Assembly: GCF_003097495.1 (NCBI RefSeq)
Contig: NZ_QEOP01000004.1
Location: 62,001-126,000 of the forward strand
DNA: 64,000 bases
Direction: 5' to 3'
DNA from: Amnibacterium flavum
GTDB lineage: Bacteria; Actinomycetota; Actinomycetes; Actinomycetales; Microbacteriaceae
Position 1 is the stretch's first letter, and each line of letters begins with the position of its first letter. Positions 1-64,000 of this stretch are shown one piece after another. The notes beneath the pieces are model-generated. The model saw only the letters and a list, made by a program, of their open reading frames with translations, was not told the origin of the DNA and ran no database searches. The translations under genes were made by a program, and so were the position numbers.

Positions 1-563
1 GCGGCCTTGATGGCCTCGTTGTTCGACAGGAACTCGTCCCACGTCGTCGGAGGGGTGATGCCCACATCGTTGAAGACCTTCTTGTTGTAGAAGATCACCC
101 AGTAGCTCTTGTACATCGGCATCCCGTAGACCTTGCCGTCGTACGAGAAGCTGTCCTTCGTGTCGGGGTTGACCCATCCCTCGTCGACGGCCGTGTCCCA
201 CTCGGCGGAGAGGTCGGCCAGCCCACCGGAGCGGGCGAGGTCCTGGAGGCGGTAGCCGTTCCACCACTTCACGAGGTCGGTGGTGGAGTCGGTCTGCAGC
301 GACGACCGGATGACCTGCTGGTAGTTCTCGGTCGACGGAACGTTGCGGGGGTCGATGCTGTAGTCGCCGAGCTCGGCGAGTGCATCGCCCGCCACCTTGT
401 ACGCATCCACGAAGTCGGCGCGATCGCCGTTGAGGGTGAGGGTGGAGCCGCCGGCGGAAGAGGTGCTCGCCGACCCCTGGGAGCACGCGCCGAGCGAGGC
501 CGCGAGCCCGAGCGCGAGTGCAGTAGCCCCCACCCGCTTCAGTACTGATTTTCTGCCAATCAT
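1..563 (-). CDS. Sugar ABC transporter substrate-binding lipoprotein (N-terminal part; runs off the window)
   Basis: This is the N-terminal 187 residues of an extracellular solute-binding protein of the carbohydrate (family 1) type, which would bind sugar outside the membrane and hand it to an ABC permease. The start is the ATG preceded at good spacing by an AAGGAGGATG ribosome site. A lipoprotein signal is clear: basic MIGRKSVLKR, a hydrophobic stretch, then lipobox LGAC at residues 24-27. Downstream residues such as KVYGMPMYKSYWVIFYNKKV are the typical core of this family. The rest of the gene and its permeases lie beyond the left edge. A LacI-type palindrome lies upstream. Ligand cannot be told. 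Confidence 0.9.
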   Translation of the reverse strand, partial: MIGRKSVLKRVGATALALGLAASLGACSQGSASTSSAGGSTLTLNGDRADFVDAYKVAGDALAELGDYSIDPRNVPSTENYQQVIRSSLQTDSTTDLVKWWNGYRLQDLARSGGLADLSAEWDTAVDEGWVNPDTKDSFSYDGKVYGMPMYKSYWVIFYNKKVFNDVGITPPTTWDEFLSNNEAIKA

Positions 564-648
564 GCTGTTACATCCTCCTTGATGCCGGTTGCTGCGGTGG
601 GGTTCCTCCGTCCTGGCAGAGGCGGAAAGCCACCCGCGGCCGAAGTGT

Positions 649-662
649 TGGTAACGATACCA
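649..662. promoter_or_regulatory. LacI-type operator upstream of the sugar-binding protein gene
   Basis: The sequence TGGTAACGATACCA is an imperfect palindrome with TGGTA/TACCA arms around a central CG-containing core, the usual form of LacI-family operators in front of actinobacterial sugar ABC operons. It lies about 85 bp upstream of the start codon. The cognate regulator is not in view. Confidence 0.6.
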
Positions 663-725
663 TCATTGCTGTTCGACGCCTAGGGTTTGCCGCAGGTGAG
701 AAGGGCGCGCCGCGACGAGTGGCTG

Positions 726-1032
726 TTCAGCGGGCGGGGTGCCGCACATTGAGCTCGTCGAAATGAGGGCGGGGGCTCGGAGTTGCGCTTCGACGGGCTC
801 AGCGGGCGGGCGGGCGCCGCTCATTGAGCTCGTCGAAATGAAGGCGGAGGGCTCGGTGTCTCGCTTCGCTGCGCTCAGCGGGCGGACGTGTCACTCATCG
901 AGGTCGTCGAGATGAAGGCGGAGGGCTCGGTGTCTCGCTTCGACGGGCTCAGCGGGCGGGCGGGCGCCGCTCATTGAGCCCGTCGAAATGAAGGCAGAGG
1001 GATTGTGCCTCGCGTCGCTGCGCTCGGCGGCG
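726..1032. repeat. Array of TTCGACGGGCTCAGCGGGCGG-type repeats (about 75-bp period)
   Basis: This gene-free stretch is made of alternating direct and inverted copies of one core. Copies of ATTGAGCTCGTCGAAATGA-like sequence recur at 748, 823, 897 and 973, a spacing of 74-76 bp. Between them lie opposite-orientation copies of the form CTTCGACGGGCTCAGCGGG, so each pair can fold as an imperfect hairpin. The variable centre of the core switches between GACGGGC, GACGAGC and GCTGCGC. No ribosome site or credible gene is seen here. Related arrays occur at 37.6, 42.2, 49.8 and 53.5 kb. Confidence 0.8.
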
Positions 1033-1033
1033 G

Positions 1034-1279
1034 TCAGACGAGCTTGCGGTTCTCGCTGTCGTCGGCCATCTGGAGGTAGCCGCTGAGGCGGGCGATGAAG
1101 TCGTTGGTCGGGCGGTACGCCGGGTCGGCGGAGGTCTTCTCGAACTCGGTCTGGAGTTCTTCGATCGCGTTGTCGATCTCGAGGACGGCCAGCGCGTTGC
1201 GCTGCTCGTTGTCGAGCTGCACCATGAACGCGATGGCGCGGTCGATGTCTGCGGGGCCCCCGAAGGCGTAGTCCGGCAT
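1034..1279 (-). CDS. Small hypothetical protein (81 aa)
   Basis: The protein starts MPDYAFGGPADIDRAIAFMV and is acidic and probably all-helical, with no signal peptide or membrane segment. The ATG was chosen because an AAAGGGA ribosome site precedes it; longer readings to an upstream start would overlap the neighbouring esterase gene. It lies 49 bp behind the esterase gene on the same strand and may be the last gene of that operon. I do not recognise the family. Its stop lies directly against the repeat array. Confidence 0.6.
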   Translation of the reverse strand: MPDYAFGGPADIDRAIAFMVQLDNEQRNALAVLEIDNAIEELQTEFEKTSADPAYRPTNDFIARLSGYLQMADDSENRKLV

Positions 1280-1328
1280 GGTGAATCCCTTTCGTCCGTT
1301 GGGGTCAACAGTAGGGCGTGCACCCCGC

Positions 1329-1979
1329 TCAGTCGGTGATGATCGAGTCCGCACCGGCGTTCACCACGAGGAAGTGCGCGACGTCGGCCAGCTCATCGAC
1401 GCTGATGCCGTGCGCCAATCCCGGGTAGACGTGCCCGTCGAGGGTGGAGTGCGCGGCGAGGAACTCGGCGGTGCGGGCGACAGCCGCGGAGGTGATGACG
1501 CGGTCCTCGGAACCACGACCCCAGAACACCGGCGGGCGATCCGATGCCAGCGCCGCGTCGCCCGGCTGCGGCGTCCGCTGGACGAAGCCGCCCAGGATCA
1601 CCGGGGCGAGCACGCGCTCGGGCCGGGTGCGCAGCAGCTGGCTCGCCATCAGCCCGCCCTGGGAGAACCCGATCGGGACGACTCGGCCGGCGGGATCGAG
1701 GTTGTCGTCGATCCATGCCCACACCGCATCGGTCGCGAAGGCGAGCGGATCGGGATCGGGGTCGCCGGGCGTGACGACGGGGAACCATGCCGCACCGCCG
1801 TTGCCGAGTTCGATCGGCGCCCGCAGCGACGCCCACGGCAGAGCGAGGCCCATCGCGCCGGCGAGGCCTGTGAGGTCGCGTTCGTTCGAGCCGTAGCCGT
1901 GCAGCAGCAGTGCGACGGCGGGAGGCGAATCGACGTCGGCGAAACCGGGGGAGTGGAGCGCTGCGAGCGGTGCGGTCAT
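1329..1979 (-). CDS. Carboxylesterase/phospholipase-type alpha/beta hydrolase (MhqD-like)
   Basis: A 216-residue serine hydrolase of the phospholipase/carboxylesterase family. The oxyanion region LLHGYGSNERDL is near the N-terminus, the nucleophile elbow GFSQGG is mid-protein, and the acid (GSEDRV) and histidine (GLAHGI) follow in the expected order. The start overlaps the stop of the upstream dioxygenase gene as ATGA, so the two are translationally coupled. In Bacillus the equivalent pair, MhqO-like dioxygenase plus MhqD-like esterase, belongs to a MarR-type regulon responding to quinones; the same gene company here suggests the same role. Substrate is not determined by sequence. Confidence 0.85.
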   Translation of the reverse strand: MTAPLAALHSPGFADVDSPPAVALLLHGYGSNERDLTGLAGAMGLALPWASLRAPIELGNGGAAWFPVVTPGDPDPDPLAFATDAVWAWIDDNLDPAGRVVPIGFSQGGLMASQLLRTRPERVLAPVILGGFVQRTPQPGDAALASDRPPVFWGRGSEDRVITSAAVARTAEFLAAHSTLDGHVYPGLAHGISVDELADVAHFLVVNAGADSIITD

Positions 1980-2887
1980 CGGGCGAGCAGCTCGTCGGTC
2001 GACAGATCGGGCAGTGCGACGGTGACGTGGGTGCCCCACGGGTCGACGACGGTCACCGAGCGGCCATCGCCGTCGAACGGGATGGCGCGGGCGCGCATCC
2101 GAGCTGACAGGCCCTCGAGATCGGCGGGGGACGGCACGGTGATCGACACGTCCCCGAGTCCGAGGCTCGCCGCACGGGGGCCTGCGCCGCGACTGTTCCA
2201 GACGTTCATCGCGATGTGATGGTGATATCCGCCGGCCGACGCGAACACCGCACCCGGGTAGGCGGTCTGGGTGGTCTCGAAGCCGAGCGCATCCACGTAG
2301 AAGGCGCGAGCCGTGTCGACGTCGCCGACCTGCAGGTGCACATGCCCCACGGCGCCCGCTCGCGTCGGACCGGCGTCCAATGCCTCCTGGGTGAGGTGCG
2401 TCTGCAGGTAGGCGTTGGGGTCGAGGTACTCCGTCGACATGACGATCTGGCCGTCGCGGTGCTGCCAGAGGCTCCGATCCCGGTCGGTGTAGAGCTCGAC
2501 GCCGTTGCCCTCGGGGTCGGTGAAGTAGAAGGCCTCGCTCACGAGGTGATCGCTCGATCCCGCGAACCGGGTCTGCGGGGTCTGCGCGGCCCGGTACACC
2601 GTCGCCGCCAGGCTCTCGGGGCTGTCGAAGAGGAACGCGGTGTGGAAGAGACCCGGCTGCCGCGGGTCCACCGCCGGCAGGTCGGGTGTGTGGATGAGTC
2701 GCACCAGCGGGGTGTCGCCGCGGCCGAGCACTCGGTGCACCTCGCGGTCGCGGCCGCGCTCCTCGAGGGGCTCCATCGCGAAGGCGTTCGAGTAGTAGGC
2801 GGACATGCCCTCGAGGTCGCCGACCCGGAGGGTAACGGCGCCCATCGAGGTGTTCGGGTCGAGGATGCGGTCGGTCTCGTCACTCAT
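1976..2887 (-). CDS. VOC-family ring-cleaving dioxygenase (MhqO-like)
   Basis: A 303-residue protein with two vicinal-oxygen-chelate (glyoxalase/bleomycin-resistance/dioxygenase) modules, roughly residues 13-130 and 150-290. Each half shows the repeated pattern of a V-x-D-L start, an F/Y-Y motif and a D-P-E/W-G close (FTDPEGNGVEL; VVDPWGTHV). Such proteins bind a metal and open catechol or hydroquinone rings. It is the middle gene of a three-gene run behind a MarR-controlled promoter and overlaps the esterase by 4 bp. The ribosome site is weak, as expected for an internal operon gene 54 bp behind its neighbour. Confidence 0.85.
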   Translation of the reverse strand: MSDETDRILDPNTSMGAVTLRVGDLEGMSAYYSNAFAMEPLEERGRDREVHRVLGRGDTPLVRLIHTPDLPAVDPRQPGLFHTAFLFDSPESLAATVYRAAQTPQTRFAGSSDHLVSEAFYFTDPEGNGVELYTDRDRSLWQHRDGQIVMSTEYLDPNAYLQTHLTQEALDAGPTRAGAVGHVHLQVGDVDTARAFYVDALGFETTQTAYPGAVFASAGGYHHHIAMNVWNSRGAGPRAASLGLGDVSITVPSPADLEGLSARMRARAIPFDGDGRSVTVVDPWGTHVTVALPDLSTDELLAR

Positions 2888-2941
2888 GGTGCTGCTCCAG
2901 CTCGGCGCCGGGACCCGTCTTTCGGGCCCCGGGCGCGATGA

Positions 2942-3520
2942 TCACTTGGTCAGGGCGAAGCCCGCGTTCCAGCCGATCTTCTCGCCGATGGCGAGAGTCA
3001 GCTGCAGGAATCCGAGGGCCTCGAGTTCGTGCGCGCGCTTCAGAGAGCCGGTGTCGACAGCGGAGACGCCGCCCGCCGTGATCGCGGCGGCGAGGGCGCT
3101 CTTGGCGTCGGAGTCATCGCCCGCGATGAGGACGGTCGTGGGAAGTCGGCCGACCTGCTTGCTGGCGAGGGTCGCGGCGAAGTTCGTGTTGAACGCCTTG
3201 AGCACGCGGCTCTGCGGCAGCTTGGACTGGATCTCGGCTGCTGCCGAGCTTCCCGCGGGGACGGTGAGGCCGTCGAAGGTCTCGAAGTCGATCGGGTTGC
3301 TGATGTCGACGACCGTCTTGCCCGCGAGCTGGTCGCCGTAGGTCGCGATCACGCCGTCGATGGCCGGATAGGGGAGGGCGAGGACGACGATGTCGCCGGT
3401 AATCGGCGCGCTTCCGCTCTCCGCGTGCGCGATGTGGGTGACGTCGCTGCCGCCGGCTGCCAGGACGCCGCCGATGGCCCCGCCCATGTTGCCGGTCCCG
3501 ATGATGGTGAAGCTCGTCAT
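2942..3520 (-). CDS. NAD(P)-binding oxidoreductase (F420-dependent NADP reductase-like)
   Basis: A 192-residue Rossmann-fold protein beginning MTSFTIIGTGNMGGAIGG, which contains the GxGxxG dinucleotide motif at residues 8-13. VVDISNPIDF and AFNTNFAATL match the F420H2:NADP oxidoreductase-like family used widely as small NAD(P) reductases. The ATG chosen is the one directly in front of the Rossmann strand; a longer reading would cover the operator. It is the first gene leftward from the divergent promoter shared with the MarR regulator. A reductive step on quinones would fit the neighbours, but cofactor and substrate are inferred. Confidence 0.8.
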   Translation of the reverse strand: MTSFTIIGTGNMGGAIGGVLAAGGSDVTHIAHAESGSAPITGDIVVLALPYPAIDGVIATYGDQLAGKTVVDISNPIDFETFDGLTVPAGSSAAAEIQSKLPQSRVLKAFNTNFAATLASKQVGRLPTTVLIAGDDSDAKSALAAAITAGGVSAVDTGSLKRAHELEALGFLQLTLAIGEKIGWNAGFALTK

Positions 3521-3559
3521 GATCCGTCCATTCCTCGCGCCGACTCCCGTCGGGCGAAT

Positions 3560-3614
3560 ACTTGTAGGTGCAACCATAGCCTATTTACTTGTAGGTGCAA
3601 CTGTCGGTTACGAT
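3560..3614. promoter_or_regulatory. Divergent MarR promoter/operator with two identical sites
   Basis: The 15-mer ACTTGTAGGTGCAAC occurs twice, at 3560 and 3587, 27 bp apart. Each carries TTG-N6-CAA, an imperfect palindrome of the kind MarR dimers bind. The right copy sits just ahead of a -10 like TACGAT at 3609-3614, which is exactly 6 nt before the regulator ATG, so that transcript is probably leaderless. Both divergent genes would be repressed from here. Confidence 0.75.
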
Positions 3615-3620
3615 GGATCG

Positions 3621-4241
3621 ATGGATGGGTTGAGATACGAAGAGCGGGTCGCGGTCGCGCGCCTCCGCGCGCTGCTCGAACTGCTCCCCACCGCCCTCGA
3701 CCGTCAGCTCGCCGGAGCCGGGGTGACGTCGTTCGAGTACACGCTGCTCGAGGCGCTGAACGAAGCGGATCGGCACCGGTTGAGGCTGACGGCGCTCGCG
3801 TCGCGCACGAACGCGACGCTCGCTCGGCTCTCCCGGGTCGTGACCGGCCTCGAGCGCAAGGGCTACGTCGTCCGGGCCGCCTGCGAGGAGGATGCGCGCG
3901 CCACCAACGCCGTCCTCACCGACGCCGGCGAGCGGGCGTTCGCCGCGAGTCGTCCTCTCCACGACGAAGCGGTTCGGCGGATGATCCTCGACGGACTCGG
4001 CGACGGCGAAGTCGCCCAGCTGGCCGATCTGTCCTACGCGATCCTCAGCAAGCTCGACCCCGACCGCCGGCTCGCGGTCACCGCGGGCGGGTCGCCGGCG
4101 ACCGGATCGGAGGATGCCGTGGCATGCGCTGCGGATCCGTCTCCGGAGGACGGCACCGGGGCCGACCTCGACGCCGAGCCCGCCGAATGCGAGGCCGATC
4201 CGCGGCCCGAGCCGGCCACCGGGGCCGCAGCGCGCGACTGA
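3621..4241 (+). CDS. MarR-family transcriptional regulator
   Basis: A 206-residue winged-helix repressor. The MarR core spans about residues 1-140: helix-turn-helix in LRLTALASRTNATLARLSRVVTGL-like sequence, then the wing (GYVVRAACEEDARATNAVLT, with the conserved D-x-R). The last 60 or so residues are an unusual acidic, proline/alanine-rich tail with no MarR counterpart. The ATG at 3621 follows a -10 box by 6 nt and gives the normal N-terminus. It is divergent from the oxidoreductase-dioxygenase-esterase genes and most likely represses them and itself until an electrophile or phenolic ligand binds. Confidence 0.9.
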   Translation: MDGLRYEERVAVARLRALLELLPTALDRQLAGAGVTSFEYTLLEALNEADRHRLRLTALASRTNATLARLSRVVTGLERKGYVVRAACEEDARATNAVLTDAGERAFAASRPLHDEAVRRMILDGLGDGEVAQLADLSYAILSKLDPDRRLAVTAGGSPATGSEDAVACAADPSPEDGTGADLDAEPAECEADPRPEPATGAAARD

Positions 4242-4395
4242 ACGCGTACGCCTCTCCGATCGCATCACGTCGACCGTTTTCGTCGAGTTCCCGCCAGCGC
4301 TCCGCGAGGAACGGTCACTCGGCGGCGAACCGCTCGCCCTGACCGTCGGATCAGGGGCGGCCACGTAACCTCAGGAGAGCGGATCCGACGAAACG

Positions 4396-4401
4396 TAAGG
4401 T
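4396..4401 (+). promoter_or_regulatory. Putative -10 box of the EctB-like gene (leaderless spacing)
   Basis: TAAGGT lies exactly 6 nt before the ATG, the spacing of leaderless actinobacterial promoters. No convincing -35 is seen. The AAGGTGG here could alternatively act as a ribosome site, so the reading is ambiguous. Confidence 0.45.
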
Positions 4402-4407
4402 GGTTCG

Positions 4408-5676
4408 ATGAGCGACGCAGCGTCCCTGGACACGTTCAACCGGCGGGAGTCGGAAGTGCGCGGATACATCCGCTCCTTCCCCGTGGTCTTCGACAGTGCG
4501 CGCGGCTCGGTTCTGCATGCGGCGGACGGACGCGAGTTCCTCGACTTCTTCGCCGGGGCCGGTGCCGTCAACTACGGGCACAACAACCCCGCCTTCACGC
4601 GCGCCCTCATCGAGTACCTCGAGAGCGATGGCATCATCCACGGGCTCGACATGGCGACGTCCGCCAAGAAGGCCTTCATCGAGGCCTTCGAGAAGTTCGT
4701 GCTCGAGCCGCGCGGCTTCGACTACAAGATCCAGTTCACCGGGCCGACCGGTGCGAACGCGGTCGAGGCGGCGCTCAAGGTCGCCCGGCAGGCGACCGGT
4801 CGCTCCAACGTCGTCGCCTTCACCAACGCGTTCCACGGCCTCAGCCTCGGCGGCCTCTCCGCGACCGGCAGCAGCCACTACCGCGAGGCGGCCGGCGTCG
4901 CGCTCGGAGATGTCGCACGTCTCCCGTTCGACGGCTACCTCGGTGCGGGCGTCGATACTCTCGACCTGTTCGAGAAGATGCTCGGCGACCCCGGCAGCGG
5001 ACTCGACAAGCCCGCCGCGGTCATCCTCGAGGCAGTCCAGGGCGAGGGCGGCATCAACGTCGCCAGCGGCCCGTGGCTGCAGCGACTGCGCCGGATCACG
5101 GCCGATAATGGGATCCTGCTCATCCTCGACGAGATCCAGTCGGGCATCGGACGCACCGGCTCGTTCTTCGCGTTCGAGGAGTCGGGCATCGTCCCCGATA
5201 TCGTCACCGTCTCGAAGTCGATCTCGGGATCGGGTCTGCCGATGTCGCTCGTCCTGCTCCGGCCCGGCGTCGACGTGTGGAAGCCGGGCGATCACACCGG
5301 GACGTTCCGCGGCAACAATCTCGCGTTCGTGTCGGCCCGGGTCGCCCTCGAGGAGTACTGGGCGGACTCCGCTCTCACGGACGGGGTCAAGGCCAAGTCC
5401 GAGATCCTCCGCACCGAACTCGAGCGTCTCGCTGCGGCGCACCCCGAACTCGGCGCCGTCGTTCGCGGCCGCGGCCTGATGTACGGCTTCGCCGTCGACG
5501 GCGACCGCTCGCTCGCCGCCAGGATCTCCGCCGAGGCGTTCTCGCGCGGGCTGATCATCGAGACCTCGGGCGCGTTCGACGAGGTGCTCAAGTTCCTGCC
5601 CGCATTGACGATCTCGGAGGACGAGCTCGGGCGGGGCCTTCGCATCGTCGAGGAGAGCCTCGACGCGCTCGTCTGA
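4408..5676 (+). CDS. ectB: Diaminobutyrate--2-oxoglutarate transaminase (EctB-like)
   Basis: A 422-residue PLP-dependent class III aminotransferase of EctB length and type, converting aspartate semialdehyde plus glutamate to L-2,4-diaminobutyrate. The N-terminal ESEVRGYIRSFPVVFDSARG, FTGPTGANAVEAALK, ILDEIQSGIGRTGSFFAFE and the PLP-lysine segment TVSKSISGSGLPM are all present in order. No ectA, ectC or siderophore gene is adjacent: neighbours are the MarR gene and a hypothetical protein. A stand-alone gene fits supply of diaminobutyrate for peptidoglycan, a diamino acid found in several Microbacteriaceae genera; that role is inference. Confidence 0.88.
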   Translation: MSDAASLDTFNRRESEVRGYIRSFPVVFDSARGSVLHAADGREFLDFFAGAGAVNYGHNNPAFTRALIEYLESDGIIHGLDMATSAKKAFIEAFEKFVLEPRGFDYKIQFTGPTGANAVEAALKVARQATGRSNVVAFTNAFHGLSLGGLSATGSSHYREAAGVALGDVARLPFDGYLGAGVDTLDLFEKMLGDPGSGLDKPAAVILEAVQGEGGINVASGPWLQRLRRITADNGILLILDEIQSGIGRTGSFFAFEESGIVPDIVTVSKSISGSGLPMSLVLLRPGVDVWKPGDHTGTFRGNNLAFVSARVALEEYWADSALTDGVKAKSEILRTELERLAAAHPELGAVVRGRGLMYGFAVDGDRSLAARISAEAFSRGLIIETSGAFDEVLKFLPALTISEDELGRGLRIVEESLDALV

Positions 5677-5730
5677 CGTTCGGCCGTCCGGGGTGTCCTC
5701 CGCGCAGCTGCGCGCAGTAGCTTCGTGATC

Positions 5731-6363
5731 ATGATCTCCGATGCTGACTACTCGAGCGCTGCGCCCATCGCCAGAGTCATCCGACGGCGCACGACGCGTC
5801 GGCGCGAGGCGCTCGGGCGGGCCCTCGCGATTCCCGAGGTGGCAGCTGCCCTCGAGTTCGTGGCCGAACGACTGGGGCAGCTCGACCGGACGGTTCAAGG
5901 AGCACCCGATGCGGCCTTCGGACTCTTCGCCGAACGGATCCGGGCGGACTTCGAAGACGCCCTCGACGCGGCGTTCGCCTATCGAGCGGCTCCCGCGCGG
6001 GATGCCATCCGCGATCTCGAGCAGATCACCGCGCTGCTGCATCGCTTCCGTATCCACCCCGAGAGCTTCACCGATTGGACGCACGGCATCGAGGTCGAGG
6101 GTGCCGATCTCAGCGGACGCGCCCCATCGCTGCGTTCGGTGCCGGCGTACCCCTTCGAGCTCAGTCGGGGCACGTCGGTTCCCGACGACTCCGACGGGTA
6201 CATCGTCTCGATGTCGGCCCAGATCGTGGAGCCCGCTGTCGCCGCGATCTCGGAGGCGACGCTCTGGGTCGCGAGCGTCACCCGCGGCGCGGTGCCCCAA
6301 CCCTCGCCGTCGGACGATCCGCTGCAGCGCCTCCGCGAGCTCTCCGCCGAGGCGATCGTCTGA
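5731..6363 (+). CDS. Hypothetical protein (210 aa)
   Basis: The protein begins MISDADYSSAAPIARVIRR and is soluble, with arginine-rich N-terminus and long amphipathic helices; no signal, membrane span or known catalytic motif is seen. A -10-like TAGCTT lies 7 nt before this ATG, favouring it over the GTG two codons upstream. It follows the transaminase gene by 54 bp on the same strand and faces the hydrolase gene tail to tail. I do not recognise a family. Confidence 0.6.
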   Translation: MISDADYSSAAPIARVIRRRTTRRREALGRALAIPEVAAALEFVAERLGQLDRTVQGAPDAAFGLFAERIRADFEDALDAAFAYRAAPARDAIRDLEQITALLHRFRIHPESFTDWTHGIEVEGADLSGRAPSLRSVPAYPFELSRGTSVPDDSDGYIVSMSAQIVEPAVAAISEATLWVASVTRGAVPQPSPSDDPLQRLRELSAEAIV

Positions 6364-6384
6364 CCTGACCTGCCAGGCGACCGT

Positions 6385-7101
6385 TCAGGCGAGCTCGTCG
6401 ATGGCGTCCGTGATGAACTTCGCGACCTCATCGGGGTTCGACTGCATGACCAGGTGGGGTGCATCGATCTCGATCACCCGGCGGAGTCCGGCGCGCTGAT
6501 AACCGAAGCGTTCGACATCGGGATTGATGGTGCGGTCGGCGCTCGAGACGATTCCCCAACCGGGCTTCGTCTTCCACGCGGCGGTCGGCGCGGTCTCGCC
6601 GAAGGCCACGGCGGCCAAGGGGCGCTGGGAGACCGCGAGCACCCTGGCAGTGTCCTCGGGAACGCCCGCCGCGAAGACCGAGGGGAACGCGTCGATCTTC
6701 ACCGAGACATCCGTCCCCGGGTCGGCGCCCTCGATCGGGTACGGCGAGTAGACGAGATTGGCGGCGAGCTCCGAATCCGGGAAGCCTCCCTGCAGCTGAC
6801 CGAGGCTCTCGCCCTCGTCGAGCGCGTATCCGGCGACGTAGACGAGGCCGACCACGTTGTCCGCCGCGCCCGCGACCGTGATGACCGCGCCGCCGTAGGA
6901 ATGACCGGCCAGGATCACCGGTCCCTCAATCTGCTCGACGAAGGAACGGATGTAGGCCGAGTCTCCGATGAGGCTGCGGTTGAACACAGGCGGAACGTGG
7001 ACCGTGTAGCCCGCCTCGAGGAGATTCAGAGTGACGGGCGCCCAACTGGCGGCGTCGGCGAACGCGCCGTGGACGAGGACGATGGTGGGCTTCTCTGACA
7101 T
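6385..7101 (-). CDS. Alpha/beta hydrolase
   Basis: A 238-residue cytoplasmic alpha/beta hydrolase. It starts MSEKPTIVLVHGAFADAASW, where HGAFAD forms the oxyanion loop; the nucleophile elbow is GHSYGG (about residues 89-94), the late histidine is in EIDAPHLVMQSNPDEV, and the product resembles small esterase-like hydrolases of the haloalkane/chloroperoxidase superfamily. A GAAGGAATA ribosome site precedes the chosen ATG; a longer frame upstream runs through the non-coding region. It is transcribed alone, divergent from the aldolase gene. Substrate unknown. Confidence 0.85.
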   Translation of the reverse strand: MSEKPTIVLVHGAFADAASWAPVTLNLLEAGYTVHVPPVFNRSLIGDSAYIRSFVEQIEGPVILAGHSYGGAVITVAGAADNVVGLVYVAGYALDEGESLGQLQGGFPDSELAANLVYSPYPIEGADPGTDVSVKIDAFPSVFAAGVPEDTARVLAVSQRPLAAVAFGETAPTAAWKTKPGWGIVSSADRTINPDVERFGYQRAGLRRVIEIDAPHLVMQSNPDEVAKFITDAIDELA

Positions 7102-7315
7102 CGGTATTCCTTCGCTCTCCGAGTTCGCGGCGGTGACGTGCGGTCGACCGTACGGAAGGTGCGCCGACGCCGGGAGGGACATCTGTCGACAACCTCTTCG
7201 ACCGATGTCGAGCGGGTGAGGGAAGGGGCGTCGCTCGCACGGACTGGATCCCTCGACGACGCCGGCCGACAGCATCGCCTCGAAACAGGGACCCCGGTCG
7301 TGCAGACTTGCAGGC

Positions 7316-8227
7316 ATGGCAGTGTTGCAGGGTGTGATTCCGGTCGCGCCGACCGTGTTCCGTGACGACGAGTCGCTCGACATCGAGGGTCAGCGCAGGG
7401 TCGCCGACTTCCTGGTCGACGCGGGATCCGCGGCGGTCTGCATCCTCGCCAACTACTCCGAGCAGTTCTCCCTCGACGACGCGGAACGCAAGCAGGTCGT
7501 CGCCGCGACGGTGGCGCAGGTCGACGGGCGGGTGCCCGTCATGGTGACGACGAGTCACTACAGCGCGCGCATCGCCGCACAGCGCAGCCGGGCCGCCCAG
7601 GACGCCGGGGCGGAGATCGTCATGCTGATGCCGCCGTTCTTCGGCGCCACGATGGCGGCGGGCGAGCAGGCCGTCGTCTACTACTTCGCGACGGTGGCCG
7701 ACTCGATCGACATCGACATCATGGTGCAGGACGCGCCGCTCAGCACCACGCGCCTGTCGACCGCGCTCATCGCCCGACTCGCGCGTGAGATCCCGCAGGT
7801 GCGCTACGCCAAGATCGAGGTTCCGAGGGCTGCGCAGAAACTGCGCGACCTCGCCGCTCTGAGCGGAGACGATCTGCCCGGCCTCTTCGACGGCGAGGAG
7901 TCAGTGACGCTGATCCCCGACCTGTGGGCGGGCGCCATCGGAACCATGTGCAGTGCGATGGTGCCCGACATCCTCGGCGGTGTCGTGAGCGACTACCTGG
8001 CCGGCGATCGTGACGGAGCCGAGCTGCGGTGGGAGTCGGTTCTCCCGCTCATCCATTACGAGAACCGCCAGTGCGGACTCCGGGCCGCGAAGATCGCGCT
8101 CGCCGCGGGCAAGGTGATCGCGAGCGATCGGTCGCGCGCCCCCTTCGACGACGTGTCCCGGGACACTCGCACCGAACTGCTCCGACTGCTGCGCCGGGCG
8201 GACCCCCTCGTCCTCAACTGGAACTGA
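7316..8227 (+). CDS. DapA-like dihydrodipicolinate synthase/2-keto-3-deoxy sugar aldolase family protein
   Basis: A 303-residue TIM-barrel class I aldolase of the DHDPS/N-acetylneuraminate lyase family. The Schiff-base lysine is in RYAKIEVPR near residue 165, and DGEESVTLIPDLWAGAIGTM is the typical C-terminal part of sugar-acid dehydratase members. The position of the usual active-site tyrosine reads MVQDAPLS rather than LYNVP, which argues against true lysine-pathway DapA and for a keto-deoxy sugar-acid enzyme. It stands alone, so the pathway cannot be assigned from neighbours. Confidence 0.8.
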   Translation: MAVLQGVIPVAPTVFRDDESLDIEGQRRVADFLVDAGSAAVCILANYSEQFSLDDAERKQVVAATVAQVDGRVPVMVTTSHYSARIAAQRSRAAQDAGAEIVMLMPPFFGATMAAGEQAVVYYFATVADSIDIDIMVQDAPLSTTRLSTALIARLAREIPQVRYAKIEVPRAAQKLRDLAALSGDDLPGLFDGEESVTLIPDLWAGAIGTMCSAMVPDILGGVVSDYLAGDRDGAELRWESVLPLIHYENRQCGLRAAKIALAAGKVIASDRSRAPFDDVSRDTRTELLRLLRRADPLVLNWN

Positions 8228-8240
8228 GTACCTGAGGGTA

Positions 8241-8275
8241 TTGATTAACGATAGATGTCTATCGATAATCGATAG
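8241..8275 (+). promoter_or_regulatory. Leaderless promoter embedded in two palindromic operators
   Basis: A -35 TTGATT (8241-8246), a 17-bp spacer and a -10 GATAAT (8264-8269) end exactly 6 nt before the ATG of the DUF2975 gene. Two palindromes overlay this promoter: CGATAGA-TG-TCTATCG (8249-8264) and CTATCGAT-A-ATCGATAG (8259-8275). They share bases and abut the start codon. Binding by the HTH protein encoded in the same operon would block transcription, so autoregulation is likely. Confidence 0.8.
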
Positions 8276-8758
8276 ATGAGTCGTCTCGCAATCCTCGCGC
8301 TCCGCTTCGTGATCCTGGTCATCGCGATCGGGGCGATCGGTGCTCAAGCGTTCATCGTGCCCGTCATCGCCGCCGTGCTCGCCGGTTCGTCGGATCACCC
8401 CGAGGTCGGGCTGCCGTACACGGTGGTCGGCATCGCGATCATCGCCTGCGTCGAGATCGCGCTCGTCGCGGTCTGGGTGCTGCTCTCGATGGTTCACCGG
8501 GGACGGATCTTCGTCGCCCACGCGTTCGGATGGGTCGACACGATCGTCTGGGCGGCTGCGGCGGCGACCGTGCTCGTGGCGGGTCTCGGCGCGCATATCT
8601 ACTTCGTGGTCGAGCCCGTCATCGACGCCCCCGGCGTGATCCTGGTGCTCTTCTGCCTCACCATCCTCGGCGGGGGATTCACGCTCCTGCTCGTGGTCAT
8701 GCGCAGCCTCCTGCAGAGCGCAACCGCTCTGCAGAGCGAGCTGGAGGAGGTCGTCTGA
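8276..8758 (+). CDS. DUF2975 membrane protein
   Basis: A 160-residue integral membrane protein with four hydrophobic segments (about residues 5-38, 46-70, 83-108 and 118-142) and little loop sequence, matching the DUF2975 family. Such proteins are regularly encoded just before a small Cro/CI-type regulator, as here, where the stop and the next ATG share one base. The ATG follows a promoter by 6 nt, so translation is probably leaderless. The family has no established biochemical role. Confidence 0.85.
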   Translation: MSRLAILALRFVILVIAIGAIGAQAFIVPVIAAVLAGSSDHPEVGLPYTVVGIAIIACVEIALVAVWVLLSMVHRGRIFVAHAFGWVDTIVWAAAAATVLVAGLGAHIYFVVEPVIDAPGVILVLFCLTILGGGFTLLLVVMRSLLQSATALQSELEEVV

Positions 8759-8997
8759 TGGCCATCGTCATCGACATCGACGTCATGCTCGCTCGCCGCA
8801 AGATGACAGTCGCCGATTTCGCCGACGCGATCGGTATCTCGCCTGCCAATGTGGCCGTGCTCAAGAACGGGCGCGCCAAGGCGGTCCGCTTCACGACCCT
8901 GGACGCCATCTGCCGCGTCCTGGACTGCCAGCCCGGCGATCTGCTGCGGTGGGTGCCCGGCGACGAAACCGACGATCAGGGCAGCAGGCTCCGGTAG
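8758..8997 (+). CDS. Small Cro/CI-type helix-turn-helix regulator
   Basis: A 79-residue DNA-binding protein almost entirely made of one HTH_3 domain: MLARRKMTVADFADAIGISPANVAVLKNGR carries the HTH and FTTLDAICRVLDCQPGDLLRWV is the C-terminal signature of YozG-like regulators. It is coupled to the DUF2975 gene. It most likely binds the TATCGAT palindromes upstream of the pair. Its 3' end overlaps the oppositely oriented glycosyltransferase gene by 22 bp. Confidence 0.88.
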   Translation: MAIVIDIDVMLARRKMTVADFADAIGISPANVAVLKNGRAKAVRFTTLDAICRVLDCQPGDLLRWVPGDETDDQGSRLR

Positions 8998-10139
8998 AGC
9001 TCGCGGTGCCTGTCGGCGATCGTGGTGCGCTGCCGCATCCGCTCGGCGACGCTCACCGGAGTCGCAGGGCCCGCCTGGCGGGCCGCAGCCACCGCCGCGA
9101 TCAGCGATTCGGCGTCGAGGCCGCGCTCACTGTGCCCGTAGATGAAGGCCGGCCCCTGCTGGCCGTAGTAGCCGCAGTCCGGCGCGATGACCGCCGTGCC
9201 GAGGTCGCGGCAGGCCTCGAGCCAGCCCGAGTGGGTGCCGAACCGGTACGGCAGCACCGATGCGTCGAGCGACGCGAGGTAGCGCCAGAGGTCTTCGTCG
9301 CTGAAGTAGTCGTGGATCCTCAGATCGATCAGGCCGCGCGCCGCCGCCGTCTCGACGAAGTCGGCGAGCTCGGCGTCGTAGCGCCGACCGTCCCGGTGCA
9401 GCACGTCATTGTGTCCGTCGACCTGCAGCACCAACCCGGGGGAATCGCGGACCGCGTCGACCAGTGCCCGGAGCACCGGGAGCGGGTTGACGCTCGCCCG
9501 CAGACTCTTGAGGTGGACGCCGATCCGGAACGGTCGGACGCTGTCCGCGCGAGCCGACGCGGAGTGGGCGCGTTCGGCTTGGATGCGGGCCATCGTCTCG
9601 AAGTCGACGACGTGCGGATGCGGGATCACCTCGGCGGTGCGGTTCCACCGGCGTTCGATCTCGTCGGCCGCGCCCCGGGTCAGGGTGATGAGCGCATCGG
9701 CGGCCGGAATCAGCACGTCGAGAGCGGCATCGTGCGCGGCGCGATCGGTGTGATGCGGGTTCCGCAGGTCGTGGACGGTGTAGACGAACGGGCGTTCGCG
9801 ACGCTCGAGGGCGCCGGTCAGCGCGGCGAGCTGCTCGGGCGAGCGGGCGTCGAAGCCGAACTGCAGGTGGAAGACGTCGAACGAGGCGTTCAGGTCGACC
9901 CAGTCGGGTTCGAGCATGGCGGGCGGCCACCAGCGGGAGACCGCGGATCGGCCCGGTTCGTCGGGGTCGGGATCCGGAAGCCGCTCAACGGTTCGGTCCG
10001 CCGGATCGATCGGGGCGAGGTGGCGCACGTAGACGTGGGAGGCGGGAACGGATGCGACGCGGACGACCCTGTCGTCAGAGCCCTCAGTACCGGGCTCGGC
10101 GCCGTCGGCGGCGCGAGATCGCGTGACGGTCGTCGACAT
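8976..10139 (-). CDS. Glycosyltransferase (GT4-like)
   Basis: A 387-residue GT-B fold glycosyltransferase-like protein. The N-terminal half carries FVYTVHDLRNPHHTDRAAHD and a substrate-side Rossmann domain; the second half has AEVIPHPHVVDFE, FRIGVHLKSLRASVNPLPVLRAL and VLPYRFGTHSGWLEACRDLG, which corresponds to the nucleotide-sugar site region of GT4 enzymes, though the E-x7-E motif is weak. A GAGAGGA ribosome site precedes the ATG. Donor and acceptor are unknown. A GT cluster lies 46 kb away rather than here. Confidence 0.75.
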   Translation of the reverse strand: MSTTVTRSRAADGAEPGTEGSDDRVVRVASVPASHVYVRHLAPIDPADRTVERLPDPDPDEPGRSAVSRWWPPAMLEPDWVDLNASFDVFHLQFGFDARSPEQLAALTGALERRERPFVYTVHDLRNPHHTDRAAHDAALDVLIPAADALITLTRGAADEIERRWNRTAEVIPHPHVVDFETMARIQAERAHSASARADSVRPFRIGVHLKSLRASVNPLPVLRALVDAVRDSPGLVLQVDGHNDVLHRDGRRYDAELADFVETAAARGLIDLRIHDYFSDEDLWRYLASLDASVLPYRFGTHSGWLEACRDLGTAVIAPDCGYYGQQGPAFIYGHSERGLDAESLIAAVAAARQAGPATPVSVAERMRQRTTIADRHRELYRSLLP

Positions 10140-10325
10140 GGGGTCCTCTCATGGTCGGTGCAGCAGTGAGACCTCGTTGTCGTCGCCGGATGGACTGGAG
10201 GCGCCGACTGTAACACCGCCGAGAAGACAGATCCTGAGCGGGTCGGCCACGGGTGGAAGGTGGGCGCGGCAGCGTGCGGCGGGAAGACCGGATCCGTCGG
10301 TCGCGCCGCCTGGAGGTCCGCGCGA

Positions 10326-11261
10326 CTAGTCGCGGAGGCCCTGCTCCCACCAGCGCAGCACGCGCAGGGCGCGCAGGGTGTTCCACCGGCTCGGCTCGCT
10401 GTCGGCGCCGTCATCGATGGCGAAGAAGAGCTCGCCGCCCCGCTCGCCGTTCTCGACCGACCAGCGGCCGTCGTCGTCGCGTTTCGAGAGCAGCACCTGG
10501 ATCGCTTCGCCGCATCGCTCGTCGGGCGGTCGCGACTCGCGCAGGTAGTCGAGCGCGCGGAGGATGTCGTAGTCCCAGCGCGGTGGGAACGAGAACTCGA
10601 GCCAGTGCGGGTTCACGACCTCGCCTGTCCTGAGTGACCGGAAGAGCCCGCGTTCGAGCAGGTACTCCTCGCCGCGGAGCCGGGCCGCGGTGATCCGGGG
10701 ATCAGTACCCGTGACGCGTTCGTACTCGAGGAGTCCCTCGAGAACAGCCAGAGTCGATGCGAACGAGGAGCGCGACGAATGCTCCGGTGCCTCGCAGTTC
10801 CAGCCGCCGTCCTCGAGCTGTTCCCGCAGGAGCCGGTCGACGAGCCTCTCGGCAGCCGGGCCGAGCTCACCGAAGTAGGCGGCCAGACGAAGGGCCATCC
10901 CGTTGATGCACGCCTCGACCTCGCCTTCGAAGAGCGGGCTCGAGTCGGTCTCCGTCCAGACGAAGCGCACGTTGTCGCGGACCCGGTCGACGGCGACCCG
11001 AACCGCGGGGTGCTGAGGGTCCACGCCGAAATGGCGCAGCAGCAGAAGGGTGAACGTCGTCGATGACCAAGCGGGTTCATCGGGGCCCTCGCCCCAGTCG
11101 CCCGTTGCGCGCTGCAGGCGCAGCAGATTCGCACCCCAGCCCTGTGTCGCGACCTTCGCACGCTCAGCGGCGACGGTCCGGCCGTCGGCATCTTGCAGGT
11201 CGCGCATGACCTGCCAGCGGATCGCCGGGTCGGTGTCGAGCAGCCAGTCGAGCAGGCCCAT
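10326..11261 (-). CDS. Squalene-cyclase/prenyltransferase-like alpha-alpha toroid protein
   Basis: A 311-residue soluble protein built of repeated helical hairpins: LLRLQRATGDWGEG, LLREQLEDGGWNCE and VLLSKRDDDGRWSVE are QW-type repeats spaced through the chain, as in the terpene cyclase/prenyltransferase barrel. The catalytic DxDD motif of true squalene-hopene cyclases is not present, and the chain is only half as long, so it is better called cyclase-fold than an enzyme. It precedes a small hypothetical gene by 24 bp in the direction opposite to transcription, forming a likely two-gene unit. Role unknown. Confidence 0.7.
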   Translation of the reverse strand: MGLLDWLLDTDPAIRWQVMRDLQDADGRTVAAERAKVATQGWGANLLRLQRATGDWGEGPDEPAWSSTTFTLLLLRHFGVDPQHPAVRVAVDRVRDNVRFVWTETDSSPLFEGEVEACINGMALRLAAYFGELGPAAERLVDRLLREQLEDGGWNCEAPEHSSRSSFASTLAVLEGLLEYERVTGTDPRITAARLRGEEYLLERGLFRSLRTGEVVNPHWLEFSFPPRWDYDILRALDYLRESRPPDERCGEAIQVLLSKRDDDGRWSVENGERGGELFFAIDDGADSEPSRWNTLRALRVLRWWEQGLRD

Positions 11262-11284
11262 GACGGATCGCCTCGGTCGAAGAG

Positions 11285-11587
11285 TCAGGAGTCGTGTCCG
11301 ACCGGCGGCTCACCGACGAACTCATGGGCTTCGCGGGCCATCTCGCTCCACAGGTCGAGAGACTCGAAGAGGAGCCAGTCGCCGTCCTCGCCCGAGGCGA
11401 TGCCGCGGCCGATCAGGTCGGACCGTCGGGCGGGCGGCAGCAGCACGGCGAGGGACTCGCCGGTCAACCGGGCGAACGGCTTGCCGTGGACGAGCAGGAC
11501 GTCGCCGTCCGCGGTGACGCCGTCGTTGTCGTCGACCATGTCGATCGCCAGGTCTTCGAACAGTTGGGCGGCGGTGATCTCAGCCAT
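11285..11587 (-). CDS. Hypothetical protein (100 aa)
   Basis: A soluble protein starting MAEITAAQLFEDLAIDMV. The middle, VHGKPFARLTGESLAVLLPP, resembles the MmcQ/YjbR or TfoX-N type of small beta-rich fold that reads x-G-K-x-F-A-x-L, but the match is too short to name. It lies upstream of the cyclase-fold gene in the same direction with a 23-bp gap, so the two are probably cotranscribed. Confidence 0.6.
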   Translation of the reverse strand: MAEITAAQLFEDLAIDMVDDNDGVTADGDVLLVHGKPFARLTGESLAVLLPPARRSDLIGRGIASGEDGDWLLFESLDLWSEMAREAHEFVGEPPVGHDS

Positions 11588-11657
11588 GTGGGGCTCCTTC
11601 GTGTCTGGGATCAGCGTAGGTCGCCCGGGCCGTCCGCGGCCACGGCGGAGCGCCGGG

Positions 11658-11942
11658 TCAGGCGGCCTGCTGCTCGATCGCGAAGCGGACGACGCCGCCC
11701 TCCTCGTCGATCAGGGCATCGAGGATCTTGTCGTCGAGCACCTGGGCTGCCGTGGCGTCGAGGAAGACCCGCGCGCCGGCGGTCTCGACGACGGCGTCGT
11801 CGGGTTCGGGGGTGGGGACGACGCCGAGCACGAACTCGGTCTCGTCGCCTCCCTGGATGCGCACTCCGGCGGTGTCGGAGTTGGGGATCTGCGAGACGAT
11901 CGTCTTCACGACGGTCGAGGCGGTGTCGGTCAGGGTCAGCAT
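11658..11942 (-). CDS. HesB/IscA-like protein without cysteines
   Basis: A 94-residue protein of the iron-sulfur biosynthesis (HesB/IscA/SufA) fold: MLTLTDTASTVVKTIVSQIP, AGVRIQGGDETEFVLGVV and the C-terminal LDDKILDALIDEEGGVVRFAI follow the A-type carrier plan. The chain has no cysteine at all, while functional A-type carriers use three. It therefore should not carry an Fe-S cluster in the usual way. The gene is monocistronic and not near suf or isc genes. The call is structural; the function is open. Confidence 0.75.
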   Translation of the reverse strand: MLTLTDTASTVVKTIVSQIPNSDTAGVRIQGGDETEFVLGVVPTPEPDDAVVETAGARVFLDATAAQVLDDKILDALIDEEGGVVRFAIEQQAA

Positions 11943-12098
11943 GGCTTTCCTCTTTCTGTCACGTGGTGCTCGTTGCGTCTTCGAGATATCAACGCTCCTC
12001 CTGTCGCAGGGTCTCCGAAAGCAGCTGCGCCCGATGCACGTCGGATGCCAAGCAGCCACTGACCCCGCACCCAGGTCCGCGCCGCCACCCCCCACTGC

Positions 12099-12156
12099 GG
12101 GCGTTCCGGGCGAGCGCGCACGTTGCGGCCGGCCCCGCACGCCGGAACGTGCGCGC
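12099..12156. repeat. 58-bp palindromic element, left copy of an inverted pair
   Basis: The element contains a strong stem: arms at 12114-12129 and 12141-12156 pair over 16 bp with one mismatch. Its reverse complement reappears at 14658-14715 with 54 of 58 positions identical, on the other side of the exporter and its repressor. The remainder of this 340-bp gap (11943-12283) holds short TTCGCT-CAACGGGCGG core units at about 12162-12204 and no gene. Confidence 0.85.
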
Positions 12157-12283
12157 GTGAGCCTTCGTTTCGCTTCGCTCAACGGGCGGCCCGCTTCGCT
12201 CGACGGGTCGCTGTGCGCGGGGCAACGGTCGACTTGCTGCGCGTGACCGGCGGCCCGGCCTGTGCCGGGCCGCCGGTCGAACG

Positions 12284-13786
12284 TCAGTGGGCGATCACCG
12301 GCTCCGCGTCCGCAGCCGGGGCGGTGTGGGAGAGGGACAGCCCGTGGCCGCGACGGCGGTACAGGGTGGCCGAGATGATCGCGCCGAGGGCGAAGAATCC
12401 GGCGCCCCACCAGTACGCGGTCGCGTAGCTCGACACCGCGGCCTCGGCCAGCACCTGGGGTGAGGCGGGCCCGTTGTCGGTGATGTAGGCGGTTGCAGCG
12501 GTAGCGGCGAGCGTGTTGAGAAGGGCGGTTCCGATCGATCCGCCGACCTGCTGGCTGGTGTTCACCATCGCCGACGCGACACCGGCGAACGATCCCTGCA
12601 CGCCGAGCGTGGCCGTCTGGATCGACGCCGGCATGATCGTGCCGAACGCGACGCCCAGCACGATCAGCGCCGGCAGCACGTTGGCCGCGTAGGTGCTGTC
12701 GAGGTCGAGGCGGGTGAGGAGGATCATCCCGGTGGTGGCCAGGATCATGCCGATCGGGACGAGGATCTTCGGACCGAATCGCGGCACGAAGATGTTGGTC
12801 CCCAGCTGGGCGGCGATGATCAGCCCGCCGATCATCGGAAGGAAGGCGAGACCGGTCTGGATGGGCGTGAAGCCGAGCGTGCGCTGCAGGTAGAAGGTCA
12901 GGAACAGGAAGATCCCGAACATCCCGGCACCCGCGATGAGCACGGACAGGTACGCGGCCGACCGGTTGCGGTCGAGGACGATCGACAGGGGGAGCAGCGG
13001 GTGCGTCGCGCGGCGCTGCCACAGCACGAACAGCACGATCAGCACGGCGGCGACGGCGAGCGTCGCCCAGGTGAGCGGCGAGTCCCAGCCGTCCGTCTCG
13101 GCGTTCGAGAAGCCGTAGACGATTCCGAAGAGACCACCCGAGACGAGGATCGTGCCGGGCACGTCGAGCTGCGGACGCGGACCCGAGCGGGGGATGGTGC
13201 GCACGAAGACGATCGCCCCGACGATCGCGAAGACGGCGATCACGACGTTGATGTAGAGGTTCCACCGCCAGTCGAGCGACTCGGTGAGGAATCCGCCGAG
13301 CAGCAATCCGACCGCGCCGCCGGCACCCGCGATCGCGCCGAAGACGCCGAACGCACGCGCCCGTTCCTTCGGGATCGTGAACGTCGTGGTCAGTACGGCG
13401 AGCGCGGTGGGGGCGAGCAGAGCCGCGAAGGCTCCCTGCAGCGCGCGAGCGGCGACGAGGATGCCGAAGTCGGGTGCCGCGCCACCGAGCGCGGAAGCGA
13501 TGGCGAAACCGATGAGGCCGATGATGAACGTCCGCTTGCGGCCGATCAGATCGGACAGGCGCCCGCCGAGCAGCAGGAGGCTGCCGAACGCGAGCGAGTA
13601 CGCGGTGATGACCCACTGTCGGTCTCCGTCGGAGAAGCCGAGGTCGGTCTGCGCGTCGGGCAGGGCGATGTTCACGACGGTCGCATCGAGCACGACCATG
13701 AGCTGCGCGAGCGCGACCGTGGTGAGTGTCCACCAGCGCAAGGAGGGCGCTGCCGTGGTGGGAGAGGAAGGGGAAGCCGATGACAT
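12284..13786 (-). CDS. DHA2-family MFS drug exporter (EmrB/QacA type)
   Basis: A 500-residue major facilitator with the 14-helix DHA2 plan. Motif A appears after helix 2 (GGRLSDLIGRKRTF), motif D1 in helix 1 (LMVVLDATVVNIALPD), and motif C in helix 5 (AIAGAGGAVGLLLGGFL), which marks proton/drug antiporters. The ATG chosen gives the usual short cytoplasmic N-terminus; longer readings cross the operator. It is divergent from a TetR-type regulator and shares a palindrome-rich promoter region with it. Export of toxic hydrophobic compounds is likely, with substrate unknown. Confidence 0.92.
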   Translation of the reverse strand: MSSASPSSPTTAAPSLRWWTLTTVALAQLMVVLDATVVNIALPDAQTDLGFSDGDRQWVITAYSLAFGSLLLLGGRLSDLIGRKRTFIIGLIGFAIASALGGAAPDFGILVAARALQGAFAALLAPTALAVLTTTFTIPKERARAFGVFGAIAGAGGAVGLLLGGFLTESLDWRWNLYINVVIAVFAIVGAIVFVRTIPRSGPRPQLDVPGTILVSGGLFGIVYGFSNAETDGWDSPLTWATLAVAAVLIVLFVLWQRRATHPLLPLSIVLDRNRSAAYLSVLIAGAGMFGIFLFLTFYLQRTLGFTPIQTGLAFLPMIGGLIIAAQLGTNIFVPRFGPKILVPIGMILATTGMILLTRLDLDSTYAANVLPALIVLGVAFGTIMPASIQTATLGVQGSFAGVASAMVNTSQQVGGSIGTALLNTLAATAATAYITDNGPASPQVLAEAAVSSYATAYWWGAGFFALGAIISATLYRRRGHGLSLSHTAPAADAEPVIAH

Positions 13787-13802
13787 GACGGTCACTCTAT
13801 AC

Positions 13803-13840
13803 GGAACTGTCAAGTTCCGGATATCAACAGTTCCTGAACT
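13803..13840. promoter_or_regulatory. TetR-type operator pair between exporter and repressor
   Basis: GGAACT-GTCA-AGTTCC (13803-13818) is a perfect palindrome, and AGTTC-CT-GAACT (13829-13840) is a second palindrome with the same half-site. The left one overlaps a TTGACA on the minus strand, so binding would cover the exporter promoter. The spacing between half-site groups suggests two cooperating dimers. Confidence 0.75.
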
Positions 13841-13884
13841 AGGATGTCTCACGACGATATTCGCGGTGAACGGAGAAGGCAGCG

Positions 13885-14529
13885 ATGGAGCCGCTTGAAC
13901 TGATCGATGACGAGCCCCTCGACGATGTCGACTCGACACCCAAGCTCGGGCGCAAGCGCGACCACACCCGCGACGCCGAGATCCTCGACGCCACCCTCGA
14001 CGTGCTCGCCGAGGTCGGCTACGACGGCATGACGATCGACATGGTCGCCTCCCGCGCCAAGGCGGGCAAGGCGACGGTCTACCGGCGGTGGACGTCGAAG
14101 GCCGAACTCGTGCTCGACGCGGTGGCCTGCATGAAGTCGGCCGATATCGCAGGCCTCGAGATACCCGACACCGGCACCCTCAGGGGCGACCTCATCGGGC
14201 TCATCAAGACGCCGTCCATCGCGGACGGCGAGCGCAAGCTGCAGATCATCGCGGGCATCGCCTCCATGCTGTCGCGCACCCCCGAGCTCGCGGACGCCGC
14301 GAACAAGGCCATCATCGAACCGCGTGCCGCCGTCAACCGCACCGTGCTGCAGCGCGCCATCGATCGCGGCGAGATCCCCGCCGACGCCGACCTCGAGACC
14401 CTGTCGCTGATCACCCCCTCGATGGTGGCCTACCGCACGCTCATGCTGCGCAAACCCGTCACCCGCGAGTTCCTCATCGGCCTGATCGACACCGTCGTGC
14501 TGCCGGCTGCAGGAGTCCAGGCCGGTTAG
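13885..14529 (+). CDS. TetR/AcrR-family repressor
   Basis: A 214-residue regulator with an acidic N-terminal extension (about 25 residues) before the TetR_N domain: AEILDATLDVLAEVGYDGMTIDMVASRAKAGKATVYRRW is the helix-turn-helix. The C-terminal part is the TetR_C ligand domain. A GGAGAAGG ribosome site precedes the ATG. It is divergent from the DHA2 exporter, and the two operator palindromes between them contain one common half-site, AGTTC. It probably represses the exporter and itself until a toxic ligand binds. Confidence 0.92.
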   Translation: MEPLELIDDEPLDDVDSTPKLGRKRDHTRDAEILDATLDVLAEVGYDGMTIDMVASRAKAGKATVYRRWTSKAELVLDAVACMKSADIAGLEIPDTGTLRGDLIGLIKTPSIADGERKLQIIAGIASMLSRTPELADAANKAIIEPRAAVNRTVLQRAIDRGEIPADADLETLSLITPSMVAYRTLMLRKPVTREFLIGLIDTVVLPAAGVQAG

Positions 14530-14534
14530 GGCTC

Positions 14535-14591
14535 TTCCGGGCGCGAGTTCGCACGTTCCGGACAGGCCGGAACGTGCGTATGTGCCCGGAA
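14535..14591. repeat. GTTCCGG hairpin element behind the TetR gene
   Basis: CGCACGTTCCGG and CCGGAACGTGCG form a perfect 12-bp stem around a 5-nt loop (14550-14578). A second, outer pair of arms, TTCCGGGC (14535-14542) and GCCCGGAA (14584-14591), is also perfect. It begins 6 bp after the TetR stop and may act as a terminator, though no T-run follows. The element is close kin to the one at 30801. Confidence 0.75.
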
Positions 14592-14657
14592 TATCCGACC
14601 CTGCCGAGCCCGCACGCTGAGCGGAGCGACTCGAGGGGTGCGGCCGCCCTGCCCTGT

Positions 14658-14715
14658 GCGCGCACGTTGCGGCGTGTGGGGCCGGCCTGAACGTGCGCGC
14701 TCGCCCGGAACGCCC
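14658..14715. repeat. 58-bp palindromic element, right copy of an inverted pair
   Basis: This matches the reverse complement of 12099-12156 at 54 of 58 positions, and identity stops sharply at both ends. Within the 400-bp gap 14530-14930 it lies between the hairpin at 14535 and a pentanucleotide run. A single short GCTGAGCGGAGCG core unit of the other repeat family is at about 14613. No gene is seen in the gap. Confidence 0.85.
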
Positions 14716-14720
14716 ATCCT

Positions 14721-14745
14721 TGGTCTGGTCTGGTCTGGTCTGGTC
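14721..14745. repeat. Pentanucleotide tandem repeat (TGGTC) x5
   Basis: Five perfect copies of TGGTC are followed by degenerate TGGGC/GGGAC units. It is a simple-sequence tract about 190 bp before the amidohydrolase start, a place where slippage would change spacing but no protein. Confidence 0.85.
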
Positions 14746-14930
14746 TGGGCGGGACGGGACGGGGCGGGAGGTTGGGTGCGGCCCGGCGTTCTGGATAGCA
14801 TGCGACTCACCATCTGTCGGAGGCAATGGCGGCCCGGCGAACCCTCTCACGTGAAAGGCATGCCGTGTCGCGCTCTCTCCCCCCCGAGACCCTTCGCCTG
14901 CCGCACCGCCTCGGAAACCGAGGTGAGCGC

Positions 14931-16334
14931 ATGAGCGCCCTCGGGGCCGTCGAGACCGTCATCACCGGGGCGACCGTGCTCGCGTCGACCACGCGCCCGG
15001 CACCCGCCTACCCGTCCCGGCCCGCCGAGGACACGGCCGCGCGCGGCACCGTCGAGTTCCTCGCCGATCACGCCATCGGGATCGTCGACGGGGGCATCGC
15101 CTGGGTCGTGCCCACGTCGACCGTGCCGCAGCAGATTCTCGACGCAGCGGAGATCATCGATGGCCGCGGCCACGTCGCCATCCCCGGCCTGATGAACTCC
15201 CACACCCACTCGCCCATGTCGATGTTCCGCGGGGCCGCCGAGGACGTCACAACGGCGGACTGGTTCAACAAGTACATGTGGCCGATGGAGATGAACATCA
15301 CCGACCGCGACGTGTACCTCGGTGCGCAGCTCGCGATCGGCGAGATGCTCCTGGCGGGTGTCACGAGCTTCGCGGACCACTACTGGGCGACCGAGCAGAT
15401 CGCGCGAGCCGTCGAGGAGAGCGGGGCGCGCGCCCAGCTCGCGTCGACGTTCTTCTCCTCGAACGGCGCGGCGGGCCTTCGCAGCTCGGCAGAATTCGCG
15501 GAGAAGTGGAACGGGGCGGCCGACGGTCGGATCACCACCGCGCTCGGCCCCCACGCCACCTACACCGTCACCGACGCCGACCTCGAGGCGACGGCCGATA
15601 CGGCCCGACGACTGGGCGTGCCCATCCACATCCACGCCTCCGAGAACTCGCAGCAGACCGAGGCGAGCCTCGCGAAGCGCGGCGTCACACCCATCCAGGT
15701 CCTGCACGACACCGGAATCCTCGACGCCGGCACGATCATCGCCCACGGCACCGGCATCATCGAGAGCGATCTCGAATGGCTCGTCCCGTTCGCCGACCGC
15801 GTCGCGGTCGCGTGCTGCTCGAAGACCTACATGAAGAACGCGCACAGCTCGACACCCGTCCGGATGCTGCACGACGCGGGAATCACGGTCGGTCTCGGCA
15901 CGGACGGGCCCGCCTCGCACAACACCCTCGACATGCTCGAGAGCATGCGGATGCTCTCGCTCAAGCAGAAGGACGTCGAGGAGGACTCGACCTGGCTGAC
16001 CTCGGCCCACGCGCTCGACCTCGCAACACGGCAGAGCGCCGACCTGTTCGGCCTCGGCGAGAAGGTCGGTTCGATCCAACCCGGCAAGCGGGCCGACATC
16101 GTGCTCATCGACCTCGCGGGCCCGCACTACCAGCCGCTGCACGACCTCGCGGCGGCGCTCGTGCTCAGCGCGCGGGCCGGCGATGTGCGCACCGTCCTCG
16201 TCGACGGCCGCGTCGTCGTCCGCGACGGCAGGCTGACGATGCTCGACCTCTCGGAGGCGATCGCCGAGCTCAACGAACGCATTCCGGCGCTCACCGACAC
16301 CTCCAACGGCACGATGCAGGAGTACGCCCCGTGA
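14931..16334 (+). CDS. Amidohydrolase, MTA/SAH deaminase-type (copy 1)
   Basis: A 467-residue cytosine-deaminase-superfamily hydrolase. The metal ligands of subtype III are all visible: NSHTHSPMSMFRG (H-x-H near residues 91-93), HIHASENSQQTE (His with the catalytic Glu three residues on), AHGTGI and LGTDGPASHNTLDML (Asp). This pattern matches methylthioadenosine/S-adenosylhomocysteine deaminases. The ATG at 14931 was chosen because GAGGTGA precedes it; an in-frame start 105 bp earlier gives an arginine-rich non-conserved extension. Its stop overlaps the next gene as GTGA. Deamination of an adenosine-like substrate is likely; exact substrate unknown. Confidence 0.85.
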   Translation: MSALGAVETVITGATVLASTTRPAPAYPSRPAEDTAARGTVEFLADHAIGIVDGGIAWVVPTSTVPQQILDAAEIIDGRGHVAIPGLMNSHTHSPMSMFRGAAEDVTTADWFNKYMWPMEMNITDRDVYLGAQLAIGEMLLAGVTSFADHYWATEQIARAVEESGARAQLASTFFSSNGAAGLRSSAEFAEKWNGAADGRITTALGPHATYTVTDADLEATADTARRLGVPIHIHASENSQQTEASLAKRGVTPIQVLHDTGILDAGTIIAHGTGIIESDLEWLVPFADRVAVACCSKTYMKNAHSSTPVRMLHDAGITVGLGTDGPASHNTLDMLESMRMLSLKQKDVEEDSTWLTSAHALDLATRQSADLFGLGEKVGSIQPGKRADIVLIDLAGPHYQPLHDLAAALVLSARAGDVRTVLVDGRVVVRDGRLTMLDLSEAIAELNERIPALTDTSNGTMQEYAP

Positions 16335-17263
16335 CGGGCGTGCCCCATCGGCTGATCCTCGACAGCGACATCGGCTCCGATATCGACGACGAGTTCACAC
16401 TCGCCATGATCTGGGGCTCGCCGGAACTCGACCTCCTGGGACTGAGCGCCTCCTACGGCGACACCGTGCTGCGCACCCGCATCGCACGCCGGATGGCGGA
16501 GCTCGTCGGGCGGGGGCTGCGCGTCGAACCGGGCGACTCGGCGACGCGATCGGGGCGCGAGATCTGGTGGGCCGGCCACGAGGGCGACGCGTACGGCGAC
16601 CTGACGGGATTCGCCGTCGAGCAGAGCACCGAGGGCGGACCCAGCCGGGGCGCCGCTCTCATCGGCGAACTGGCTACGGGGGAGCCCCGCTCGCACCTGC
16701 TCGCGATCGGCCCGCTCGCGACGGTCGCCTCGGCGCTGGATGAAGATGCCGGACTCGCGGACCGTATCGAGCACCTGTGGATCATGGGCGGCGACTTCGC
16801 CACCGCCGCCGCGGAGCACAACATCCTCTCCGACGTGGATGCCGCGCAGCGGGTGCTGTCGGCCGGAATCCCCACGACACTGGTCCCGGTCGACATCACG
16901 ACCCGCGTCCACCTCCACGAACCGGATGTGGCCCGGATCGAGCAGACCGGCGAGCTCGGCCGACTCCTCGCGGTTCAGGCGCGCGCGTGGATGCGCCGCT
17001 GGGACGAGGACTACGAGATCCCTCACGACCCGCTGACCCTGCTCGCGCTGCTCCGACCCGACCTGTTCGAGTTCACGGGACCGGGCACGGTCGTGGTCTC
17101 CGACGGCACCGACGGGCAAGAGGTGGGGTGCACCCGCTTCATCCCGGGCGCCGGGTCGGTCCGGCTGGTGACCGGTGTCGACGTGGAGGGGGCGGCGCGC
17201 GAGATCGCCGACCGGATCGTCGCAGGACTCGCCCCGATCGGGTCGGGTGGCGCCCCGGCCTAG
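16331..17263 (+). CDS. Nucleoside hydrolase (copy 1)
   Basis: A 310-residue IunH-like N-ribosyl hydrolase starting at GTG in a 4-bp overlap with the amidohydrolase. The calcium-binding N-terminal motif is present as ILDSDIGSDIDDEFTLAM, followed by LLAIGPLATVASAL and LWIMGGDF, the family signatures. It would cleave the base from ribose after or instead of deamination by the coupled amidohydrolase. Its TAG stop lies within CTAG, which also supplies the stop of the convergent LacI gene. Base preference is not predictable from this. Confidence 0.85.
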   Translation: MTGVPHRLILDSDIGSDIDDEFTLAMIWGSPELDLLGLSASYGDTVLRTRIARRMAELVGRGLRVEPGDSATRSGREIWWAGHEGDAYGDLTGFAVEQSTEGGPSRGAALIGELATGEPRSHLLAIGPLATVASALDEDAGLADRIEHLWIMGGDFATAAAEHNILSDVDAAQRVLSAGIPTTLVPVDITTRVHLHEPDVARIEQTGELGRLLAVQARAWMRRWDEDYEIPHDPLTLLALLRPDLFEFTGPGTVVVSDGTDGQEVGCTRFIPGAGSVRLVTGVDVEGAAREIADRIVAGLAPIGSGGAPA

Positions 17264-18273
17264 ACCCGCGGGGGAGCGGTGCTCGCCCTCTCGACGAGCT
17301 CGACCTCGAGGGCGATCCGATCGCCGCCGAGTTCCGCGCCGTGGACGAGGTGCCCGATGAGCAGCTCGGCGGCCCGCGCTCCGAGCTGCCGACCGCGCTG
17401 ACGGATCGTGCTGAGCGCCGGGGTCATGCGGCCCGCGAAGTCCGCATCGTCGAACCCGAGGACCGAGATGTCGTCGGGAACCCTGAGGCCCAGCTCCTCC
17501 CACATCCCGACCGCGCCGAACGCCACGAGATCGTTGCCGGCGAAGACCGCGGTGACACCGGGGTGGTACTTCGCGAGCACCCGGGCGAGCGTGCGGCCGG
17601 CACCCTCGGTGTACTCGCCGCGCAGCAGCAGGGCATCGGGGTAGATCTCGTGGAATCCCTGGACGCGCTCCTCGGTGGAGACGAGCCCGGGAGGGCCTGT
17701 GAACACGGCGACGCGTTCGTGCCCGAGCGAGTGCAGATGCTCGGCGGCGAGCCGGCCTCCGAGCACGTTGTCGGCGAAGATGGTCGGCCGGGTGGTGACG
17801 TGGGGGACCGGTTCATCGACGATCACGACCGGATAGCGGGCGCAGAGCTCCTCGAGGGTCGGGTCGAAGCTCGCGTTGCCCGGGATGTAGACGAGACCGT
17901 CGATCGCGCCGGAGCGGAGCAGGTTGAAGTATCGACGTTCGCGGTGGGGATCGAACTGGGCGGCGCAGATCATCACGCCGTAGTCCTCGGTGTCGGCGGT
18001 GATCTCGATCCCGACGGCGACGTCGGCGTAGAAGTGATTCGAGATGTCGGGGACGATCAGCCCGAGCTGGAACGAACGGGCGGCGGAGGTCTGGCCGGCG
18101 CCGCCCCACGGCGCGTACCCGAGGTCGGGCACGAGGGCGCGGATACGGCGAGCCGTCTCGGGAGCGACGGGACGGCGGCCGGACAGTGCGTGCGAGACGG
18201 TGGTGGGGCTGACTCCGGCAGCACGGGCGACGTCGCGTATGGACACCCGGCCTTCGCCCGGTCTGTCGGTCAT
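17260..18273 (-). CDS. LacI-family transcriptional regulator
   Basis: A 337-residue regulator with an N-terminal LacI helix-turn-helix (VSIRDVARAAGVSPTTVSHALSGRRPVAPETARRIR, about residues 10-45) and a periplasmic-binding-protein-like ligand domain ending DDISVLGFDDADFAGRMTPALSTIRQ. GGGAGGC precedes the ATG. It sits between the first amidohydrolase/hydrolase pair and the ADP-ribosylglycohydrolase genes and is the only local regulator in the nucleoside block. A perfect CAAACGCGTTTG palindrome ahead of the importer genes is a plausible target. A nucleoside or ribose-like effector is inferred. Confidence 0.9.
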   Translation of the reverse strand: MTDRPGEGRVSIRDVARAAGVSPTTVSHALSGRRPVAPETARRIRALVPDLGYAPWGGAGQTSAARSFQLGLIVPDISNHFYADVAVGIEITADTEDYGVMICAAQFDPHRERRYFNLLRSGAIDGLVYIPGNASFDPTLEELCARYPVVIVDEPVPHVTTRPTIFADNVLGGRLAAEHLHSLGHERVAVFTGPPGLVSTEERVQGFHEIYPDALLLRGEYTEGAGRTLARVLAKYHPGVTAVFAGNDLVAFGAVGMWEELGLRVPDDISVLGFDDADFAGRMTPALSTIRQRGRQLGARAAELLIGHLVHGAELGGDRIALEVELVERASTAPPRV

Positions 18274-18359
18274 GGCGCCTCCCGCATCGGTGATGTCAGG
18301 TCGGCGCTGGCCCGCGTGCGGACGAAGATAGCAGCCGTTTATTTCAGGGAATGGCTCGG

Positions 18360-19397
18360 TTATTTCGGGAAGATGAGCGCGCGCGCCAGGTCGGAGAGGA
18401 CGAGTCCGCGCAGCTGCGGCTGCAGCACGCCCCCGACCGTGCCGAGGTCGCCGAGCGTCCCGCCGCGCCAGTCCGCGTCCCACCCGGGTGGAATGCGTTC
18501 GCCGGACGCCCCCGCGAGAGCGCCCACGAGTGCGGGGAGGCTGTCGGAGAGTCGGGAGACGGACAGCGCGAGCGGAAGCGCTTCGGCCAGTCGTCCGCCG
18601 GTCGACCGGATGATCGCGAATGCTGCCGGCACGGTGCGCGCGGCGAGCGCGGGATGCGAGTAGTCGCGTGTGCCGAGCGCGGCGAGAAGTGCCGGAAGAC
18701 GAGCGAAGGCAGGGCCGCCTGCGCCGGCGACGGGTTCGACCGCGTCGAACGAGGCGTCGAGCCAGCTGCCGGTCGGCGCGAGCGAGCGCGCGAACGAGAG
18801 GGCGTCGTCGAGATCGCCCCCGTCGACGAGCGCGGCGATCGCGGCAGCCATGACGGCCGGTGCCCACACGCCGTCGTCCGCGTGCGCGATGCCGGCGTAG
18901 GCGGCGGCGAGCGCGGCGGCTCCCGTCGGATCGCCCGCGAAGCGCACTCCCGCCGCGACGGCGGCGGGCACCGCGGAGTCGTCGCCGCGTGCGGGGTTGT
19001 CGGTGCCGGTCACCGGCGGGCGCAGGCCGCGGGCGGCGTTCGTGGCCGCGATCCGTTCGGCCGGCCCCGCCCATTCGTCGGCGTCGAACAGCTCGCGCCA
19101 TCGGTCGAACAGTGCGTCGATGCCGAGGTCGGCACCGGCCATGACCCGCGCTGCGAGGGCCAGCGATTCGATGTCGTCGGTGCCGGTCATGGTCCCCGTG
19201 TCGAGGGTGAGCCCGAACGGCACCAGCGGGCGACTGACGCGTTCCTCGTCGAGGGCGATGGTGCCCGACCAGAGAGCGCCGCGCAGCCAGGGTTCGCGGG
19301 CGGTCCGGTGGTACTCGGCGGGCAGGCCGAGGGCATCGCCGACCGCCAGGCACTCGAAGGCGGCGACGGCGCGATCGAGACGCGGGTTCGAGCTCAT
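18360..19397 (-). CDS. ADP-ribosylglycohydrolase-family protein (copy 2, degenerate metal site)
   Basis: A 345-residue DraG/ARH-fold protein. The N-terminal CLAVGDALGLPAEY and the first metal motif GTDDIESLAL are recognisable. In place of the C-terminal GGDTDT motif it reads SRLSDSLPALVGALAGAS, so part of the dinuclear magnesium site is lost. It overlaps copy 1 by 4 bp and is certainly cotranscribed with it. These proteins remove ADP-ribose or ribose-type groups; in this neighbourhood a nucleoside-derived substrate is as likely as a modified protein. The catalytic state of this copy is doubtful. Confidence 0.8.
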   Translation of the reverse strand: MSSNPRLDRAVAAFECLAVGDALGLPAEYHRTAREPWLRGALWSGTIALDEERVSRPLVPFGLTLDTGTMTGTDDIESLALAARVMAGADLGIDALFDRWRELFDADEWAGPAERIAATNAARGLRPPVTGTDNPARGDDSAVPAAVAAGVRFAGDPTGAAALAAAYAGIAHADDGVWAPAVMAAAIAALVDGGDLDDALSFARSLAPTGSWLDASFDAVEPVAGAGGPAFARLPALLAALGTRDYSHPALAARTVPAAFAIIRSTGGRLAEALPLALSVSRLSDSLPALVGALAGASGERIPPGWDADWRGGTLGDLGTVGGVLQPQLRGLVLSDLARALIFPK

Positions 19398-20398
19398 CGT
19401 CCGACCTCCGTCAGGTCATCGGCGAGGCGGAGCAGGTCGGCTCCTCGTGTCGCCGTGACGCAGACACCGTGCACGAGTCTCACCCGGTCCACCCACTCGG
19501 GTGGGAACGCATCGATTCCGGCCATGGCGCCCGTGATTGCGCCCGCCATTGCGGCGATCGTGTCGGAGTCGCGACCCATGTTGACGCCGGTGAGGATGGC
19601 CTCGATCGGGTCTCCCTGAGCGAGCGCGACCGCCGCGAGAGTGAAGGCCGTCGCCTCCGGTCCGCTGTCGGCCCATGGGTAGCCGAGGATCGAGATCTCG
19701 TCGTACAGCCTCTGCTCGATCGTCTCGCGCTCCCCGCCGGCGGCGACGATGGCGAGGGCGCGATCGACGGTCCGCGCCGTCCAGGAGACATCGGGAACGG
19801 CCGCGCGGGCGGCGTCGAGCACCGCATCGGTGTCGGCGCCGGTCATCGCGACGCTGACCGCTGCAGCGATCGCCCGCGCCCCGTCGATGCCGTCGCGGGA
19901 GTGCGAGACCGCGCCATCCGCCTCGGCGAGCTCGGCGGCGCGCGCCGGATCGCCCGCCGCCGCGATGCCGAGCGGTGCCGCCCGCATCGCGGCGCCGTCA
20001 CTCCATGCTTCGGCGCAGCGCCGTCCCGACAGGGGAGGCCGCACCCCGGATCGGAGTGCGGCGAGCGCCCCCATCTCGCTGAAGCCGGCGCCGTGGTAGC
20101 CGTCCGTCTGCTGGGCGAGGGCGGTTAGCCAGTCGGCGGCGACGTCATCTCCGGTGAGGTCGGCGCCGCGTCGGATGACCGCTCGGGCGGTCAGCACGGC
20201 GTACTCGGTGTCGTCGGTCCCGGTCGCGGTCTCGTCGGTGAAGGTCGTGATGCGCCCGTGCTCACGGGCGACCTGCTGCCGGGTCATCCCCTCGGTCGGT
20301 GCGCCCATCGCATCGCCGACCGCGAGACCGATCAGGCAGCCGCGAGCGCGCTCGCTCGGGGTCGGAGGCAAAGGCGGGGACTGCGGCGAATCATGCAC
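19394..20398 (-). CDS. ADP-ribosylglycohydrolase-family protein (copy 1)
   Basis: A 334-residue DraG/ARH-fold hydrolase with all metal motifs: RGCLIGLAVGDAMGAPTE near the N-terminus, TGTDDTEYAVLTAR, and GRDSDTIAAMAGAITGAM near the C-terminus. The GTG at 20398 is the only start that keeps the whole first helix; no strong ribosome site precedes it. The family hydrolyses N- or O-glycosidic bonds of ADP-ribose. Divergent transcription from the nucleoside importer operon and the cotranscribed partner suggest a catabolic role on imported ribosides rather than nitrogenase-type protein regulation; that is inference. Confidence 0.85.
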   Translation of the reverse strand: MHDSPQSPPLPPTPSERARGCLIGLAVGDAMGAPTEGMTRQQVAREHGRITTFTDETATGTDDTEYAVLTARAVIRRGADLTGDDVAADWLTALAQQTDGYHGAGFSEMGALAALRSGVRPPLSGRRCAEAWSDGAAMRAAPLGIAAAGDPARAAELAEADGAVSHSRDGIDGARAIAAAVSVAMTGADTDAVLDAARAAVPDVSWTARTVDRALAIVAAGGERETIEQRLYDEISILGYPWADSGPEATAFTLAAVALAQGDPIEAILTGVNMGRDSDTIAAMAGAITGAMAGIDAFPPEWVDRVRLVHGVCVTATRGADLLRLADDLTEVGR

Positions 20399-20479
20399 AC
20401 GAATCAGTATGTCCGGCCGTCGAAGGCGCGTGCAGGGATCCGATCGGGCTGGATTTCCGGGCTGTAACGCCTTCGCGAA

Positions 20480-20491
20480 CAAACGCGTTTG
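20480..20491. promoter_or_regulatory. Perfect LacI-type palindrome upstream of the nucleoside importer operon
   Basis: CAAACGCGTTTG is a 12-bp perfect palindrome with the central CG typical of LacI-family operators. It lies between the divergent ADP-ribosylglycohydrolase and permease genes, about 45 bp ahead of a -10-like TAGTCT. The neighbouring LacI regulator is the obvious candidate ligand-controlled repressor. Both divergent operons could be controlled from here. Confidence 0.6.
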
Positions 20492-20575
20492 CATGCCTCT
20501 CGGCCATCGCTCAGAAAGGTTTCCTCGACCTAGTCTCACCTCACCGTCCCCGCTTCCGACCCCCCTAGGACCTCC

Positions 20576-21742
20576 GTGAACGACATCGATTTCGCGCGGC
20601 TGACACAGCGCGTCGCGGTCCCCGTGGTCGCCGTGATCCTCGCGCTGCTCGTCGGCGGGATCCTCATCGCCATCGCCGGCGTCTCCCCGATCGACGCGCT
20701 CCTGGCCATCGGCCAGTCCGCCTTCAGCTGCTCGCCGAACTTCTGCAACTTCGGTGTGGTGCTGACGACCGCGGCGCCGCTGATCCTCACCACCCTCGGT
20801 GCCGTCATGGTCCTGCGCGCCGGGCTCTTCAGCATCGGCCAGGAGGGGCAGTACGGCATGGGCGCGATCGCCGCCGTGGTCGTCGGCTTCGCCTTCCCGA
20901 TGCCTCCCGGCATCCACGCCGTCGTCGCCCTGCTCGCCGCCGCCGTGGTCGGCGCCGCGGTCGGTTCGATTCCCGCCATCTTCCGCGTCTTCTTCGGTGC
21001 CAACGAACTGATCGTCAGCATCATCGTCAACTCGGTGGCCGGCCTGCTCCTGAGCTTCCTCGTCAACTACCCGCTCCGCGACTCCGGCGGAACCGCCTCG
21101 TACACGCCGATCGTCGAGGAGAGCGCGCAGCTCACCTCGTTCGATCCGAACACGAAGCTCGGTGTCAACCTCCTCATCGCGATCCTCTTGATCGTCGTCG
21201 TCTGGATCTACATGTCGAAGACACCGTGGGGCTACGAGCAGCGCATGGCCGGCGACGCGCCGATCTTCGCCCGCTACACCGGGCTCCGCACCCGCGTCGC
21301 CGTCATCCGCGCCGCCTGCCTCGGCGGCGCACTGGCCGGAGTGGGCGGGGGAGTGCAGGCGCTCGGGATGAACTACCGCGTGATCGACGGCTTCATGGAC
21401 GGCACCGGCTTCAACGGACTGACGGCGGCGATCCTCGGTGGAACCACCGTGATCGGCGGGAGCTTCGCGGCTCTGCTCTTCGCCTCGATCACCGTCGGGG
21501 CCGTCAACGGTCTCCAGATCCTGCTGGGCGTGCCCCGCGAGATCGGCTCCGCGCTCCTGGCGCTGATGATCCTGTTCGTCTCTATCCAGGCCCCGCTGCT
21601 GGTCCGGCTCGAGCTGTGGCTCGGCAAGCGCCGCGGAACCGCCGCGGTCACGGCACCGCCGCTCGTGCCGCCCGGCGACCTCAACGACGATCCGGCCGAC
21701 GGCGAGCCGAAGACCCCCGCGACGTCTGCCGAGGTGCGCTGA
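20576..21742 (+). CDS. Nucleoside-type ABC transporter permease 1
   Basis: A 388-residue inner-membrane permease of the BMP-linked branched-chain/nucleoside class (NupP/YufP-like). It has about nine hydrophobic segments and the family signatures LRAGLFSIGQEGQYGMGAIAA and GVQALGMNYRVIDGFMDGTGFNGLTAAILGG. It starts at GTG after an AGGA site. The C-terminal 30 residues form a soluble proline/acid-rich tail. It is the first gene of an operon carrying the second permease, binding protein, ATPase and an amidohydrolase. Transport of purine nucleosides is the usual job of this class. Confidence 0.88.
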   Translation: MNDIDFARLTQRVAVPVVAVILALLVGGILIAIAGVSPIDALLAIGQSAFSCSPNFCNFGVVLTTAAPLILTTLGAVMVLRAGLFSIGQEGQYGMGAIAAVVVGFAFPMPPGIHAVVALLAAAVVGAAVGSIPAIFRVFFGANELIVSIIVNSVAGLLLSFLVNYPLRDSGGTASYTPIVEESAQLTSFDPNTKLGVNLLIAILLIVVVWIYMSKTPWGYEQRMAGDAPIFARYTGLRTRVAVIRAACLGGALAGVGGGVQALGMNYRVIDGFMDGTGFNGLTAAILGGTTVIGGSFAALLFASITVGAVNGLQILLGVPREIGSALLALMILFVSIQAPLLVRLELWLGKRRGTAAVTAPPLVPPGDLNDDPADGEPKTPATSAEVR

Positions 21743-21744
21743 CC

Positions 21745-22719
21745 GTGGACCTCCTCATCGCGCTCTTCACACCCGAGATGCTCCGCACGGGCATCGGGCT
21801 CACGACCCCCATCCTCTTCGGGGCGATCGCCTCCGCACTCAGCAACCGGGCGGGCGTCCTCAACCTCGCCATCGAGGCGAAGATGCTCATCGGTGCGTTC
21901 GTGGGACTGTTCGCCCTGTCGGCGACCCAGTCGATCCCGCTCGCGATCCTGTTCGCGGCGGTGGCCGGCGCCTCCACCGGACTCCTGATGGCCGCCGCCC
22001 ACGCGATCAAGGTCGACCTGATCATCTTCGCGATCGGGCTCAACCTGCTCGCCGTCGAGCTCTCCGTGTACCTGATGCGCGTGCTCTTCGGCAACGTCGG
22101 CGTGTGGCGCCCCGAGGTGCCGGCGATGGAGAAGTACGACATCCCGGTCATCGGCGACATCCCCATCATCGGCCCCCTCGTCAGCGGTCACAACGCCCTC
22201 GTCTACCTCGCCTTCCTCGCGGCCATCGGATACGCGGTGCTGTTCCGCTACCGTGCCGGTCGCCACCTGCTCGCCGTGGGGGAGTCTCCCAAGGCGGCCG
22301 CAGCGGCCGGCATCTCCACGGGCCGCGTGCAGACCTGGGCGCTCGCCGCATCGGGTGCGCTCGCCGGCATCGGCGGCAGCTACCTCACGGTCGGCGACCT
22401 CGGGCTCTTCGCCCGCAACATGACCGACGGCGATGGCTGGATCGCGGTGACCGCGGCGCTCCTCGCCATGAGCCGCCCCCGGTTCATCGTCCCCGCCGCC
22501 CTCCTGTTCGGCTTCTCGGACGCCTTCGCGATCCGGTTGCAGAGCGTCACCGACCTGCCCCAGGTCGTCGTGCAGCTGATCCCCTTCGCCGCCACCCTCC
22601 TCGTGCTCGCCTTCGTCGGGGTCCGGGTGATGCGAGCGGAGAAGACCCTCGGGATGTTCCGCCCACCGCGGCGCGGCATCTTCGAGCGCTTCAGGCAGGC
22701 ACCCCGCGTGGGCGCCTGA
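21745..22719 (+). CDS. Nucleoside-type ABC transporter permease 2
   Basis: A 324-residue permease of the NupQ/YufQ type, starting at GTG 2 bp after the stop of permease 1. Typical family sequence includes LSNRAGVLNLAIEAKMLIGAFVG, the periplasmic loop around MEKYDIPVIGDIP, and VGESPKAAAAAGIS, the cytoplasmic loop that contacts the ATPase. About eight to nine membrane segments are visible. It forms a heterodimeric channel with permease 1. Confidence 0.88.
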   Translation: MDLLIALFTPEMLRTGIGLTTPILFGAIASALSNRAGVLNLAIEAKMLIGAFVGLFALSATQSIPLAILFAAVAGASTGLLMAAAHAIKVDLIIFAIGLNLLAVELSVYLMRVLFGNVGVWRPEVPAMEKYDIPVIGDIPIIGPLVSGHNALVYLAFLAAIGYAVLFRYRAGRHLLAVGESPKAAAAAGISTGRVQTWALAASGALAGIGGSYLTVGDLGLFARNMTDGDGWIAVTAALLAMSRPRFIVPAALLFGFSDAFAIRLQSVTDLPQVVVQLIPFAATLLVLAFVGVRVMRAEKTLGMFRPPRRGIFERFRQAPRVGA

Positions 22720-22781
22720 AGCACCCCCACAGCACCACCGCACCACACGTACCGTCACTTCCCCTAAGGAGCAGCACTTCC

Positions 22782-23870
22782 ATGAACCTGCGTTCACGCA
22801 CCATCACCACCCTCGCGGTCACCGCCGCAGCCGTGGTGGCACTCTCGGCCTGTTCCTCCGGATCGACCGGCGGTGACAGCGCCGCCTCGGACGACGCCTT
22901 CAGCGTCACCCTGGTCGGCGGAACCGCCGGCGACCTCTCCTACACCGACACCACACTCGCCGGCCTCGCCGCGGTCGAGGCCGAAGGAGTCAAGACCAAC
23001 CACATCGAGGTCCCCGACGTGTCGCAGGGTGAGACCCTCCTGCGCTCCGCGGTGCAGACCAGCCCCGACCTCATCCTCAGCATCACCCTGCCGGTCGACA
23101 CCCTGATCTCGATCGCCGAGCAGTACCCGAACCAGCTGATCATCTCGCCGGACGCCTCCGACGAGGGCGATGAGCTGCCCGACAACCTGGCGGCCTACCA
23201 GATCAACGTCCACGAGGGCAGCTTCCTCGCGGGTCTCGTCGCGGGAAGCATCACCGAGTCCAAAGTCGTCGGAGCGGTACTCGGAGGAGACGCCCCCGGG
23301 CTCAACCAGTTCGGCTACGCCTACAAGCAGGGCGTGCTCGCCGCCTGCGCCGACTGCACGGTCAACCTCGCCTACCTGAACTTCGAGTTCACCAACCCCG
23401 ACCTCGGCAAGTCGACCGCCAACGACCTGCACAGTGACGGCGCCGACGTCATCTTCCAGGTCGCGGGCGGCACCGGAATCGGTGTCATCGAAGCCGCGGA
23501 GGAAGGCGGCTTCTACGCCATCGGCGTCGACTCCAACCAGGACGACGTGGCTCCCGGCACCGTCGTCACCTCGGTGATGAAGCGCGTCGACCAGACCGTC
23601 GAGCTCGCCGTCGAAGCCGCTGAGGCCGGCGACGTCAAGCCCGGCTTCACCAAGGTCGGCCTCGCCGAGGGCGCGACGGGTCTCTCATGGGACGAGGGCA
23701 TCGGCTCGACGACCTTCGAGGACAGCGCCGACGCCGCGATGAAGGAGAAGGTCACCGCCGCCAAGGCACTGGTCGAGGAGTACCGCGCCCAGATCCTCGA
23801 CGGCAGCTACGAGGTGTGCGACGCGCTGAACGCGCCCGACAGCGACGCCTGCGCGGCCGTCGCGAACTGA
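22782..23870 (+). CDS. BMP-family nucleoside-binding lipoprotein
   Basis: A 362-residue substrate-binding lipoprotein of the basic membrane protein (BMP/PnrA/Med) family. The signal ends in lipobox LSAC at residues 21-24. SYTDTTLAGL and the later QVAGGTGIGVIEAAEEGGFYAIGVDSNQ are characteristic of the family, and the second stretch usually contains residues contacting the ribose. TAAGGAG precedes the ATG. It sits between the permeases and the ATPase of the same importer. Related proteins bind purine nucleosides, which fits the surrounding nucleoside hydrolases. Confidence 0.88.
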   Translation: MNLRSRTITTLAVTAAAVVALSACSSGSTGGDSAASDDAFSVTLVGGTAGDLSYTDTTLAGLAAVEAEGVKTNHIEVPDVSQGETLLRSAVQTSPDLILSITLPVDTLISIAEQYPNQLIISPDASDEGDELPDNLAAYQINVHEGSFLAGLVAGSITESKVVGAVLGGDAPGLNQFGYAYKQGVLAACADCTVNLAYLNFEFTNPDLGKSTANDLHSDGADVIFQVAGGTGIGVIEAAEEGGFYAIGVDSNQDDVAPGTVVTSVMKRVDQTVELAVEAAEAGDVKPGFTKVGLAEGATGLSWDEGIGSTTFEDSADAAMKEKVTAAKALVEEYRAQILDGSYEVCDALNAPDSDACAAVAN

Positions 23871-23917
23871 TCGCCGCCACCGCAGAACACGTCTGATCGA
23901 CACCCCGGAGGACACGA

Positions 23918-25471
23918 ATGAACGACAAGACATCCGCCCCGCTGCTGCGGCTCACCGGACTTCGGAAGTTCTTCGCGTCCTCCGGGGTGCTGGCCGTCGC
24001 CGACGTCTCCCTCGACGTCCACGCCGGTGAGGTCGTCGCCCTCGTCGGCGAGAACGGCACCGGCAAGACCACCCTCATGAACCTGCTCTTCGGCGCCCTC
24101 CCCATGGATGCTGGCTCGATCGAGGTCGACGGGGAGCCCGTCGCGATCAAGGGGCCCGAGGACGCCATCCGCGCCGGGATCGGAATGGTCCAGCAGCACT
24201 TCGCGCTCGTCCCGTCCTTCACGGCAGCGCAGAACGTGATGCTCGGCCGCGAACCGCTCAAGCGCGGTGCTCTCGACGACGCCGAGGCCGAGCGCGAGGT
24301 CGGGGCTCTCGGCGAGCGTCTCGGCTTCCCGATCGACCCGAAGAAGCTCGTCGCCGCGCTCCCCATCGGTCTGCAGCAGCGGGTTGAGATCCTCAAGGCC
24401 CTGGCGGGGGACACCCGCCTCCTCATCCTGGACGAGCCGACCGCGGTTCTCACGCCCAAGGAGGCGGACGAGCTCATCGTCTCGGTCCGCAAGCTGGCGG
24501 CTCTCGGCACCGCCGTCGTCTTCATCAGCCACAAGCTCCCCGAGGTGCTCGCGGTCTCCGATCGGGTCGTCGTCATGCGGCGCGGCCACATCGTCGACGA
24601 GATGCCCACCTCCGAGGCCACCCCCGCCGCGATCGCCCGGGCTATGGTCGGCCGCGACGTCCTGCTCTCCGCCACCGTCGACCACATCGCTCCCGGCGCC
24701 CCCGTGCTCGAGGTCGCGGGTCTCGACGCGTCCCAGGTCAGCGCCGGGGACTCGGGCCTCAGCGACGTCGGCCTCACCGTGCGAGCCGGAGAGATCGTCG
24801 GCGTCGCGGGCGTGAGCGGCAACGGTCAGGGCAACCTCGTCGACGCCATCGCGGGGCTCCGCAAAATCGACGCCGGCAGCATTAAGATCGACGGCGTCGA
24901 GGTCTCGGGCATGTCGCCCCGCGGCGTGCGCCGAGCCGGCCTCGCGCACATCGCCGAGGATCGCATGCACGTCGGGCTCAACCGTGCGGCGACCCTCGAG
25001 GAGAACGCGGTCGCCACGACCGTCTTCACCCGGCGCTTCAACCGGGCCGGCTGGCTCCGCCGCGGAGCGATCCACACCTTCGCTCGCAAGCTCATCGAGC
25101 AGTACGAGATCCGCGGCGCCGCCCCCACCCGCATCATCGAGAGCCTCTCGGGCGGCAATCTGCAGAAGATCGTCATCGGCCGGGAGCTCGAGGGCTCGCC
25201 CAAGCTCATCATCGCGAACCAGCCGACCCGCGGTCTCGACGTCGGCAGCATCGAGTTCGTCCACCGCGAGCTGCTCGCCGCCCGCGGTCGCGGCGCCGGG
25301 CTCCTGCTCGTCTCGGCGGAGCTCGAGGAGCTCCAGCGCCTCTCGGACCGAATCGTCGTGCTCTACGAGGGGCGGCTCTCCGGACCGTTCGACCGCGGGC
25401 AGCTCAGCACCTACGAGATCGGCGCCCTGATGGCCGGGCAGTCGCTGTCCGCCGCAGAGGCCGATGCATGA
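23918..25471 (+). CDS. Nucleoside ABC transporter ATP-binding protein (two ABC domains)
   Basis: A 517-residue duplicated ATPase of the sugar/nucleoside import class. Domain 1 (about 1-230) has Walker A GENGTGKTTLMNL and Walker B LLILDEPTAVLTPKEAD; its signature is replaced by ALPIGLQQRVEILKAL. Domain 2 (about 255-500) has the degenerate P-loop GVSGNGQGNLVD usual in this class, an intact SLSGGNLQKIVIGRE signature and LIIANQPTRGLDVG. GGAGGACACGA precedes the ATG. It completes the importer and overlaps the following amidohydrolase by 4 bp, tying import to catabolism. Confidence 0.9.
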   Translation: MNDKTSAPLLRLTGLRKFFASSGVLAVADVSLDVHAGEVVALVGENGTGKTTLMNLLFGALPMDAGSIEVDGEPVAIKGPEDAIRAGIGMVQQHFALVPSFTAAQNVMLGREPLKRGALDDAEAEREVGALGERLGFPIDPKKLVAALPIGLQQRVEILKALAGDTRLLILDEPTAVLTPKEADELIVSVRKLAALGTAVVFISHKLPEVLAVSDRVVVMRRGHIVDEMPTSEATPAAIARAMVGRDVLLSATVDHIAPGAPVLEVAGLDASQVSAGDSGLSDVGLTVRAGEIVGVAGVSGNGQGNLVDAIAGLRKIDAGSIKIDGVEVSGMSPRGVRRAGLAHIAEDRMHVGLNRAATLEENAVATTVFTRRFNRAGWLRRGAIHTFARKLIEQYEIRGAAPTRIIESLSGGNLQKIVIGRELEGSPKLIIANQPTRGLDVGSIEFVHRELLAARGRGAGLLLVSAELEELQRLSDRIVVLYEGRLSGPFDRGQLSTYEIGALMAGQSLSAAEADA

Positions 25472-26796
25472 CCCGAGTCGTACTCGTCGCCGACACCGTC
25501 TACCTCGGTGACGAGGCCGGCACCGCGCTGACCCGCGCGGCGGTCGAGATCACCGACGGCACGATCACGGCGGTCGGCCCGCTGACCGGCCCGACCCCGG
25601 TCGGCCCGGACATCGTCGATCTGGGCGACCAGGTGCTGATGCCCGGCCTCGTCAACGCTCACACGCATACGCCGATGACGCTGTTCCGCGGTGTCGCCGA
25701 TGGCTACTCCCTCCTCACCCTCGAGGGCTGGCGCACCGTCGTGCTGCCGCTGGAACAGCAGCTGAGCACCGACTTGATGACCGCGGCAGTCGAGGTGAGC
25801 CTGGCCGAGATGATCGCCAGTGGCACCACCTACTTCGCCGACCAGTACTTCGCCGTCGAGGCGTACGACTCCGTCGTGCGCAGCTCGGGGCTGCGCGCCG
25901 AGCTCGCCTACGGGATCATCGGGCTCAGCGGCCGGGAAACGCGGGAGGCGAGCCTCGCGGCCGCGGAAGCATTCATCGAGAACGCGCCCCTCGACCCCCT
26001 CGTGCACTCATGGGTGGGCCCGCACGCCTTCTTCGTCGACAACCAGCTCGAGAACATCGAAGCCGAGATGGCGCTCGCCATGAACCACGGGATCGGCCTG
26101 CACACCCACTTCGGAACCTCGGGCGCGGAGGATCAGGTCTGCCGAGAGCGCTTCGGCATGGGGGCGCTCGCGATGCTCGACCGACTCGGCGTGCTGGACA
26201 GGCCGCTGATCCTGGCTCACGCCAACACCGTCGACCAGGAAGGCCTCGGGCTTCTCTCCGGGCGTCCCGTCACCCTGGTGGCCGCACCCTCCGTGGCGAT
26301 GATGAGCGGGGCGCCGCCGACCCCGGTCCGCGCGGCGCTCGATGCCGGCGTCAACATCGCTCTCGGCACGGACAGTCTGTCGAGCAACAGCGCAGACCTG
26401 TTCGAGGAGATGCGCACGCTCGGCAAGGTGGCCACGCACGAGGCTCGACGGCCTTCCGTGCTGTCGCCGCGAGAACTGCTCGGGCTCGCGACGTGGCGCG
26501 GTCATCGAGCGCTCGACACGCGCAGCGATACGTCGAACGGCCGGATCGTCGCGGGCGCCGTCGGTGATCTCATCGCGCTGCCCGCCGCCTCCCTGCACCG
26601 CGGACCGACCGGAGCGCAGACGCTCGAGGCCGCACTCGTCTACGGCGCATCGGGATTCAACAGCTCGACGGTGATGGTCTCCGGACGCTTCCTGAAACGC
26701 GACGGCGAGCTTCTGTCGGTCGACCTCGGCGGAGCCCGCGAGAAGAGGGAGCTGGACTTCGAGCGCCTGACCCGCTCGCAGTCCGTCCCCGTCTGA
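25468..26796 (+). CDS. Amidohydrolase (copy 2, Thr in place of catalytic Glu)
   Basis: A 442-residue amidohydrolase of the deaminase/chlorohydrolase group. The metal ligands are visible: NAHTHTPMTLFRG, LHTHFGTSGAEDQ, LAHANTV and LGTDSLSSNSADLFEEM. Three residues after the strand-5 histidine, where MTA/SAH deaminases have Glu, there is Thr (HFGT). The reaction may thus differ from simple adenosine deamination, for example loss of another C6 substituent. Translation is coupled to the ATPase gene by ATGA. It is 60-70 percent similar by eye to copy 3, and the two share WVGPHAFFVDNQ. Confidence 0.82.
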   Translation: MTRVVLVADTVYLGDEAGTALTRAAVEITDGTITAVGPLTGPTPVGPDIVDLGDQVLMPGLVNAHTHTPMTLFRGVADGYSLLTLEGWRTVVLPLEQQLSTDLMTAAVEVSLAEMIASGTTYFADQYFAVEAYDSVVRSSGLRAELAYGIIGLSGRETREASLAAAEAFIENAPLDPLVHSWVGPHAFFVDNQLENIEAEMALAMNHGIGLHTHFGTSGAEDQVCRERFGMGALAMLDRLGVLDRPLILAHANTVDQEGLGLLSGRPVTLVAAPSVAMMSGAPPTPVRAALDAGVNIALGTDSLSSNSADLFEEMRTLGKVATHEARRPSVLSPRELLGLATWRGHRALDTRSDTSNGRIVAGAVGDLIALPAASLHRGPTGAQTLEAALVYGASGFNSSTVMVSGRFLKRDGELLSVDLGGAREKRELDFERLTRSQSVPV

Positions 26797-26843
26797 CCCC
26801 GTCCGCCTTCATCCCGACCCCGATCACCAACCGAGGAGCCCCC

Positions 26844-27422
26844 ATGCCCGTTCCCCACAGCCAGGACCCCTGGACCCGTCTCACCAGCGTCCGCGGCTAC
26901 GCGGCCGATGAACTCATCTCCGCACTGCAGAAGACGATCCGTCGCGGCGAGCTCAAGCTGGCCCTGCTCGTCGCCCGCGAGATGGTCGAGAGCAGCGCCG
27001 AGCTCGAGGAGATCATGTGGTCGCGACTGTGCGTCATGTCCTGCGAGGACGTCGGAGACGGCAGCTGGCGCGAACCCGTCGTCGTCAACAGCCTGTACGA
27101 GATGCACCTGCGTCTCGGCCGCGAGGCCGGCGACCGCTGGCTGTTCGCGGTGCACGCGATCCGTCTGCTCGCCACCTCGCCGAAGGACCGCACCAGCGAT
27201 GAGTGGGCCAACCTGATCCTGCACGAGATCGCGACCGACCATCCGTTCGAGATCCCCGACTACGCCCTCGACGTGCACACCCGTCGCGGACAGGAGGCCG
27301 GTCGCACCGTCGACGACTTCTGGGCCGAGGGGTCGAAGATCTTCCCCGAGCGCGAGGGCCGCGACACCTCCGTCCGCGACGAGATCATCCGCATCCGCGA
27401 AGCCGGCGAGTGGCGGGCATGA
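26844..27422 (+). CDS. Free-standing RarA/MgsA C-terminal-like domain protein
   Basis: A 192-residue soluble protein that lines up along its length with the C-terminal clamp-loader-like domain of the AAA+ ATPase RarA/MgsA but has no ATPase domain. Matching segments are ELISALQKTIRRGELKLALL (RarA: LISALHKSxRGSDxxAAL), VMSCEDVGDG (ASEDVGxA), AIRLLATSPKD (AIxYLAxAPKS) and the C-terminal SKIFPE (xxYFPE). In RarA this region tetramerises and binds SSB. Here it stands between importer/amidohydrolase and nucleoside hydrolase genes and overlaps the latter by 4 bp. Its role in this operon is unknown; the fold call is by eye. Confidence 0.65.
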   Translation: MPVPHSQDPWTRLTSVRGYAADELISALQKTIRRGELKLALLVAREMVESSAELEEIMWSRLCVMSCEDVGDGSWREPVVVNSLYEMHLRLGREAGDRWLFAVHAIRLLATSPKDRTSDEWANLILHEIATDHPFEIPDYALDVHTRRGQEAGRTVDDFWAEGSKIFPEREGRDTSVRDEIIRIREAGEWRA

Positions 27423-28393
27423 ATCCGCGGATCCCTCTCGTCATCGACACGGACACCGCCGCCGACGACTGCTTCGCGCTCCTCGTCGGCCTGCTCGATC
27501 CGCGCGCGGACCTGCTCGCCGTCACCATGGTCGCGGGCAACGTCGGATTCGACCAGCAGGTGCACAACGCGCTCCTCACCCTCGAGCTGGCCGGGCGCCT
27601 CGGAGAGGTACCCGTCCACCTCGGGGCTCGCGAGCCGCTCGAACGCGAGTGGCGCAGCGCGAGCGAGGTGCACGGCGACGGCGTCGGCGGGCTGCGTCGG
27701 GCGGAGACCGGCCACACCACCTCGGACGAGCACGCGGCCGATGCGCTCGTCCGTCTCGTGCGCGAGCACCGGGGCGAGCTCACGATCGTCGCGATCGGGC
27801 CGCTGACGAACATCGCGCTCGCGGTCCAGCGCGACCCCGAGTTCGCCGCCAACGTGGGTCGGCTGACCGTGATGGGTGGCTCGATCAACGGGCGCGGCAA
27901 CATCACCCCCGCCGCCGAGTTCAACATCTACGTCGACCCCGAGGCCGCGCAGATCGTCTTCGACGCCGGTTTCGCGGATCTGGTCGTCGTGCCGTGGGAT
28001 CCGACCACTCTGCGCGATCTCGTCTTCGACGCGGACGCGGTGGCCCGGATCGCCGCGCAGGACACCGTGCTGTCCCGGTTCTTCGTGCGCGCGAACCAGG
28101 CGACGTTCGACTTCGATCTGGGCGCGGGCCTCGCGGGATCGACCCACCCCGATTCGCTCTCGGTGCTCGTCTCGCTGGATCCGACCTTCGCGGTCTCGAC
28201 GGGCCGCTACCGGGTCGATGTCGAGACCGTGGGGGAGCTCACCCGCGGCGCGACCGTATTCGACTGGAAGCCCGACGCGGTGCCGAACGCGCTCGCGATC
28301 GAGGCGGTCGATGCGTCCCGCTTCTTCTCGTACCTGTCCGAACTCCTCGCGAGCGAGCCGACCGGGGCTGTCGTCCCCGAGGCGCTGGCATGA
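27419..28393 (+). CDS. Nucleoside hydrolase (copy 2)
   Basis: A 324-residue IunH-type hydrolase starting in a 4-bp overlap with the preceding gene. Motifs: LVIDTDTAADDCFALLVG (calcium site), HGDGVGGL, IVAIGPLTNIALAVQ, LTVMGGSINGRGNITPAAEFNIYVDPEAA, all in the expected order. It ends in ATGA with nucleoside hydrolase copy 3. It should cleave purine or pyrimidine ribonucleosides to base and ribose in the cytoplasm. Confidence 0.9.
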   Translation: MNPRIPLVIDTDTAADDCFALLVGLLDPRADLLAVTMVAGNVGFDQQVHNALLTLELAGRLGEVPVHLGAREPLEREWRSASEVHGDGVGGLRRAETGHTTSDEHAADALVRLVREHRGELTIVAIGPLTNIALAVQRDPEFAANVGRLTVMGGSINGRGNITPAAEFNIYVDPEAAQIVFDAGFADLVVVPWDPTTLRDLVFDADAVARIAAQDTVLSRFFVRANQATFDFDLGAGLAGSTHPDSLSVLVSLDPTFAVSTGRYRVDVETVGELTRGATVFDWKPDAVPNALAIEAVDASRFFSYLSELLASEPTGAVVPEALA

Positions 28394-29385
28394 CCCCGTC
28401 CGGCGGCGCGGAGGGCCGCGCGGCGATCTGGGCCGATGTCGACACCGGAGTCGATGACGCACTCGCCCTCCTCTACCTCGCCCGCAGTCCGCGCGTCGAC
28501 CTCGTCGGGGTCTCCGCGGTCGCCGGGAACGTCGATGTCGACCTCGCCCTCTCGAACACCGCCGCGGTCCTCGACGCGATCGCCGCACCCGCCGTCCCGC
28601 TGCACCGGGGGGCTGCGAAGCCGCTGCTCGGCCCCCATCGCGATGCGACGCAGTTCCACGGCCCCGGCGGGCTGGGCGCGGCCGTCCTTCCCGCGGCGCG
28701 ACGGCCGATCGATCCGCGATCCGCGGTCGAGGGCCTCCGCGACGCGGTCCGCGCTCGGCCGGGCGAGATCACGCTGCTCGCGCTCGGACCCCTGACGAAC
28801 GTCGCCCTGTTCCTCGCCGCCCACCCCGATGACGCCCGCGGACTGCGCCGGATCATCGCGATGACGGGCGCGCTCGACGGCGGCAACGCCACGGCGTCGG
28901 CCGAGTTCAACTGCTGGCACGATCCCGAGGCCGTGCAGATCGTGATCGAGTCGCCGATCCCCACCACGATCTTCCCGCTGGAGATGTTCGGGACGGCGAC
29001 CCTGCCGCTCGCGGTCGCCGAGAACTGGAGCGACTCCGCCGAGCCCGAGCTGGCCCTCGGATCGGTCTGGCTGAAGCACTGCAGCCTCCCCGGCACGGGC
29101 ACCGTGATGCTCGGAGACGCGGCCGTGGCGTGCATCACCGCGCACCCCGGCCTCGCCAAGGCCACGACCCTTCCCGTCGAGATCGACCTCGCGCCGGGCA
29201 TCTCCCGCGGACGGATGGTGGCCGATCGTCGCGGCCGGATCGGCGAGCACGAGGCGCACGGCGGAGCCGCGCTCGGAACGACAGCAGAGATCGTGACCTC
29301 CGTCGACGCCGGAGCGCTCGCCGCCGAATACATCGCCGTACTCGAAGGGGCCTCGGCGCGTCCGGACCCCGCCCGCACCCCCTGA
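28390..29385 (+). CDS. Nucleoside hydrolase (copy 3)
   Basis: A 331-residue IunH-type hydrolase coupled by ATGA to copy 2. The calcium motif is ADVDTGVDDALALLYL, followed by LLALGPLTNVALFLA and ASAEFNCWHDPEAVQIVI. The segment that normally reads P-L-D-V-T is PLEMFGTATL, and ALDGGNATASAEF lacks the usual GG-x-x-x-x-GN spacing, so specificity probably differs from copy 2. The two tandem copies may take different bases or act as a heteromer; both are inference. Confidence 0.87.
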   Translation: MTPSGGAEGRAAIWADVDTGVDDALALLYLARSPRVDLVGVSAVAGNVDVDLALSNTAAVLDAIAAPAVPLHRGAAKPLLGPHRDATQFHGPGGLGAAVLPAARRPIDPRSAVEGLRDAVRARPGEITLLALGPLTNVALFLAAHPDDARGLRRIIAMTGALDGGNATASAEFNCWHDPEAVQIVIESPIPTTIFPLEMFGTATLPLAVAENWSDSAEPELALGSVWLKHCSLPGTGTVMLGDAAVACITAHPGLAKATTLPVEIDLAPGISRGRMVADRRGRIGEHEAHGGAALGTTAEIVTSVDAGALAAEYIAVLEGASARPDPARTP

Positions 29386-29434
29386 CCCACGGCGGAACCG
29401 CCGCACCCGACCCGCCATCATCCTGAGGAGAACA

Positions 29435-30769
29435 GTGACCCAGCTCATCGTCGCCGACCACGTCTGGACCGGGGATCCGGCCAACCCCGTGCTCTCTCCC
29501 GGAGCCATCGAGATCGAGGAGGGTCGCGTGCTCTCCGTCTCGGCGGTCACGGGCGCACGTCCGAGCGGTCCCGAGGTGACGGACCTCGGTGCGAGCGTGG
29601 TGATGCCCGGCCTCGTGAACGCGCACGCGCACACCCCGATGTCGCTCATGCGCGGCGTCGCCGAAGGCGTCTCGCTGCTCACGATGGAGGGCTTCCTCGA
29701 GACCCTCCGCGCCAATGAGGAGTACCTGACGCCCGAACTGGTTCCCGCGTCGGTGGCGGTGTCCTGCGCGGACATGATCGCCCACGGCACGACCGCCTTC
29801 GCCGATCAGTACTTCTTCGCGGACGAGATCGTGCCGACGGTCCAGCAGTCGGGGCTCCGCGCGCGCATCGCCTGGGGGATCGTCGAGCTCGGCGACGACG
29901 ACGCCCGCGCCCGCGAGCTGGCCGCCACGACCGCGTTCGTCGAGTCGACGCAGTCCGACGAGCTGGTGCGCGGCTGGGTGGGCCCGCACGCCTTCTTCGT
30001 CGACAACCAGCCCGACGCCATCCGGATCGAGGTCGACCTCGCGGCCCGGCTCGGCATCGGCCTGCACGCGCATTTCTCGACCTCGAGCGAGGAGGACGAC
30101 TTCTGTCTCGCCGAGTACGGCCGTCCCGCCCTGCCGGTGATGCGCGAGTTCGGGCTGCTCGACCTCCCGCTGATCCTCGCCCACTGCAACACGGTGCCCG
30201 TGGACCAGCTGCCGATCCTCGCCGGGACTCGCGCGACGATGGCGGTCATCCCGTCGGTCGCGATGCAGAGCGGTGCCCCCGCCGCTCCCGTGCGCGAGGC
30301 CCTCGACGCCGGCGTCAATGTCGCGCTCGGATCCGACAACGTCTGCAACAACACCGGGGTGGACCTCTTCGAGGAGATGCGCGCACTCGGCAAGCTGGCC
30401 GCGTTCACCTCGAAGGTCCCGAATCAGGTGACCTCGCGGGAGATCCTCGAGATCGCCACCGTGCGGGGCCACCGCGCGCTCGACGGAGGAGTCGACGACG
30501 GCCGCATCGTGCCGGGTGCGGTCGCCGACCTCATCGCGATCCCCGTCGCGGCGATCCACCGCGGGCCGCGGGGCGCGCAGTCGCTCGAGTCGGCGCTCGT
30601 CTACTGCACCTCCGGAGCGTCGGTCAGTCACACGATGGTCGCCGGGCGCTGGCTCATGGCCGACGGAGTGGTGCAGACCATCGACGCCCCGGCGGCGCTG
30701 GCCCGTCAGCAGACGGACTGGGACACGCTCAGCGGCAGACGCCTCGTAGCGGAAGCCGTCTCCATCTGA
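29435..30769 (+). CDS. Amidohydrolase (copy 3, Thr in place of catalytic Glu)
   Basis: A 444-residue amidohydrolase starting at GTG after GAGGAG. Ligand motifs: NAHAHTPMSLMRG, LHAHFSTSSEEDD, LAHCNTV and LGSDNVCNNTGVDLFEEM. As in copy 2, Thr replaces the Glu that follows the strand-5 histidine in MTA/SAH deaminases. The shared WVGPHAFFVDNQ and overall layout show copies 2 and 3 arose by duplication, while copy 1 is more distant. It is the last gene of the long rightward series; a GTTCCGG hairpin follows it. Confidence 0.82.
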   Translation: MTQLIVADHVWTGDPANPVLSPGAIEIEEGRVLSVSAVTGARPSGPEVTDLGASVVMPGLVNAHAHTPMSLMRGVAEGVSLLTMEGFLETLRANEEYLTPELVPASVAVSCADMIAHGTTAFADQYFFADEIVPTVQQSGLRARIAWGIVELGDDDARARELAATTAFVESTQSDELVRGWVGPHAFFVDNQPDAIRIEVDLAARLGIGLHAHFSTSSEEDDFCLAEYGRPALPVMREFGLLDLPLILAHCNTVPVDQLPILAGTRATMAVIPSVAMQSGAPAAPVREALDAGVNVALGSDNVCNNTGVDLFEEMRALGKLAAFTSKVPNQVTSREILEIATVRGHRALDGGVDDGRIVPGAVADLIAIPVAAIHRGPRGAQSLESALVYCTSGASVSHTMVAGRWLMADGVVQTIDAPAALARQQTDWDTLSGRRLVAEAVSI

Positions 30770-30800
30770 GCGCCGCCCCCTCCCTCCCCACGCGGATACA

Positions 30801-30865
30801 CCGGGCACGAACGCACGTTCCGGCGCACGCATCTGTCCGGAACGGACGTATTCGGCCGTACCCGG
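30801..30865. repeat. GTTCCGG hairpin element behind amidohydrolase copy 3
   Basis: CGTTCCGG and CCGGAACG (30817-30824 and 30837-30844) form a perfect 8-bp stem, flanked by CCGGGCACGAACGCA on the left and a less paired right side. The sequence resembles the reverse complement of the element at 14535, including the CCGGGCAC flank. Like that one it begins shortly after a stop codon. It may terminate transcription of the operon. Confidence 0.65.
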
Positions 30866-30960
30866 CACGCCCGATGCGTCTGTAGCGGGAGATTCCCGCC
30901 CGGGGATCAGCGCACCGCCCCGCGTGGGTAGAGTTGGCGCCGCCTGAAGGAGGACATCCG

Positions 30961-31008
30961 ATGAGCCGCATGCAGTCCCGTCGACCGCTGGCGGAGGTCC
31001 CCGCGTGA
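30961..31008 (+). CDS. Possible 15-codon leader ORF upstream of the nucleosidase gene
   Basis: An ATG with a strong AAGGAGGAC ribosome site starts the peptide MSRMQSRRPLAEVPA, whose TGA overlaps the GTG of the nucleosidase gene by 4 bp. The nucleosidase GTG has no ribosome site that strong of its own: GGCGGAGG inside the leader is the nearest. A -10-like TAGAGT lies at 30929-30934. Translational coupling through this leader is plausible; the peptide itself may have no function. Confidence 0.4.
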   Translation: MSRMQSRRPLAEVPA

Positions 31009-31730
31009 CCGTCGTCGTCATCGCCGCGATGCGCGAGGAGGCGAGTGCAGTCGCAGCTCTCGCCGACAGCATCGAGTCCGAGGTCGAAACGCCGACCGGC
31101 GTCGTCTGGACGGGATTCATCGACGGCGAGGCGCTGCTCGTCGTGCAGAGCGGGGTGGGCCTCGTGAACGCCGCGAGCGCGGCTACCGCCGTCCTCGAGA
31201 GCCTCGATCTCACCGAGCCCGTCACCGTCATCAGCGCCGGAAGCGCCGGGGGAGTGGGCGACACGGTGTCGGTCGGCGATGTCGTCGTCGCCGCAGCGAC
31301 GCTGCACGGCGACGCCGACGCACGCGCCTTCGGCTACGCGCTCGGCCAGGTGCCCGGCATGCCGGCACGGTACGACGCCCCGGACGGTCTCGTCCGCGCG
31401 GCGAGCAACGCCATCGCGGGCGCCGGGTATCCGACGCACAGCGGCGTCGTCGTCTCGACCGACTCGTTCGTCGCGCCGGTGAGGGCGCGCAGCATCCGCG
31501 ACAACTTCGCGGGAACGCTGGCGGTCGACATGGAGTCCGCCGCGATCGCCCAGGTCGCCTACCGCTACCAGGTGCCGTTCATCTCGGTGCGGGCGATCTC
31601 CGACCTCGCCGATCAGGAGACCGGCGACGTGTTCGACGCCAACATCGACGATGCGGCAGCGCGCTCGGCGCACGTCGTGGTCTCGATCATCCGGGGCCTC
31701 TACCTGGAGGACGAGTCGAGCGGCGCCTGA
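31005..31730 (+). CDS. 5'-Methylthioadenosine/S-adenosylhomocysteine nucleosidase
   Basis: A 241-residue PNP/UDP-family nucleosidase. The N-terminus VVIAAMREEASAVAAL contains the conserved E of the MTAN active site, GVGLVNAASAATAVLE and VISAGSAGG form the phosphate/ribose side, and AVDMESAAIAQVAYRYQVPFISVRAISDLAD carries the DMES motif and the purine-binding Asp near the end. It hydrolyses MTA, SAH and 5'-deoxyadenosine to adenine plus thio-ribose. It lies just outside the importer operon behind a separate promoter, consistent with a link to adenosine-like substrates of that block. Confidence 0.88.
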   Translation: MTVVVIAAMREEASAVAALADSIESEVETPTGVVWTGFIDGEALLVVQSGVGLVNAASAATAVLESLDLTEPVTVISAGSAGGVGDTVSVGDVVVAAATLHGDADARAFGYALGQVPGMPARYDAPDGLVRAASNAIAGAGYPTHSGVVVSTDSFVAPVRARSIRDNFAGTLAVDMESAAIAQVAYRYQVPFISVRAISDLADQETGDVFDANIDDAAARSAHVVVSIIRGLYLEDESSGA

Positions 31731-31754
31731 GCCCTCGCGGGTCGAGCCGAGGTC

Positions 31755-31850
31755 CTACTCCGCGAGCAGAGCCTTGATCTCGGCGAGGTCGAGCGGCTGG
31801 GTCGCGGTCGGGTCGATGATGTCGGCTGCGTTCTCGGGCATGCGGTCCAC
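31755..31850 (-). CDS. Small ORF (31 aa) divergent from the helicase-like gene
   Basis: A GAGGAG ribosome site stands 5 nt before a GTG start, giving a peptide that ends DPTATQPLDLAEIKALLAE: a proline-rich linker followed by an acidic amphipathic helix. The codon pattern is consistent with coding, and the ribosome site is better than that of many genes here. It lies in the gap between the nucleosidase and the helicase-like gene. Unrecognised; conservation in related genomes would decide. Confidence 0.45.
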   Translation of the reverse strand: MDRMPENAADIIDPTATQPLDLAEIKALLAE

Positions 31851-32045
31851 GGGTGCTCCTCTACAAGGCTCGTCGGAGAAGGGGTTACCGACGACCAGGC
31901 GGAACGCTACCCGCAGCAGATCGGAAAAACCCTGTGACCTCGCCGGGTGCGTCCCGACCTCGTGCGTGGCGGCGGCTGGACGCCAATTGGGTGCCCGTCC
32001 GCGAGACACCCCGGACGGTTTCGGCGTTTCTTCACGGCGCAGACC

Positions 32046-32051
32046 TAGGGT
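32046..32051 (+). promoter_or_regulatory. Putative -10 box of the helicase-like gene (leaderless spacing)
   Basis: TAGGGT ends 6 nt before the ATG of the 1251-residue protein. No clear -35 is visible and no other ribosome site precedes the ATG. Confidence 0.5.
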
Positions 32052-32057
32052 GGCACT

Positions 32058-35000
32058 ATGTGGCGTGCAGACAAGAGAAGTGACGAATCGGAGCTGAGCT
32101 CCGTGCCGGTCGCATCGCTCGCAGCCGCAGTGACGGCTGCTCACAACATCAGCGTCGGAGACCCTCGATTGACCCCTGTCAACGTCGCAGAACCGGTCTG
32201 GGACAAGTGGCGCGCCGAGCTCGCGAAGGTCGGCGGAGTGTCCCCGCTCCTGCACCTCGTCGATTCGCCCCGCACCCGCATCGAACTCAGTGCCACCCAC
32301 CCGGGAGGCCTCGCCCAGTTCATCACCGGCAAGGCGACGCTGCTGTCGAGCCTCGTCCGCGATGACATCGCCTTCCGCGCCGCGAGCATCGCCGCGTCGA
32401 ACATGACCGCGAAGGGCATCGAGCTCAGCTCGAGTCGTGGCATCGACTCCATCCACCTCGCCATCGGCATCGCCGAATGGAAGTTCGAGAAGAAGGAGTA
32501 CCGCGCACCGCTGCTCCTGCGTCCGATGACGCTGCGCCGCTACGGCAAGGACTTCGAGCTGCGCCTCAAGGGCGCCCCGTTCCTCAACCCCGCACTGGCC
32601 CGCGCCCTGCACGAGCAGTTCCAGATCACGCTCGACCCGCGCGCGTTCGTCGCGCTCGCCGGGTCGAACGACCAGTTCAAGCCGCAGCCGGTGATCGACC
32701 GCCTCCGCGGTCTCACCTCGCACATCAGCTGGTTCAGCGTGCAGCCGCGTCTCGTCGCCTCCTCGTTCGCCGAGGTCGCGCCGCGGATGCTCGCCGACGC
32801 CCGCAAGCTCGATCACCCGATCATCGATGCGCTCGCCGGCAACCCGACCGCGCGCTGGACGATCTCGGAGTCGTACACGGCGGCCGAACCGGTCGCTCAG
32901 GACCACCGTCCTCCCGCGAGCGACAATCTGCTGCTCGACGCCGACTCCGAGCAGGAGGTCGCGATCGCGCAGATCGCGGCCGGCAACTCGGTCGTCGTGA
33001 AGACACTCCCCGGCACCGGCGGAACCCAGACGATCGTCAACGCCCTCGGCTGCCTCGTCGCCCAGCACAAGCGGGTGCTGGTCGTCAGCGCGCGGCACGC
33101 GACCCTCAAGGCCGTGAGCGCGCGCTTCGCCGAGGTCGGCCTGCCGGGCGTCGCCATCTCGCCGCGCACGGTTCGCCGCGACATCATCCAGGCCATCAGT
33201 CGCAACGAGAAGGCCCAGGCCATGAGCTCGGCCGACGTCGACGATGCGCTGCTGCGTCTGCGTCACGTCCTGCTCGACTACCGGGGGGCGCTCACCCGTC
33301 AGGATCCGGTCCTCGGCATCTCCGCTCTCGACGCCCTCGCCGAACTCGCGCGCCTCGCCCTGCTTCCCGACGCCCCGCAGACCACCTCCCGACTGACGGA
33401 CCGCGCCATCGAGGCCCTCGCGACCGACCGCGCGGGTGCCGCCGAGTCGCTCGTGCGCGCCGCGGCTCTCGGCGAGTTCCGCTACGGCCCGGGCGATTCG
33501 CCCTGGTACGGCGCCAACTTCACGACCTCCCGTGCCGCGAGCGATGTCCACGGCATCGCGCGACGACTGCACGAGAACGAGCTGCCGCGCCTGCTCGACC
33601 GGGCCAACGAGCTGGTCGGCAAGACCCGTCTCCGCCCCTTCGACACCATCGCCGAGCTCGGCATCTACCTGCGCCTGCTCCTCGACATCCGCGAGACGCT
33701 CGACCGGTTCCAGCCTGTCGTGTTCGACCGCTCGCTCGGCGAGCTCATCGCGGCGACCGGCCCGCGGCGCGAGGCCGAGGCCATGAGCGGCGGCAACCGT
33801 CGTCGTCTGAAGAAGCTCGCCCGGGAGTACGTCCGACCCGGAGTGCACGTCGCCGACCTGCACGAGGCTCTCGTGCGCATCCAGCAGCAGCGCGTGCTCT
33901 ACCAGCGCTTCGTGACCGCCGGTGTGACCCCCGAGATCCCCGTCGGAATCGCCGATGTGCAGCTCGCCTACCAGCGCCTGTCCACCGACCTCGCCGCGAT
34001 TGACGAGCCTCTCGGCCAGACCGCGAGCGCGACCGCTCTCAGCCAGCTCCTGATCCCCGAGCTGCAGCAGCGCCTCGAGGCCCTCGCCGCCGACTCCGAG
34101 GTGCTCGACAACCTGCAGGAGCGCACCGCGCTCATGAGCACGCTCCGCTCGCTCGACCTCGATCCCCTCCTCGACGATCTCTCCCGCCGTCACGTGCCCG
34201 AGCATCGGGTCGCCATCGAACTCGAACTTGCGTGGTGGACCTCGGCGCTCGAGCGGATGTTGCGTACCGACCGCGCACTGCTCGGTGGCAACACCCAGGT
34301 GCTCGACCGGCTCGAGGCCGACTTCCGGCTTGTCGACGAGGCGCACGCCGCCGGGAGCGCACCTCAGCTCGCCTGGGCTCTCGCCGAGGCCTGGCGGATC
34401 GGCGTGGTCGACTGGCCGCAGGAGGCCGACGCTCTCAAGCGGGTGCTGAAGGCGGAGCAGGCGGACGCGAACTCCCTGCACCGCGCGGCGCCGCACCTGT
34501 CCCGGCTCGTCGCCCCCGTCTGGCTGACCTCGCCGTACGAGGTCGAAGCGATCTCCGACGAGATCCCCTTCGACGCCGTGTTCGTGCTGGACGCCGGATC
34601 CGTCAGCGTCGCCGAGTCGCTGGGCGCGATCCGTCGTGGACGTCAGACCGTCCTCTTCGGCGACCCCGTCACGCAGACGCCGACCGATTTCTCGATCGGC
34701 GTCAAAGACCTGAGCGCCCACCCCGACGCACCACTGCACGAGCAGAACGAGCTCGACGCCCGCCACAACGACTCGGCACTCGCCCGGCTCGGCGAGCTGC
34801 TGCCGACACTCGAACTGACCCGCAGCTACCGCGCCGGCGGACAGGACCTCGTCGAGCTCGTCAACCGGCGCTTCTACGGCGGCAAGATCCAGTCGATGCC
34901 GTGGGCCGGAACCTTCCTCGGCCGCGGCAGCCTGGTGCTCGACTACATCCGCGACGGGGGAGCCCTTCCCGACGCCGAGACCGGCACCGTCGAGAGCGTG

Positions 35001-35813
35001 GACGCCGAGGTCATCCGCGTCGTGGACCTCGTGCTCGACCACGCGATCAACCGGCCCAAGGAGTCGCTCCTCGTCGTCACGGCGAGCCAGCGTCACGCGG
35101 TCCGCGTGCAGCAGGCGGTACTCCGCGCGGTTGCCCGCCGCACCGAGGTCACCGACTTCTTCCTCCGCGAGCAGTCCGAGCCCTTCATGGTCGTGACGCT
35201 CGAGCAGGCCGTCGCGCTCAGTCGCGACCGGGTCATCTTCTCCGTCGGCTACGGTCGCACCCCTCACGGCCGACTGCTGTCGAACTTCGGTTCGCTCGGC
35301 CAGCCGGGCGGCGATCGTCTGCTCGCCGCGGCTGTCACCCGTGCCCGCCGTTCGCTCGTGATCGTGTCCTGCTTCCGCCCCGAGGACATCACCTCCGAGC
35401 GGGTCGGCCACGGTGTGCTCGCGCTCGGTGAGATCCTCGCCGAGGCCGAGGCGCGCATCTCGCAGGACCCGATCCCCGACGACAGCGACGCCATGCTCGT
35501 CGACCTGTCCCGCAGGCTCGAAGCGCTCGGACTCGAGACGGCGCTCGGCTACCGCGGCAGGGTCGCTCTCGTGGCGTCGTATCAGGGCAAGGCGATCGCC
35601 ATCGAGACCGACGGCATCGTCGGCGGCATGAGCCTCCGCGAGTCTTTGCGACTGCGACCCGAGATGCTGAAGCGTCTCGGCTGGCACTACCTGCGCGTGC
35701 ACAGCTTCGAGCTCTTCGCCGACCCTGAGTCGGTCGCGCGCAAGATCGCCATCGCTCTCGGCGCGGTGCACCTCGCGCCCAAGACCGAAGCGATCCCCGT
35801 CATCGCGGGCTGA
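32058..35813 (+). CDS. Large SF1-helicase-like protein with degenerate ATPase motifs and C-terminal nuclease-like domain
   Basis: A 1251-residue protein with the layout of MTES_1575-type superfamily 1 helicases: DUF4011-like N-terminal half, split RecA-like core and a C-terminal Vsr/DUF559-like nuclease fold. The P-loop reads VVVKTLPGTGGTQT near residue 315, so the catalytic Lys is Gly. Walker B reads VFVLDAGSVS near 840 instead of DEAS. The later elements are kept: FGDPVTQTPTDF, LTRSYRAGGQDLVELVNRRFY and TRARRSLVIVSCF. The nuclease part has AIAIETDG and LKRLGWHYLRVHS but lacks the IDlAv aspartate and YH. The frame is intact over 3.7 kb, so it is kept under selection, probably as a DNA-binding or scaffold protein rather than a motor. 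Confidence 0.8.
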   Translation: MWRADKRSDESELSSVPVASLAAAVTAAHNISVGDPRLTPVNVAEPVWDKWRAELAKVGGVSPLLHLVDSPRTRIELSATHPGGLAQFITGKATLLSSLVRDDIAFRAASIAASNMTAKGIELSSSRGIDSIHLAIGIAEWKFEKKEYRAPLLLRPMTLRRYGKDFELRLKGAPFLNPALARALHEQFQITLDPRAFVALAGSNDQFKPQPVIDRLRGLTSHISWFSVQPRLVASSFAEVAPRMLADARKLDHPIIDALAGNPTARWTISESYTAAEPVAQDHRPPASDNLLLDADSEQEVAIAQIAAGNSVVVKTLPGTGGTQTIVNALGCLVAQHKRVLVVSARHATLKAVSARFAEVGLPGVAISPRTVRRDIIQAISRNEKAQAMSSADVDDALLRLRHVLLDYRGALTRQDPVLGISALDALAELARLALLPDAPQTTSRLTDRAIEALATDRAGAAESLVRAAALGEFRYGPGDSPWYGANFTTSRAASDVHGIARRLHENELPRLLDRANELVGKTRLRPFDTIAELGIYLRLLLDIRETLDRFQPVVFDRSLGELIAATGPRREAEAMSGGNRRRLKKLAREYVRPGVHVADLHEALVRIQQQRVLYQRFVTAGVTPEIPVGIADVQLAYQRLSTDLAAIDEPLGQTASATALSQLLIPELQQRLEALAADSEVLDNLQERTALMSTLRSLDLDPLLDDLSRRHVPEHRVAIELELAWWTSALERMLRTDRALLGGNTQVLDRLEADFRLVDEAHAAGSAPQLAWALAEAWRIGVVDWPQEADALKRVLKAEQADANSLHRAAPHLSRLVAPVWLTSPYEVEAISDEIPFDAVFVLDAGSVSVAESLGAIRRGRQTVLFGDPVTQTPTDFSIGVKDLSAHPDAPLHEQNELDARHNDSALARLGELLPTLELTRSYRAGGQDLVELVNRRFYGGKIQSMPWAGTFLGRGSLVLDYIRDGGALPDAETGTVESVDAEVIRVVDLVLDHAINRPKESLLVVTASQRHAVRVQQAVLRAVARRTEVTDFFLREQSEPFMVVTLEQAVALSRDRVIFSVGYGRTPHGRLLSNFGSLGQPGGDRLLAAAVTRARRSLVIVSCFRPEDITSERVGHGVLALGEILAEAEARISQDPIPDDSDAMLVDLSRRLEALGLETALGYRGRVALVASYQGKAIAIETDGIVGGMSLRESLRLRPEMLKRLGWHYLRVHSFELFADPESVARKIAIALGAVHLAPKTEAIPVIAG

Positions 35814-35814
35814 G

Positions 35815-36003
35815 ATGGCCGAACGCAAGTCCCGGCGCGTCCGCACAGAGCCGGTGCCCGGAAGCGATCCGACTCCTCAGCTGCCGCAGCAGGTGGTCAA
35901 GGCGTCCGAGGATGCCGACGAGGGGTGGGGTGGACAGCCCTCCCGCGGATCGAAATCGGGCAACGAGGAGCAGCTCCTGCGGGACAAACCGCCCCACTAC
36001 TGA
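35815..36003 (+). CDS. Small hypothetical protein (62 aa)
   Basis: A highly charged, probably disordered protein, MAERKSRRVRTEPVPGSDPT at the start and EEQLLRDKPPHY at the end. It begins one base after the stop of the helicase-like gene, so it is cotranscribed and likely coupled to it. No domain is recognised. The tight spacing suggests it works with the large protein. Confidence 0.65.
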   Translation: MAERKSRRVRTEPVPGSDPTPQLPQQVVKASEDADEGWGGQPSRGSKSGNEEQLLRDKPPHY

Positions 36004-36010
36004 CGCCGAC

Positions 36011-36027
36011 CTGCCCAATTCGGGCAG
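36011..36027. terminator. Short hairpin between convergent genes
   Basis: CTGCCC-AATTC-GGGCAG is a perfect 6-bp stem with a 5-nt loop in the 36-bp gap between two convergent stop codons. There is no T-run, so termination strength is uncertain. Confidence 0.45.
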
Positions 36028-36039
36028 TGCGCGCGCGCT

Positions 36040-37239
36040 CTAACTCCCCGAAGCGGGCAGTTCGCGGGAGCCGTTCCGGATCCGGTAGCTGATCAGGAAC
36101 AGGATCAGCCCGAGAAGGGTCGACGCGGCACCCGCGATCGGGAGTGCTGCCGGCCCACCCAGTGCGAGCGCGGCGTTGCCGAGGGGCGGCGCGATGGCGA
36201 TGCCGATGTACATGGCCGTCGAGTACCACGACAGGGTCACCCCCGCCGATTCCGGGTCGACGCCCACGAGTCGGTGCTGGACCGGGACGGCGATCGCGAA
36301 GGCGGCGAAGCCCCAGACCGCGAAGACAACAATCGTCGCAGCGAACGACCACTCGACGAAGGTCAGCACGATGAGCGACGCGATCTGACCGCTGAGACCG
36401 ATGATGGCAGCGCGTCGACTGCCGAGGCGGTCGGTGGCGGGGCCCGCGGCGAGGTTGCCGAACACGCCGGCGATTCCGTAGCTCAGCAGGAGCACCGCGA
36501 GGAGAGCACCGGAGCCGCCGGTCGAGGGTTCGGTCACGGCGGAGCTGAAGATGTAGACGACGTTGAAGCCGGCGACCATGAGCAGCGTCGTGCCGAGCGG
36601 AGCGAGGATGCGCCGATCCGCCAGCGGCGCGAGGCGTCGGCGGAACGAGACGGGATGGCCGATCGGGAGCCCGCGCACCACGAGCGGAACCGCGACGGCG
36701 AGGACCACGGCGATACCGACGAGCGCCCACAGTGGGACGCGCCAGCCGGCCGAGCCGCCGAGGAGTGTGCCGAAGGGGGAGCCGACCGCGGTGGCGAGCG
36801 TGAAGCCGGCGCCGACGATCGCGAGGGCGCGGCCGCGCTTCTCGGGCGGGGCGAGGGAGGCCGCGGATGCGGTGGCGGTCGGCACCAGGGCGGCTGCGCC
36901 GAGACCCGACAGGGTGCGGCCCGCGATGAAGAGCCCGATCGAGTCGCTGGACGCGGCGAGTGCCCCGCCGATCGCGAACACGATGAGGCCCGCCGACATG
37001 AGGAGCGAGCGCGGAACCCGCGCCAGGACGATCGATACCACCGGCGAGGCGACTGCCACCACGAGCGAGTACGAGGTGATCGAGTAGCTGACATCGGTCG
37101 GCGTGGCGCCGAGCGTGTCCGCGATATCGGGAAGCAGGCCGGCGATCACGAATGCGTTGGTTCCGGCGACGAAGAGCCCGAACCCCAGCAGGGCCAGCTT
37201 CAGGGTTGAACCCTGATAGGATTGTTTGATCGACGTCAT
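36040..37239 (-). CDS. DHA1-type MFS exporter
   Basis: A 399-residue, 12-helix major facilitator of the drug/proton antiporter 1 or sugar-efflux type: FVAGTNAFVIAGLLPDIADTLG in helix 1, RTLSGLGAAALVPTATA, a central cytoplasmic loop near residue 190 and GPATDRLGSRRAA (motif A of the second half). The ATG at 37239 was preferred over one 18 bp upstream because a TTGACA-N17-TACTTT promoter places the transcript start on it. It is divergent from an ArsR regulator that should repress it. Substrate unknown. Confidence 0.88.
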   Translation of the reverse strand: MTSIKQSYQGSTLKLALLGFGLFVAGTNAFVIAGLLPDIADTLGATPTDVSYSITSYSLVVAVASPVVSIVLARVPRSLLMSAGLIVFAIGGALAASSDSIGLFIAGRTLSGLGAAALVPTATASAASLAPPEKRGRALAIVGAGFTLATAVGSPFGTLLGGSAGWRVPLWALVGIAVVLAVAVPLVVRGLPIGHPVSFRRRLAPLADRRILAPLGTTLLMVAGFNVVYIFSSAVTEPSTGGSGALLAVLLLSYGIAGVFGNLAAGPATDRLGSRRAAIIGLSGQIASLIVLTFVEWSFAATIVVFAVWGFAAFAIAVPVQHRLVGVDPESAGVTLSWYSTAMYIGIAIAPPLGNAALALGGPAALPIAGAASTLLGLILFLISYRIRNGSRELPASGS

Positions 37240-37245
37240 ACCGTG

Positions 37246-37276
37246 AAAGTACGACATCGTTTGATAGTTGTCAAAC
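37246..37276 (-). promoter_or_regulatory. Exporter promoter overlapping an ArsR-type operator
   Basis: On the minus strand a TTGACA (-35) and TACTTT (-10) are separated by 17 bp, and 6 nt later comes the exporter ATG. The palindrome GTTTGA-TAGTTG-TCAAAC (37259-37276) contains the -35, so a bound repressor would block RNA polymerase. The operator also lies 15 bp ahead of the regulator start. Confidence 0.75.
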
Positions 37277-37290
37277 TAACCAGGATGACC

Positions 37291-37608
37291 ATGTCTCTCG
37301 ACTACCCCGCTCCCGACATCACGGATGTGCAGCTCGTCGACGTGCTGGGCGCACTCGCCGACCCTATCCGACTGCAGATCGTGCGCGTGCTGGCCGACGG
37401 CGAACCGCATTCGAAGAGCGCACCCGACTGGGGTTTCGACGTCCACAAGTCGACGCTGTCGCACCACTTCAAGGCGCTGCGCGAGGCCGGAGTCACCCTC
37501 ACCATCGTGAACGGGCGGACCCACGCCATCCAGTTGCGTCGGGCCGAGCTCGACGAGAGGTTCCCCGGGCTGGTCGACGCGCTGGTCGCTTCGGCCCCGT
37601 CCGCCTGA
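37291..37608 (+). CDS. ArsR-family winged-helix regulator
   Basis: A 105-residue regulator. DVLGALADPIRLQIVRVLADGEPH is the typical ArsR opening helix pair, and HKSTLSHHFKALREAGVTLTIVNGRTHAIQLRRAEL holds the recognition helix and wing. No CxC metal site is present, so it probably senses an organic ligand or thiol state. AGGA lies 5 nt before this ATG; another ATG two codons earlier is possible. It is divergent from the exporter with the operator between. Confidence 0.85.
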   Translation: MSLDYPAPDITDVQLVDVLGALADPIRLQIVRVLADGEPHSKSAPDWGFDVHKSTLSHHFKALREAGVTLTIVNGRTHAIQLRRAELDERFPGLVDALVASAPSA

Positions 37609-37610
37609 GC

Positions 37611-37795
37611 CCTTCGTTTCGCTCCGCTCAACGGGCGGGCGGGTGGTGGGCCCTTCGTTTCGACGAGCTCAACGGGCGGGCGGGTGCTGAGCCCTTCGTT
37701 TCGACGGGCTCAACGGGCGGGCGGGTGGTGGGCCCTTCGTTTCGACGAGCTCAACGGGCGGGGCGGAGCCGCTCATTGAGCCCGTCGAAATACGC
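37611..37795. repeat. 41-bp tandem array of CCTTCGTTTCG-arm-TCAACGGGCGG units
   Basis: CCTTCG starts at 37611, 37652, 37693 and 37734, exactly 41 bp apart, and each is followed by TTTCG, a variable arm and TCAACGGGCGG. The arms are GCTCCGC, GACGAGC, GACGGGC and GACGAGC. A final unit lies in inverted orientation at about 37771-37792 and can pair with any of the four. The array fills the whole gap between the convergent ArsR and mscL genes. Confidence 0.9.
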
Positions 37796-37816
37796 GGGGT
37801 CTTACGACCGCTGAGG

Positions 37817-38323
37817 TCAGGCGTTCTTCGCCGGGTCGTCTTCGACGACAGCGTGCTTGCCTGTCGCGCCGAGCGCCAGATCGGCGTCGGCGCGCGCGGC
37901 CAGCAGGTCACGGATCTCCGTGAGCAGTTCGGCCTCGGTCGGCGGGACGTTGGCGGGCAGCTCATCCTCCTGCTTCTTCTTGCGGGAGAAGGCGAGCTTG
38001 GTCACGTGGTTGACCGGAAGCACGATCGCGAAGTACACGACCGCGGCGACGATGACGAAGTTGAGGACCGCGGCGAGCGCGGCGCCGAAGAGCAGGTCCG
38101 CCTCCCCGCCCGAGATCGTCGGAATGGTCACGACGAGGGCTTCGTTGAGGCTGGCCGCGTTGAAGACGGCTCCGATCAACGGGTTGATGATGCTGGTGAC
38201 GATCGCGGTGACGATCGCCGTGAACGCGGTTCCGATGACCACCGCGACAGCGAGGTCGATCACGTTGCCGCGCAGGATGAACTCGCGGAAACCCCTCAGG
38301 ACTCCGCCTTTGCCGTCGCTCAT
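37817..38323 (-). CDS. mscL: Large-conductance mechanosensitive channel MscL
   Basis: A 168-residue MscL with the conserved N-terminal amphipathic helix and first membrane span (LRGFREFILRGNVIDLAVAVVIGTAFTAIVTAIV), periplasmic loop, second span (LLFGAALAAVLNFVIVAAVVYFAIVLPVN) and the cytoplasmic coiled segment TEAELLTEIRDLLAARA. It opens under membrane tension to release solutes at hypo-osmotic shock. It is slightly longer than typical because of a C-terminal acidic tail. The start overlaps the stop of the zinc-ribbon gene as ATGA. Confidence 0.95.
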   Translation of the reverse strand: MSDGKGGVLRGFREFILRGNVIDLAVAVVIGTAFTAIVTAIVTSIINPLIGAVFNAASLNEALVVTIPTISGGEADLLFGAALAAVLNFVIVAAVVYFAIVLPVNHVTKLAFSRKKKQEDELPANVPPTEAELLTEIRDLLAARADADLALGATGKHAVVEDDPAKNA

Positions 38324-38670
38324 GCCGCCGACCCTCCTCCTGTTGTTGCCGGCTTGCTCGCCGGCGCTGAACTGGTCGAACCCGAATTCGACGAGTCGGA
38401 CGAGCTCTTCGAGCCGCCGTCGCTCGACGAGCTGGAGCTGGACGAGCTGGACGAGCTGGAGCTCGACGAGCTGGAGCCGCCTGACTTGCCGCCCGCGCGC
38501 GAGTCGGTGCGGTAGAACCCCGAACCGTTGAAGGTCACGCCGACCGGCGAGAAGACCTTGCGCAGCGGCTGGCCGCACACCTCGCAAGTGGTCAGGGAGT
38601 CGTCGGTGAACGACTGCACGATGTCGAACGCGTTGTCGCAGCTCGTGCACTTGTAAGAGTAGGTAGGCAT
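38320..38670 (-). CDS. FmdB-family zinc-ribbon protein with a long serine tract
   Basis: A 116-residue protein. The first 57 residues are a complete FmdB/CxxC regulatory zinc ribbon: TYSYKCTSCDNAFD and LTTCEVCGQPLRKVFSPVGVTFNGSGFYRTD. The second half is low complexity with an 18-residue serine run followed by Ser/Gly/Asp and Ala/Pro stretches, encoded by short near-repeats of GAGCTGGAC type. It is coupled to mscL by ATGA, an association common in actinobacteria. The function of FmdB proteins is not firmly known. Confidence 0.88.
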   Translation of the reverse strand: MPTYSYKCTSCDNAFDIVQSFTDDSLTTCEVCGQPLRKVFSPVGVTFNGSGFYRTDSRAGGKSGGSSSSSSSSSSSSSSSSSSDGGSKSSSDSSNSGSTSSAPASKPATTGGGSAA

Positions 38671-38702
38671 GTCTCTCTCTCCCCGATCCGGATGCTGCCG
38701 GG

Positions 38703-39296
38703 TCAGGTGCGATCAGCGGTGAAGCGAAGGGTGCGCGTCGGCGTGACGGCGCCGTCGACCGGTTGGTCGTGGCGCTCACGCGGGACCTCGTCGAGGACTT
38801 CGGTGTCGAAGACTACCGCGTAGACGGGAGGGCAGTTCTCCATGGAACCGAGGGTCTTGTCGAAGTATCCGCGACCCCAGCCGAGCCGCACACCCCGCTT
38901 GTCGACGCACGCCGCGGGCACGATGATCAGGTCGACGTCGTTGATCGCGGTGGGGGCGAGGAGCTCGCCGACCGGCTCGGGCATGCCGAACAGTCCCACC
39001 TCTTCGTCGTCACCCGCCGCGATCGCCCAGTCGAGCAGACCGTCGACCCGGGCGATGGGGAGGAGGGCGCGGATGCCCTGCTCGTCGGCCCAGCGGAGGA
39101 ACCCGCGGGTGTCGGGTTCGTCGGTCGCACTGAGGTAGCACGAGACGGATTTCGCGCCGACGGACTGGGCGAGAGCGATGAGTCGCTCGGTGATCCCCGC
39201 CGCTGTCGCAGAGCGTTCGGTCGAGGTGAAGTTGCGGCGACGTTCGCGCAGCTCCGCGCGCAACGCCCTCTTCTGGGGGCTCAGGTCCGCCGGCAT
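38703..39296 (-). CDS. 5-Formyltetrahydrofolate cyclo-ligase
   Basis: A 197-residue ATP-dependent enzyme of folate metabolism, converting 5-formyl-THF to 5,10-methenyl-THF. KRALRAELRERRRNF is the N-terminal substrate/ATP region, LIIVPAACVDKRGVRLGWGRGYFDKTL contains the GxGxGYYD-type ATP loop, and the C-terminal RHDQPVDGAVTPTR is typical. It is the first gene of a leftward group with the zinc ribbon and mscL and is divergent from galU, an arrangement frequent in actinobacteria. Confidence 0.93.
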   Translation of the reverse strand: MPADLSPQKRALRAELRERRRNFTSTERSATAAGITERLIALAQSVGAKSVSCYLSATDEPDTRGFLRWADEQGIRALLPIARVDGLLDWAIAAGDDEEVGLFGMPEPVGELLAPTAINDVDLIIVPAACVDKRGVRLGWGRGYFDKTLGSMENCPPVYAVVFDTEVLDEVPRERHDQPVDGAVTPTRTLRFTADRT

Positions 39297-39324
39297 ACAG
39301 ACGATTTTAGGTGTTCCGTCCGGC

Positions 39325-39330
39325 TACCCT
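39325..39330 (+). promoter_or_regulatory. Putative -10 box of galU (leaderless spacing)
   Basis: TACCCT ends 6 nt before the galU ATG. No ribosome site is visible there, which supports a leaderless transcript. Confidence 0.5.
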
Positions 39331-39336
39331 TGCCGA

Positions 39337-40227
39337 ATGGCTCACCACATCACCAAGGCAGTGATCCCTGCCGCCGGTCTCGGCACCCGATTCCTGCCCG
39401 CAACCAAGGCGATGCCGAAGGAGATGCTCCCGGTCGTCGACAAGCCGGCCATCCAGTACGTGGTCGAAGAGGCGGCCGCCGCCGGTCTTCACGACGTGCT
39501 CATGATCACGGGGCGCAACAAGAACGCGCTCGAGAACCACTTCGACCGTGTCGCCGAGCTCGAGGCCACTCTCGAGGCGAAGGGCGACCTCGCCAAGCTG
39601 GAGCGGGTCAACGAGTCGACCGACATCGCCGACATGCACTACGTGCGCCAGGGCGACCCGAAGGGTCTCGGCCACGCGGTGCTCCGCGCCAAGATGCACG
39701 TCGGCCACGAGCCGTTCGCGGTCCTCCTCGGTGACGACCTCATCGATGCCCGCGACCCCCTTCTCACCCGCATGATCGAGGAGCAGGGCAAGCGCAACGC
39801 GACGATCGTCGCGCTCCTCGAGGTCGACCCGTCCCAGATCCACCTGTACGGCGCCGCGGCGGTCGAGACGACCGACGAGGACGACGTGGTGAAGATCACG
39901 GGCCTGGTCGAGAAGCCCTCGCCCGAGTCGGCCCCGTCCAACTACGCCATCATCGGCCGCTACGTGCTGCGCCCCGAGGTCTTCGAGGTTCTCGAGAACA
40001 CGCCTCCTGGCAAGGGCAACGAGATCCAGCTGACCGACGCGCTGCAGACCCTCGCCGCCGACGACTCGAAGGGCGGCGTCTACGGCGTCATCTTCCGTGG
40101 ACGCCGGTACGACACCGGTGACAAGATCGACTACATCAAGGCGATCGTCCAGCTGGCGTCGGAGCGAACCGATCTCGCACCCGAGCTCAACCCCTGGCTG
40201 AAGAACTTCGTCTCGACTCTCGACTGA
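39337..40227 (+). CDS. galU: UTP--glucose-1-phosphate uridylyltransferase
   Basis: A 296-residue nucleotidyltransferase making UDP-glucose. The nucleotide loop AVIPAAGLGTRFLPATKAMPKEMLPVVDKP is at the N-terminus; VRQGDPKGLGHAVLRAK, VLLGDDLID and KITGLVEKPSPESAPSNYAIIGRYVL follow as in all GalU enzymes. The ATG was chosen for its -10 spacing; the frame stays open far upstream but without homology. UDP-glucose would feed the surface-glycan genes at 54-60 kb. It is followed 43 bp later by the acetyltransferase gene. Confidence 0.95.
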   Translation: MAHHITKAVIPAAGLGTRFLPATKAMPKEMLPVVDKPAIQYVVEEAAAAGLHDVLMITGRNKNALENHFDRVAELEATLEAKGDLAKLERVNESTDIADMHYVRQGDPKGLGHAVLRAKMHVGHEPFAVLLGDDLIDARDPLLTRMIEEQGKRNATIVALLEVDPSQIHLYGAAAVETTDEDDVVKITGLVEKPSPESAPSNYAIIGRYVLRPEVFEVLENTPPGKGNEIQLTDALQTLAADDSKGGVYGVIFRGRRYDTGDKIDYIKAIVQLASERTDLAPELNPWLKNFVSTLD

Positions 40228-40270
40228 CGTAGAACCTCTCCAGACCTTTTCAGCGAAAGCGGCGGCGCAC

Positions 40271-40921
40271 GTGGCCATCATTCCGACCCTGCGTCAGGGG
40301 CGCACGACGATCCGACCCATCAGGTTGAAGGATGCGCGCGAGCTCGAGCGAGAGCTGCTCGACAACCGCGGCTGGTTGCGTCAGTGGGAGGCGACGAATC
40401 CGCGCGGGCCGATGAGCTTCGACACGCGCTCGAGCATCCGGGCGCTGCAGAGCAACGCGCGCAGCGGTCAGGGTCTCCCGTTCGTCATCGAGGTCGACGG
40501 CGCGCTCGCCGGCCAGCTGAACGTGTCCGGCATCGCCTGGGGATCGACCTCGTCGGCGTCGATCGGCTACTGGATCGGCGAACGGTTCGCGGGCGCCGGT
40601 GCGACCCCGACCGGAGTTGCCCTCGCCACCGATTACTGCTTCCAGCAGCTCGGCCTGCACCGCATCGAGATCTGCATCCGTCCCGAGAACGCGAAGTCGT
40701 TGCGGGTCGTCGAGAAGCTCGGGTTCCGCTACGAGGGCTTGCGGCGTCGCTTCATCCACATCAACGGCGACTGGCGTGATCACTTCTGCTTCGCGCTCGT
40801 GTCGGAGGAGATCCCCGAGGGCGTCATGGAGCGGTGGACGCGCGGCCTCGTGCCCGCCGACGCGGCGGAGATCCCCGAGCGGGACCGCCTCGCCGCCAAT
40901 GAGACCTTCCCTCCGCGCTGA
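40271..40921 (+). CDS. RimJ/RimL-type GNAT N-acetyltransferase
   Basis: A 216-residue GNAT enzyme starting at GTG. TTIRPIRLKDARELERELL opens the fold, SIGYWIGERFAGAGATPTGVALATDYCF contains the acetyl-CoA loop, and LHRIEICIRPENAKSLRVVEKLGFRYEGLRRRFIHINGDWRDHFCFAL is the RimJ signature. It acetylates a protein N-terminus or related amine. The placement after galU and the folate ligase is a common actinobacterial arrangement. Confidence 0.88.
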   Translation: MAIIPTLRQGRTTIRPIRLKDARELERELLDNRGWLRQWEATNPRGPMSFDTRSSIRALQSNARSGQGLPFVIEVDGALAGQLNVSGIAWGSTSSASIGYWIGERFAGAGATPTGVALATDYCFQQLGLHRIEICIRPENAKSLRVVEKLGFRYEGLRRRFIHINGDWRDHFCFALVSEEIPEGVMERWTRGLVPADAAEIPERDRLAANETFPPR

Positions 40922-41107
40922 CCTCGGCGCTCGTTCTCACAGTTCACTGACGGGGCCGCGCGACGCGCCGGATTCCGGGTGAAATTGTCGCTTCCGCAGT
41001 GCCGATTCGGAGTTTTCGGAACGCCGGATCGAGCCGTGTCGGGGGTTGGTGCGAACATCGCCCGGACACACCCCGTCGGCTTCGCGCGGTGTGATGCCGG
41101 CGACCCC

Positions 41108-41113
41108 TAACTT
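41108..41113 (+). promoter_or_regulatory. Putative -10 box of the membrane protein gene (leaderless spacing)
   Basis: TAACTT ends 6 nt before the ATG. The intervening GGTGGG could also be read as a weak ribosome site. Confidence 0.45.
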
Positions 41114-41119
41114 GGTGGG

Positions 41120-42040
41120 ATGGGTGTTGAGGGCGTCGGCGGCGGAGCGGTAATCGCGCTTGCAGCTGCGCTCTGGCTGCTCTATCTGATGCCGACGTGG
41201 ATTCGCCGTCGGCAGTACATCGCCACGGAACGCAACGCGGTCCGACTGCAGCAGACTCTGCGCATTTTGGCCGAGACGGCAGAAGTGCCAGAAGAGATTC
41301 GCGTGGAGACGACAGCGAAGAGCGTGGCGGAGCAGCACAGGGCCCTGCGCATCGCCGCCCAGAAGGCCGAGGCCGTCGCCCGCGCCCGAGAGGCGGCTGC
41401 CGCCCGCACGCTGTCCCGCAAGCACGAGTCGCCGCGAGAGCCCCGCCAGAAGGCGGCGGCCGTTCAGGCACTGGCCGCTGCTCGTCTCCGCAGGACCCGC
41501 CTTCTCGCTTCGCTCGTGCTGGTCGGGTCGGTCGTGGTCGCCGGGTTCGGGATCGGCGAGGCGATCGTGAACATGAACTGGCTGCCGCTCATCGCGGGTT
41601 CCCTCGGCGTATTCGCCGCTCTCGGGTTCCTGCAGCGAGTGGCGACGGTCAAGGCCGCCCGCCGGGCGACTCAGGCTGTCGACCGCACCGTCGCCGTCGC
41701 GGCCCCGGTGCAGAGCTTCACGGACTGGCAGCGCAGCGAGCCAGCCCGTCCCACGTGGACGCCTGTCCCGCTCCCGAAGCCTCTCTACCTGTCGCGTCGC
41801 GACGCGGACCAGATCTCCGCTGCGGCATCCGCTCAGCGCGACCTGGCGGCCGCGGCTCAGCGCGCGGATGAGGCGCTGCGGTCTGCTCAGCGTGCTCCCG
41901 AGGTGGCCCCGATGCCGTCACGCGAGGCGGCTCCGGCCGCTGCGAAGGCGTCGGGTTATGCGGCGATGGGCATCGTGGGGGAGACCCGCCCGGGTATCAC
42001 CGACTTGAACGACGTGCTGCGCAAGCGGCGCGCCGTCTGA
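41120..42040 (+). CDS. Membrane-anchored hypothetical protein (306 aa)
   Basis: An N-terminal membrane span (about residues 8-25, ending in LMPTWIRRRQY) is followed by a long charged, alanine-rich helical region (to about residue 125) that looks coiled-coil. Two more spans follow (about 128-150 and 154-172), then a cytoplasmic tail rich in Ala/Gln/Arg ending ITDLNDVLRKRRAV. This architecture is common in Microbacteriaceae next to galU/rimJ. No function is established. The gene ends 64 bp before the tRNA. Confidence 0.75.
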   Translation: MGVEGVGGGAVIALAAALWLLYLMPTWIRRRQYIATERNAVRLQQTLRILAETAEVPEEIRVETTAKSVAEQHRALRIAAQKAEAVARAREAAAARTLSRKHESPREPRQKAAAVQALAAARLRRTRLLASLVLVGSVVVAGFGIGEAIVNMNWLPLIAGSLGVFAALGFLQRVATVKAARRATQAVDRTVAVAAPVQSFTDWQRSEPARPTWTPVPLPKPLYLSRRDADQISAAASAQRDLAAAAQRADEALRSAQRAPEVAPMPSREAAPAAAKASGYAAMGIVGETRPGITDLNDVLRKRRAV

Positions 42041-42104
42041 GGTTCGGCGGCTCGTCGGCTGGTTCGGTTGACGGCTGGCGAAATGCTAGTGTTGACGGGC
42101 ACTT

Positions 42105-42180
42105 GGGCCTGTGGCGCAGTTGGTAGCGCGCTTCGTTCGCAATGAAGAGGTCAGGGGTTCGAATCCCCTCAGGTCCACCA
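42105..42180 (+). tRNA. tRNA-Ala (anticodon CGC)
   Basis: A complete 76-nt cloverleaf with encoded CCA. The acceptor stem pairs GGGCCTG with CAGGTCC and contains the G3:U70 pair that identifies tRNA-Ala. The anticodon stem CTTCG/TGAAG encloses the loop TTCGCAA, giving CGC, which reads GCG. The T-loop has GGTTCGAATCC. A -10-like TAGTGT lies 12 nt upstream and a strong hairpin terminator follows directly. Confidence 0.97.
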
Positions 42181-42184
42181 AGGA

Positions 42185-42217
42185 AAAGGTCGTCACCCTC
42201 AGGGTGGCGACCTTTTT
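42185..42217 (+). terminator. Rho-independent terminator of tRNA-Ala
   Basis: A 14-bp stem (AAAGGTCGTCACCC against GGGTGGCGACCTTT, one G-T pair) with a 3-nt loop runs straight into a T-run. It starts 5 nt after the CCA end. The remaining gap to the next gene (to 42576) holds only the repeat array below and an msrB leader. Confidence 0.92.
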
Positions 42218-42235
42218 GGTTGTCAGTCCTCGGTT

Positions 42236-42427
42236 CTTCGTTTCGACAGGCTCAACGGGCGGCAGTCCCGTTGGGTCGCTGAGCGGAGAGATGCGTTAGT
42301 GCGAGATGTCGGCCTTCGTTTCGACGGGCGCAACGGGCGGCGGTTTTGTTGGGTCGCTGAGCGGCGCCATGCGTTAGCGCGGGATGTCGGCCTTCGTTTC
42401 GCTGCGCTCAACGGGCGGCGGGCGTCG
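42236..42427. repeat. 78-bp tandem array of CTTCGTTTCG-arm units
   Basis: CTTCGTTTCG starts at 42236, 42314 and 42392, exactly 78 bp apart, each followed by an arm (GACAGGC, GACGGGC, GCTGCGC) and CAACGGGCGG. The rest of each unit (GTTGGGTCGCTGAGCGG, GCGTTAGTGCG) is shared between copies one and two, while the third copy is cut short. This is the same core as in the other arrays but with its own filler. Confidence 0.88.
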
Positions 42428-42576
42428 GTGGGATTGAGCGGTCGAGGCGGCGGGGAGGCATTGGGAGCTCACAGGGGATACGCAGGTGATTGGGCCGGGG
42501 GCGGGAACTTTCGGCCAGGGTCGGCTGTTCTTATAGACGAGGGCCGCAGCCAGCGGCTCGTAGCTGAGGAGCACCA

Positions 42577-43035
42577 ATGACCACCACCGAGTACCGCAAG
42601 GACCCGGCCGCGATCTCGCAGCTGACGAAGCGTCAGTACGCCGTCACCCAGGAGGACGCCACAGAGCCGGCGTTCATGAACGAGTTCTGGGACAACCACG
42701 ACGACGGCATCTACGTCGACATCGTGTCGGGCGAGCCCCTGTTCGCCTCGACCGACAAGTACGACAGCCGCTCCGGTTGGCCGAGCTTCACCCGACCCAT
42801 CAACCCGGCCAATGTCATCCGGCGCGACGACAAGAGCTACGGGATGATCCGCACCGAGGTCCGTTCCGCGAACGGCGATAGCCACCTCGGTCACCTCTTC
42901 GACGACGGACCCATCGAGGACGGCGGCCTCCGCTACTGCATCAACTCCGCGGCGCTGCGGTTCATCCCCCTGGATGAGCTGGAGAGCCAGGGCTACGGTG
43001 ACTACCGCAGCCTGTTCACCACGAAGGAGGCCTAG
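42577..43035 (+). CDS. msrB: Peptide-methionine (R)-S-oxide reductase MsrB
   Basis: A 152-residue MsrB that reduces methionine-R-sulfoxide in proteins. [39 protein letters not shown] is the family core; the catalytic cysteine is in [13 protein letters not shown]. The CxxC zinc pairs present in many MsrB proteins are missing (LFASTDKY where LFCS is common), so this is the zinc-free type. It forms an operon with msrA 2 bp downstream. Repair of oxidised proteins is its role. Confidence 0.94.
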
Positions 43036-43037
43036 AC

Positions 43038-43556
43038 ATGGCCACGACTGAGACCGCCATCCTCGCCGGAGGATGTTTCTGGGGAGCCCAGCAGCTCCTC
43101 CGCCGTCGACCCGGAGTTCTCTCCACACGGGTCGGATACTCCGGTGGCGACACCCCGAACGCGACCTACCGCAACCACGGCGACCATGCCGAGGCCGTCG
43201 AGATCGTCTTCGACCCCTCGCAGATCTCCTACCGCGACCTGCTCGAATTCTTCTTCCAGATCCACGACCCGTCGACGAAGAACCGTCAGGGCAACGACGT
43301 CGGACGCAGCTATCGCTCCGCGATCTACTACACGAACGACGAGCAGAAGCAGGTCGCCCTCGACACCATCGCCGATGTCGACGCGTCCGGGCTCTGGCCC
43401 GGCAAGGTCGTCACCGAGGTCGAGCCGGCCGGCGCGTTCTGGCAGGCGGAGGAGGAGCACCAGGACTACCTGGAGAAGCTCCCCAACGGCTATACCTGCC
43501 ACTACGTGCGCCCGGGCTGGAAGCTCCCGAAGCGCGAGGAGCAGCTGACCAGCTGA
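43038..43556 (+). CDS. msrA: Peptide-methionine (S)-S-oxide reductase MsrA
   Basis: A 172-residue MsrA complementary in stereospecificity to Msr[15 protein letters not shown] contains the catalytic GCFWG cysteine, [15 protein letters not shown] and [20 protein letters not shown] follow, and [15 protein letters not shown] is typical. A C-terminal cysteine in [11 protein letters not shown] may serve in resolution. It is cotranscribed with msrB and followed by a hairpin. Confidence 0.95.
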
Positions 43557-43573
43557 TCCGAGCAGCACCAGCA

Positions 43574-43606
43574 GATGGCCCGTCACCTCACCGGTGGCGG
43601 GCCATC
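43574..43606. terminator. Hairpin behind msrA
   Basis: GATGGCCCGTCACC and its imperfect complement GGTGGCGGGCCATC form a long stem with one mismatch. No T-run follows. It begins 18 bp after the msrA stop and is the likely end of the msrBA transcript. The rest of the gap up to the next gene (43811) shows nothing recognisable. Confidence 0.65.
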
Positions 43607-43811
43607 GGCGTTCCCGGTGATCGCCGTCGGCGCCACGCGCCCGGCAGGGCGCCGAGCCGGGCATCGAGCCGTCACCGGATGTTCATTTCCGCTCGTTTGT
43701 CTGTCCCTAAGCGGACTACGCACGGCCGATTCCGGCCTCACCGTGTGAGCGCTCTCCGCGCCAGCATGAAGCACGGTCGGAATACCGATCGAAGGACACG
43801 GGGGAGGGAAG

Positions 43812-44708
43812 ATGGCTACCGGAAGGACACCGCTCGCGGAGTTCCTCAGGGCGCGGCGCGAACTGCTTCAACCCGAGGATGTCGGCATCGAACGAGACGA
43901 GCCCCGACGGGTGCCGGGCCTCCGGCGCGAAGAGGTCGCGGCCCTCGCCGGCATCAGTGCCGAGTACTACCTCCGCCTCGAGCAGGGACGCGACCACCAG
44001 CCGTCGGAGCAGGTCCTCTCCGCGCTCGGTCGGGCGCTGCTGCTTGACGAGACGAGCCAGGTGTACCTCCACCGACTGGCGCACCCCGTGCGCGCGGCCC
44101 GGCCGGTGAGGACCCGGCGAGGTGTCGGCGACGGCGTGCTGCGCCTCCTCGAGCAGTGGTCGCACACCCCCGCCTACGTCTCCGATCGCAATCAGGACGT
44201 GCTCGCCGTCAACCCGCCGGCCGCCGAACTCGCACCGGGTTACCTCGTTCCCGGGAACAACCTCCTCCTTGCGACGTTCCGCGAGCGAGCCGCCGCGGGG
44301 CGCAAGGATCTGTGGACGTCCAGCACCCTCGACATGCTCGCCGCGCTCCGCTTCCACGCCGATCCGGCCGACCCGCGGTTCCAGGAGATCGTGGGGTCGC
44401 TCTCGGTGGGGGACCGCGAGTTCCGCCGGATGTGGGCTCTCCACGACGCGCGACCCCAGACCACCGGCACGATCGCCAGCCTCGTCGACGGGTTCGGCTG
44501 GATCGAGTTCCGCTGGCAGACCCTCGAGATCCCGGGCGTCTCGGGTCAGTTCCTCACCACGTTCTTCGGCGATCCCGGCTCCGAGGCCGCGACCGTCGTG
44601 CAAGCCCTGGCCGTCCGCACCCGCGGCCGGCGCACGCGCACCCTCGACGAGGCTCAGGCCTCACTCGCGCCGGCCGCCACTTCGGCGAGACGCGTCAGCG
44701 CCACCTGA
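43812..44708 (+). CDS. XRE-family regulator with MmyB-like ligand-binding domain
   Basis: A 298-residue regulator. Residues 5-85 hold the helix-turn-helix typical of this group (LAEFLRARRELL, then VPGLRREEVAALAGISAEYYLRLEQGRDHQPSEQVLSALGRAL). Residues 105-275 are the MmyB-like PAS-type domain: LLEQWSHTPAYVSDRNQDVLAVNPPAAEL and FRRMWALHDA. GGGGAGGGAAG precedes the ATG. These regulators often control a nearby oxidoreductase. Its 3' end overlaps by 55 bp the convergent gene encoding a second MmyB-like domain. Confidence 0.9.
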   Translation: MATGRTPLAEFLRARRELLQPEDVGIERDEPRRVPGLRREEVAALAGISAEYYLRLEQGRDHQPSEQVLSALGRALLLDETSQVYLHRLAHPVRAARPVRTRRGVGDGVLRLLEQWSHTPAYVSDRNQDVLAVNPPAAELAPGYLVPGNNLLLATFRERAAAGRKDLWTSSTLDMLAALRFHADPADPRFQEIVGSLSVGDREFRRMWALHDARPQTTGTIASLVDGFGWIEFRWQTLEIPGVSGQFLTTFFGDPGSEAATVVQALAVRTRGRRTRTLDEAQASLAPAATSARRVSAT

Positions 44709-45193
44709 GCTGAGTGGTCCGCAGGGCGGAACACCATCAGCACGTCACCGGATCCGCCGGGCACGATCAGCTGCTGGAAGTTGAGCTGCATCCGACCCAC
44801 CGGAGTGACGAAAGGGACGGATCCGCTGTTGTCGGCCGGGCGCTCCTCGGCCCACGCCGTCGCGAAGTCGCGGCTCTTCGCGGAGAGCTCGCCGACGATG
44901 TCGCGGAACGGATCGTCCTCGTGGTGCAGGTCGAGGGATTCCCTCAGCATCGCCGCGACATGACCGGCAGCCCTGGGGTAGTTCGGGTCGTCGCGGTCCA
45001 CTGCGGCATCGATGAAAGCGAAACGAGCGAGGTTCACGCCCTCGTTGAATGCGGGTGAGAGGGCGCGGGCGAGGCCGTTGGCCGCGACGATGTCGAGGTG
45101 CTTGTCGCGGAGGAATGCGGGGATCCCCTCCCACGAATCGAGCATCTCCCGTAAGTCGGCGCGCTGATCCCGTCGGTGCTCGTCGTCGTGCAT
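44654..45193 (-). CDS. Orphan MmyB-like ligand-binding domain protein without HTH
   Basis: A 179-residue protein matching only the C-terminal domain of XRE/MmyB regulators: REMLDSWEGIPAFLRDKHLDIVAANGLARALSPAF, GELSAKSRDFATAWAEERPADN and VGRMQLNFQQLIVPGGSGDVLMVFRPAD. No helix-turn-helix is encoded upstream in any frame. TAGCGT lies 6 nt before the ATG, so this start is probably genuine and not a truncated gene. It faces the full-length regulator tail to tail. It might form heterodimers with such a regulator. Confidence 0.75.
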   Translation of the reverse strand: MHDDEHRRDQRADLREMLDSWEGIPAFLRDKHLDIVAANGLARALSPAFNEGVNLARFAFIDAAVDRDDPNYPRAAGHVAAMLRESLDLHHEDDPFRDIVGELSAKSRDFATAWAEERPADNSGSVPFVTPVGRMQLNFQQLIVPGGSGDVLMVFRPADHSAQVALTRLAEVAAGASEA

Positions 45194-45296
45194 GACTTCA
45201 CGCTAGTTCCGGGGCCGCGGCCGCCTGATGGCCCTCGGAGGGACACCCGAGACACCCGCGTATAACCGAACTCGCATACCCGGTAATCTTCACTGC

Positions 45297-45899
45297 ATGG
45301 CCAGACCCCGGAGGTTCGACGAGCAGTCCCTGCTCGACGCCGCCCAGGAGATCTTCTGGGCGCAGGGCTACGACCGTACGTCCATCGAAGACGTGTCCGC
45401 GGCCTCCGGTGTCGGCAACGGCAGCATCTACTCCGCCTACGGAAGCAAACTCGGCCTCTTCCTCGCCGTCTTCGAACGCTACTGCGAGGGTCGCGTGAGC
45501 CTCGTCGAGACCGTGGTGAGCTCGCACCGCGGAGACTTCGAGTCGGCCGTCGCGAACTATCTCGCCGAGATCGTCGCCGACTGCACCGCCCACGCCGACC
45601 GACGCGGCTGCCTGATGCTCAACAGTCTCGCCGAACTCGGCTCACGCTTCCCCGATGTCGTCGTCATCGGGCGCCGATCCATCGGCCGGATGGAATCGAT
45701 CCTAGAGCGCCGGGTGGCCCAGGGCGTCGCCGCGGGGGACATCGACCTCGCCGACGCGCAGATCCCCGCTCTCGGCAACCACATCGTGCTCGTCTCGCAG
45801 GGGCTCATCTCGCTCAGCCGAGTCGGTGTTCCCGTCGAGCAGCTCCGCGCCATCGCGGACACGTCGACGCGCATGTCGGCCCTCCTCCGCGCGGCCTGA
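45297..45899 (+). CDS. TetR/AcrR-family regulator
   Basis: A 200-residue regulator with N-terminal HTH (FDEQSLLDAAQEIFWAQGYDRTSIEDVSAASGVGNGSIYSAYGSK) and a C-terminal domain containing the cysteine pair segment ADCTAHADRRGCLMLNSLAEL typical of TetR_C_11/YxaF-like proteins. TAATCT lies 7 nt before the ATG. It is divergent from the orphan MmyB-like gene, which may be its target. Effector unknown. Confidence 0.88.
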   Translation: MARPRRFDEQSLLDAAQEIFWAQGYDRTSIEDVSAASGVGNGSIYSAYGSKLGLFLAVFERYCEGRVSLVETVVSSHRGDFESAVANYLAEIVADCTAHADRRGCLMLNSLAELGSRFPDVVVIGRRSIGRMESILERRVAQGVAAGDIDLADAQIPALGNHIVLVSQGLISLSRVGVPVEQLRAIADTSTRMSALLRAA

Positions 45900-45938
45900 G
45901 CCGCACGGCCGGGCTCAGACCTCCGCGGGTCGGAGCCG

Positions 45939-46979
45939 TCAGATCGCGCCGGTGGCTTCCCACAGGCGTGCGAGCTTGAGCGCGAGGTGCAGCGTGCTCC
46001 GCTTCATGCCGTCGTCCAGGGCGTCCCGCACGACGGGCGGCATGTTGTCGAGCCGGTAGTACAGGGTCGTGCGGTGGATGTGCAGCTTCTCGCAGGCCGC
46101 CCTCGCGTGACCGCCGGCGTCGAGATAGGTCTCGATCGTTTCGCGCTGGAGCGGGTCGCTCGCCCGGTAGAGCAGTTCGGCGGCAGGAGAGATATCCGAG
46201 AGTCGGCGCGAGTCCGCGGTCACCGCATGCAGCATGACCCAGCCGCCGAGCTCGTCGATGCTGCTCCCCGGCAGCAGATCGGGGAGGGCGGCACTGAGGT
46301 CGGCCGCGACCCGTGCCTGCTCGGCCGCGTCGCCCAGATCCGTCGCAAGGGGGTCGAGATGCGCGCTTCCAATCCCCGCCACGGTCACGTCGAATCGGAC
46401 CGACTCCTCGCGGATCCACGCATCGAGGTCGACCCCGCTCCGGCCATCGCGGGTGACGAGGTACAGCACCGAGTCGTGATCGCGGATGACGGTGCTGTGC
46501 GCCGGTGTCGCGGCGGCGATGTGACGCGCGAACGTCGCCCGTCGGAGCCGACCCACACCGTTGTCGATGATGATCGCGCGCACGACGGTGCGCCCGCCGC
46601 GTTCGATCCAGCGACGCGAGACCGCGTCGGCGAACGCCGCGCGGCGGGTGCGGGGGTCGTCGTCGAGCAGCAGCCGCATCGACTCCTCGCGGGTGCCCGC
46701 AGCGGTGGACGAGGAGTCCTCGGCGAGCAGGACGCGGGCGATGCCTGCGGCGGCGTCGAGCATGGCGTAATCGCTCGCGCCGAGCGGCGGCCGTCCATCC
46801 GCGACGAGCCGGAAGGTGGCCAGCTGGCGGGTGCTGTCCCGGACCGGGATGTCAACGTGGTCGCGGACCGGGGCGGAGGCGCCGTCGCTCGAGGCGAGCG
46901 GCCGGTCGTCGGCATCGAACACGGTCGCGGGTCTGCCGAGCTCATCGGACAGCTGATCGGCCAGCTCCTGAAGGTCCAT
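45939..46979 (-). CDS. PucR/CdaR-type regulator
   Basis: A 346-residue regulator: an N-terminal GAF-like domain (about residues 1-90, LADQLSDELGRPATVFDADDRPLASSDG), a GGDEF-like middle region, and the C-terminal PucR HTH (HARAACEKLHIHRTTLYYRLDNM). The family governs purine, amino-acid or sugar-acid catabolism. GGAGA precedes the ATG. It is transcribed alone among other regulators and no catabolic gene is adjacent; a link to the nucleoside block 15 kb away cannot be shown. Confidence 0.87.
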   Translation of the reverse strand: MDLQELADQLSDELGRPATVFDADDRPLASSDGASAPVRDHVDIPVRDSTRQLATFRLVADGRPPLGASDYAMLDAAAGIARVLLAEDSSSTAAGTREESMRLLLDDDPRTRRAAFADAVSRRWIERGGRTVVRAIIIDNGVGRLRRATFARHIAAATPAHSTVIRDHDSVLYLVTRDGRSGVDLDAWIREESVRFDVTVAGIGSAHLDPLATDLGDAAEQARVAADLSAALPDLLPGSSIDELGGWVMLHAVTADSRRLSDISPAAELLYRASDPLQRETIETYLDAGGHARAACEKLHIHRTTLYYRLDNMPPVVRDALDDGMKRSTLHLALKLARLWEATGAI

Positions 46980-47071
46980 CGCGAATCTCCGATCTCATCT
47001 GTTCGTCGCACCTGCGGCGATTTTCACGGTAGTTATCCGGTCTCGCGCTCGCGTGGTCCTGACGTGGATAC

Positions 47072-48058
47072 CTACGAGGCCTGCCGGGTGGTCTGGAATC
47101 GCCGCTGATAGTCGGACGGGGTGATCCCGAGTCGCGCGACGAACGCCCGCCGGAAGGCGACGGGCGTGCTGTATCCGGCGTACTCGGCGGCCTGGGCGAC
47201 CGAGGCTCCGGATTCGAGATGGCCGGTCGCCAGGTCGAGCCGCATCGAGTTGACGTACTCGAGCGGTGTCATGCCGAGCTCCTCGCGGATGATCCGGTTG
47301 AGGTGCCGTGTGCTGACGTTCGCGTGCGCTGCGAGGTCCGTGACCGTGCACGGGCGGGTCGGGTCGGTGTTGACGTACTCGGCGACGGCGATCGCCGCGG
47401 GGGTGCGCGGGGGAGCGGCGCGCAGGGACGCGGAGAACTGGGACTGCCCGCCGGAGCGCTGCATGTAGACCAGGAGCAGCTGCGCGACGCTGCGGGCGAT
47501 GGCGGCGCCGTGATCCTCCTCGACCAGGGCGAGCGCGAGGTCGATTCCCGCAGCCACGCCCGCTGAGGTGGAGATCCGCCCGTCGCGGACGAAGATCGAG
47601 TCGGGGTTCACATCGATCGCCGGGAATCGGGCGGCGAGCGTGCCGGCGAACTTCCAGTGGGTCGTCGCCTTCCTGCCGTCGAGCAGGCCGAGCGACGCGA
47701 GAGCGAACGCTCCGCTGCAGATCGAGGTGATGCGTCGCGTTCGCTCCGTGAGCAGGCGCGCGGCCTCGAGCACGTCCGGGGTGAACACCGCGGCGGCCCG
47801 TTCGCTGCCCGGGATGATGATCGTGTCGAACACGCCACCGTCGGCCGCCGACGAGTTCACGCCCACACGGACGCCGAGAGATGTCGTGACATCGGCGCCG
47901 TCGTAGGACATCATGACGAGCTCGTAGCTGTCGATCCTCTGGTTGGCCTCGAGGAACACCTCGGCAGGACCGACGAAGTCGAGCATCTTCACGCCGTCGA
48001 ACAGCAGTATCCCGATCCGCCGCTTCCGGCCTCCGCTCACCTTCGCTGGCGTGATCAC
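47072..48058 (-). CDS. GlxA-family regulator (DJ-1/PfpI plus AraC HTH)
   Basis: A 328-residue regulator with an N-terminal DJ-1/PfpI-like domain (RRIGILLFDGVKMLDFVGPAEVFLEAN; RITSICSGAFALASLGLLDGRKATTHW with the nucleophile-elbow cysteine) and a C-terminal AraC domain (DLAAHANVSTRHLNRIIREELGMTPLEYVNSMRLDLA, then AEYAGYSTPVAFRRAF). The GTG was chosen because GGAGG stands 5 nt before it; a longer ATG reading adds 17 residues without homology. Targets unknown. Confidence 0.88.
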   Translation of the reverse strand: MITPAKVSGGRKRRIGILLFDGVKMLDFVGPAEVFLEANQRIDSYELVMMSYDGADVTTSLGVRVGVNSSAADGGVFDTIIIPGSERAAAVFTPDVLEAARLLTERTRRITSICSGAFALASLGLLDGRKATTHWKFAGTLAARFPAIDVNPDSIFVRDGRISTSAGVAAGIDLALALVEEDHGAAIARSVAQLLLVYMQRSGGQSQFSASLRAAPPRTPAAIAVAEYVNTDPTRPCTVTDLAAHANVSTRHLNRIIREELGMTPLEYVNSMRLDLATGHLESGASVAQAAEYAGYSTPVAFRRAFVARLGITPSDYQRRFQTTRQAS

Positions 48059-48197
48059 CCGGACCTCCGATGAACGGCTGCACCCCCGATAGTGGAATGC
48101 TGCCTCCATTACAGCAGGGTGGGGCCTCGGCGGTACAGCCGCTGGTAGCGACAGGGTCAGGCTGGGATCGCCGCGCCGGGCGGACGCGACGCTGCGA

Positions 48198-49247
48198 TCA
48201 GTCGACGGGGTCGGTCGGGTTCCTCTTCGCGACCAGCAGCGGATCGTTGGGGGTGAACGGGAACTCGGGCAGCGTCTCGAGGTCGACGCCGAATGTGGCG
48301 GCGAGAACGGGGCGGGAGAACGCGGACAGGGAGGCGCGGTAGCCGATGTCGCCGGGGGTGGGCTGGTCGAAGAAGATCAGGAAGTGGATCTCCTCATCGC
48401 CGATCACCTCGATCTGGTGCGGGTAGGCCTTGGGTACGAAGTAGGTGTCGCCCGGCCCGACGACGTAGGTGTCGACCGTTCCGTCGGGGTCGAGGATCGA
48501 CATGCGGGCGTGCCCTCGATGCACGTAGCCCATCTCGGCGGTGGTGGGGTGCCAGTGCGGTTCGCGCATCCCGTCGTCGGCGATGGTCAGGGAGTACATC
48601 GAGAGGTGTTCGAGGCTCGGCCAGAACTGGCTGCGCGCCAGCTTCACGTACGCGTACGGGTGGTGCAGCGGTGGGTTCTGCGCCTCGATGTCGAACTTGT
48701 GCGGGTTGTTGAATCCGGCAGTGTCGGGGATGACGGCCGGTCCGGTGCGTTTCACGATGGCGGGCGAGGAGGTGTCGCGCTTGATCGGCGCGAACGCGGA
48801 GGCGTCGAGGTCGTAGGTGTTGCCGAGCACCGCGTCGGTCATCTCGCCGAACGCGGCGTGCAGGGAGAAGTCCTCGGGGCGTTCGTGCGAGAAGGCGACG
48901 ATGATCTCCGCGGCGTCGTCTCCGATGTTCTCGATGTGGTGCAGCGACCCGGAGCGGATGGTGAACATCTGGCCGGCCGAGATCGTGAACGACGAGAAGG
49001 TGCTGCCGTTGTCGAGGATCGAGATGAGCACCGTGCCCGAGATGGCGTAGCCGATCTCGTCGGCGTTGGCGTGCCAGTGCGGCTCGCGGATGCTCCCCGG
49101 CTCGAGCACGAGCCGCTTGATGGAGAGCCCGGCGAGAATCGGGAAGCTGTCCCGCGTGAGCCGGGAGATGGAGCCCAGTTCGCTGTCGTGCTGCTTGGGT
49201 GCGCCTGTGAGCGACCTGACGTGTCGGGAGCCGGTTGATTCGGACAT
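48198..49247 (-). CDS. Bicupin, oxalate decarboxylase-like
   Basis: A 349-residue two-cupin protein. Each cupin has a full manganese site: HWHANADEIGY with SLHHIEN in the first, HWHPTTAEMGYVHRG with YPHQIEV in the second. This is the layout of oxalate decarboxylases, which turn oxalate to formate and CO2. The active-site lid sequence of characterised OxdC (SENST) is not seen, so oxalate use is uncertain. No Sec or Tat signal is present. GAAAGCGAG precedes the ATG. Confidence 0.82.
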   Translation of the reverse strand: MSESTGSRHVRSLTGAPKQHDSELGSISRLTRDSFPILAGLSIKRLVLEPGSIREPHWHANADEIGYAISGTVLISILDNGSTFSSFTISAGQMFTIRSGSLHHIENIGDDAAEIIVAFSHERPEDFSLHAAFGEMTDAVLGNTYDLDASAFAPIKRDTSSPAIVKRTGPAVIPDTAGFNNPHKFDIEAQNPPLHHPYAYVKLARSQFWPSLEHLSMYSLTIADDGMREPHWHPTTAEMGYVHRGHARMSILDPDGTVDTYVVGPGDTYFVPKAYPHQIEVIGDEEIHFLIFFDQPTPGDIGYRASLSAFSRPVLAATFGVDLETLPEFPFTPNDPLLVAKRNPTDPVD

Positions 49248-49440
49248 GATGCTCGCTTTCTGCTCGTGTCCCGAATGTATTGGCCGACGGTGGCGGGGGC
49301 TCTGCGACATGCGTCGGAACTCTCTCCCTCGACTTCGGGTGCGGGGGAGCAACAGGGTCTGGACGGAACGAGCGTGCGGGGCGATGCTGTGACGAGCGAT
49401 CGTCGGCCCTCGACGCAGTCGTCGACCCGAGGAGGTCCCC

Positions 49441-49809
49441 GTGGCAGACCTGGCCCAGTTCATCGATCCGTCGGTGCCGCCCAGCGGTGCGGGATGCGTC
49501 GAGTGCGACGCGGAGGGCAGCTGGTGGGTGCACTTGCGACGGTGCGCCTTGTGCGGGCACATCGGCTGCTGCGACGACTCGCTGAATGCGCACGCGACGG
49601 CCCACTTCCGGGCGACCGGTCACCGGATCATGCGGAGTTTCGAACCGGGTGAGGACTGGTTCTGGGACTACGTCGCCGATGACTACACGGAGGGACCCGA
49701 GCTGGCCCCGCCGACGAGTCACCCCGAGTCGCAGTCCACGCCGGGCCCCGCCGAGCGCGTCCCGGTCGACTGGCAGCTCATCCTGGCGGAGCACCGCGCC
49801 GAGGGCTGA
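49441..49809 (+). CDS. UBP-type zinc-finger protein
   Basis: A 122-residue protein starting at GTG after a strong GAGGAGGTC site. Residues 15-65 form a ZnF-UBP domain: GCVECDAEGSWWVHLRRCALCGHIGCCDDSLNAHATAHFRATGHRIMRSFEPGEDWFWDY, with the C-x2-C, C-x2-C and His ligands in place. In eukaryotes this fold binds the C-terminus of free ubiquitin; bacteria have small versions of unknown function, common in actinobacteria. The C-terminus is a proline-rich tail ending in a helix. Confidence 0.85.
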   Translation: MADLAQFIDPSVPPSGAGCVECDAEGSWWVHLRRCALCGHIGCCDDSLNAHATAHFRATGHRIMRSFEPGEDWFWDYVADDYTEGPELAPPTSHPESQSTPGPAERVPVDWQLILAEHRAEG

Positions 49810-49813
49810 CCTC

Positions 49814-50274
49814 GTCGAAGTGCCCTGCGTTTCGCTGCGCTCAACGGGCGGGGGTGCCCGCTCACTGAGCGGAGCGAAGTGAAGGGCGTTCGGGCCCGCT
49901 CACTGAGCTCGTCGAAGTGGAGGGTCTTCGTTTCGACGGGCTCAACGGGCGGGGTGCTCGCGGAGCTCGTCGGAGTGTCCTGCGTTTCGCTGCGCTCAAC
50001 GGGCGGGGGCGCCCGCCCACTGAGCGGAGCGAAGTGAAGGGTGTGCGGGCCCGCTCACTGAGTTCGTCGAAGTGGAGGGTCTTCGTTTCGACGGGCTCAA
50101 CGGGCGGGGGGCTCGCGGAGCTCGTCGAAGTGTCCTGCGTTTCGCTCTGCTCAACGGGCGGGGGTTGCCCGCCCACTGAGCGGAGCGAAGTGAAGGGTGT
50201 GCAGGCCCGCTCACTGAGCTCGTCGAAGTGGAGGGGCTTCGTTTCGCTGGGCTCGACGGGCGGGCGGCGGCGGG
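49814..50274. repeat. 155-bp tandem array, three copies, of mixed-orientation core units
   Basis: CCTGCGTTTCGCT starts at 49824, 49979 and 50134, exactly 155 bp apart. Each 155-bp unit holds two direct TTTCG-arm-TCAACGGGCGG cores and several inverted GCCCACTGAGCGGAGCGAAG-like or CACTGAGCTCGTCGAAGTG cores, so each can fold into multiple hairpins. Copies differ by a few percent only. The array fills the whole gap between the convergent zinc-finger and peroxidase genes. Reading frames through it are artefacts of the repeat. Confidence 0.92.
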
Positions 50275-51234
50275 TCAGTCGGCGAAGGTCTCGAGGACCG
50301 CGTTCGCCGGGGCGAAGAAGTTGCCGCCGGTGACGGCCTTCGAGAAGTCGAGCATCCGGTCGTACGAACCCGCGGGGTCGCCGATGAACATGTTCTGCAG
50401 CATCTTCTCCGTCACCCACACGTCGCGCGAGTAGCCGATGAAGTAGGTGCCGTACTCGCCGTGCCCGGGTCGCCCGAACGGCATGTTGTCGCGCAGGATG
50501 TCGTGCTCGACCCCGTTGTCGTCGACGATCGTCGCGAGGCTCTTGTGGGACTTGCGTGGTGCCGCGTCATCATCGAGTTCGACGTTGTCGAGTTTGGTGC
50601 GGCCGATGATCATCTGCTGGAGCTCGGTGGGGAGGGCGTCCCAGCCGGCGAGGTCGTGCAGGTATTTCTGCACGACGACGTAGCTGCCGCCGGCGTTGGC
50701 GTGATCGTCGTCGGGGCTGACGAGAGCCCAGTGAGCCATGCCCGATCCGGTGGGGTTCTCGGTCCCGTCGACGAACCCGAGCAGGTCGCGGCTGTCGAAG
50801 TACCGGAATCCGACGGTCTCGTCGACGACGGTGACCGAATCGCCGAGAGCGTTGAGGAGGAGCCGCTCGAACTCGAAGCACATGTCCTCGCGCTCCGCCC
50901 TGATGTGGAACAGCACGTCCCCGGGGGTCGCGACGGCGGTGTGACGGATGCCCTTGACCTCGACGAACGGGTGCAGCTGGGCGGGTTTCGGGAGGCGGGC
51001 GACGCGATCCCACGCATCCGACCCGATGGACACGACGCACGACAGGTGACCCGCGAGGTCGCGGAACCCGACCGCGCGGACGAGCCCGCCGATGTCGCCG
51101 ATGACGCTGCGTGCCCTGTCGGCGGCGTCGGCCGCGTCGGACAGGGTGACCGTGAGGAACACCGCGGAGCGCGACAGGGGAGCATCGACGCTCTGCGGTT
51201 CGATCGGGACCCGCGACCATGTCTCACTGCTCAT
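50275..51234 (-). CDS. DyP-type heme peroxidase
   Basis: A 319-residue dye-decolorising peroxidase. The family motif is GFVDGTENP (GxxDG with the distal aspartate), the proximal heme histidine lies in AAPRKSHKSLA or VEVKGIRHTAV region, and GHGEYGTYFIGYSRD carries the conserved distal arginine side. It oxidises substrates with H2O2. No twin-arginine signal is present, so it is cytoplasmic or encapsulated; a C-terminal encapsulin-targeting tag is not evident. Its ATG overlaps the aquaporin stop by 4 bp. Confidence 0.9.
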   Translation of the reverse strand: MSSETWSRVPIEPQSVDAPLSRSAVFLTVTLSDAADAADRARSVIGDIGGLVRAVGFRDLAGHLSCVVSIGSDAWDRVARLPKPAQLHPFVEVKGIRHTAVATPGDVLFHIRAEREDMCFEFERLLLNALGDSVTVVDETVGFRYFDSRDLLGFVDGTENPTGSGMAHWALVSPDDDHANAGGSYVVVQKYLHDLAGWDALPTELQQMIIGRTKLDNVELDDDAAPRKSHKSLATIVDDNGVEHDILRDNMPFGRPGHGEYGTYFIGYSRDVWVTEKMLQNMFIGDPAGSYDRMLDFSKAVTGGNFFAPANAVLETFAD

Positions 51235-52016
51235 GCAGCCACCGCCTCGTCTTTCGGTGCGAAGAGTCTCGGGTAGACGAGCGCCGCGAGGGCGCCGCCG
51301 ATGACCGGGACCAGGATGAAGACCCACACTTGCACGAGCCAGTCTCCACCGCCGAACAGCGCGGTGGCGAGCGAACGGGCGGGGTTCGATGACGCGTTGT
51401 CGATCGGCAGGGCGACGAGGAGCATCGAGCTGAGCGTGAGCCCGATGACGAGCGGGGCGGCGGGCGTGCCCTTGGTCGGATGCATGGTCGCGAGGACGAC
51501 GAAGAGGAGAACCGCCGTCGCGATGAATTCGACCGCGACGACGGGGAGGAGACCGAACCCGCCGGGGGAGAGGTCGGCGTACCCGTTCGAGGCGAACCCG
51601 GATGCGATGGCGGTGTCGAGGAATCCGGAGCTGCCACCCGCGATCAGCCCGAAGACGGAGGCCGCGCCGGCGACGGCTCCCACGAACTGGGCGATCAGGT
51701 ACAGCGGGACGAGCCTCCATGGCAGCCGTCCGGCGATCGCGACGCCGACCGTGACGGCCGGGTTGAAATGGCCGCCCGAGATCGGGCCGAACGCGTATCC
51801 GCCGGCGGTCACGGCGAGGCCCAGCGCCAGAGCGACGCCGAGGAGCCCGGTGCCCGGCTGCGAGCCCGCGCCGTTCGTGTCACCCGAGGTCAGCAGCGCC
51901 GCTCCGACGAGCCCGAAGACGAGGAGGAAGGTTCCCGCGACCTCGGCTGCCGCGCGCGAATACGGTCGGATGCCGCCGGGAACGGGGCGTTCTGCGGGTT
52001 CGTCATGCCCGGACAC
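51231..52016 (-). CDS. MIP-family aquaporin (AqpZ-like)
   Basis: A 261-residue channel with six membrane spans and two NPA boxes (ISGGHFNPAVTVG and DNASSNPARSLA). The second-half loop reads SNPARS, with the selectivity-filter Arg of water-type channels. The GTG start 8 nt after TAACGG gives a hydrophilic leader before helix 1. It overlaps the DyP peroxidase gene by 4 bp, so water or H2O2 conductance coupled to peroxide use is suggested. AqpZ-type channels can pass H2O2; that role here is inference. Confidence 0.9.
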   Translation of the reverse strand: MSGHDEPAERPVPGGIRPYSRAAAEVAGTFLLVFGLVGAALLTSGDTNGAGSQPGTGLLGVALALGLAVTAGGYAFGPISGGHFNPAVTVGVAIAGRLPWRLVPLYLIAQFVGAVAGAASVFGLIAGGSSGFLDTAIASGFASNGYADLSPGGFGLLPVVAVEFIATAVLLFVVLATMHPTKGTPAAPLVIGLTLSSMLLVALPIDNASSNPARSLATALFGGGDWLVQVWVFILVPVIGGALAALVYPRLFAPKDEAVAA

Positions 52017-52231
52017 TAGGGCGGCCGTTACGCCGGACGCTCGGACCGTTGTCGCAAGGTCCCTCGACCCGGCGCGGAGGGACGAGCCCGCTGACGGGGA
52101 CAAGAGCATCGCGCGAGTCGAGCCGGCCGAGCGTGGGATCAGCACGGTCTATCCAGGCGCCCGCGCGGCATCTACGGTGGCAACCAGCACGGAGTGTTCC
52201 GTCAGGAACGATCGGAGAGGAGGACGTCGCG

Positions 52232-53488
52232 ATGGTCGCCCCGCACGCCGACAAAGTCAGGCTCTACGGTCACCGCCGAAGCCGCGACGCCTACGCGATC
52301 CGCGACTTCCTCACCCGCAGCGTCGTCCACTTCACCTGGATCGAGGTCGACGACGATGCCGCATGCCTCCGCCTGCTCGGACTGCCGCTGCGCGACGCTC
52401 GGCTGCCCGTCGTCGACCTGCCGGATGGGACGCGCCTCATCGACCCGAGTGTCGAGGCGATCGCCGCGCACCTCGGCTGGATCGCCCGGCCGCGGCTGAC
52501 GGAGTACGACCTCTCCATCTACGGCGCCGGCCCGGCCGGCCTGTCGGCAGCGGTGTATGCGGCGTCGGAAGGGCTCGACGTCGTGCTGGTCGAGCGCGAG
52601 ACCGTCGGCGGTCAGGCCGGATACAGCAGTCTCATCGAGAACTACCTCGGCTTCCCGGCCGGGGTGGCCGGTGCCGATCTCGCCGAGCGCGCCCGCCAGC
52701 AGGCCGTGAAGTTCGGTGCGGAGCTGCTCCTGATGCGGGGCGGGATCCGCGGCCGCTTCGAGGGCGGGCGCCTTCACGCCGACCTGACCGATGGCACGCG
52801 GATGGTGTCGAGGTCGAACATCTGCGCCACGGGTGTGGAATGGCGCAGGCTCGGCCTGGAGCGGGAGGACGACTTCCTCGGCGTCGGCCTCTACTACGGC
52901 GCAGGCACCAGTGAGGCCGCCGACTGCACGGGTGACGACGTGGTCGTCGTGGGCGGCGGCAACTCGGCGGGGCAGGCGGTCATGAACCTGTCGGCGTACG
53001 CGCGTCGGGTCACCATGGTGGTCCGCGGGTCCGATCTGTCGTCGACCCTCTCGGACTATCTGGCGCAGCGGGTGCTGCGGGCGCCCAATGTGGAGATCCG
53101 ACTCGACACACGTGTCACCCGGCTCGACGGTGACGAGACGCTCAGTGGTGTGCGCCTCGAGAACACACGGACCGGCCTGGCCGAGGATCTGGCGGTCGGG
53201 CGGATGTTCGTCTGCATCGGCGGTGAGCCCGACACGGAGTGGGCGACCGACACCCCGATCGTGCGCGACGAGCTCGGTTACCTCGTCACGGGTCCCGACC
53301 TGCGCGGGCGCGTGGCCGACGGAGTCTGGCCTCTGCGGCGCGACCCGTTCTTCCTGGAGACGAGCGTGCCGGGTTCGTTCGCCGTGGGGGATGTGCGCCA
53401 CGGCTCGGTGAAACGCGTCGCGAGCGCCGTGGGGGAGGGTGCGATGGCGGTCACGTTCGTCCACCGCTACCTCTCCGAGACCTCGTGA
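52232..53488 (+). CDS. Thioredoxin-reductase-like flavoprotein with N-terminal glutaredoxin-like domain, no CxxC
   Basis: A 418-residue protein. Residues 1-88 look like a thioredoxin/glutaredoxin fold without the active-site cysteines (VRLYGHRRSRDAYAIRDFL, LPVVDLPDGTRLIDPS). The rest is a TrxR-type flavoprotein: FAD motif YGAGPAGLSAAVYAASEGL and NADPH motif VVVVGGGNSAGQAVMN. Where TrxR has CATC, this protein has YYGAGTSEAADC, so it cannot act by disulfide relay. GGAGAGGAGGA precedes the ATG. It is divergent from the aquaporin-peroxidase operon. A reductase for quinone, iron or NADPH oxidation is conceivable. Confidence 0.85.
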   Translation: MVAPHADKVRLYGHRRSRDAYAIRDFLTRSVVHFTWIEVDDDAACLRLLGLPLRDARLPVVDLPDGTRLIDPSVEAIAAHLGWIARPRLTEYDLSIYGAGPAGLSAAVYAASEGLDVVLVERETVGGQAGYSSLIENYLGFPAGVAGADLAERARQQAVKFGAELLLMRGGIRGRFEGGRLHADLTDGTRMVSRSNICATGVEWRRLGLEREDDFLGVGLYYGAGTSEAADCTGDDVVVVGGGNSAGQAVMNLSAYARRVTMVVRGSDLSSTLSDYLAQRVLRAPNVEIRLDTRVTRLDGDETLSGVRLENTRTGLAEDLAVGRMFVCIGGEPDTEWATDTPIVRDELGYLVTGPDLRGRVADGVWPLRRDPFFLETSVPGSFAVGDVRHGSVKRVASAVGEGAMAVTFVHRYLSETS

Positions 53489-53490
53489 CC

Positions 53491-53640
53491 CCCGCCCGCT
53501 GAGCGCAGCGAAGCGAAGGGGTCTCGGTACGCGCCGCGCGCTGCTCGACCTCCGGCGGTAGCCCGCCCGCTGAGCCCGTCGAAACGAAGGGGTGGATGGG
53601 TCTCGGTCCCGCCCACTGAGCGCAGCGAAGTGAAGGGTCC
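53491..53640. repeat. Core repeats in inverted orientation
   Basis: Three units of the family lie here: CCCGCCCGCTGAGCGCAGCG, CGCCCGCTGAGCCCGTCG and CCCGCCCACTGAGCGCAGCG, each followed by GAAGCGAAGG-like sequence. They are all in the same orientation and separated by unrelated filler, so there is no tandem period. The gap to the methyltransferase gene holds nothing else but its -10 box. Confidence 0.82.
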
Positions 53641-53651
53641 CGGCCGACCCG

Positions 53652-53657
53652 TATGGT
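53652..53657 (+). promoter_or_regulatory. Putative -10 box of the methyltransferase gene (leaderless spacing)
   Basis: TATGGT ends 6 nt before the GTG start. GGTGGGG between them could also be read as a weak ribosome site. Confidence 0.45.
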
Positions 53658-53663
53658 GGGGCG

Positions 53664-54845
53664 GTGGCTGAGTTCTCGTTCGATCTTCTGCGGCGGAGGC
53701 CCGACGTGGAGGCGCCGAACCTGTTCGCCGTCGACGCGAGCGACCGACTGATTCTCGACGAGGCCGCTGAGGCGCTCGCATCGGCGAAGCCCGGCGAGGT
53801 CGCTGTGCTCGGCGACAGATACGGCGCCCTCACCCTCGGAGCTGCGGCGCTCCACGGGGCGACCGGGATCCGCGTCTACCAGGACGCCCTCGTCGGCGAA
53901 CGCGCGCTCGACCGGAACGCCGCCGAGCAGGGGTTCGGCGGCGCCTACACATCTCATCCGCTCGATGCCGGACTGCTCGACGGTGCGCGGGTCGTCCTCC
54001 TGCAGCTGCCGCGCAGCCTCGCCGAACTCGGGGAGTGGGCGGAGGCGATCGCACGGCTCGCCTCCCCGGACGTGGTCGTCGTCGCGGGCGGACGCATCAA
54101 GCACATGACGCTCGCGATGAACGAGGTCCTCGCGGGCTCGTTCGGTCGAGTCGATGTGGGCCGGGCGCGCCAGAAGTCGCGGACACTGACCGCGACGCTG
54201 CCCCGGACCGCCGCCGCGACCGCCGGCTACCCCGTCCGCCGCGAGGTGTCCGCCCCGGAACTGCCCGGTGGCCGGGCGACGGTCGTCGCGCACGGGGGAG
54301 CGTTCGCCGGGGCGGCGCTCGACATCGGAACCCGGTTCCTGCTCGGCTTCGTGGCCGAGATGGGCGTGCCGTCCACCGACTCGGCGGGCCGCCCCCGCGG
54401 ACGCACCGCGCATGATGCCATCGACCTGGGCAGTGGGACCGGCCTGCTCGCCGTGGCGCTCGCCGCCACCCATCCCGAGCTGCGCGTCGTCGCGATCGAC
54501 TCGTCTCGCGCCGCTGTCGCTTCGACGACCGCGACGGCGGAGGCGAACGGAGCCGCCGATCGGATCGTCGCGGTGCGCGAGGACGCGCTCTTCGAGCGCC
54601 CCGACGAGAGCGCCGACCTGATCGTCTGCAATCCGCCGTTCCACAGCGGCGCGACGGTCCAGGCCGAGGTCGCCCTCCGCCTGCTCGAGGACGCCGGTCG
54701 TGTGCTGCGCCCGGGCGGGGAGCTGTGGACCGTCTTCAACACGCACCTGGCCTATCGCGACGCGCTCGTGCGCATGGTCGGCCCGACCAATGTCGCCGGT
54801 CGCGGCGACAAGTTCACGGTGACGGTCAGCCGCAAGCCGGTGTGA
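53664..54845 (+). CDS. RlmG/RsmC-type SAM-dependent methyltransferase
   Basis: A 393-residue methyltransferase with the double-domain layout of the rRNA guanine-N2 enzymes. The N-terminal half is a non-catalytic Rossmann copy; the C-terminal half carries the SAM motif HDAIDLGSGTGLLAVALAATHP and the catalytic motif IVCNPPFHSGATVQAEVALRLLEDAGRVL. It is likely to methylate G in ribosomal RNA. It starts at GTG with leaderless spacing. Downstream is a convergent pyruvyl-transferase gene. Confidence 0.86.
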   Translation: MAEFSFDLLRRRPDVEAPNLFAVDASDRLILDEAAEALASAKPGEVAVLGDRYGALTLGAAALHGATGIRVYQDALVGERALDRNAAEQGFGGAYTSHPLDAGLLDGARVVLLQLPRSLAELGEWAEAIARLASPDVVVVAGGRIKHMTLAMNEVLAGSFGRVDVGRARQKSRTLTATLPRTAAATAGYPVRREVSAPELPGGRATVVAHGGAFAGAALDIGTRFLLGFVAEMGVPSTDSAGRPRGRTAHDAIDLGSGTGLLAVALAATHPELRVVAIDSSRAAVASTTATAEANGAADRIVAVREDALFERPDESADLIVCNPPFHSGATVQAEVALRLLEDAGRVLRPGGELWTVFNTHLAYRDALVRMVGPTNVAGRGDKFTVTVSRKPV

Positions 54846-54896
54846 CGTGCGGCCGTGTCCCGGTCGCCGGTGATCGGTCGGCGGTGACCGGTCCTG

Positions 54897-56084
54897 TCAG
54901 AACTGAGCGGCGACCCGGTCCCACCAGGCGGCGGATGCGTCGCGATGGCTGATCGATCGGATGATCCCATCCTCGCGGATGGTGGCGCGGTCCCGCCATA
55001 CCTGCGCGGCGAGGCCGTGCCCGTCGCCCGCGATCAGGGCGTCGATGCCGAGAACCGAGCTCTGCCCGAAGCCGCCGAGCGCGCCGGTCAGTTTGACGAC
55101 CGTGTAGGAGTCGGTCGAGATCCCGATGGTCGGCACCCCTGCAGGAACAGCGAACACGGCCGGATGGTAGCGACCGGTCACGAGCAGCCCGGCCCCCCGG
55201 GCGAGGCGGGCCGCGTGCGCCGAGTCGACCGTGGGAACGACCTCCGACCCGGCCTTCATCGCCTGGCGGACCTCGTCGTGCAGGATCGAGTCCCCGCGCA
55301 CGGAGGAGGGATCGAGTGCCGCCCAGTGCGCGTGGAAGCGCACCTCCAGCCCGGTGTCGTGGGCCACGCGGTCGAGCACTGAGGCGAGAGCTGCGACGAA
55401 CGCGGGCCGGTCGCGTCCGGCCAGGTGCGTCGAGAGGCTCACGAGGAGGTAGCCGCTGTCGGCCGCCGCGTCGTCGACGAGGAAGCTCGCGTCGTCGACC
55501 GTGCGCTGCAGCCGGTCGGCCGGAACGCCGAGTCGGGCGGCGAGGGCGGCTGATGCATCCTCGCGGGCGCCCACGACGCGCGACTCCCCGAGCAGCTCGG
55601 CGACGAGGTCGACGTCGGTGCCGGTCAGTTCGGGACCGAACGTCTGACCCGACACCGCGCTCGGAAGTCCGAGCGCCGTCGCGATGCCGACGAGAGCGCG
55701 CCGTTCGTAGATGTGGACCGGCCAGGTCGACGCCAGATTGCCGCCGCCTGCGACCGCGACTCCGGAGGACGAGCGGACGGCGTCGATGACGGTGAGCGCC
55801 GGATCGTCGTCGGCGAGAGTGCTCTCCCCGGTGGCGGCGCGGATCACGCGTCCGAGGCGCTCGTCGGCGGCGGGCCGCCCGAGGGACAGGTCGAAGCCGA
55901 TCCGGGGCACGGTGTCGATCCCGTACCTGACCGCCGTCTCGGCCGGCTCGGAGGAGACCCCGACGACCTCGACCCCGCGACTGCCGAGCTCGGTGACGAG
56001 GGCTTCGAACATGGCCTCGTCGCCGATGTGGATCATGTCGTCGCGAACCCCGACATCGCCGACGGTGACGATCTGCACGGGCAT
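54897..56084 (-). CDS. Polysaccharide pyruvyl transferase family protein
   Basis: A 395-residue GT-B-like pyruvyl transferase (CsaB/WcaK family). Typical segments: VTVGDVGVRDDMIHIGDEAMFEAL, VAVAGGGNLASTWPVHIYERRAL, AVSGQTFGPELTG, ARGAGLLVTGRYHPAVFAVPAGVPTIGIS. The enzyme adds pyruvate from PEP to a sugar of a surface polymer. It begins a block of glycan genes and is divergent from the HEAT-glycosyltransferase fusion. Acceptor unknown. Confidence 0.88.
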   Translation of the reverse strand: MPVQIVTVGDVGVRDDMIHIGDEAMFEALVTELGSRGVEVVGVSSEPAETAVRYGIDTVPRIGFDLSLGRPAADERLGRVIRAATGESTLADDDPALTVIDAVRSSSGVAVAGGGNLASTWPVHIYERRALVGIATALGLPSAVSGQTFGPELTGTDVDLVAELLGESRVVGAREDASAALAARLGVPADRLQRTVDDASFLVDDAAADSGYLLVSLSTHLAGRDRPAFVAALASVLDRVAHDTGLEVRFHAHWAALDPSSVRGDSILHDEVRQAMKAGSEVVPTVDSAHAARLARGAGLLVTGRYHPAVFAVPAGVPTIGISTDSYTVVKLTGALGGFGQSSVLGIDALIAGDGHGLAAQVWRDRATIREDGIIRSISHRDASAAWWDRVAAQF

Positions 56085-56244
56085 TCCTCTCAGCTGCGGC
56101 GCTCGAGCTGATGCAGGTGCGCGGTCGACCCATCACGGTAGCCGAAACCCCGCGCAGTCAGTTGTCGCTTCTCATCGCTATCATTCAGCTTGCCGCCACC
56201 GGATCACCGGCGATCGTGGCGTGGATCATCAGGTGGGGAGCGAC

Positions 56245-58401
56245 GTGGGTATTCAGACCTCACTCGATGCGGTGCGCGGTGCCGAACGCGTCGTCGACGC
56301 CATGCGCCTCGCCGACGAGCTCGCGTTCGAGAGCAGCCGCGATCCGGGCGTGCGGACCATCCGAGTTCTGAAGTCCACCCTTCGCGACGACGACCAGATC
56401 GCCGCCATCTCCGCAGTCCACGGCCTTGCGCTCATCTCCGACGAGGAGGCCGCCCGATCGCTGGCGGGGCTCCTCTCGAGCGAGCGCCTCTTCCTCCGCG
56501 AGCACGCCGCCTGGGTGCTCGGCACCCGACTGCCGCGGGCCGATTCCACGGCTCGGCTGATCAGCATGATCGCGGGCGGCGGCTTCGGCGGCATGCTCGC
56601 CCAGCGCTCGCTCGAGCAGTGGTCGTCGGGAGCGCCCGAGCAGATCGCCGTCGGGCTCGAATCCGCGCTCCTCGGGGTCGACGAACCCGGCGCGAGGGCT
56701 CGCCTCGTTGAGACCCTCGGCCTCGTGCGCCACGTCATCACGATCCGCCCCCTCGTGAGCATCGCGGGCGACCGCGGCGAGAGCGAAGAGGTGCGGATCG
56801 CCGCGATCGCGGCCCTCGGACAGCGCCGCGGCGACACCGGCGTCGCCAGCGTGCTCATCGACCTCGCCATGGGCTCCGACATCCTCGCGGATGTCGCCCG
56901 CCTGTCGCTCATCGATCTCGATGCCGCCCTCCCGGTCAGCGACGAGATCCGCGACGGTCTCACGGTCGGTCAGCTGTTTCTCCATGCGGACATCGACGCC
57001 GATCTCACCTCGGCCGGCGCCGGCGACAACGGCGGTATCGCCACGCTCCTGGTCCGTCTGGGCGACGCACTCGTGGCCCCGGGCCGGCAGGTCGCCACGC
57101 CCGTCAGCCGGGTCATCACGATGTCCCGGGGGTCCGTCACCCAGGCCGCGGCCGATCTCGACGCCCTGGGTGCCGCCGGCCACCTGTACGGTCGGGTGCC
57201 GCTGCTGCGCGATCCCGTTCCCTCCGCGGCGGCGTGGCCGCTGCGCGTCGCCGCACGCCGAGGCATCCGGCGCGTGCTCCGGGCGGCCGGCGGCGTCGAC
57301 ATGCTGCACCTGCGCATGGCCGACGTCGGAAGCCTCGCCGCGGCCGATGTCGCGCGCGAGCTCGACATCCCCGTCATCTTCACCGTCGCCCCCGACCCGC
57401 ACGCGGTCATCCAGTCGCTCGATCTCGCCGGTCGACTGACCCGCGAGAACTTCGGCGACGTCGACGAGAGCGAGCACTTCTGGTTCCGGGTTCGCCTGGT
57501 CCAGCAGCTCGCCGCCAACGCGGCGCACACCGTGCTGTTCCCGCGCCCGTCCCTGCGACGCGACATGCGCCAGCTCGTCGGCATCGACATCACCGCGCGC
57601 CCCGAACGGCACACGATCGTGCCGGAGGGCGTCGACCTCCAGGTCATCGACTCCGCCGTCGCCGAGGCGACCGCGCACATGGCGGGCGAGGCCCCGTCCG
57701 ACGCCGTCCGGGAACTTCGCGGTCTCGTCGAGGAGCTCCCGATCGAGCGGCGCGGGCTGCCCCTCATCGTGAGCGTCGGCCGACTGCATCGCGTGAAGGG
57801 CATGGCCTCACTCGTCTCCGCCTGGGCGCAGAGCGGACTGCACGAGCGCGCCAACCTCCTCATCGTGGGCGGCGATCTCGCCGACCCGTCCGACGACGAG
57901 CGCGAGCAGCTCGACCTCATCGACACGGTCGTACCGGCCGATCAGCGCGCGCAGGCGGGTCTCCTGCTGCCCGGGCACCGCCGCAACGACGTCGTCGCCC
58001 GCTGGGTGGCCGCCGCGCGCACCGGGCTCCCCGGCCTGACCGCTCCCGGCGGCATCTACGTCTGCGCGAGTCTCAAGGAGGAGTTCGGCATCGCCCTCCT
58101 CGAGGCGATGGCGTCCGGTCTCCTCGTCGTCGCACCCGACGGAGGCGGCCCCGCGACCTACGTCGTCGAGGGCGTCACCGGTTATCTCACCGCCACCTGG
58201 GACACGGCGCGCCTCAGCGAGGCCATGGTGTCGGCGCTCGATGCCTCCCTGGCCGAGACCGACCGGCGCCGGGCGGACAGGTCGCATCGCACGGTCGAGA
58301 AGAGCTTCACCATTCAGCGCATGGCCGAGAAGCTCGTCGATGTCTACGCGGGTGTCGCCGATGAGGAACTCGGCGTCGCCTCGATGGTCGCGGGGCGATG
58401 A
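56245..58401 (+). CDS. Glycosyltransferase fused to N-terminal HEAT-like repeats
   Basis: A 718-residue protein. Residues about 40-240 are paired helices of HEAT/armadillo type (DDDQIAAISAVHGLALISDEEAARSLAGLL, EEVRIAAIAALGQRRGDTGVASVLIDLA). From about 268 a GT4 domain follows: HTIVPEGVDLQVID, LPLIVSVGRLHRVKGMASLVSAW, and near 606 ASLKEEFGIALLEAMASGLLVVAPDGGGPATYVVEGVTGYL with the E-x6-E region. The GTG was chosen for its GGGGAG site. It is coupled to the next glycosyltransferase by ATGA. It likely adds sugar to a surface polymer using NDP-sugar; the repeat half probably docks a partner. Confidence 0.85.
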   Translation: MGIQTSLDAVRGAERVVDAMRLADELAFESSRDPGVRTIRVLKSTLRDDDQIAAISAVHGLALISDEEAARSLAGLLSSERLFLREHAAWVLGTRLPRADSTARLISMIAGGGFGGMLAQRSLEQWSSGAPEQIAVGLESALLGVDEPGARARLVETLGLVRHVITIRPLVSIAGDRGESEEVRIAAIAALGQRRGDTGVASVLIDLAMGSDILADVARLSLIDLDAALPVSDEIRDGLTVGQLFLHADIDADLTSAGAGDNGGIATLLVRLGDALVAPGRQVATPVSRVITMSRGSVTQAAADLDALGAAGHLYGRVPLLRDPVPSAAAWPLRVAARRGIRRVLRAAGGVDMLHLRMADVGSLAAADVARELDIPVIFTVAPDPHAVIQSLDLAGRLTRENFGDVDESEHFWFRVRLVQQLAANAAHTVLFPRPSLRRDMRQLVGIDITARPERHTIVPEGVDLQVIDSAVAEATAHMAGEAPSDAVRELRGLVEELPIERRGLPLIVSVGRLHRVKGMASLVSAWAQSGLHERANLLIVGGDLADPSDDEREQLDLIDTVVPADQRAQAGLLLPGHRRNDVVARWVAAARTGLPGLTAPGGIYVCASLKEEFGIALLEAMASGLLVVAPDGGGPATYVVEGVTGYLTATWDTARLSEAMVSALDASLAETDRRRADRSHRTVEKSFTIQRMAEKLVDVYAGVADEELGVASMVAGR

Positions 58402-59705
58402 CGCTCCTCATCATCAGCCCCGACTACGCCTCGCACCTTCTGCCGCTCGCCTCCCTCGGCGCGGCCTGGCAGCAGGCCGGTGAACGGGTCGTCGTCGCAA
58501 CCGGCCCGGCGACGGCGGACATCGTCGCCTCCTTCGGCTACGAGCGGGAGCACCTCCAGCTCGGTCGCGGCTCCAATCCCGGCGTGATCCGCGCCGAGAA
58601 CCAGGTCGACGAGGAGGCGGACTCCCTGCGCGGGTTCTTCGACGCCACCAGGCGCGGAATGGTGCCGACGCTGCGCTACCAGGCGCAGGAGCGCCTCGTG
58701 GATCTCATGTGGCAGCCGGTGCAGTCGGCCCAGGCCACGCTCGAGGTCGTCGATCGCGTTCAGCCCGACGCGATCATCGTCGACCACCTCGCCTACAGCG
58801 CGCGCCTCGGTCTCTGGGCAGCGGGCATCGACTACGGCGACGTCGTGCTCGGCCACCCGACGGCGCTGCCCGTCGGCGGCGAGGTCTACGGCTACCCGCC
58901 CGATTGGCCCGCTGCGTTCTCGCCCGACACCGGGGAGCTGGCCGATCTCGACGCGCTCTGCCGTCGTGTCGCGTCCGGCTTCACCGCCGAGTGGAATCTC
59001 GCCGCCCGTCGGCTGGGGGTCGGGGGGCGCACCGTCGAGGACGCCTTTGCCCTCCACGGTCCGCTGGTGCTCTACAACTACCCGGCCGGGCTCGCCGATC
59101 CGCGGCGCGAGGGCGAGCTGCCCGCCCACCGCTACCTGGGCGGCGCGCTCCGCCCCGAACCCGCTGACGCCGAGGTCGACGCGTGGCTCGAATCGGATGA
59201 GCCGTTCGTCTACGTGAGCTTCGGCAGCTTCCTCTCGGTGCGCGACGATGTCCTCGCCCGGGTCGCCGAGGCACTGCGCACCCTCGGCGTGCGTGCCGCG
59301 ATCGCGAGCGGATCAACGCCGATCGAGGCTCTCGGGCCGACCCCGTCCGGTTGGCTCGTCCGTGCCTACCTGCCGCAGGTCCGGCTGCTGCGCGGGGCCG
59401 CTCTCGCCGTCACGCACGGCGGCAACAACTCGGTCACCGAGGCGGTGGGCACCGCCACCCCGATGCTCGTCCTCCCGTTCTCGACCGATCAATTCGCGGG
59501 CGCGGCGGCGATCGAGCGTGCGGGCTTCGGCGAAGCGCTCGCTCCGAACAGTGCGACGGTCGACGAACTGCGAGCGGCGATCGAGCGCGTGCTCGCGCGC
59601 GGTGAGCAGGGAATCCCGGACCTGGTCGAGGCGGCGCGGGAGCTCGATCAGGACCCGGGCGCGACCAGGGCGTTCCGGGCGCTCACGGAGTCGGCGAGCA
59701 GCTGA
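58398..59705 (+). CDS. GT1-like glycosyltransferase (UGT/macrolide type)
   Basis: A 435-residue GT-B enzyme. The C-terminal NDP-sugar loop is clear: LRGAALAVTHGGNNSVTEAVGTATPMLVLPFSTDQFAGAAAIERAGFGEAL, and VYVSFGSFLSV is the start of the donor domain. The N-terminal half is an acceptor domain with LIISPDYASHLLPLASLG. It is coupled by ATGA to the HEAT-GT gene. It overlaps the next, convergent glycosyltransferase gene by 58 bp. It glycosylates a small or lipid-linked acceptor. Confidence 0.87.
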   Translation: MTLLIISPDYASHLLPLASLGAAWQQAGERVVVATGPATADIVASFGYEREHLQLGRGSNPGVIRAENQVDEEADSLRGFFDATRRGMVPTLRYQAQERLVDLMWQPVQSAQATLEVVDRVQPDAIIVDHLAYSARLGLWAAGIDYGDVVLGHPTALPVGGEVYGYPPDWPAAFSPDTGELADLDALCRRVASGFTAEWNLAARRLGVGGRTVEDAFALHGPLVLYNYPAGLADPRREGELPAHRYLGGALRPEPADAEVDAWLESDEPFVYVSFGSFLSVRDDVLARVAEALRTLGVRAAIASGSTPIEALGPTPSGWLVRAYLPQVRLLRGAALAVTHGGNNSVTEAVGTATPMLVLPFSTDQFAGAAAIERAGFGEALAPNSATVDELRAAIERVLARGEQGIPDLVEAARELDQDPGATRAFRALTESASS

Positions 59706-60373
59706 CCCAGGGCCTCGCGGTCGCCGGACGCGTCGCGGTACCGCTGCATGAGAGCCGCGTTCGCCTCGTACTGGGTGCCGCTGCGTTCGGCGGCGACGTG
59801 ATGCAGCGCGTACACCCGACCGGGGATGCGGATCGGGGGAGTGTCGAGCATGGTCGAGTGGGCGATGTACCAGGCGGCGTCCTCGAATCCCCAGCCGCGG
59901 AAGCGCTCATCCTGGCCGCCGTGGGCGCGCCAGGTCTCGGCGGTCGCGACGTAGACGCCGGAGCAGGCGCCGTGCACGAGCTCGAACGCGCAGTCCGCTG
60001 CCGCGACACCGGCGGCGTACTGGGCGCTGCCCTGCGCGCCGAACCAGCGGTACTCGTCGTAGGGCAGGTGGACCGCTCTGGTGGTCGCCGCACCGTCGAT
60101 GGCACGCAGCAGCGCATCGCGCTCGGGCAGGGTGTCGGCATCGTTGATGATGAGCACGTCGCCGTCGGCGAGGTCGAAGGCGAGGTTGCGGCACCGGGCG
60201 AGGTTGAACACCGGGTCGTCGGAATCGATGGTGCGAACGTCGATGTCGGGCAGGTTCTCCGCGTACCAGGCCAGGACCCGGTCGAAGGCGTCGAGCCTCG
60301 AGGGCTGGGGGCGCCACGGGATCACCACCGTGGCGGAACGCGTCGGGGTCGCTGCAGCCTCTGATGCGGTCAC
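59648..60373 (-). CDS. GT2-like/galactosyltransferase-type glycosyltransferase
   Basis: A 241-residue GT-A enzyme. SATVVIPWRPQPSRLDAF begins the nucleotide fold, ADGDVLIINDADTLPERDAL supplies the DxD motif (about residues 75-80), and ERFRGWGFEDAAWYIAH is the ED motif of N-acetylgalactosaminyl/galactosyl transferases. Its 3' end is inside the GT1-like gene on the other strand. No membrane span. It probably adds sugar to the same surface polymer; acceptor unknown. Confidence 0.82.
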   Translation of the reverse strand: MTASEAAATPTRSATVVIPWRPQPSRLDAFDRVLAWYAENLPDIDVRTIDSDDPVFNLARCRNLAFDLADGDVLIINDADTLPERDALLRAIDGAATTRAVHLPYDEYRWFGAQGSAQYAAGVAAADCAFELVHGACSGVYVATAETWRAHGGQDERFRGWGFEDAAWYIAHSTMLDTPPIRIPGRVYALHHVAAERSGTQYEANAALMQRYRDASGDREALGQLLADSVSARNALVAPGS

Positions 60374-60398
60374 GTCGACAGCATAGGGGCGGCGGGGG

Positions 60399-60731
60399 TC
60401 ACACCTCGTCGAGGTCGGCTCGGCTGCTGGTGTCGTCGTCGAACGGCACCTGGGGCACGCGGGCGAGGGCGTTCATGCGCACAGCGAGTTCGTCGAGGGT
60501 GTCGGCGACGTCGAGCTCGATGGGGCTCGCCCCGGCGTCGACCGCGATCAGTTGACTCGCCGGTCCGAGGAGCAGCGAGGCACGGGTGAGGTGCCCGTCG
60601 TGGTCGACAGCGGGGATCTCGAACACGTCGGATCCGTTGGACCGCGCGAGCAGCGCGGCGTACTCGAGCACGGTGTCGGCGATCCGGTCATCGGTGAGGA
60701 TGAAGTCGTCCGAATAAGAGATCCTCTTCAC
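60399..60731 (-). CDS. Hypothetical protein (110 aa)
   Basis: An acidic soluble protein, KRISYSDDFILTDDRIADTV at the start and DLDEV at the end, with no signal or membrane span. The GTG has GGGAGG 8 nt upstream. It lies 26 bp upstream of the GT2-like gene on the same strand and may be cotranscribed. I do not recognise a family. Confidence 0.6.
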   Translation of the reverse strand: MKRISYSDDFILTDDRIADTVLEYAALLARSNGSDVFEIPAVDHDGHLTRASLLLGPASQLIAVDAGASPIELDVADTLDELAVRMNALARVPQVPFDDDTSSRADLDEV

Positions 60732-60853
60732 GGCTGACGCCTCCCGGGTCGTGGCACTCCGCGATCGCGGCGACGCCACGCTAACAAACCACCTCGGGGA
60801 TTCGCTTGAGGTACCGCAAATTTCGACGCCGAACCGCGGTCGGTCCAGAGGAT

Positions 60854-61084
60854 TCAGGCGGCCCGCTGCTGCGCGAAGGTGTTCTCGACCGGAGCTGCGA
60901 CGACGGTGACGCTGACCTCGGCTCGGGCGATGACCCGGCCGGCCGCATCTTCGATCAGCCAGTCGCCGCAGGGGCACGAGATGGCGACCGCGCCTTCGCC
61001 GAAGTCGGCTGAGGCGTCGGTGAAGGACAGGAGGTTGCCGCCGCCGTCGACCTCGTCGTCGTGCGTGCATCCGAAACCGGTCAT
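60854..61084 (-). CDS. Small hypothetical protein (76 aa)
   Basis: Starts MTGFGCTHDDEVDGGGNLLSF with a good AAGGAGA site. It has Cys/His residues near the start (CTHDD) and SCPCGDWL in the middle, which might bind a metal. The second half is a beta-like stretch RVIARAEVSVTVVAAP. Monocistronic; function unknown. Confidence 0.6.
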   Translation of the reverse strand: MTGFGCTHDDEVDGGGNLLSFTDASADFGEGAVAISCPCGDWLIEDAAGRVIARAEVSVTVVAAPVENTFAQQRAA

Positions 61085-61139
61085 CGGTGTCTCCTTCACA
61101 GGTCGGCCCGGTCGGGGGACCGGGTTGCTTCGATCGTCA

Positions 61140-61160
61140 CCCCGCTCGGGCGGAGCGGGG
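61140..61160. terminator. GC-rich hairpin between crcB and a small hypothetical gene
   Basis: CCCCGCTC-GGGCG-GAGCGGGG is a perfect 8-bp stem. It stands 72 bp after the crcB stop in the direction of its transcription and before the next start, consistent with a terminator without T-run. Confidence 0.5.
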
Positions 61161-61232
61161 GTCTGCCACGCCGGACACTCTGCCGCCTCCCACCGACATC
61201 GACTCGGACCGGGGAGGGGGAGACGCCGAGGA

Positions 61233-61616
61233 TCAGCCGGAGATGAGCAGGCCGACGGCGATTCCGGCGGCTGCGGCGGCGGTCGAGACGACGACGGTGC
61301 CGACGGCGTTGAGGGCGGCGGCACCGAGGCGCCGGGCCTGGACGAGTCGTACGGTCTCGTAGCTCGCCGTGCTGAACGTCGTGTAGCCGCCGAGGAATCC
61401 GGTGGCGACGACGAGGCTGACCTCCGTCGGGAGGACCCCGCCCGCGACGAGCCCTGCCACGAGACCGATGGCCAGAGAGCCCGAGATGTTGATGACCACG
61501 GTGCCGAGCGGGAATCCGGGCCGGGTCCGCCCCCGGATGACGCCGTCGAGGAACAGTCGGAACGCGGCGCCCACCCCGCCGGCTGCGGCGGTCGCGACGA
61601 GGAGCAGCAGCGTCAC
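61233..61616 (-). CDS. crcB: FluC/CrcB fluoride channel subunit (second)
   Basis: A 127-residue four-helix membrane protein of the CrcB/FluC family: GGVGAAFRLFLDGVIRGR, FPLGTVVINISGSLAIGLVAGL and VATGFLGGYTTFSTASYETVRL are diagnostic, including the GxxGGYTTFST motif with its pore residues. It exports fluoride. The GTG start overlaps the preceding crcB stop by 4 bp and has GGAGGG upstream; pairs like this form an obligate two-gene channel in many Gram-positive bacteria. Confidence 0.94.
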   Translation of the reverse strand: MTLLLLVATAAAGGVGAAFRLFLDGVIRGRTRPGFPLGTVVINISGSLAIGLVAGLVAGGVLPTEVSLVVATGFLGGYTTFSTASYETVRLVQARRLGAAALNAVGTVVVSTAAAAAGIAVGLLISG

Positions 61617-62113
61617 CGTGCACCCTCCGACCCGGCGCGATGGAGGGAGGCCACGACGATGCCCGCCCACGTGGCCACCGCGCCGATGAGGACGGTCGCC
61701 GCGAGGTAGGCGATAGCCGTGGCGGCATCCCCGGTGCGGAAGAGGAGCGCGGCGTCGAGCGCGAAGGCGCTGTATGTCGTGAAACCGCCGATCATCCCGG
61801 TGCCGACGAGCAGGCGGACGGTTCGGCGGCGGCCGCTGTCGTCGCCGCGCCGGACGAGCCCCTCGAGGAGGGCCCCGAGGGCGAAGCTGCCGACGAGGTT
61901 GACCACGAAGACGGTCCACGGGAAGCCGGCCGTCGGGAACGCCTCGGTCAGCGCGGCTCGGACCCCCGTGCCCACGACGCCGCCGAGCGCGACGAGGGCG
62001 AGAGCCGCCGGACGGACGTGGAGCGGGCGGTCCGCCGCCGCCCCCAGGTCGCTGTCGAGCGGCAGCTCACCGGACGGCTCCCTGCCGGCGGGGTCTGGGG
62101 GCACGGCGTTCAC
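61613..62113 (-). CDS. crcB: FluC/CrcB fluoride channel subunit (first)
   Basis: A 166-residue CrcB/FluC protein with a 38-residue hydrophilic N-terminal extension before the four-helix core: GVVGTGVRAALTEAFP, FPWTVFVVNLVGSFALGALLEGLV and GTGMIGGFTTYSAFALDAALL. It starts at GTG 4 bp after the epimerase stop and overlaps the second crcB by 4 bp. No fluoride riboswitch can sit in so small a gap, so expression comes from the epimerase promoter or from within it. Confidence 0.93.
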   Translation of the reverse strand: MNAVPPDPAGREPSGELPLDSDLGAAADRPLHVRPAALALVALGGVVGTGVRAALTEAFPTAGFPWTVFVVNLVGSFALGALLEGLVRRGDDSGRRRTVRLLVGTGMIGGFTTYSAFALDAALLFRTGDAATAIAYLAATVLIGAVATWAGIVVASLHRAGSEGAR

Positions 62114-62117
62114 GCGA

Positions 62118-63023
62118 TCAGAGTGCGCTGATGACCCACTCGGCCGAGTGCGCCTCGCCGGGGGCGATGAGGATCAGGCCGGTTCCGGTGTTGAAGGCGT
62201 CGGGTGCGCAGGTCATGGGCTCGACCGCGATGGCGCGTCGGCGCCAGACGGGATCGGGCAGGTCGCCGGTGAAGATCTGGACCCAGTCGAGGCCCTCGCC
62301 CCAGCTGAGTTCCGCGCCGTGCCCGTCTGCGCCCGTGACGCGCACCGCGGCGCGACCGTCGGCACCGCGGGAGACGCCCGTGTAGGCGTTGTCGATCTCG
62401 ACGTCGCCGACGAGCTTCGGGGAGCGGAAGTCGAACTTCTCGGTCACCTCGATCAGCTCGGTCGGTGCCAGGACCGCGTCGACCTCGAGCACCTGCGAGG
62501 CGGGCACCTCGAGAGTCCACTCGTCGACGACGCCCTCGCCGCCGAGCAGGTACGGGTGCGGTCCCACGCCGTAGGGGGCGGCGACCGAGCCGTTGTTCGT
62601 CGTCGTCACCAGGGTGGTCAGCCCGTCCCCGTCGAGGCGGTACTCGACCGCGACGCTCAGAGGGAACGGGTAGGAGGTCTCGGCGGCGACGTTCGCCGTC
62701 AGGACGACGCGGTCCTCGCTCTGCTCGGCCACCGCGAAGTCGAGCCAGACGGCCAGTCCGTGCAGCGCATGACCGCGGTCGGGCTCGGTCAGCGCGAGCT
62801 GGAAGGACTGGCCCTCGTAGGAGTACCGACCGCCGACCACCCGATTGGGCCAGGGCACGAGGATCGCGCCGAAGTAATTCGGGCGCACCTCGTCTTCGCC
62901 GAACGGGGAGACCAGGTCGCGTCCCTCGAAGCTGAGGGTGCGGAGGCTGGCGCCGACCGAGGAGATGTCGGCCACGTAGCCGGAGGACGAGAGACGCACC
63001 TGGGTGCCGGAGAGAAGGGTCAC
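62118..63023 (-). CDS. Aldose 1-epimerase family protein (GalM-like)
   Basis: A 301-residue mutarotase-type protein. NRVVGGRYSYEGQSFQL, the histidine in DRGHALHG, GVGPHPYL and the late catalytic glutamate AVEPMTCAPDAFNTG all occur as in aldose epimerases. It starts at GTG. It interconverts anomers of glucose, galactose or a related sugar. Downstream are the two crcB genes, 4 bp away, an unusual operon for a sugar enzyme. Confidence 0.88.
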   Translation of the reverse strand: MTLLSGTQVRLSSSGYVADISSVGASLRTLSFEGRDLVSPFGEDEVRPNYFGAILVPWPNRVVGGRYSYEGQSFQLALTEPDRGHALHGLAVWLDFAVAEQSEDRVVLTANVAAETSYPFPLSVAVEYRLDGDGLTTLVTTTNNGSVAAPYGVGPHPYLLGGEGVVDEWTLEVPASQVLEVDAVLAPTELIEVTEKFDFRSPKLVGDVEIDNAYTGVSRGADGRAAVRVTGADGHGAELSWGEGLDWVQIFTGDLPDPVWRRRAIAVEPMTCAPDAFNTGTGLILIAPGEAHSAEWVISAL

Positions 63024-63112
63024 CAGATGATTCTGCCCGTGCGGCGGACCCGCCGCCTACACCGCCCGAGCGGGAGGGGAGAAGCTCAGGACGCGCGCGG
63101 ATAATAGGCGCG

Positions 63113-63535
63113 ATGATCTCCATTCCGCTGGCAAGGGCGCTGCGAACCGCGGGGCTGCGCTGGAAGCCCGTGTCGGGCGACCGATTCGTGCTCGACGAGA
63201 CCGAGGCCGAGGACGCGGTCTTCACGGTCAGTGACATGACGATCGAGGCGCACAGCTATCCGACCGGCACGATCCTCGGATTCAACGGCACAACGGAATG
63301 GGCGCTCGATTCCGTCTCGCTCGACGATGCGCTCTGGCTGCCGTCCGAGGCGCAGCTGCGCGAACTGCTCCGGGGCGCCTTCCGAGCTCTCCGAGCCGAC
63401 GGCGCGGGCGACGAGGCCACCTTCTCGGTCGACATCGACTTCCGGGGCGAGACCGCGACCTTCTCCGCGGCCAGCGCATCCGATGCGTACGGCGAGGCCG
63501 TACTGCACCTGGTCGGCGCCGCGACGCTGCGCTGA
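63113..63535 (+). CDS. Conserved hypothetical protein (140 aa)
   Basis: A soluble protein, ISIPLARALRTAGLRWKPVSGDRFVL at the start and ILGFNGTTEWALDSVSLDDALWLPSEAQLRELL in the middle. I recall this layout from many actinobacterial genomes under various non-informative names. The GATAAT 7 nt before the ATG is a good -10 box, so the transcript is probably leaderless. It is divergent from the epimerase. Function unknown. Confidence 0.75.
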   Translation: MISIPLARALRTAGLRWKPVSGDRFVLDETEAEDAVFTVSDMTIEAHSYPTGTILGFNGTTEWALDSVSLDDALWLPSEAQLRELLRGAFRALRADGAGDEATFSVDIDFRGETATFSAASASDAYGEAVLHLVGAATLR

Positions 63536-63543
63536 CCGAGCGC

Positions 63544-64000
63544 TCAGGCGTCCGGGGCTGATGCGCCCGGCGCCGGCGGGGGAGTCGCCTGGTCACCGGA
63601 TGGCGCCGCATCGGGAGCCGACGGAGCCGACGGAGCCGACGGAGCATCGGTCGCAGTCGCAGTCGCAGTCGCGGCCGGACGCCGGCGTCTGATGCGTCGC
63701 ACCAGTCGCACGATTCCGATCACGATCGCCGCGACGATGGCGATCGCAACGATCCAGGGCAGGACCACCCCGAATGCGATCACGAGCGCGCCGAGGCTGG
63801 CCACCAGTCCGGTGAATCCGGCGACGACGGCTCCCCAGAAGTCCTGAGGGCCGGCGGGAGGCGTCTGATCGGCGGTGGTGAACGAGATCGAGACCGTCGC
63901 GTAGTCGACCTGATCGCCGAGGTAGTCGCGCTGAGCTGTGAGGCTCTCGAGCTCGGCCTCCCTCTCGCTCAGCGCCGTCTCGATGGCGATGAGGTCCGTC
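63544..64000 (-). CDS. DUF4349 membrane protein (C-terminal part; runs off the window)
   Basis: The C-terminal 151 residues of a DUF4349 protein: the coiled segment IAIETALSEREAELESLTAQRDYLGDQVDYATVSISF, then a membrane span (about WGAVVAGFTGLVASLGALVIAFGVVLPWIVAI), a basic stretch RLVRRIRRRRP and a low-complexity tail of APSAPSAPSAPD and ATATAT repeats encoded by perfect short repeats. These are envelope lipoproteins of unknown function. The N-terminus with its signal lies beyond the right edge. Confidence 0.85.
   Translation of the reverse strand, partial: TDLIAIETALSEREAELESLTAQRDYLGDQVDYATVSISFTTADQTPPAGPQDFWGAVVAGFTGLVASLGALVIAFGVVLPWIVAIAIVAAIVIGIVRLVRRIRRRRPAATATATATDAPSAPSAPSAPDAAPSGDQATPPPAPGASAPDA

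Follow-up and report, generated by a model that had tools for sequence, protein, structure and literature searches.

A candidate LacI-controlled nucleoside regulon with a pair of ADP-ribosylglycohydrolase genes in Amnibacterium flavum

Gene content and organization of the block

The analysed window is a 64,000-nucleotide stretch of the Amnibacterium flavum contig NZ_QEOP01000004.1, and the block described here lies at its positions 14931–31730. Scans with Pfam and NCBIfam identified 15 genes in it, and every gene family listed by a sequence-only reading was confirmed: three ATZ/TRZ-type amidohydrolases (AmdH1–3), three nucleoside hydrolases with an IU_nuc_hydro domain (IunH1–3), two ADP_ribosyl_GH proteins (ARH1 and ARH2), a complete BMP-type ABC importer (two BPD_transp_2 permeases, a Bmp binding protein and a double ATPase), a LacI regulator, an MTA/SAH nucleosidase and an MgsA_C-like protein. 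The same scans found no PfkB kinase among the 15 genes.

The gene strands rule out that the whole block is one operon, and three units are seen. On the plus strand, AmdH1 (14931..16334) precedes the divergent nucleoside hydrolase IunH1 (16331..17263). The minus-strand unit reads ARH1 (19394..20398), its paralogue ARH2 (18360..19397) and, behind ARH2, the LacI-family regulator (17260..18273). Divergent from it, a plus-strand unit runs from the importer to AmdH3, comprising permease 1 (20576..21742), permease 2 (21739..22719), the BMP/PnrA-type substrate-binding lipoprotein (22800..23870), the double ABC ATPase (23918..25471), AmdH2 (25468..26796), MgsAC (26844..27422), IunH2 (27419..28393), IunH3 (28390..29385) and AmdH3 (29435..30769). 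The many 4-bp overlaps noticed earlier were recovered in six same-direction pairs (AmdH1/IunH1, ARH2/ARH1, permease 1/permease 2, ATPase/AmdH2, MgsAC/IunH2 and IunH2/IunH3), with one further, convergent overlap between IunH1 and LacI; these overlaps depend on the start codons that we chose. The GTG start of ARH1 at 20398 is our own reading, and the analyses used 19394–20374, residue 1 being the codon that ends at 20374. Promoter and terminator scans gave no excess over shuffled sequences.

The last gene, on the plus strand, is the MTA/SAH nucleosidase (31005..31730). It exceeds its NCBIfam cut-offs, and the earlier family call stands; its inclusion in the set does not. A gap of 235 nt separates it from AmdH3, and neither the best 80 ARH1 loci nor the Rathayibacter stretch contains a match to it, so it is probably an ordinary housekeeping neighbour outside the set.

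Importer, hydrolases and the ARH pair

The importer has the complete subunit set of BMP/PnrA purine-nucleoside importers. Its PDB matches include BmpD, BmpA and TmpC, and BmpD is described as a nucleoside-binding protein (PMC7093131). By family membership, it would be expected to bind purine nucleosides. A vitamin B6 importer was considered and rejected, the NCBIfam B6 models (putative transporter) matching all four subunits below the cut-off. In the passages covered, none of the BMP/PnrA importers named there is described with ARH genes.

AmdH1 aligned over its whole length with 4dyk and also matched 4f0r, an MTA/SAH deaminase. It has the metal and acid-base residues of the MTA/SAH/5'-deoxyadenosine deaminase subfamily, with HxHxxE kept; scoring below the NCBIfam equivalog cut-offs, it is classed more broadly as a relative of MTA/SAH deaminases. 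In AmdH2 and AmdH3, a Thr replaces the HxxE glutamate that characterizes ATZ/TRZ deaminases, as in 8/8 sequences of their type. IunH1 is backed by NCBIfam and PDB matches and by a PF01156 match at contig positions 78352–79188, and IunH3 has GD where IunH1 and IunH2 carry a C-terminal His motif. MgsAC is a stand-alone protein akin to the RarA/MgsA C-terminal domain; its MgsA_C score of 28.9 bits is low but clears the cut-off of 27.

The genome has no PF03747 matches besides ARH1 and ARH2, which score 191–193 and 90 bits, respectively (cut-off 26.2). The ARH1 model (pLDDT 94.9) matched the structures of MJ1187, DraG and ARH3, with a Foldseek E value of 2e-12 for MJ1187 and TM scores of 0.75–0.80; its domain score over the curated cut-off and its ARH fold both place ARH1 in the family. 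The structure comparison supports the fold and carries no ligand information. The metal site of ARH1 is intact: E28, D54, D55, D269 and D271 are conserved in 30/30 rows, and the TDD motif, the C-terminal DxD(T/S) and the glutamate after the first helix, whose role we take from human ARH3 to be catalytic, are all present, also in a separate alignment with DraG and others. Beside the metal site, ARH1 departs from known ARH enzymes by R268 in place of Gly, and D126 stands where DraG, 2cwc and E. coli YegU have Asn, so the chemistry of the known enzymes need not carry over. The metal site of ARH2 is incomplete: TDD and the second DxD aspartate are kept in 19/19 rows, but the first DxD aspartate in 0/19 and the glutamate in 2/19. 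Its structural fits are poorer (TM to query 0.52–0.62; residues 57–67 of low confidence), and its distribution is narrow, at 7/299 genomes of the family.

Recurrence in Rathayibacter and operator-like sites

The block is more than a chance grouping, since two genomes of Rathayibacter, those of Rathayibacter sp. Leaf185 (G299) and G491, carry its core in a span of about 18 kb. Both have LacI, the BMP importer, an AmdH2/3-type amidohydrolase, IunH1, IunH2 and the ARH1-ARH2 pair. Identities to the window are 68–72% for the permeases, 69–70% for the BMP protein, 75% for the ATPase, 68–71% for IunH2, 42–43% for IunH1, 58–59% for ARH1 and 47–48% for ARH2. The gene order differs from that of the window, and the IunH1 orthologue lies divergent from ARH1. 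Furthermore, both clusters add a PF00962 adenosine deaminase, whose gene overlaps ARH2 and which occupies the place of AmdH1. The importer and the ARH1 pair occur in the same 3/15 Rathayibacter genomes (1 in 455 by count); in the third, G485, the cluster is without the pair, which lies 1.1 Mb off and falls in another branch. For the ARH pairs of the window and Rathayibacter, a single origin gave a p-AU of 0.288, compatible with either outcome.

A palindromic operator-like site, new here as a candidate control element, stands upstream of ARH1 in 23 of the best 80 loci. The site occurs 24 times in 1.5 Mb, in 23 cases just upstream of ARH1, whereas shuffled palindromes (n = 100) averaged 0.08 loci when run on the 32 closest loci. 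In the stretches of Leaf185 and G491 examined, the only copies are those at the importer promoter and at the ARH1/IunH1 promoter, and putative operators of one type thus tie the ARH genes to the importer in these two genomes. No site in the window fits the strict pattern. A relaxed pattern, framed after the palindrome of the window had been seen, has one match, AACAAACGCGTTTGCA at 20478..20493, between the divergent ARH1 and importer units and with 2 mismatches to TGCAAANNNNTTTGCA; 7/100 shuffles also give one. The LacI of the window shares 43–46% identity with the importer's LacI of Rathayibacter and 29–31% with the ARH-linked LacI of six other genomes.

Candidate functions and known systems

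We consider it somewhat better than an even bet (about 0.55) that the genes form a regulon, under the control of LacI, for taking up and breaking down an adenosine-type nucleoside, in which ARH1 would cut a ribosyl bond of the imported compound. This reading draws support from the recurrence, the shared promoter sites, the closeness of LacI to the importer's LacI of Rathayibacter, the intact ARH1 residues and the BMP family. From the computed gene content, recurrence, operator-like sites, residue conservation and folds, we infer the following scheme, with all its substrates, the direction in which its steps run and the alpha-linkage. The importer would take up an adenosine-type nucleoside, a deaminase (AmdH1 in the window, adenosine deaminase in Rathayibacter) would convert the adenine-type base, and the IunH enzymes would cut the beta-N-ribosidic bond to give base and ribose. 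ARH1, which appears catalytically complete, would act on a ribosyl bond in the small molecule taken up and not in a modified protein, its target most likely being an alpha-linked ribose. ARH2, which always accompanies ARH1 and has a reduced metal site, is probably a subunit or an enzyme of modified specificity.

The proposal that these genes import and dismantle nucleosides is supported, the ARH genes belonging to the set in two other genomes, where they share operator-like sites with the importer. The earlier idea of a modified adenosine held in part. An adenosine-type substrate gains support because an adenosine deaminase replaces AmdH1, a relative of MTA/SAH deaminases, in Rathayibacter; no gene found points to a cytokinin or, specifically, to a 5'-modification.

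The strongest competitor, which we hold to be possible though clearly less probable, is that two unrelated modules adjoin, a CUT1-derived ARH-LacI module and a BMP nucleoside module, made neighbours by transfer and sharing no pathway. A neighbourhood search had been suggested, and it found ARH genes with the importer in Leaf185 and G491 but not in most relatives; the grouping is neither unique nor general, and the refuting outcome named beforehand was thus seen in part. The usual setting of the pair is a LacI regulator and a CUT1 sugar importer (6/6 other Microbacteriaceae loci, with PfkB adjoining the pair in 3/6 relatives), and CUT1-type permeases occur in 46 of the best 80 ARH1 loci, 12 of which are <13 kb, against IunH in 1 of the 80. 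Such CUT1 + LacI + ARH pair (+ PfkB) systems of Actinomycetota, for which we know of no name and found none in the literature searched, share with the window the ARH1-ARH2 pair, a divergent LacI and the type of operator-like site, and differ in their sugar-type importer and in lacking IunH and amidohydrolase. The genomes with the nearest other importers (G029, G232 and G107) have no ARH gene and carry an AmdH3 orthologue behind the importer (73–82%; BMP 49–51%). In G107 and G232, and in G029 by gene sizes only, the orthologous importer and amidohydrolase stand in importer-AmdH3-DeoR-BtpA-FGGY clusters, where a DeoR regulator, BtpA and an FGGY kinase replace IunH and ARH; no cluster like that of the window was found described in the open-licence literature searched for combinations of ARH, BMP, amidohydrolase and BtpA. 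These three genomes, the separated pair of G485 and the missing strict site in the window weigh against a catabolic regulon. Against mere adjacency stand the joint recurrence in two Rathayibacter genomes, with a different gene order and one site type at both promoters, and the position of the window's LacI inside the ARH unit, beside which no CUT1 importer was seen.

In a class sample (n = 196), ARH occurs in 107 and IunH in 101, and a rough inspection by eye found no other ARH within 20 kb of IunH among the matches listed. In G129 and G271, an IunH (34%) that adjoins a PfkB kinase lies ~15 kb from the ARH pair.

DraG regulates nitrogenase, and Tri1 and Lmo0067-type proteins confer immunity. 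It is improbable that the ARH proteins likewise remove ADP-ribose from proteins or nucleic acids and in this way regulate the importer or protect the cell. The fold and metal ligands are the same, but the NCBIfam DraG and Tri1 models match weakly (57 of 337 and 51 of 490 bits, far under the cut-offs), the genome has no further PF03747 protein, and no ADP-ribosyltransferase was found among the 15 genes. ARH pairs accompany importers, LacI and PfkB kinases across several phyla, and their place beside sugar importers and PfkB kinases fits small-molecule catabolism. A defence role was dropped, neither ARH having a match in PADLOC. Equally doubtful is a broad salvage of ordinary nucleosides in which ARH1 and IunH would deal with different anomers (alpha and beta) or different linkages (N- and O-ribosides), for although three IunH, three amidohydrolases and the altered motifs of IunH3 and AmdH2/3 suggest several substrates, LacI control and the narrow distribution of ARH2 suggest a special compound.

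ARH genes in such a set had been thought to be without precedent, and E. coli K-12 yegTUV, of unknown function (PMC10819704), provides one. It is a tight operon with 4-base overlaps that encodes a putative nucleoside symporter, an ARH and a PfkB-type sugar kinase, and YegU is 32% identical to ARH1 over 318 columns, with GGDTDT and TNGAAMR for GRDSDT and SDGAAMR. It differs in its MFS symporter in place of an ABC importer, its single ARH, its kinase, the lack of IunH and deaminase, and its GntR-type regulator GgaR/YegW in place of LacI; the window, in turn, does not join transporter, ARH and PfkB in one operon.

Beyond the catabolic regulon, we would regard as a rather long shot the idea that the ARH fold has a nutritional branch, in which ARH1-ARH2 would be an alpha-ribosidase pair that opens ribosylated nucleosides and the cluster would scavenge eukaryotic debris of ADP-ribose type. 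For example, the pair might open 2'-O-alpha-ribosyladenosine from poly(ADP-ribose) breakdown, after which Ada/AmdH1 and IunH would finish the adenosine. Most annotations of PF03747 proteins describe enzymes that take ADP-ribose off proteins. That the set is found again in a second genus, with a control site in common, suggests that ARH relatives can serve nutrition. If a branch of PF03747 proteins works in nutrient regulons, many bacterial ARH annotations would need a second meaning (107/196 sampled class members carry such a gene), and the function of yegTUV would become testable through a system with a named importer, regulator and operator-like site.

Gene content of the cluster and its surroundings

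The 15 genes of the cluster (14931-31730), carried by a genome of 3.57 Mb in 13 contigs, were located through open frames and codon-position G+C and named from Pfam and NCBIfam. Membership of Microbacteriaceae is inferred through G230, a genome given as belonging to that family, whose ARH1 matches the Microterricola pindariensis protein exactly. At the left end, the amidohydrolase AmdH1 and the nucleoside hydrolase IunH1 lie on the plus strand, followed to the right by LacI and two ADP_ribosyl_GH (PF03747) genes, ARH2 and ARH1, on the minus strand. Right of ARH1, the plus strand carries the BMP importer (perm1, perm2, BMP protein and ATPase) and then AmdH2, MgsAC, IunH2, IunH3 and AmdH3; an MTA/SAH nucleosidase gene, 235 nt past AmdH3, forms the right end. 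The whole genome has two matches to PF03747, six to PF01156 and four to PF02608. Nucleoside uptake is probably redundant in the source genome, because roughly 4 kb separates a second BMP gene from an IunH gene (G000:C1:1545865-1551331). About 200 nt upstream of AmdH1 is a GGTCT short tandem repeat (14720-14750), and immediately left of the cluster are a DHA2-family MFS efflux gene exceeding the NCBIfam cut-off and a divergent TetR-like regulator (12284-13939 and 13885-14529). On the other side, a 1251-aa protein (32058-35813) is similar over residues 623-1238 to the C-terminal half of anti-phage ProA, Hhe and PADLOC PDC-S37, with scores far under the NCBIfam cut-offs for these proteins.

The RarA/MgsA C-terminal-like protein MgsAC (26844-27422) is absent from the Rathayibacter clusters. 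Among the 299 family genomes, G097 alone has a further copy at E 1e-10 (71%), and this G097 copy has no Pfam match. Stand-alone copies (39-71%) adjoin transporter genes in all five neighbourhoods examined, two of which, from Enterococcus, are near relatives: an NMT1-type ABC operon in G097, an ABC permease in Subdoligranulum, and PTS EIIC in Cetobacterium, E. faecium and E. raffinosus. A 33% Bradyrhizobium copy has no adjoining transporter gene. Outside the window, members of the family lie at L182:14094-14675, L180:7983-8597, L181:7980-8597, L184:7980-8606 and L185:7980-8597. This family has many invariant residues and is transporter-adjacent in Actinomycetota, Bacillota and Fusobacteriota; remoter copies occur in 79 viral contigs (25-43% identity). 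A literature search found no described uptake-operon role for the RarA C-terminal-like domain.

Separate and joint occurrence of the two units

The sequence-only reading had noted ARH genes together with a BMP importer, amidohydrolases and IunH genes in the window, and the neighbourhood search recovered this grouping in Rathayibacter sp. Leaf185 and in G491. In the 17.4-kb Leaf185 region (L071), identities to the window are 43% for LacI, 72% for perm1, 69% for perm2, 70% for the BMP protein, 75% for the ATPase, 59% for ARH1, 43% for IunH1 and 71% for IunH2, and an amidohydrolase is 59-62% identical to AmdH2/AmdH3. An adenosine deaminase gene (Ada) overlaps ARH2, and DUF222 and dehydrogenase-like genes separate the cluster halves. 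The layout in G491 is the same, and G485 has the cluster without the ARH pair, which lies 1.1 Mb off with its own LacI. The importer is present in 3 of 15 Rathayibacter genomes, the same three having ARH1 at E <1e-130; a fourth has a remote ARH only (1.7e-25).

ARH2 relatives (E 1e-20) occur in 7 of 299 family genomes, counting the source genome, and in all six others the ARH1-ARH2 pair adjoins LacI and a sugar-type CUT1 importer (SBP, two permeases), with the PfkB kinase beside it in three. BMP protein relatives at the same threshold occur in 39 of the 299; the three nearest (G029, G232 and G107; 49-51%) share the importer gene order, with an AmdH3 orthologue (73-82%) behind it, and none of these genomes has a PF03747 match. 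The unit of importer and amidohydrolase and the unit of ARH and LacI thus occur separately, and the window and Rathayibacter unite both. In a joined ARH1 and ARH2 tree, a clade uniting the window with Leaf185 and G491 was neither rejected (p-AU 0.288) nor established, and the G485 pair clustered with a CUT1-linked pair; ARH1 was also treed alone.

Behind the orthologous importer and amidohydrolase, DeoR, BtpA and FGGY kinase genes follow in G107 and G232 by Pfam (L053:12560-15692; L055:10450-13510), and the genes there in G029 match them in size. These genes could possibly form a second route for the same ligand; no paper treating BtpA together with FGGY was found.

Scanning genome contigs with seven ARH1 proteins gave 515 relatives. 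Among the best 80 of these loci, CUT1-type permeases occur at no fewer than 46, LacI at 43 and PfkB at 38, with two or more ARH genes at no fewer than 71 and three or more at 38; IunH, AmdH and Ada each occur at least once, all at the Leaf185 locus. These counts are lower bounds, since 12 of the loci span less than 13 kb. In Streptomyces and relatives (L105-L150, e.g. L106:9878-16452), three or four ARH paralogues form an array with PfkB; the L106 array adjoins genes for CoA-transferase and HpcH aldolase. The literature searches turned up no description of an ARH-BMP-IunH cluster. In E. coli K-12, the yegT, yegU and yegV genes overlap by four bases; one paper terms their functions unknown and associates ADP-glucose and glycogen with the regulator (PMC10819704).

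Operator-like palindromes

The palindrome TACAAAACGTTTTGTA is located between ARH1 and IunH1 in Leaf185 and G491 and between Ada and IunH1 in G485, and each of the three has two related palindromes between LacI and perm1. A strict pattern, TGCAAAACGTTTTGCA allowing at most 3 mismatches, matched twice in the first 20-kb Leaf185 stretch (reached by 0/200 shuffles) and once in the second (2/200). Over the best 80 of 515 ARH1 loci (1,504,672 bases) it gave 24 matches, 23 of them within 500 nt upstream of ARH1, these being occurrences in related loci and not independent events. All 23 fall within the 32 closest loci, and 57 of the 80 have none there; with 100 shuffled palindromes, the closest 32 gave a mean of 0.08 loci with such a match (maximum 4). 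Four of six Microbacteriaceae relatives also have the site at ARH1, G178 and G103 being the two that lack it, and the G029, G232 and G107 stretches gave no match.

The strict pattern has no match in the window. A relaxed pattern, TGCAAANNNNTTTGCA, drawn up only after the window's palindrome had been noticed, matches once in the 64 kb, at 20478-20493 in the ARH1/perm1 gap (shuffle mean 0.07; one match reached by 7/100). No operator-like site was found upstream of AmdH1.

Enzyme residues and the proposed pathway

ARH1 keeps E28, D54, D55, D269, D271 and T272 in 30/30 aligned rows. ARH2 keeps D74, D75 and D285 in 19/19; its rows show the glutamate in 2/19 and never (0/19) the Asp that opens DxD. 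Both predicted models have the ARH fold (pLDDT 94.9 and 87.3, respectively). Arg268 of ARH1 (30/30 rows) stands against Gly in MJ1187, DraG, 2cwc and YegU, and Asp126 against Asn in DraG, 2cwc and YegU. Because of this conservation, these differences and the models, ARH1 is probably catalytically active, with a specificity of its own, and ARH2 probably a partner with a reduced site. Aligned with 4dyk and 4f0r, AmdH1 has an intact HxHxxE; at the glutamate position, Thr is present in AmdH2, AmdH3 and six relatives, which may therefore not be ordinary deaminases.

Gene content, recurrence, sites, residues and folds come from computation; the following steps are inferred. Going by its family, in which BmpD and BmpA bind nucleosides, the BMP system would import a nucleoside, which AmdH1 or Ada would deaminate; IunH enzymes would release the base and ARH1 would cut a ribosyl bond. 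The best hint that the compound is of adenosine type comes from Rathayibacter, where Ada replaces AmdH1. Known ARH enzymes target alpha-linked ribosyl bonds, so by analogy the bond cleaved would be alpha-linked. Ribosyladenosine from poly(ADP-ribose) fits, and is our guess at a candidate substrate.
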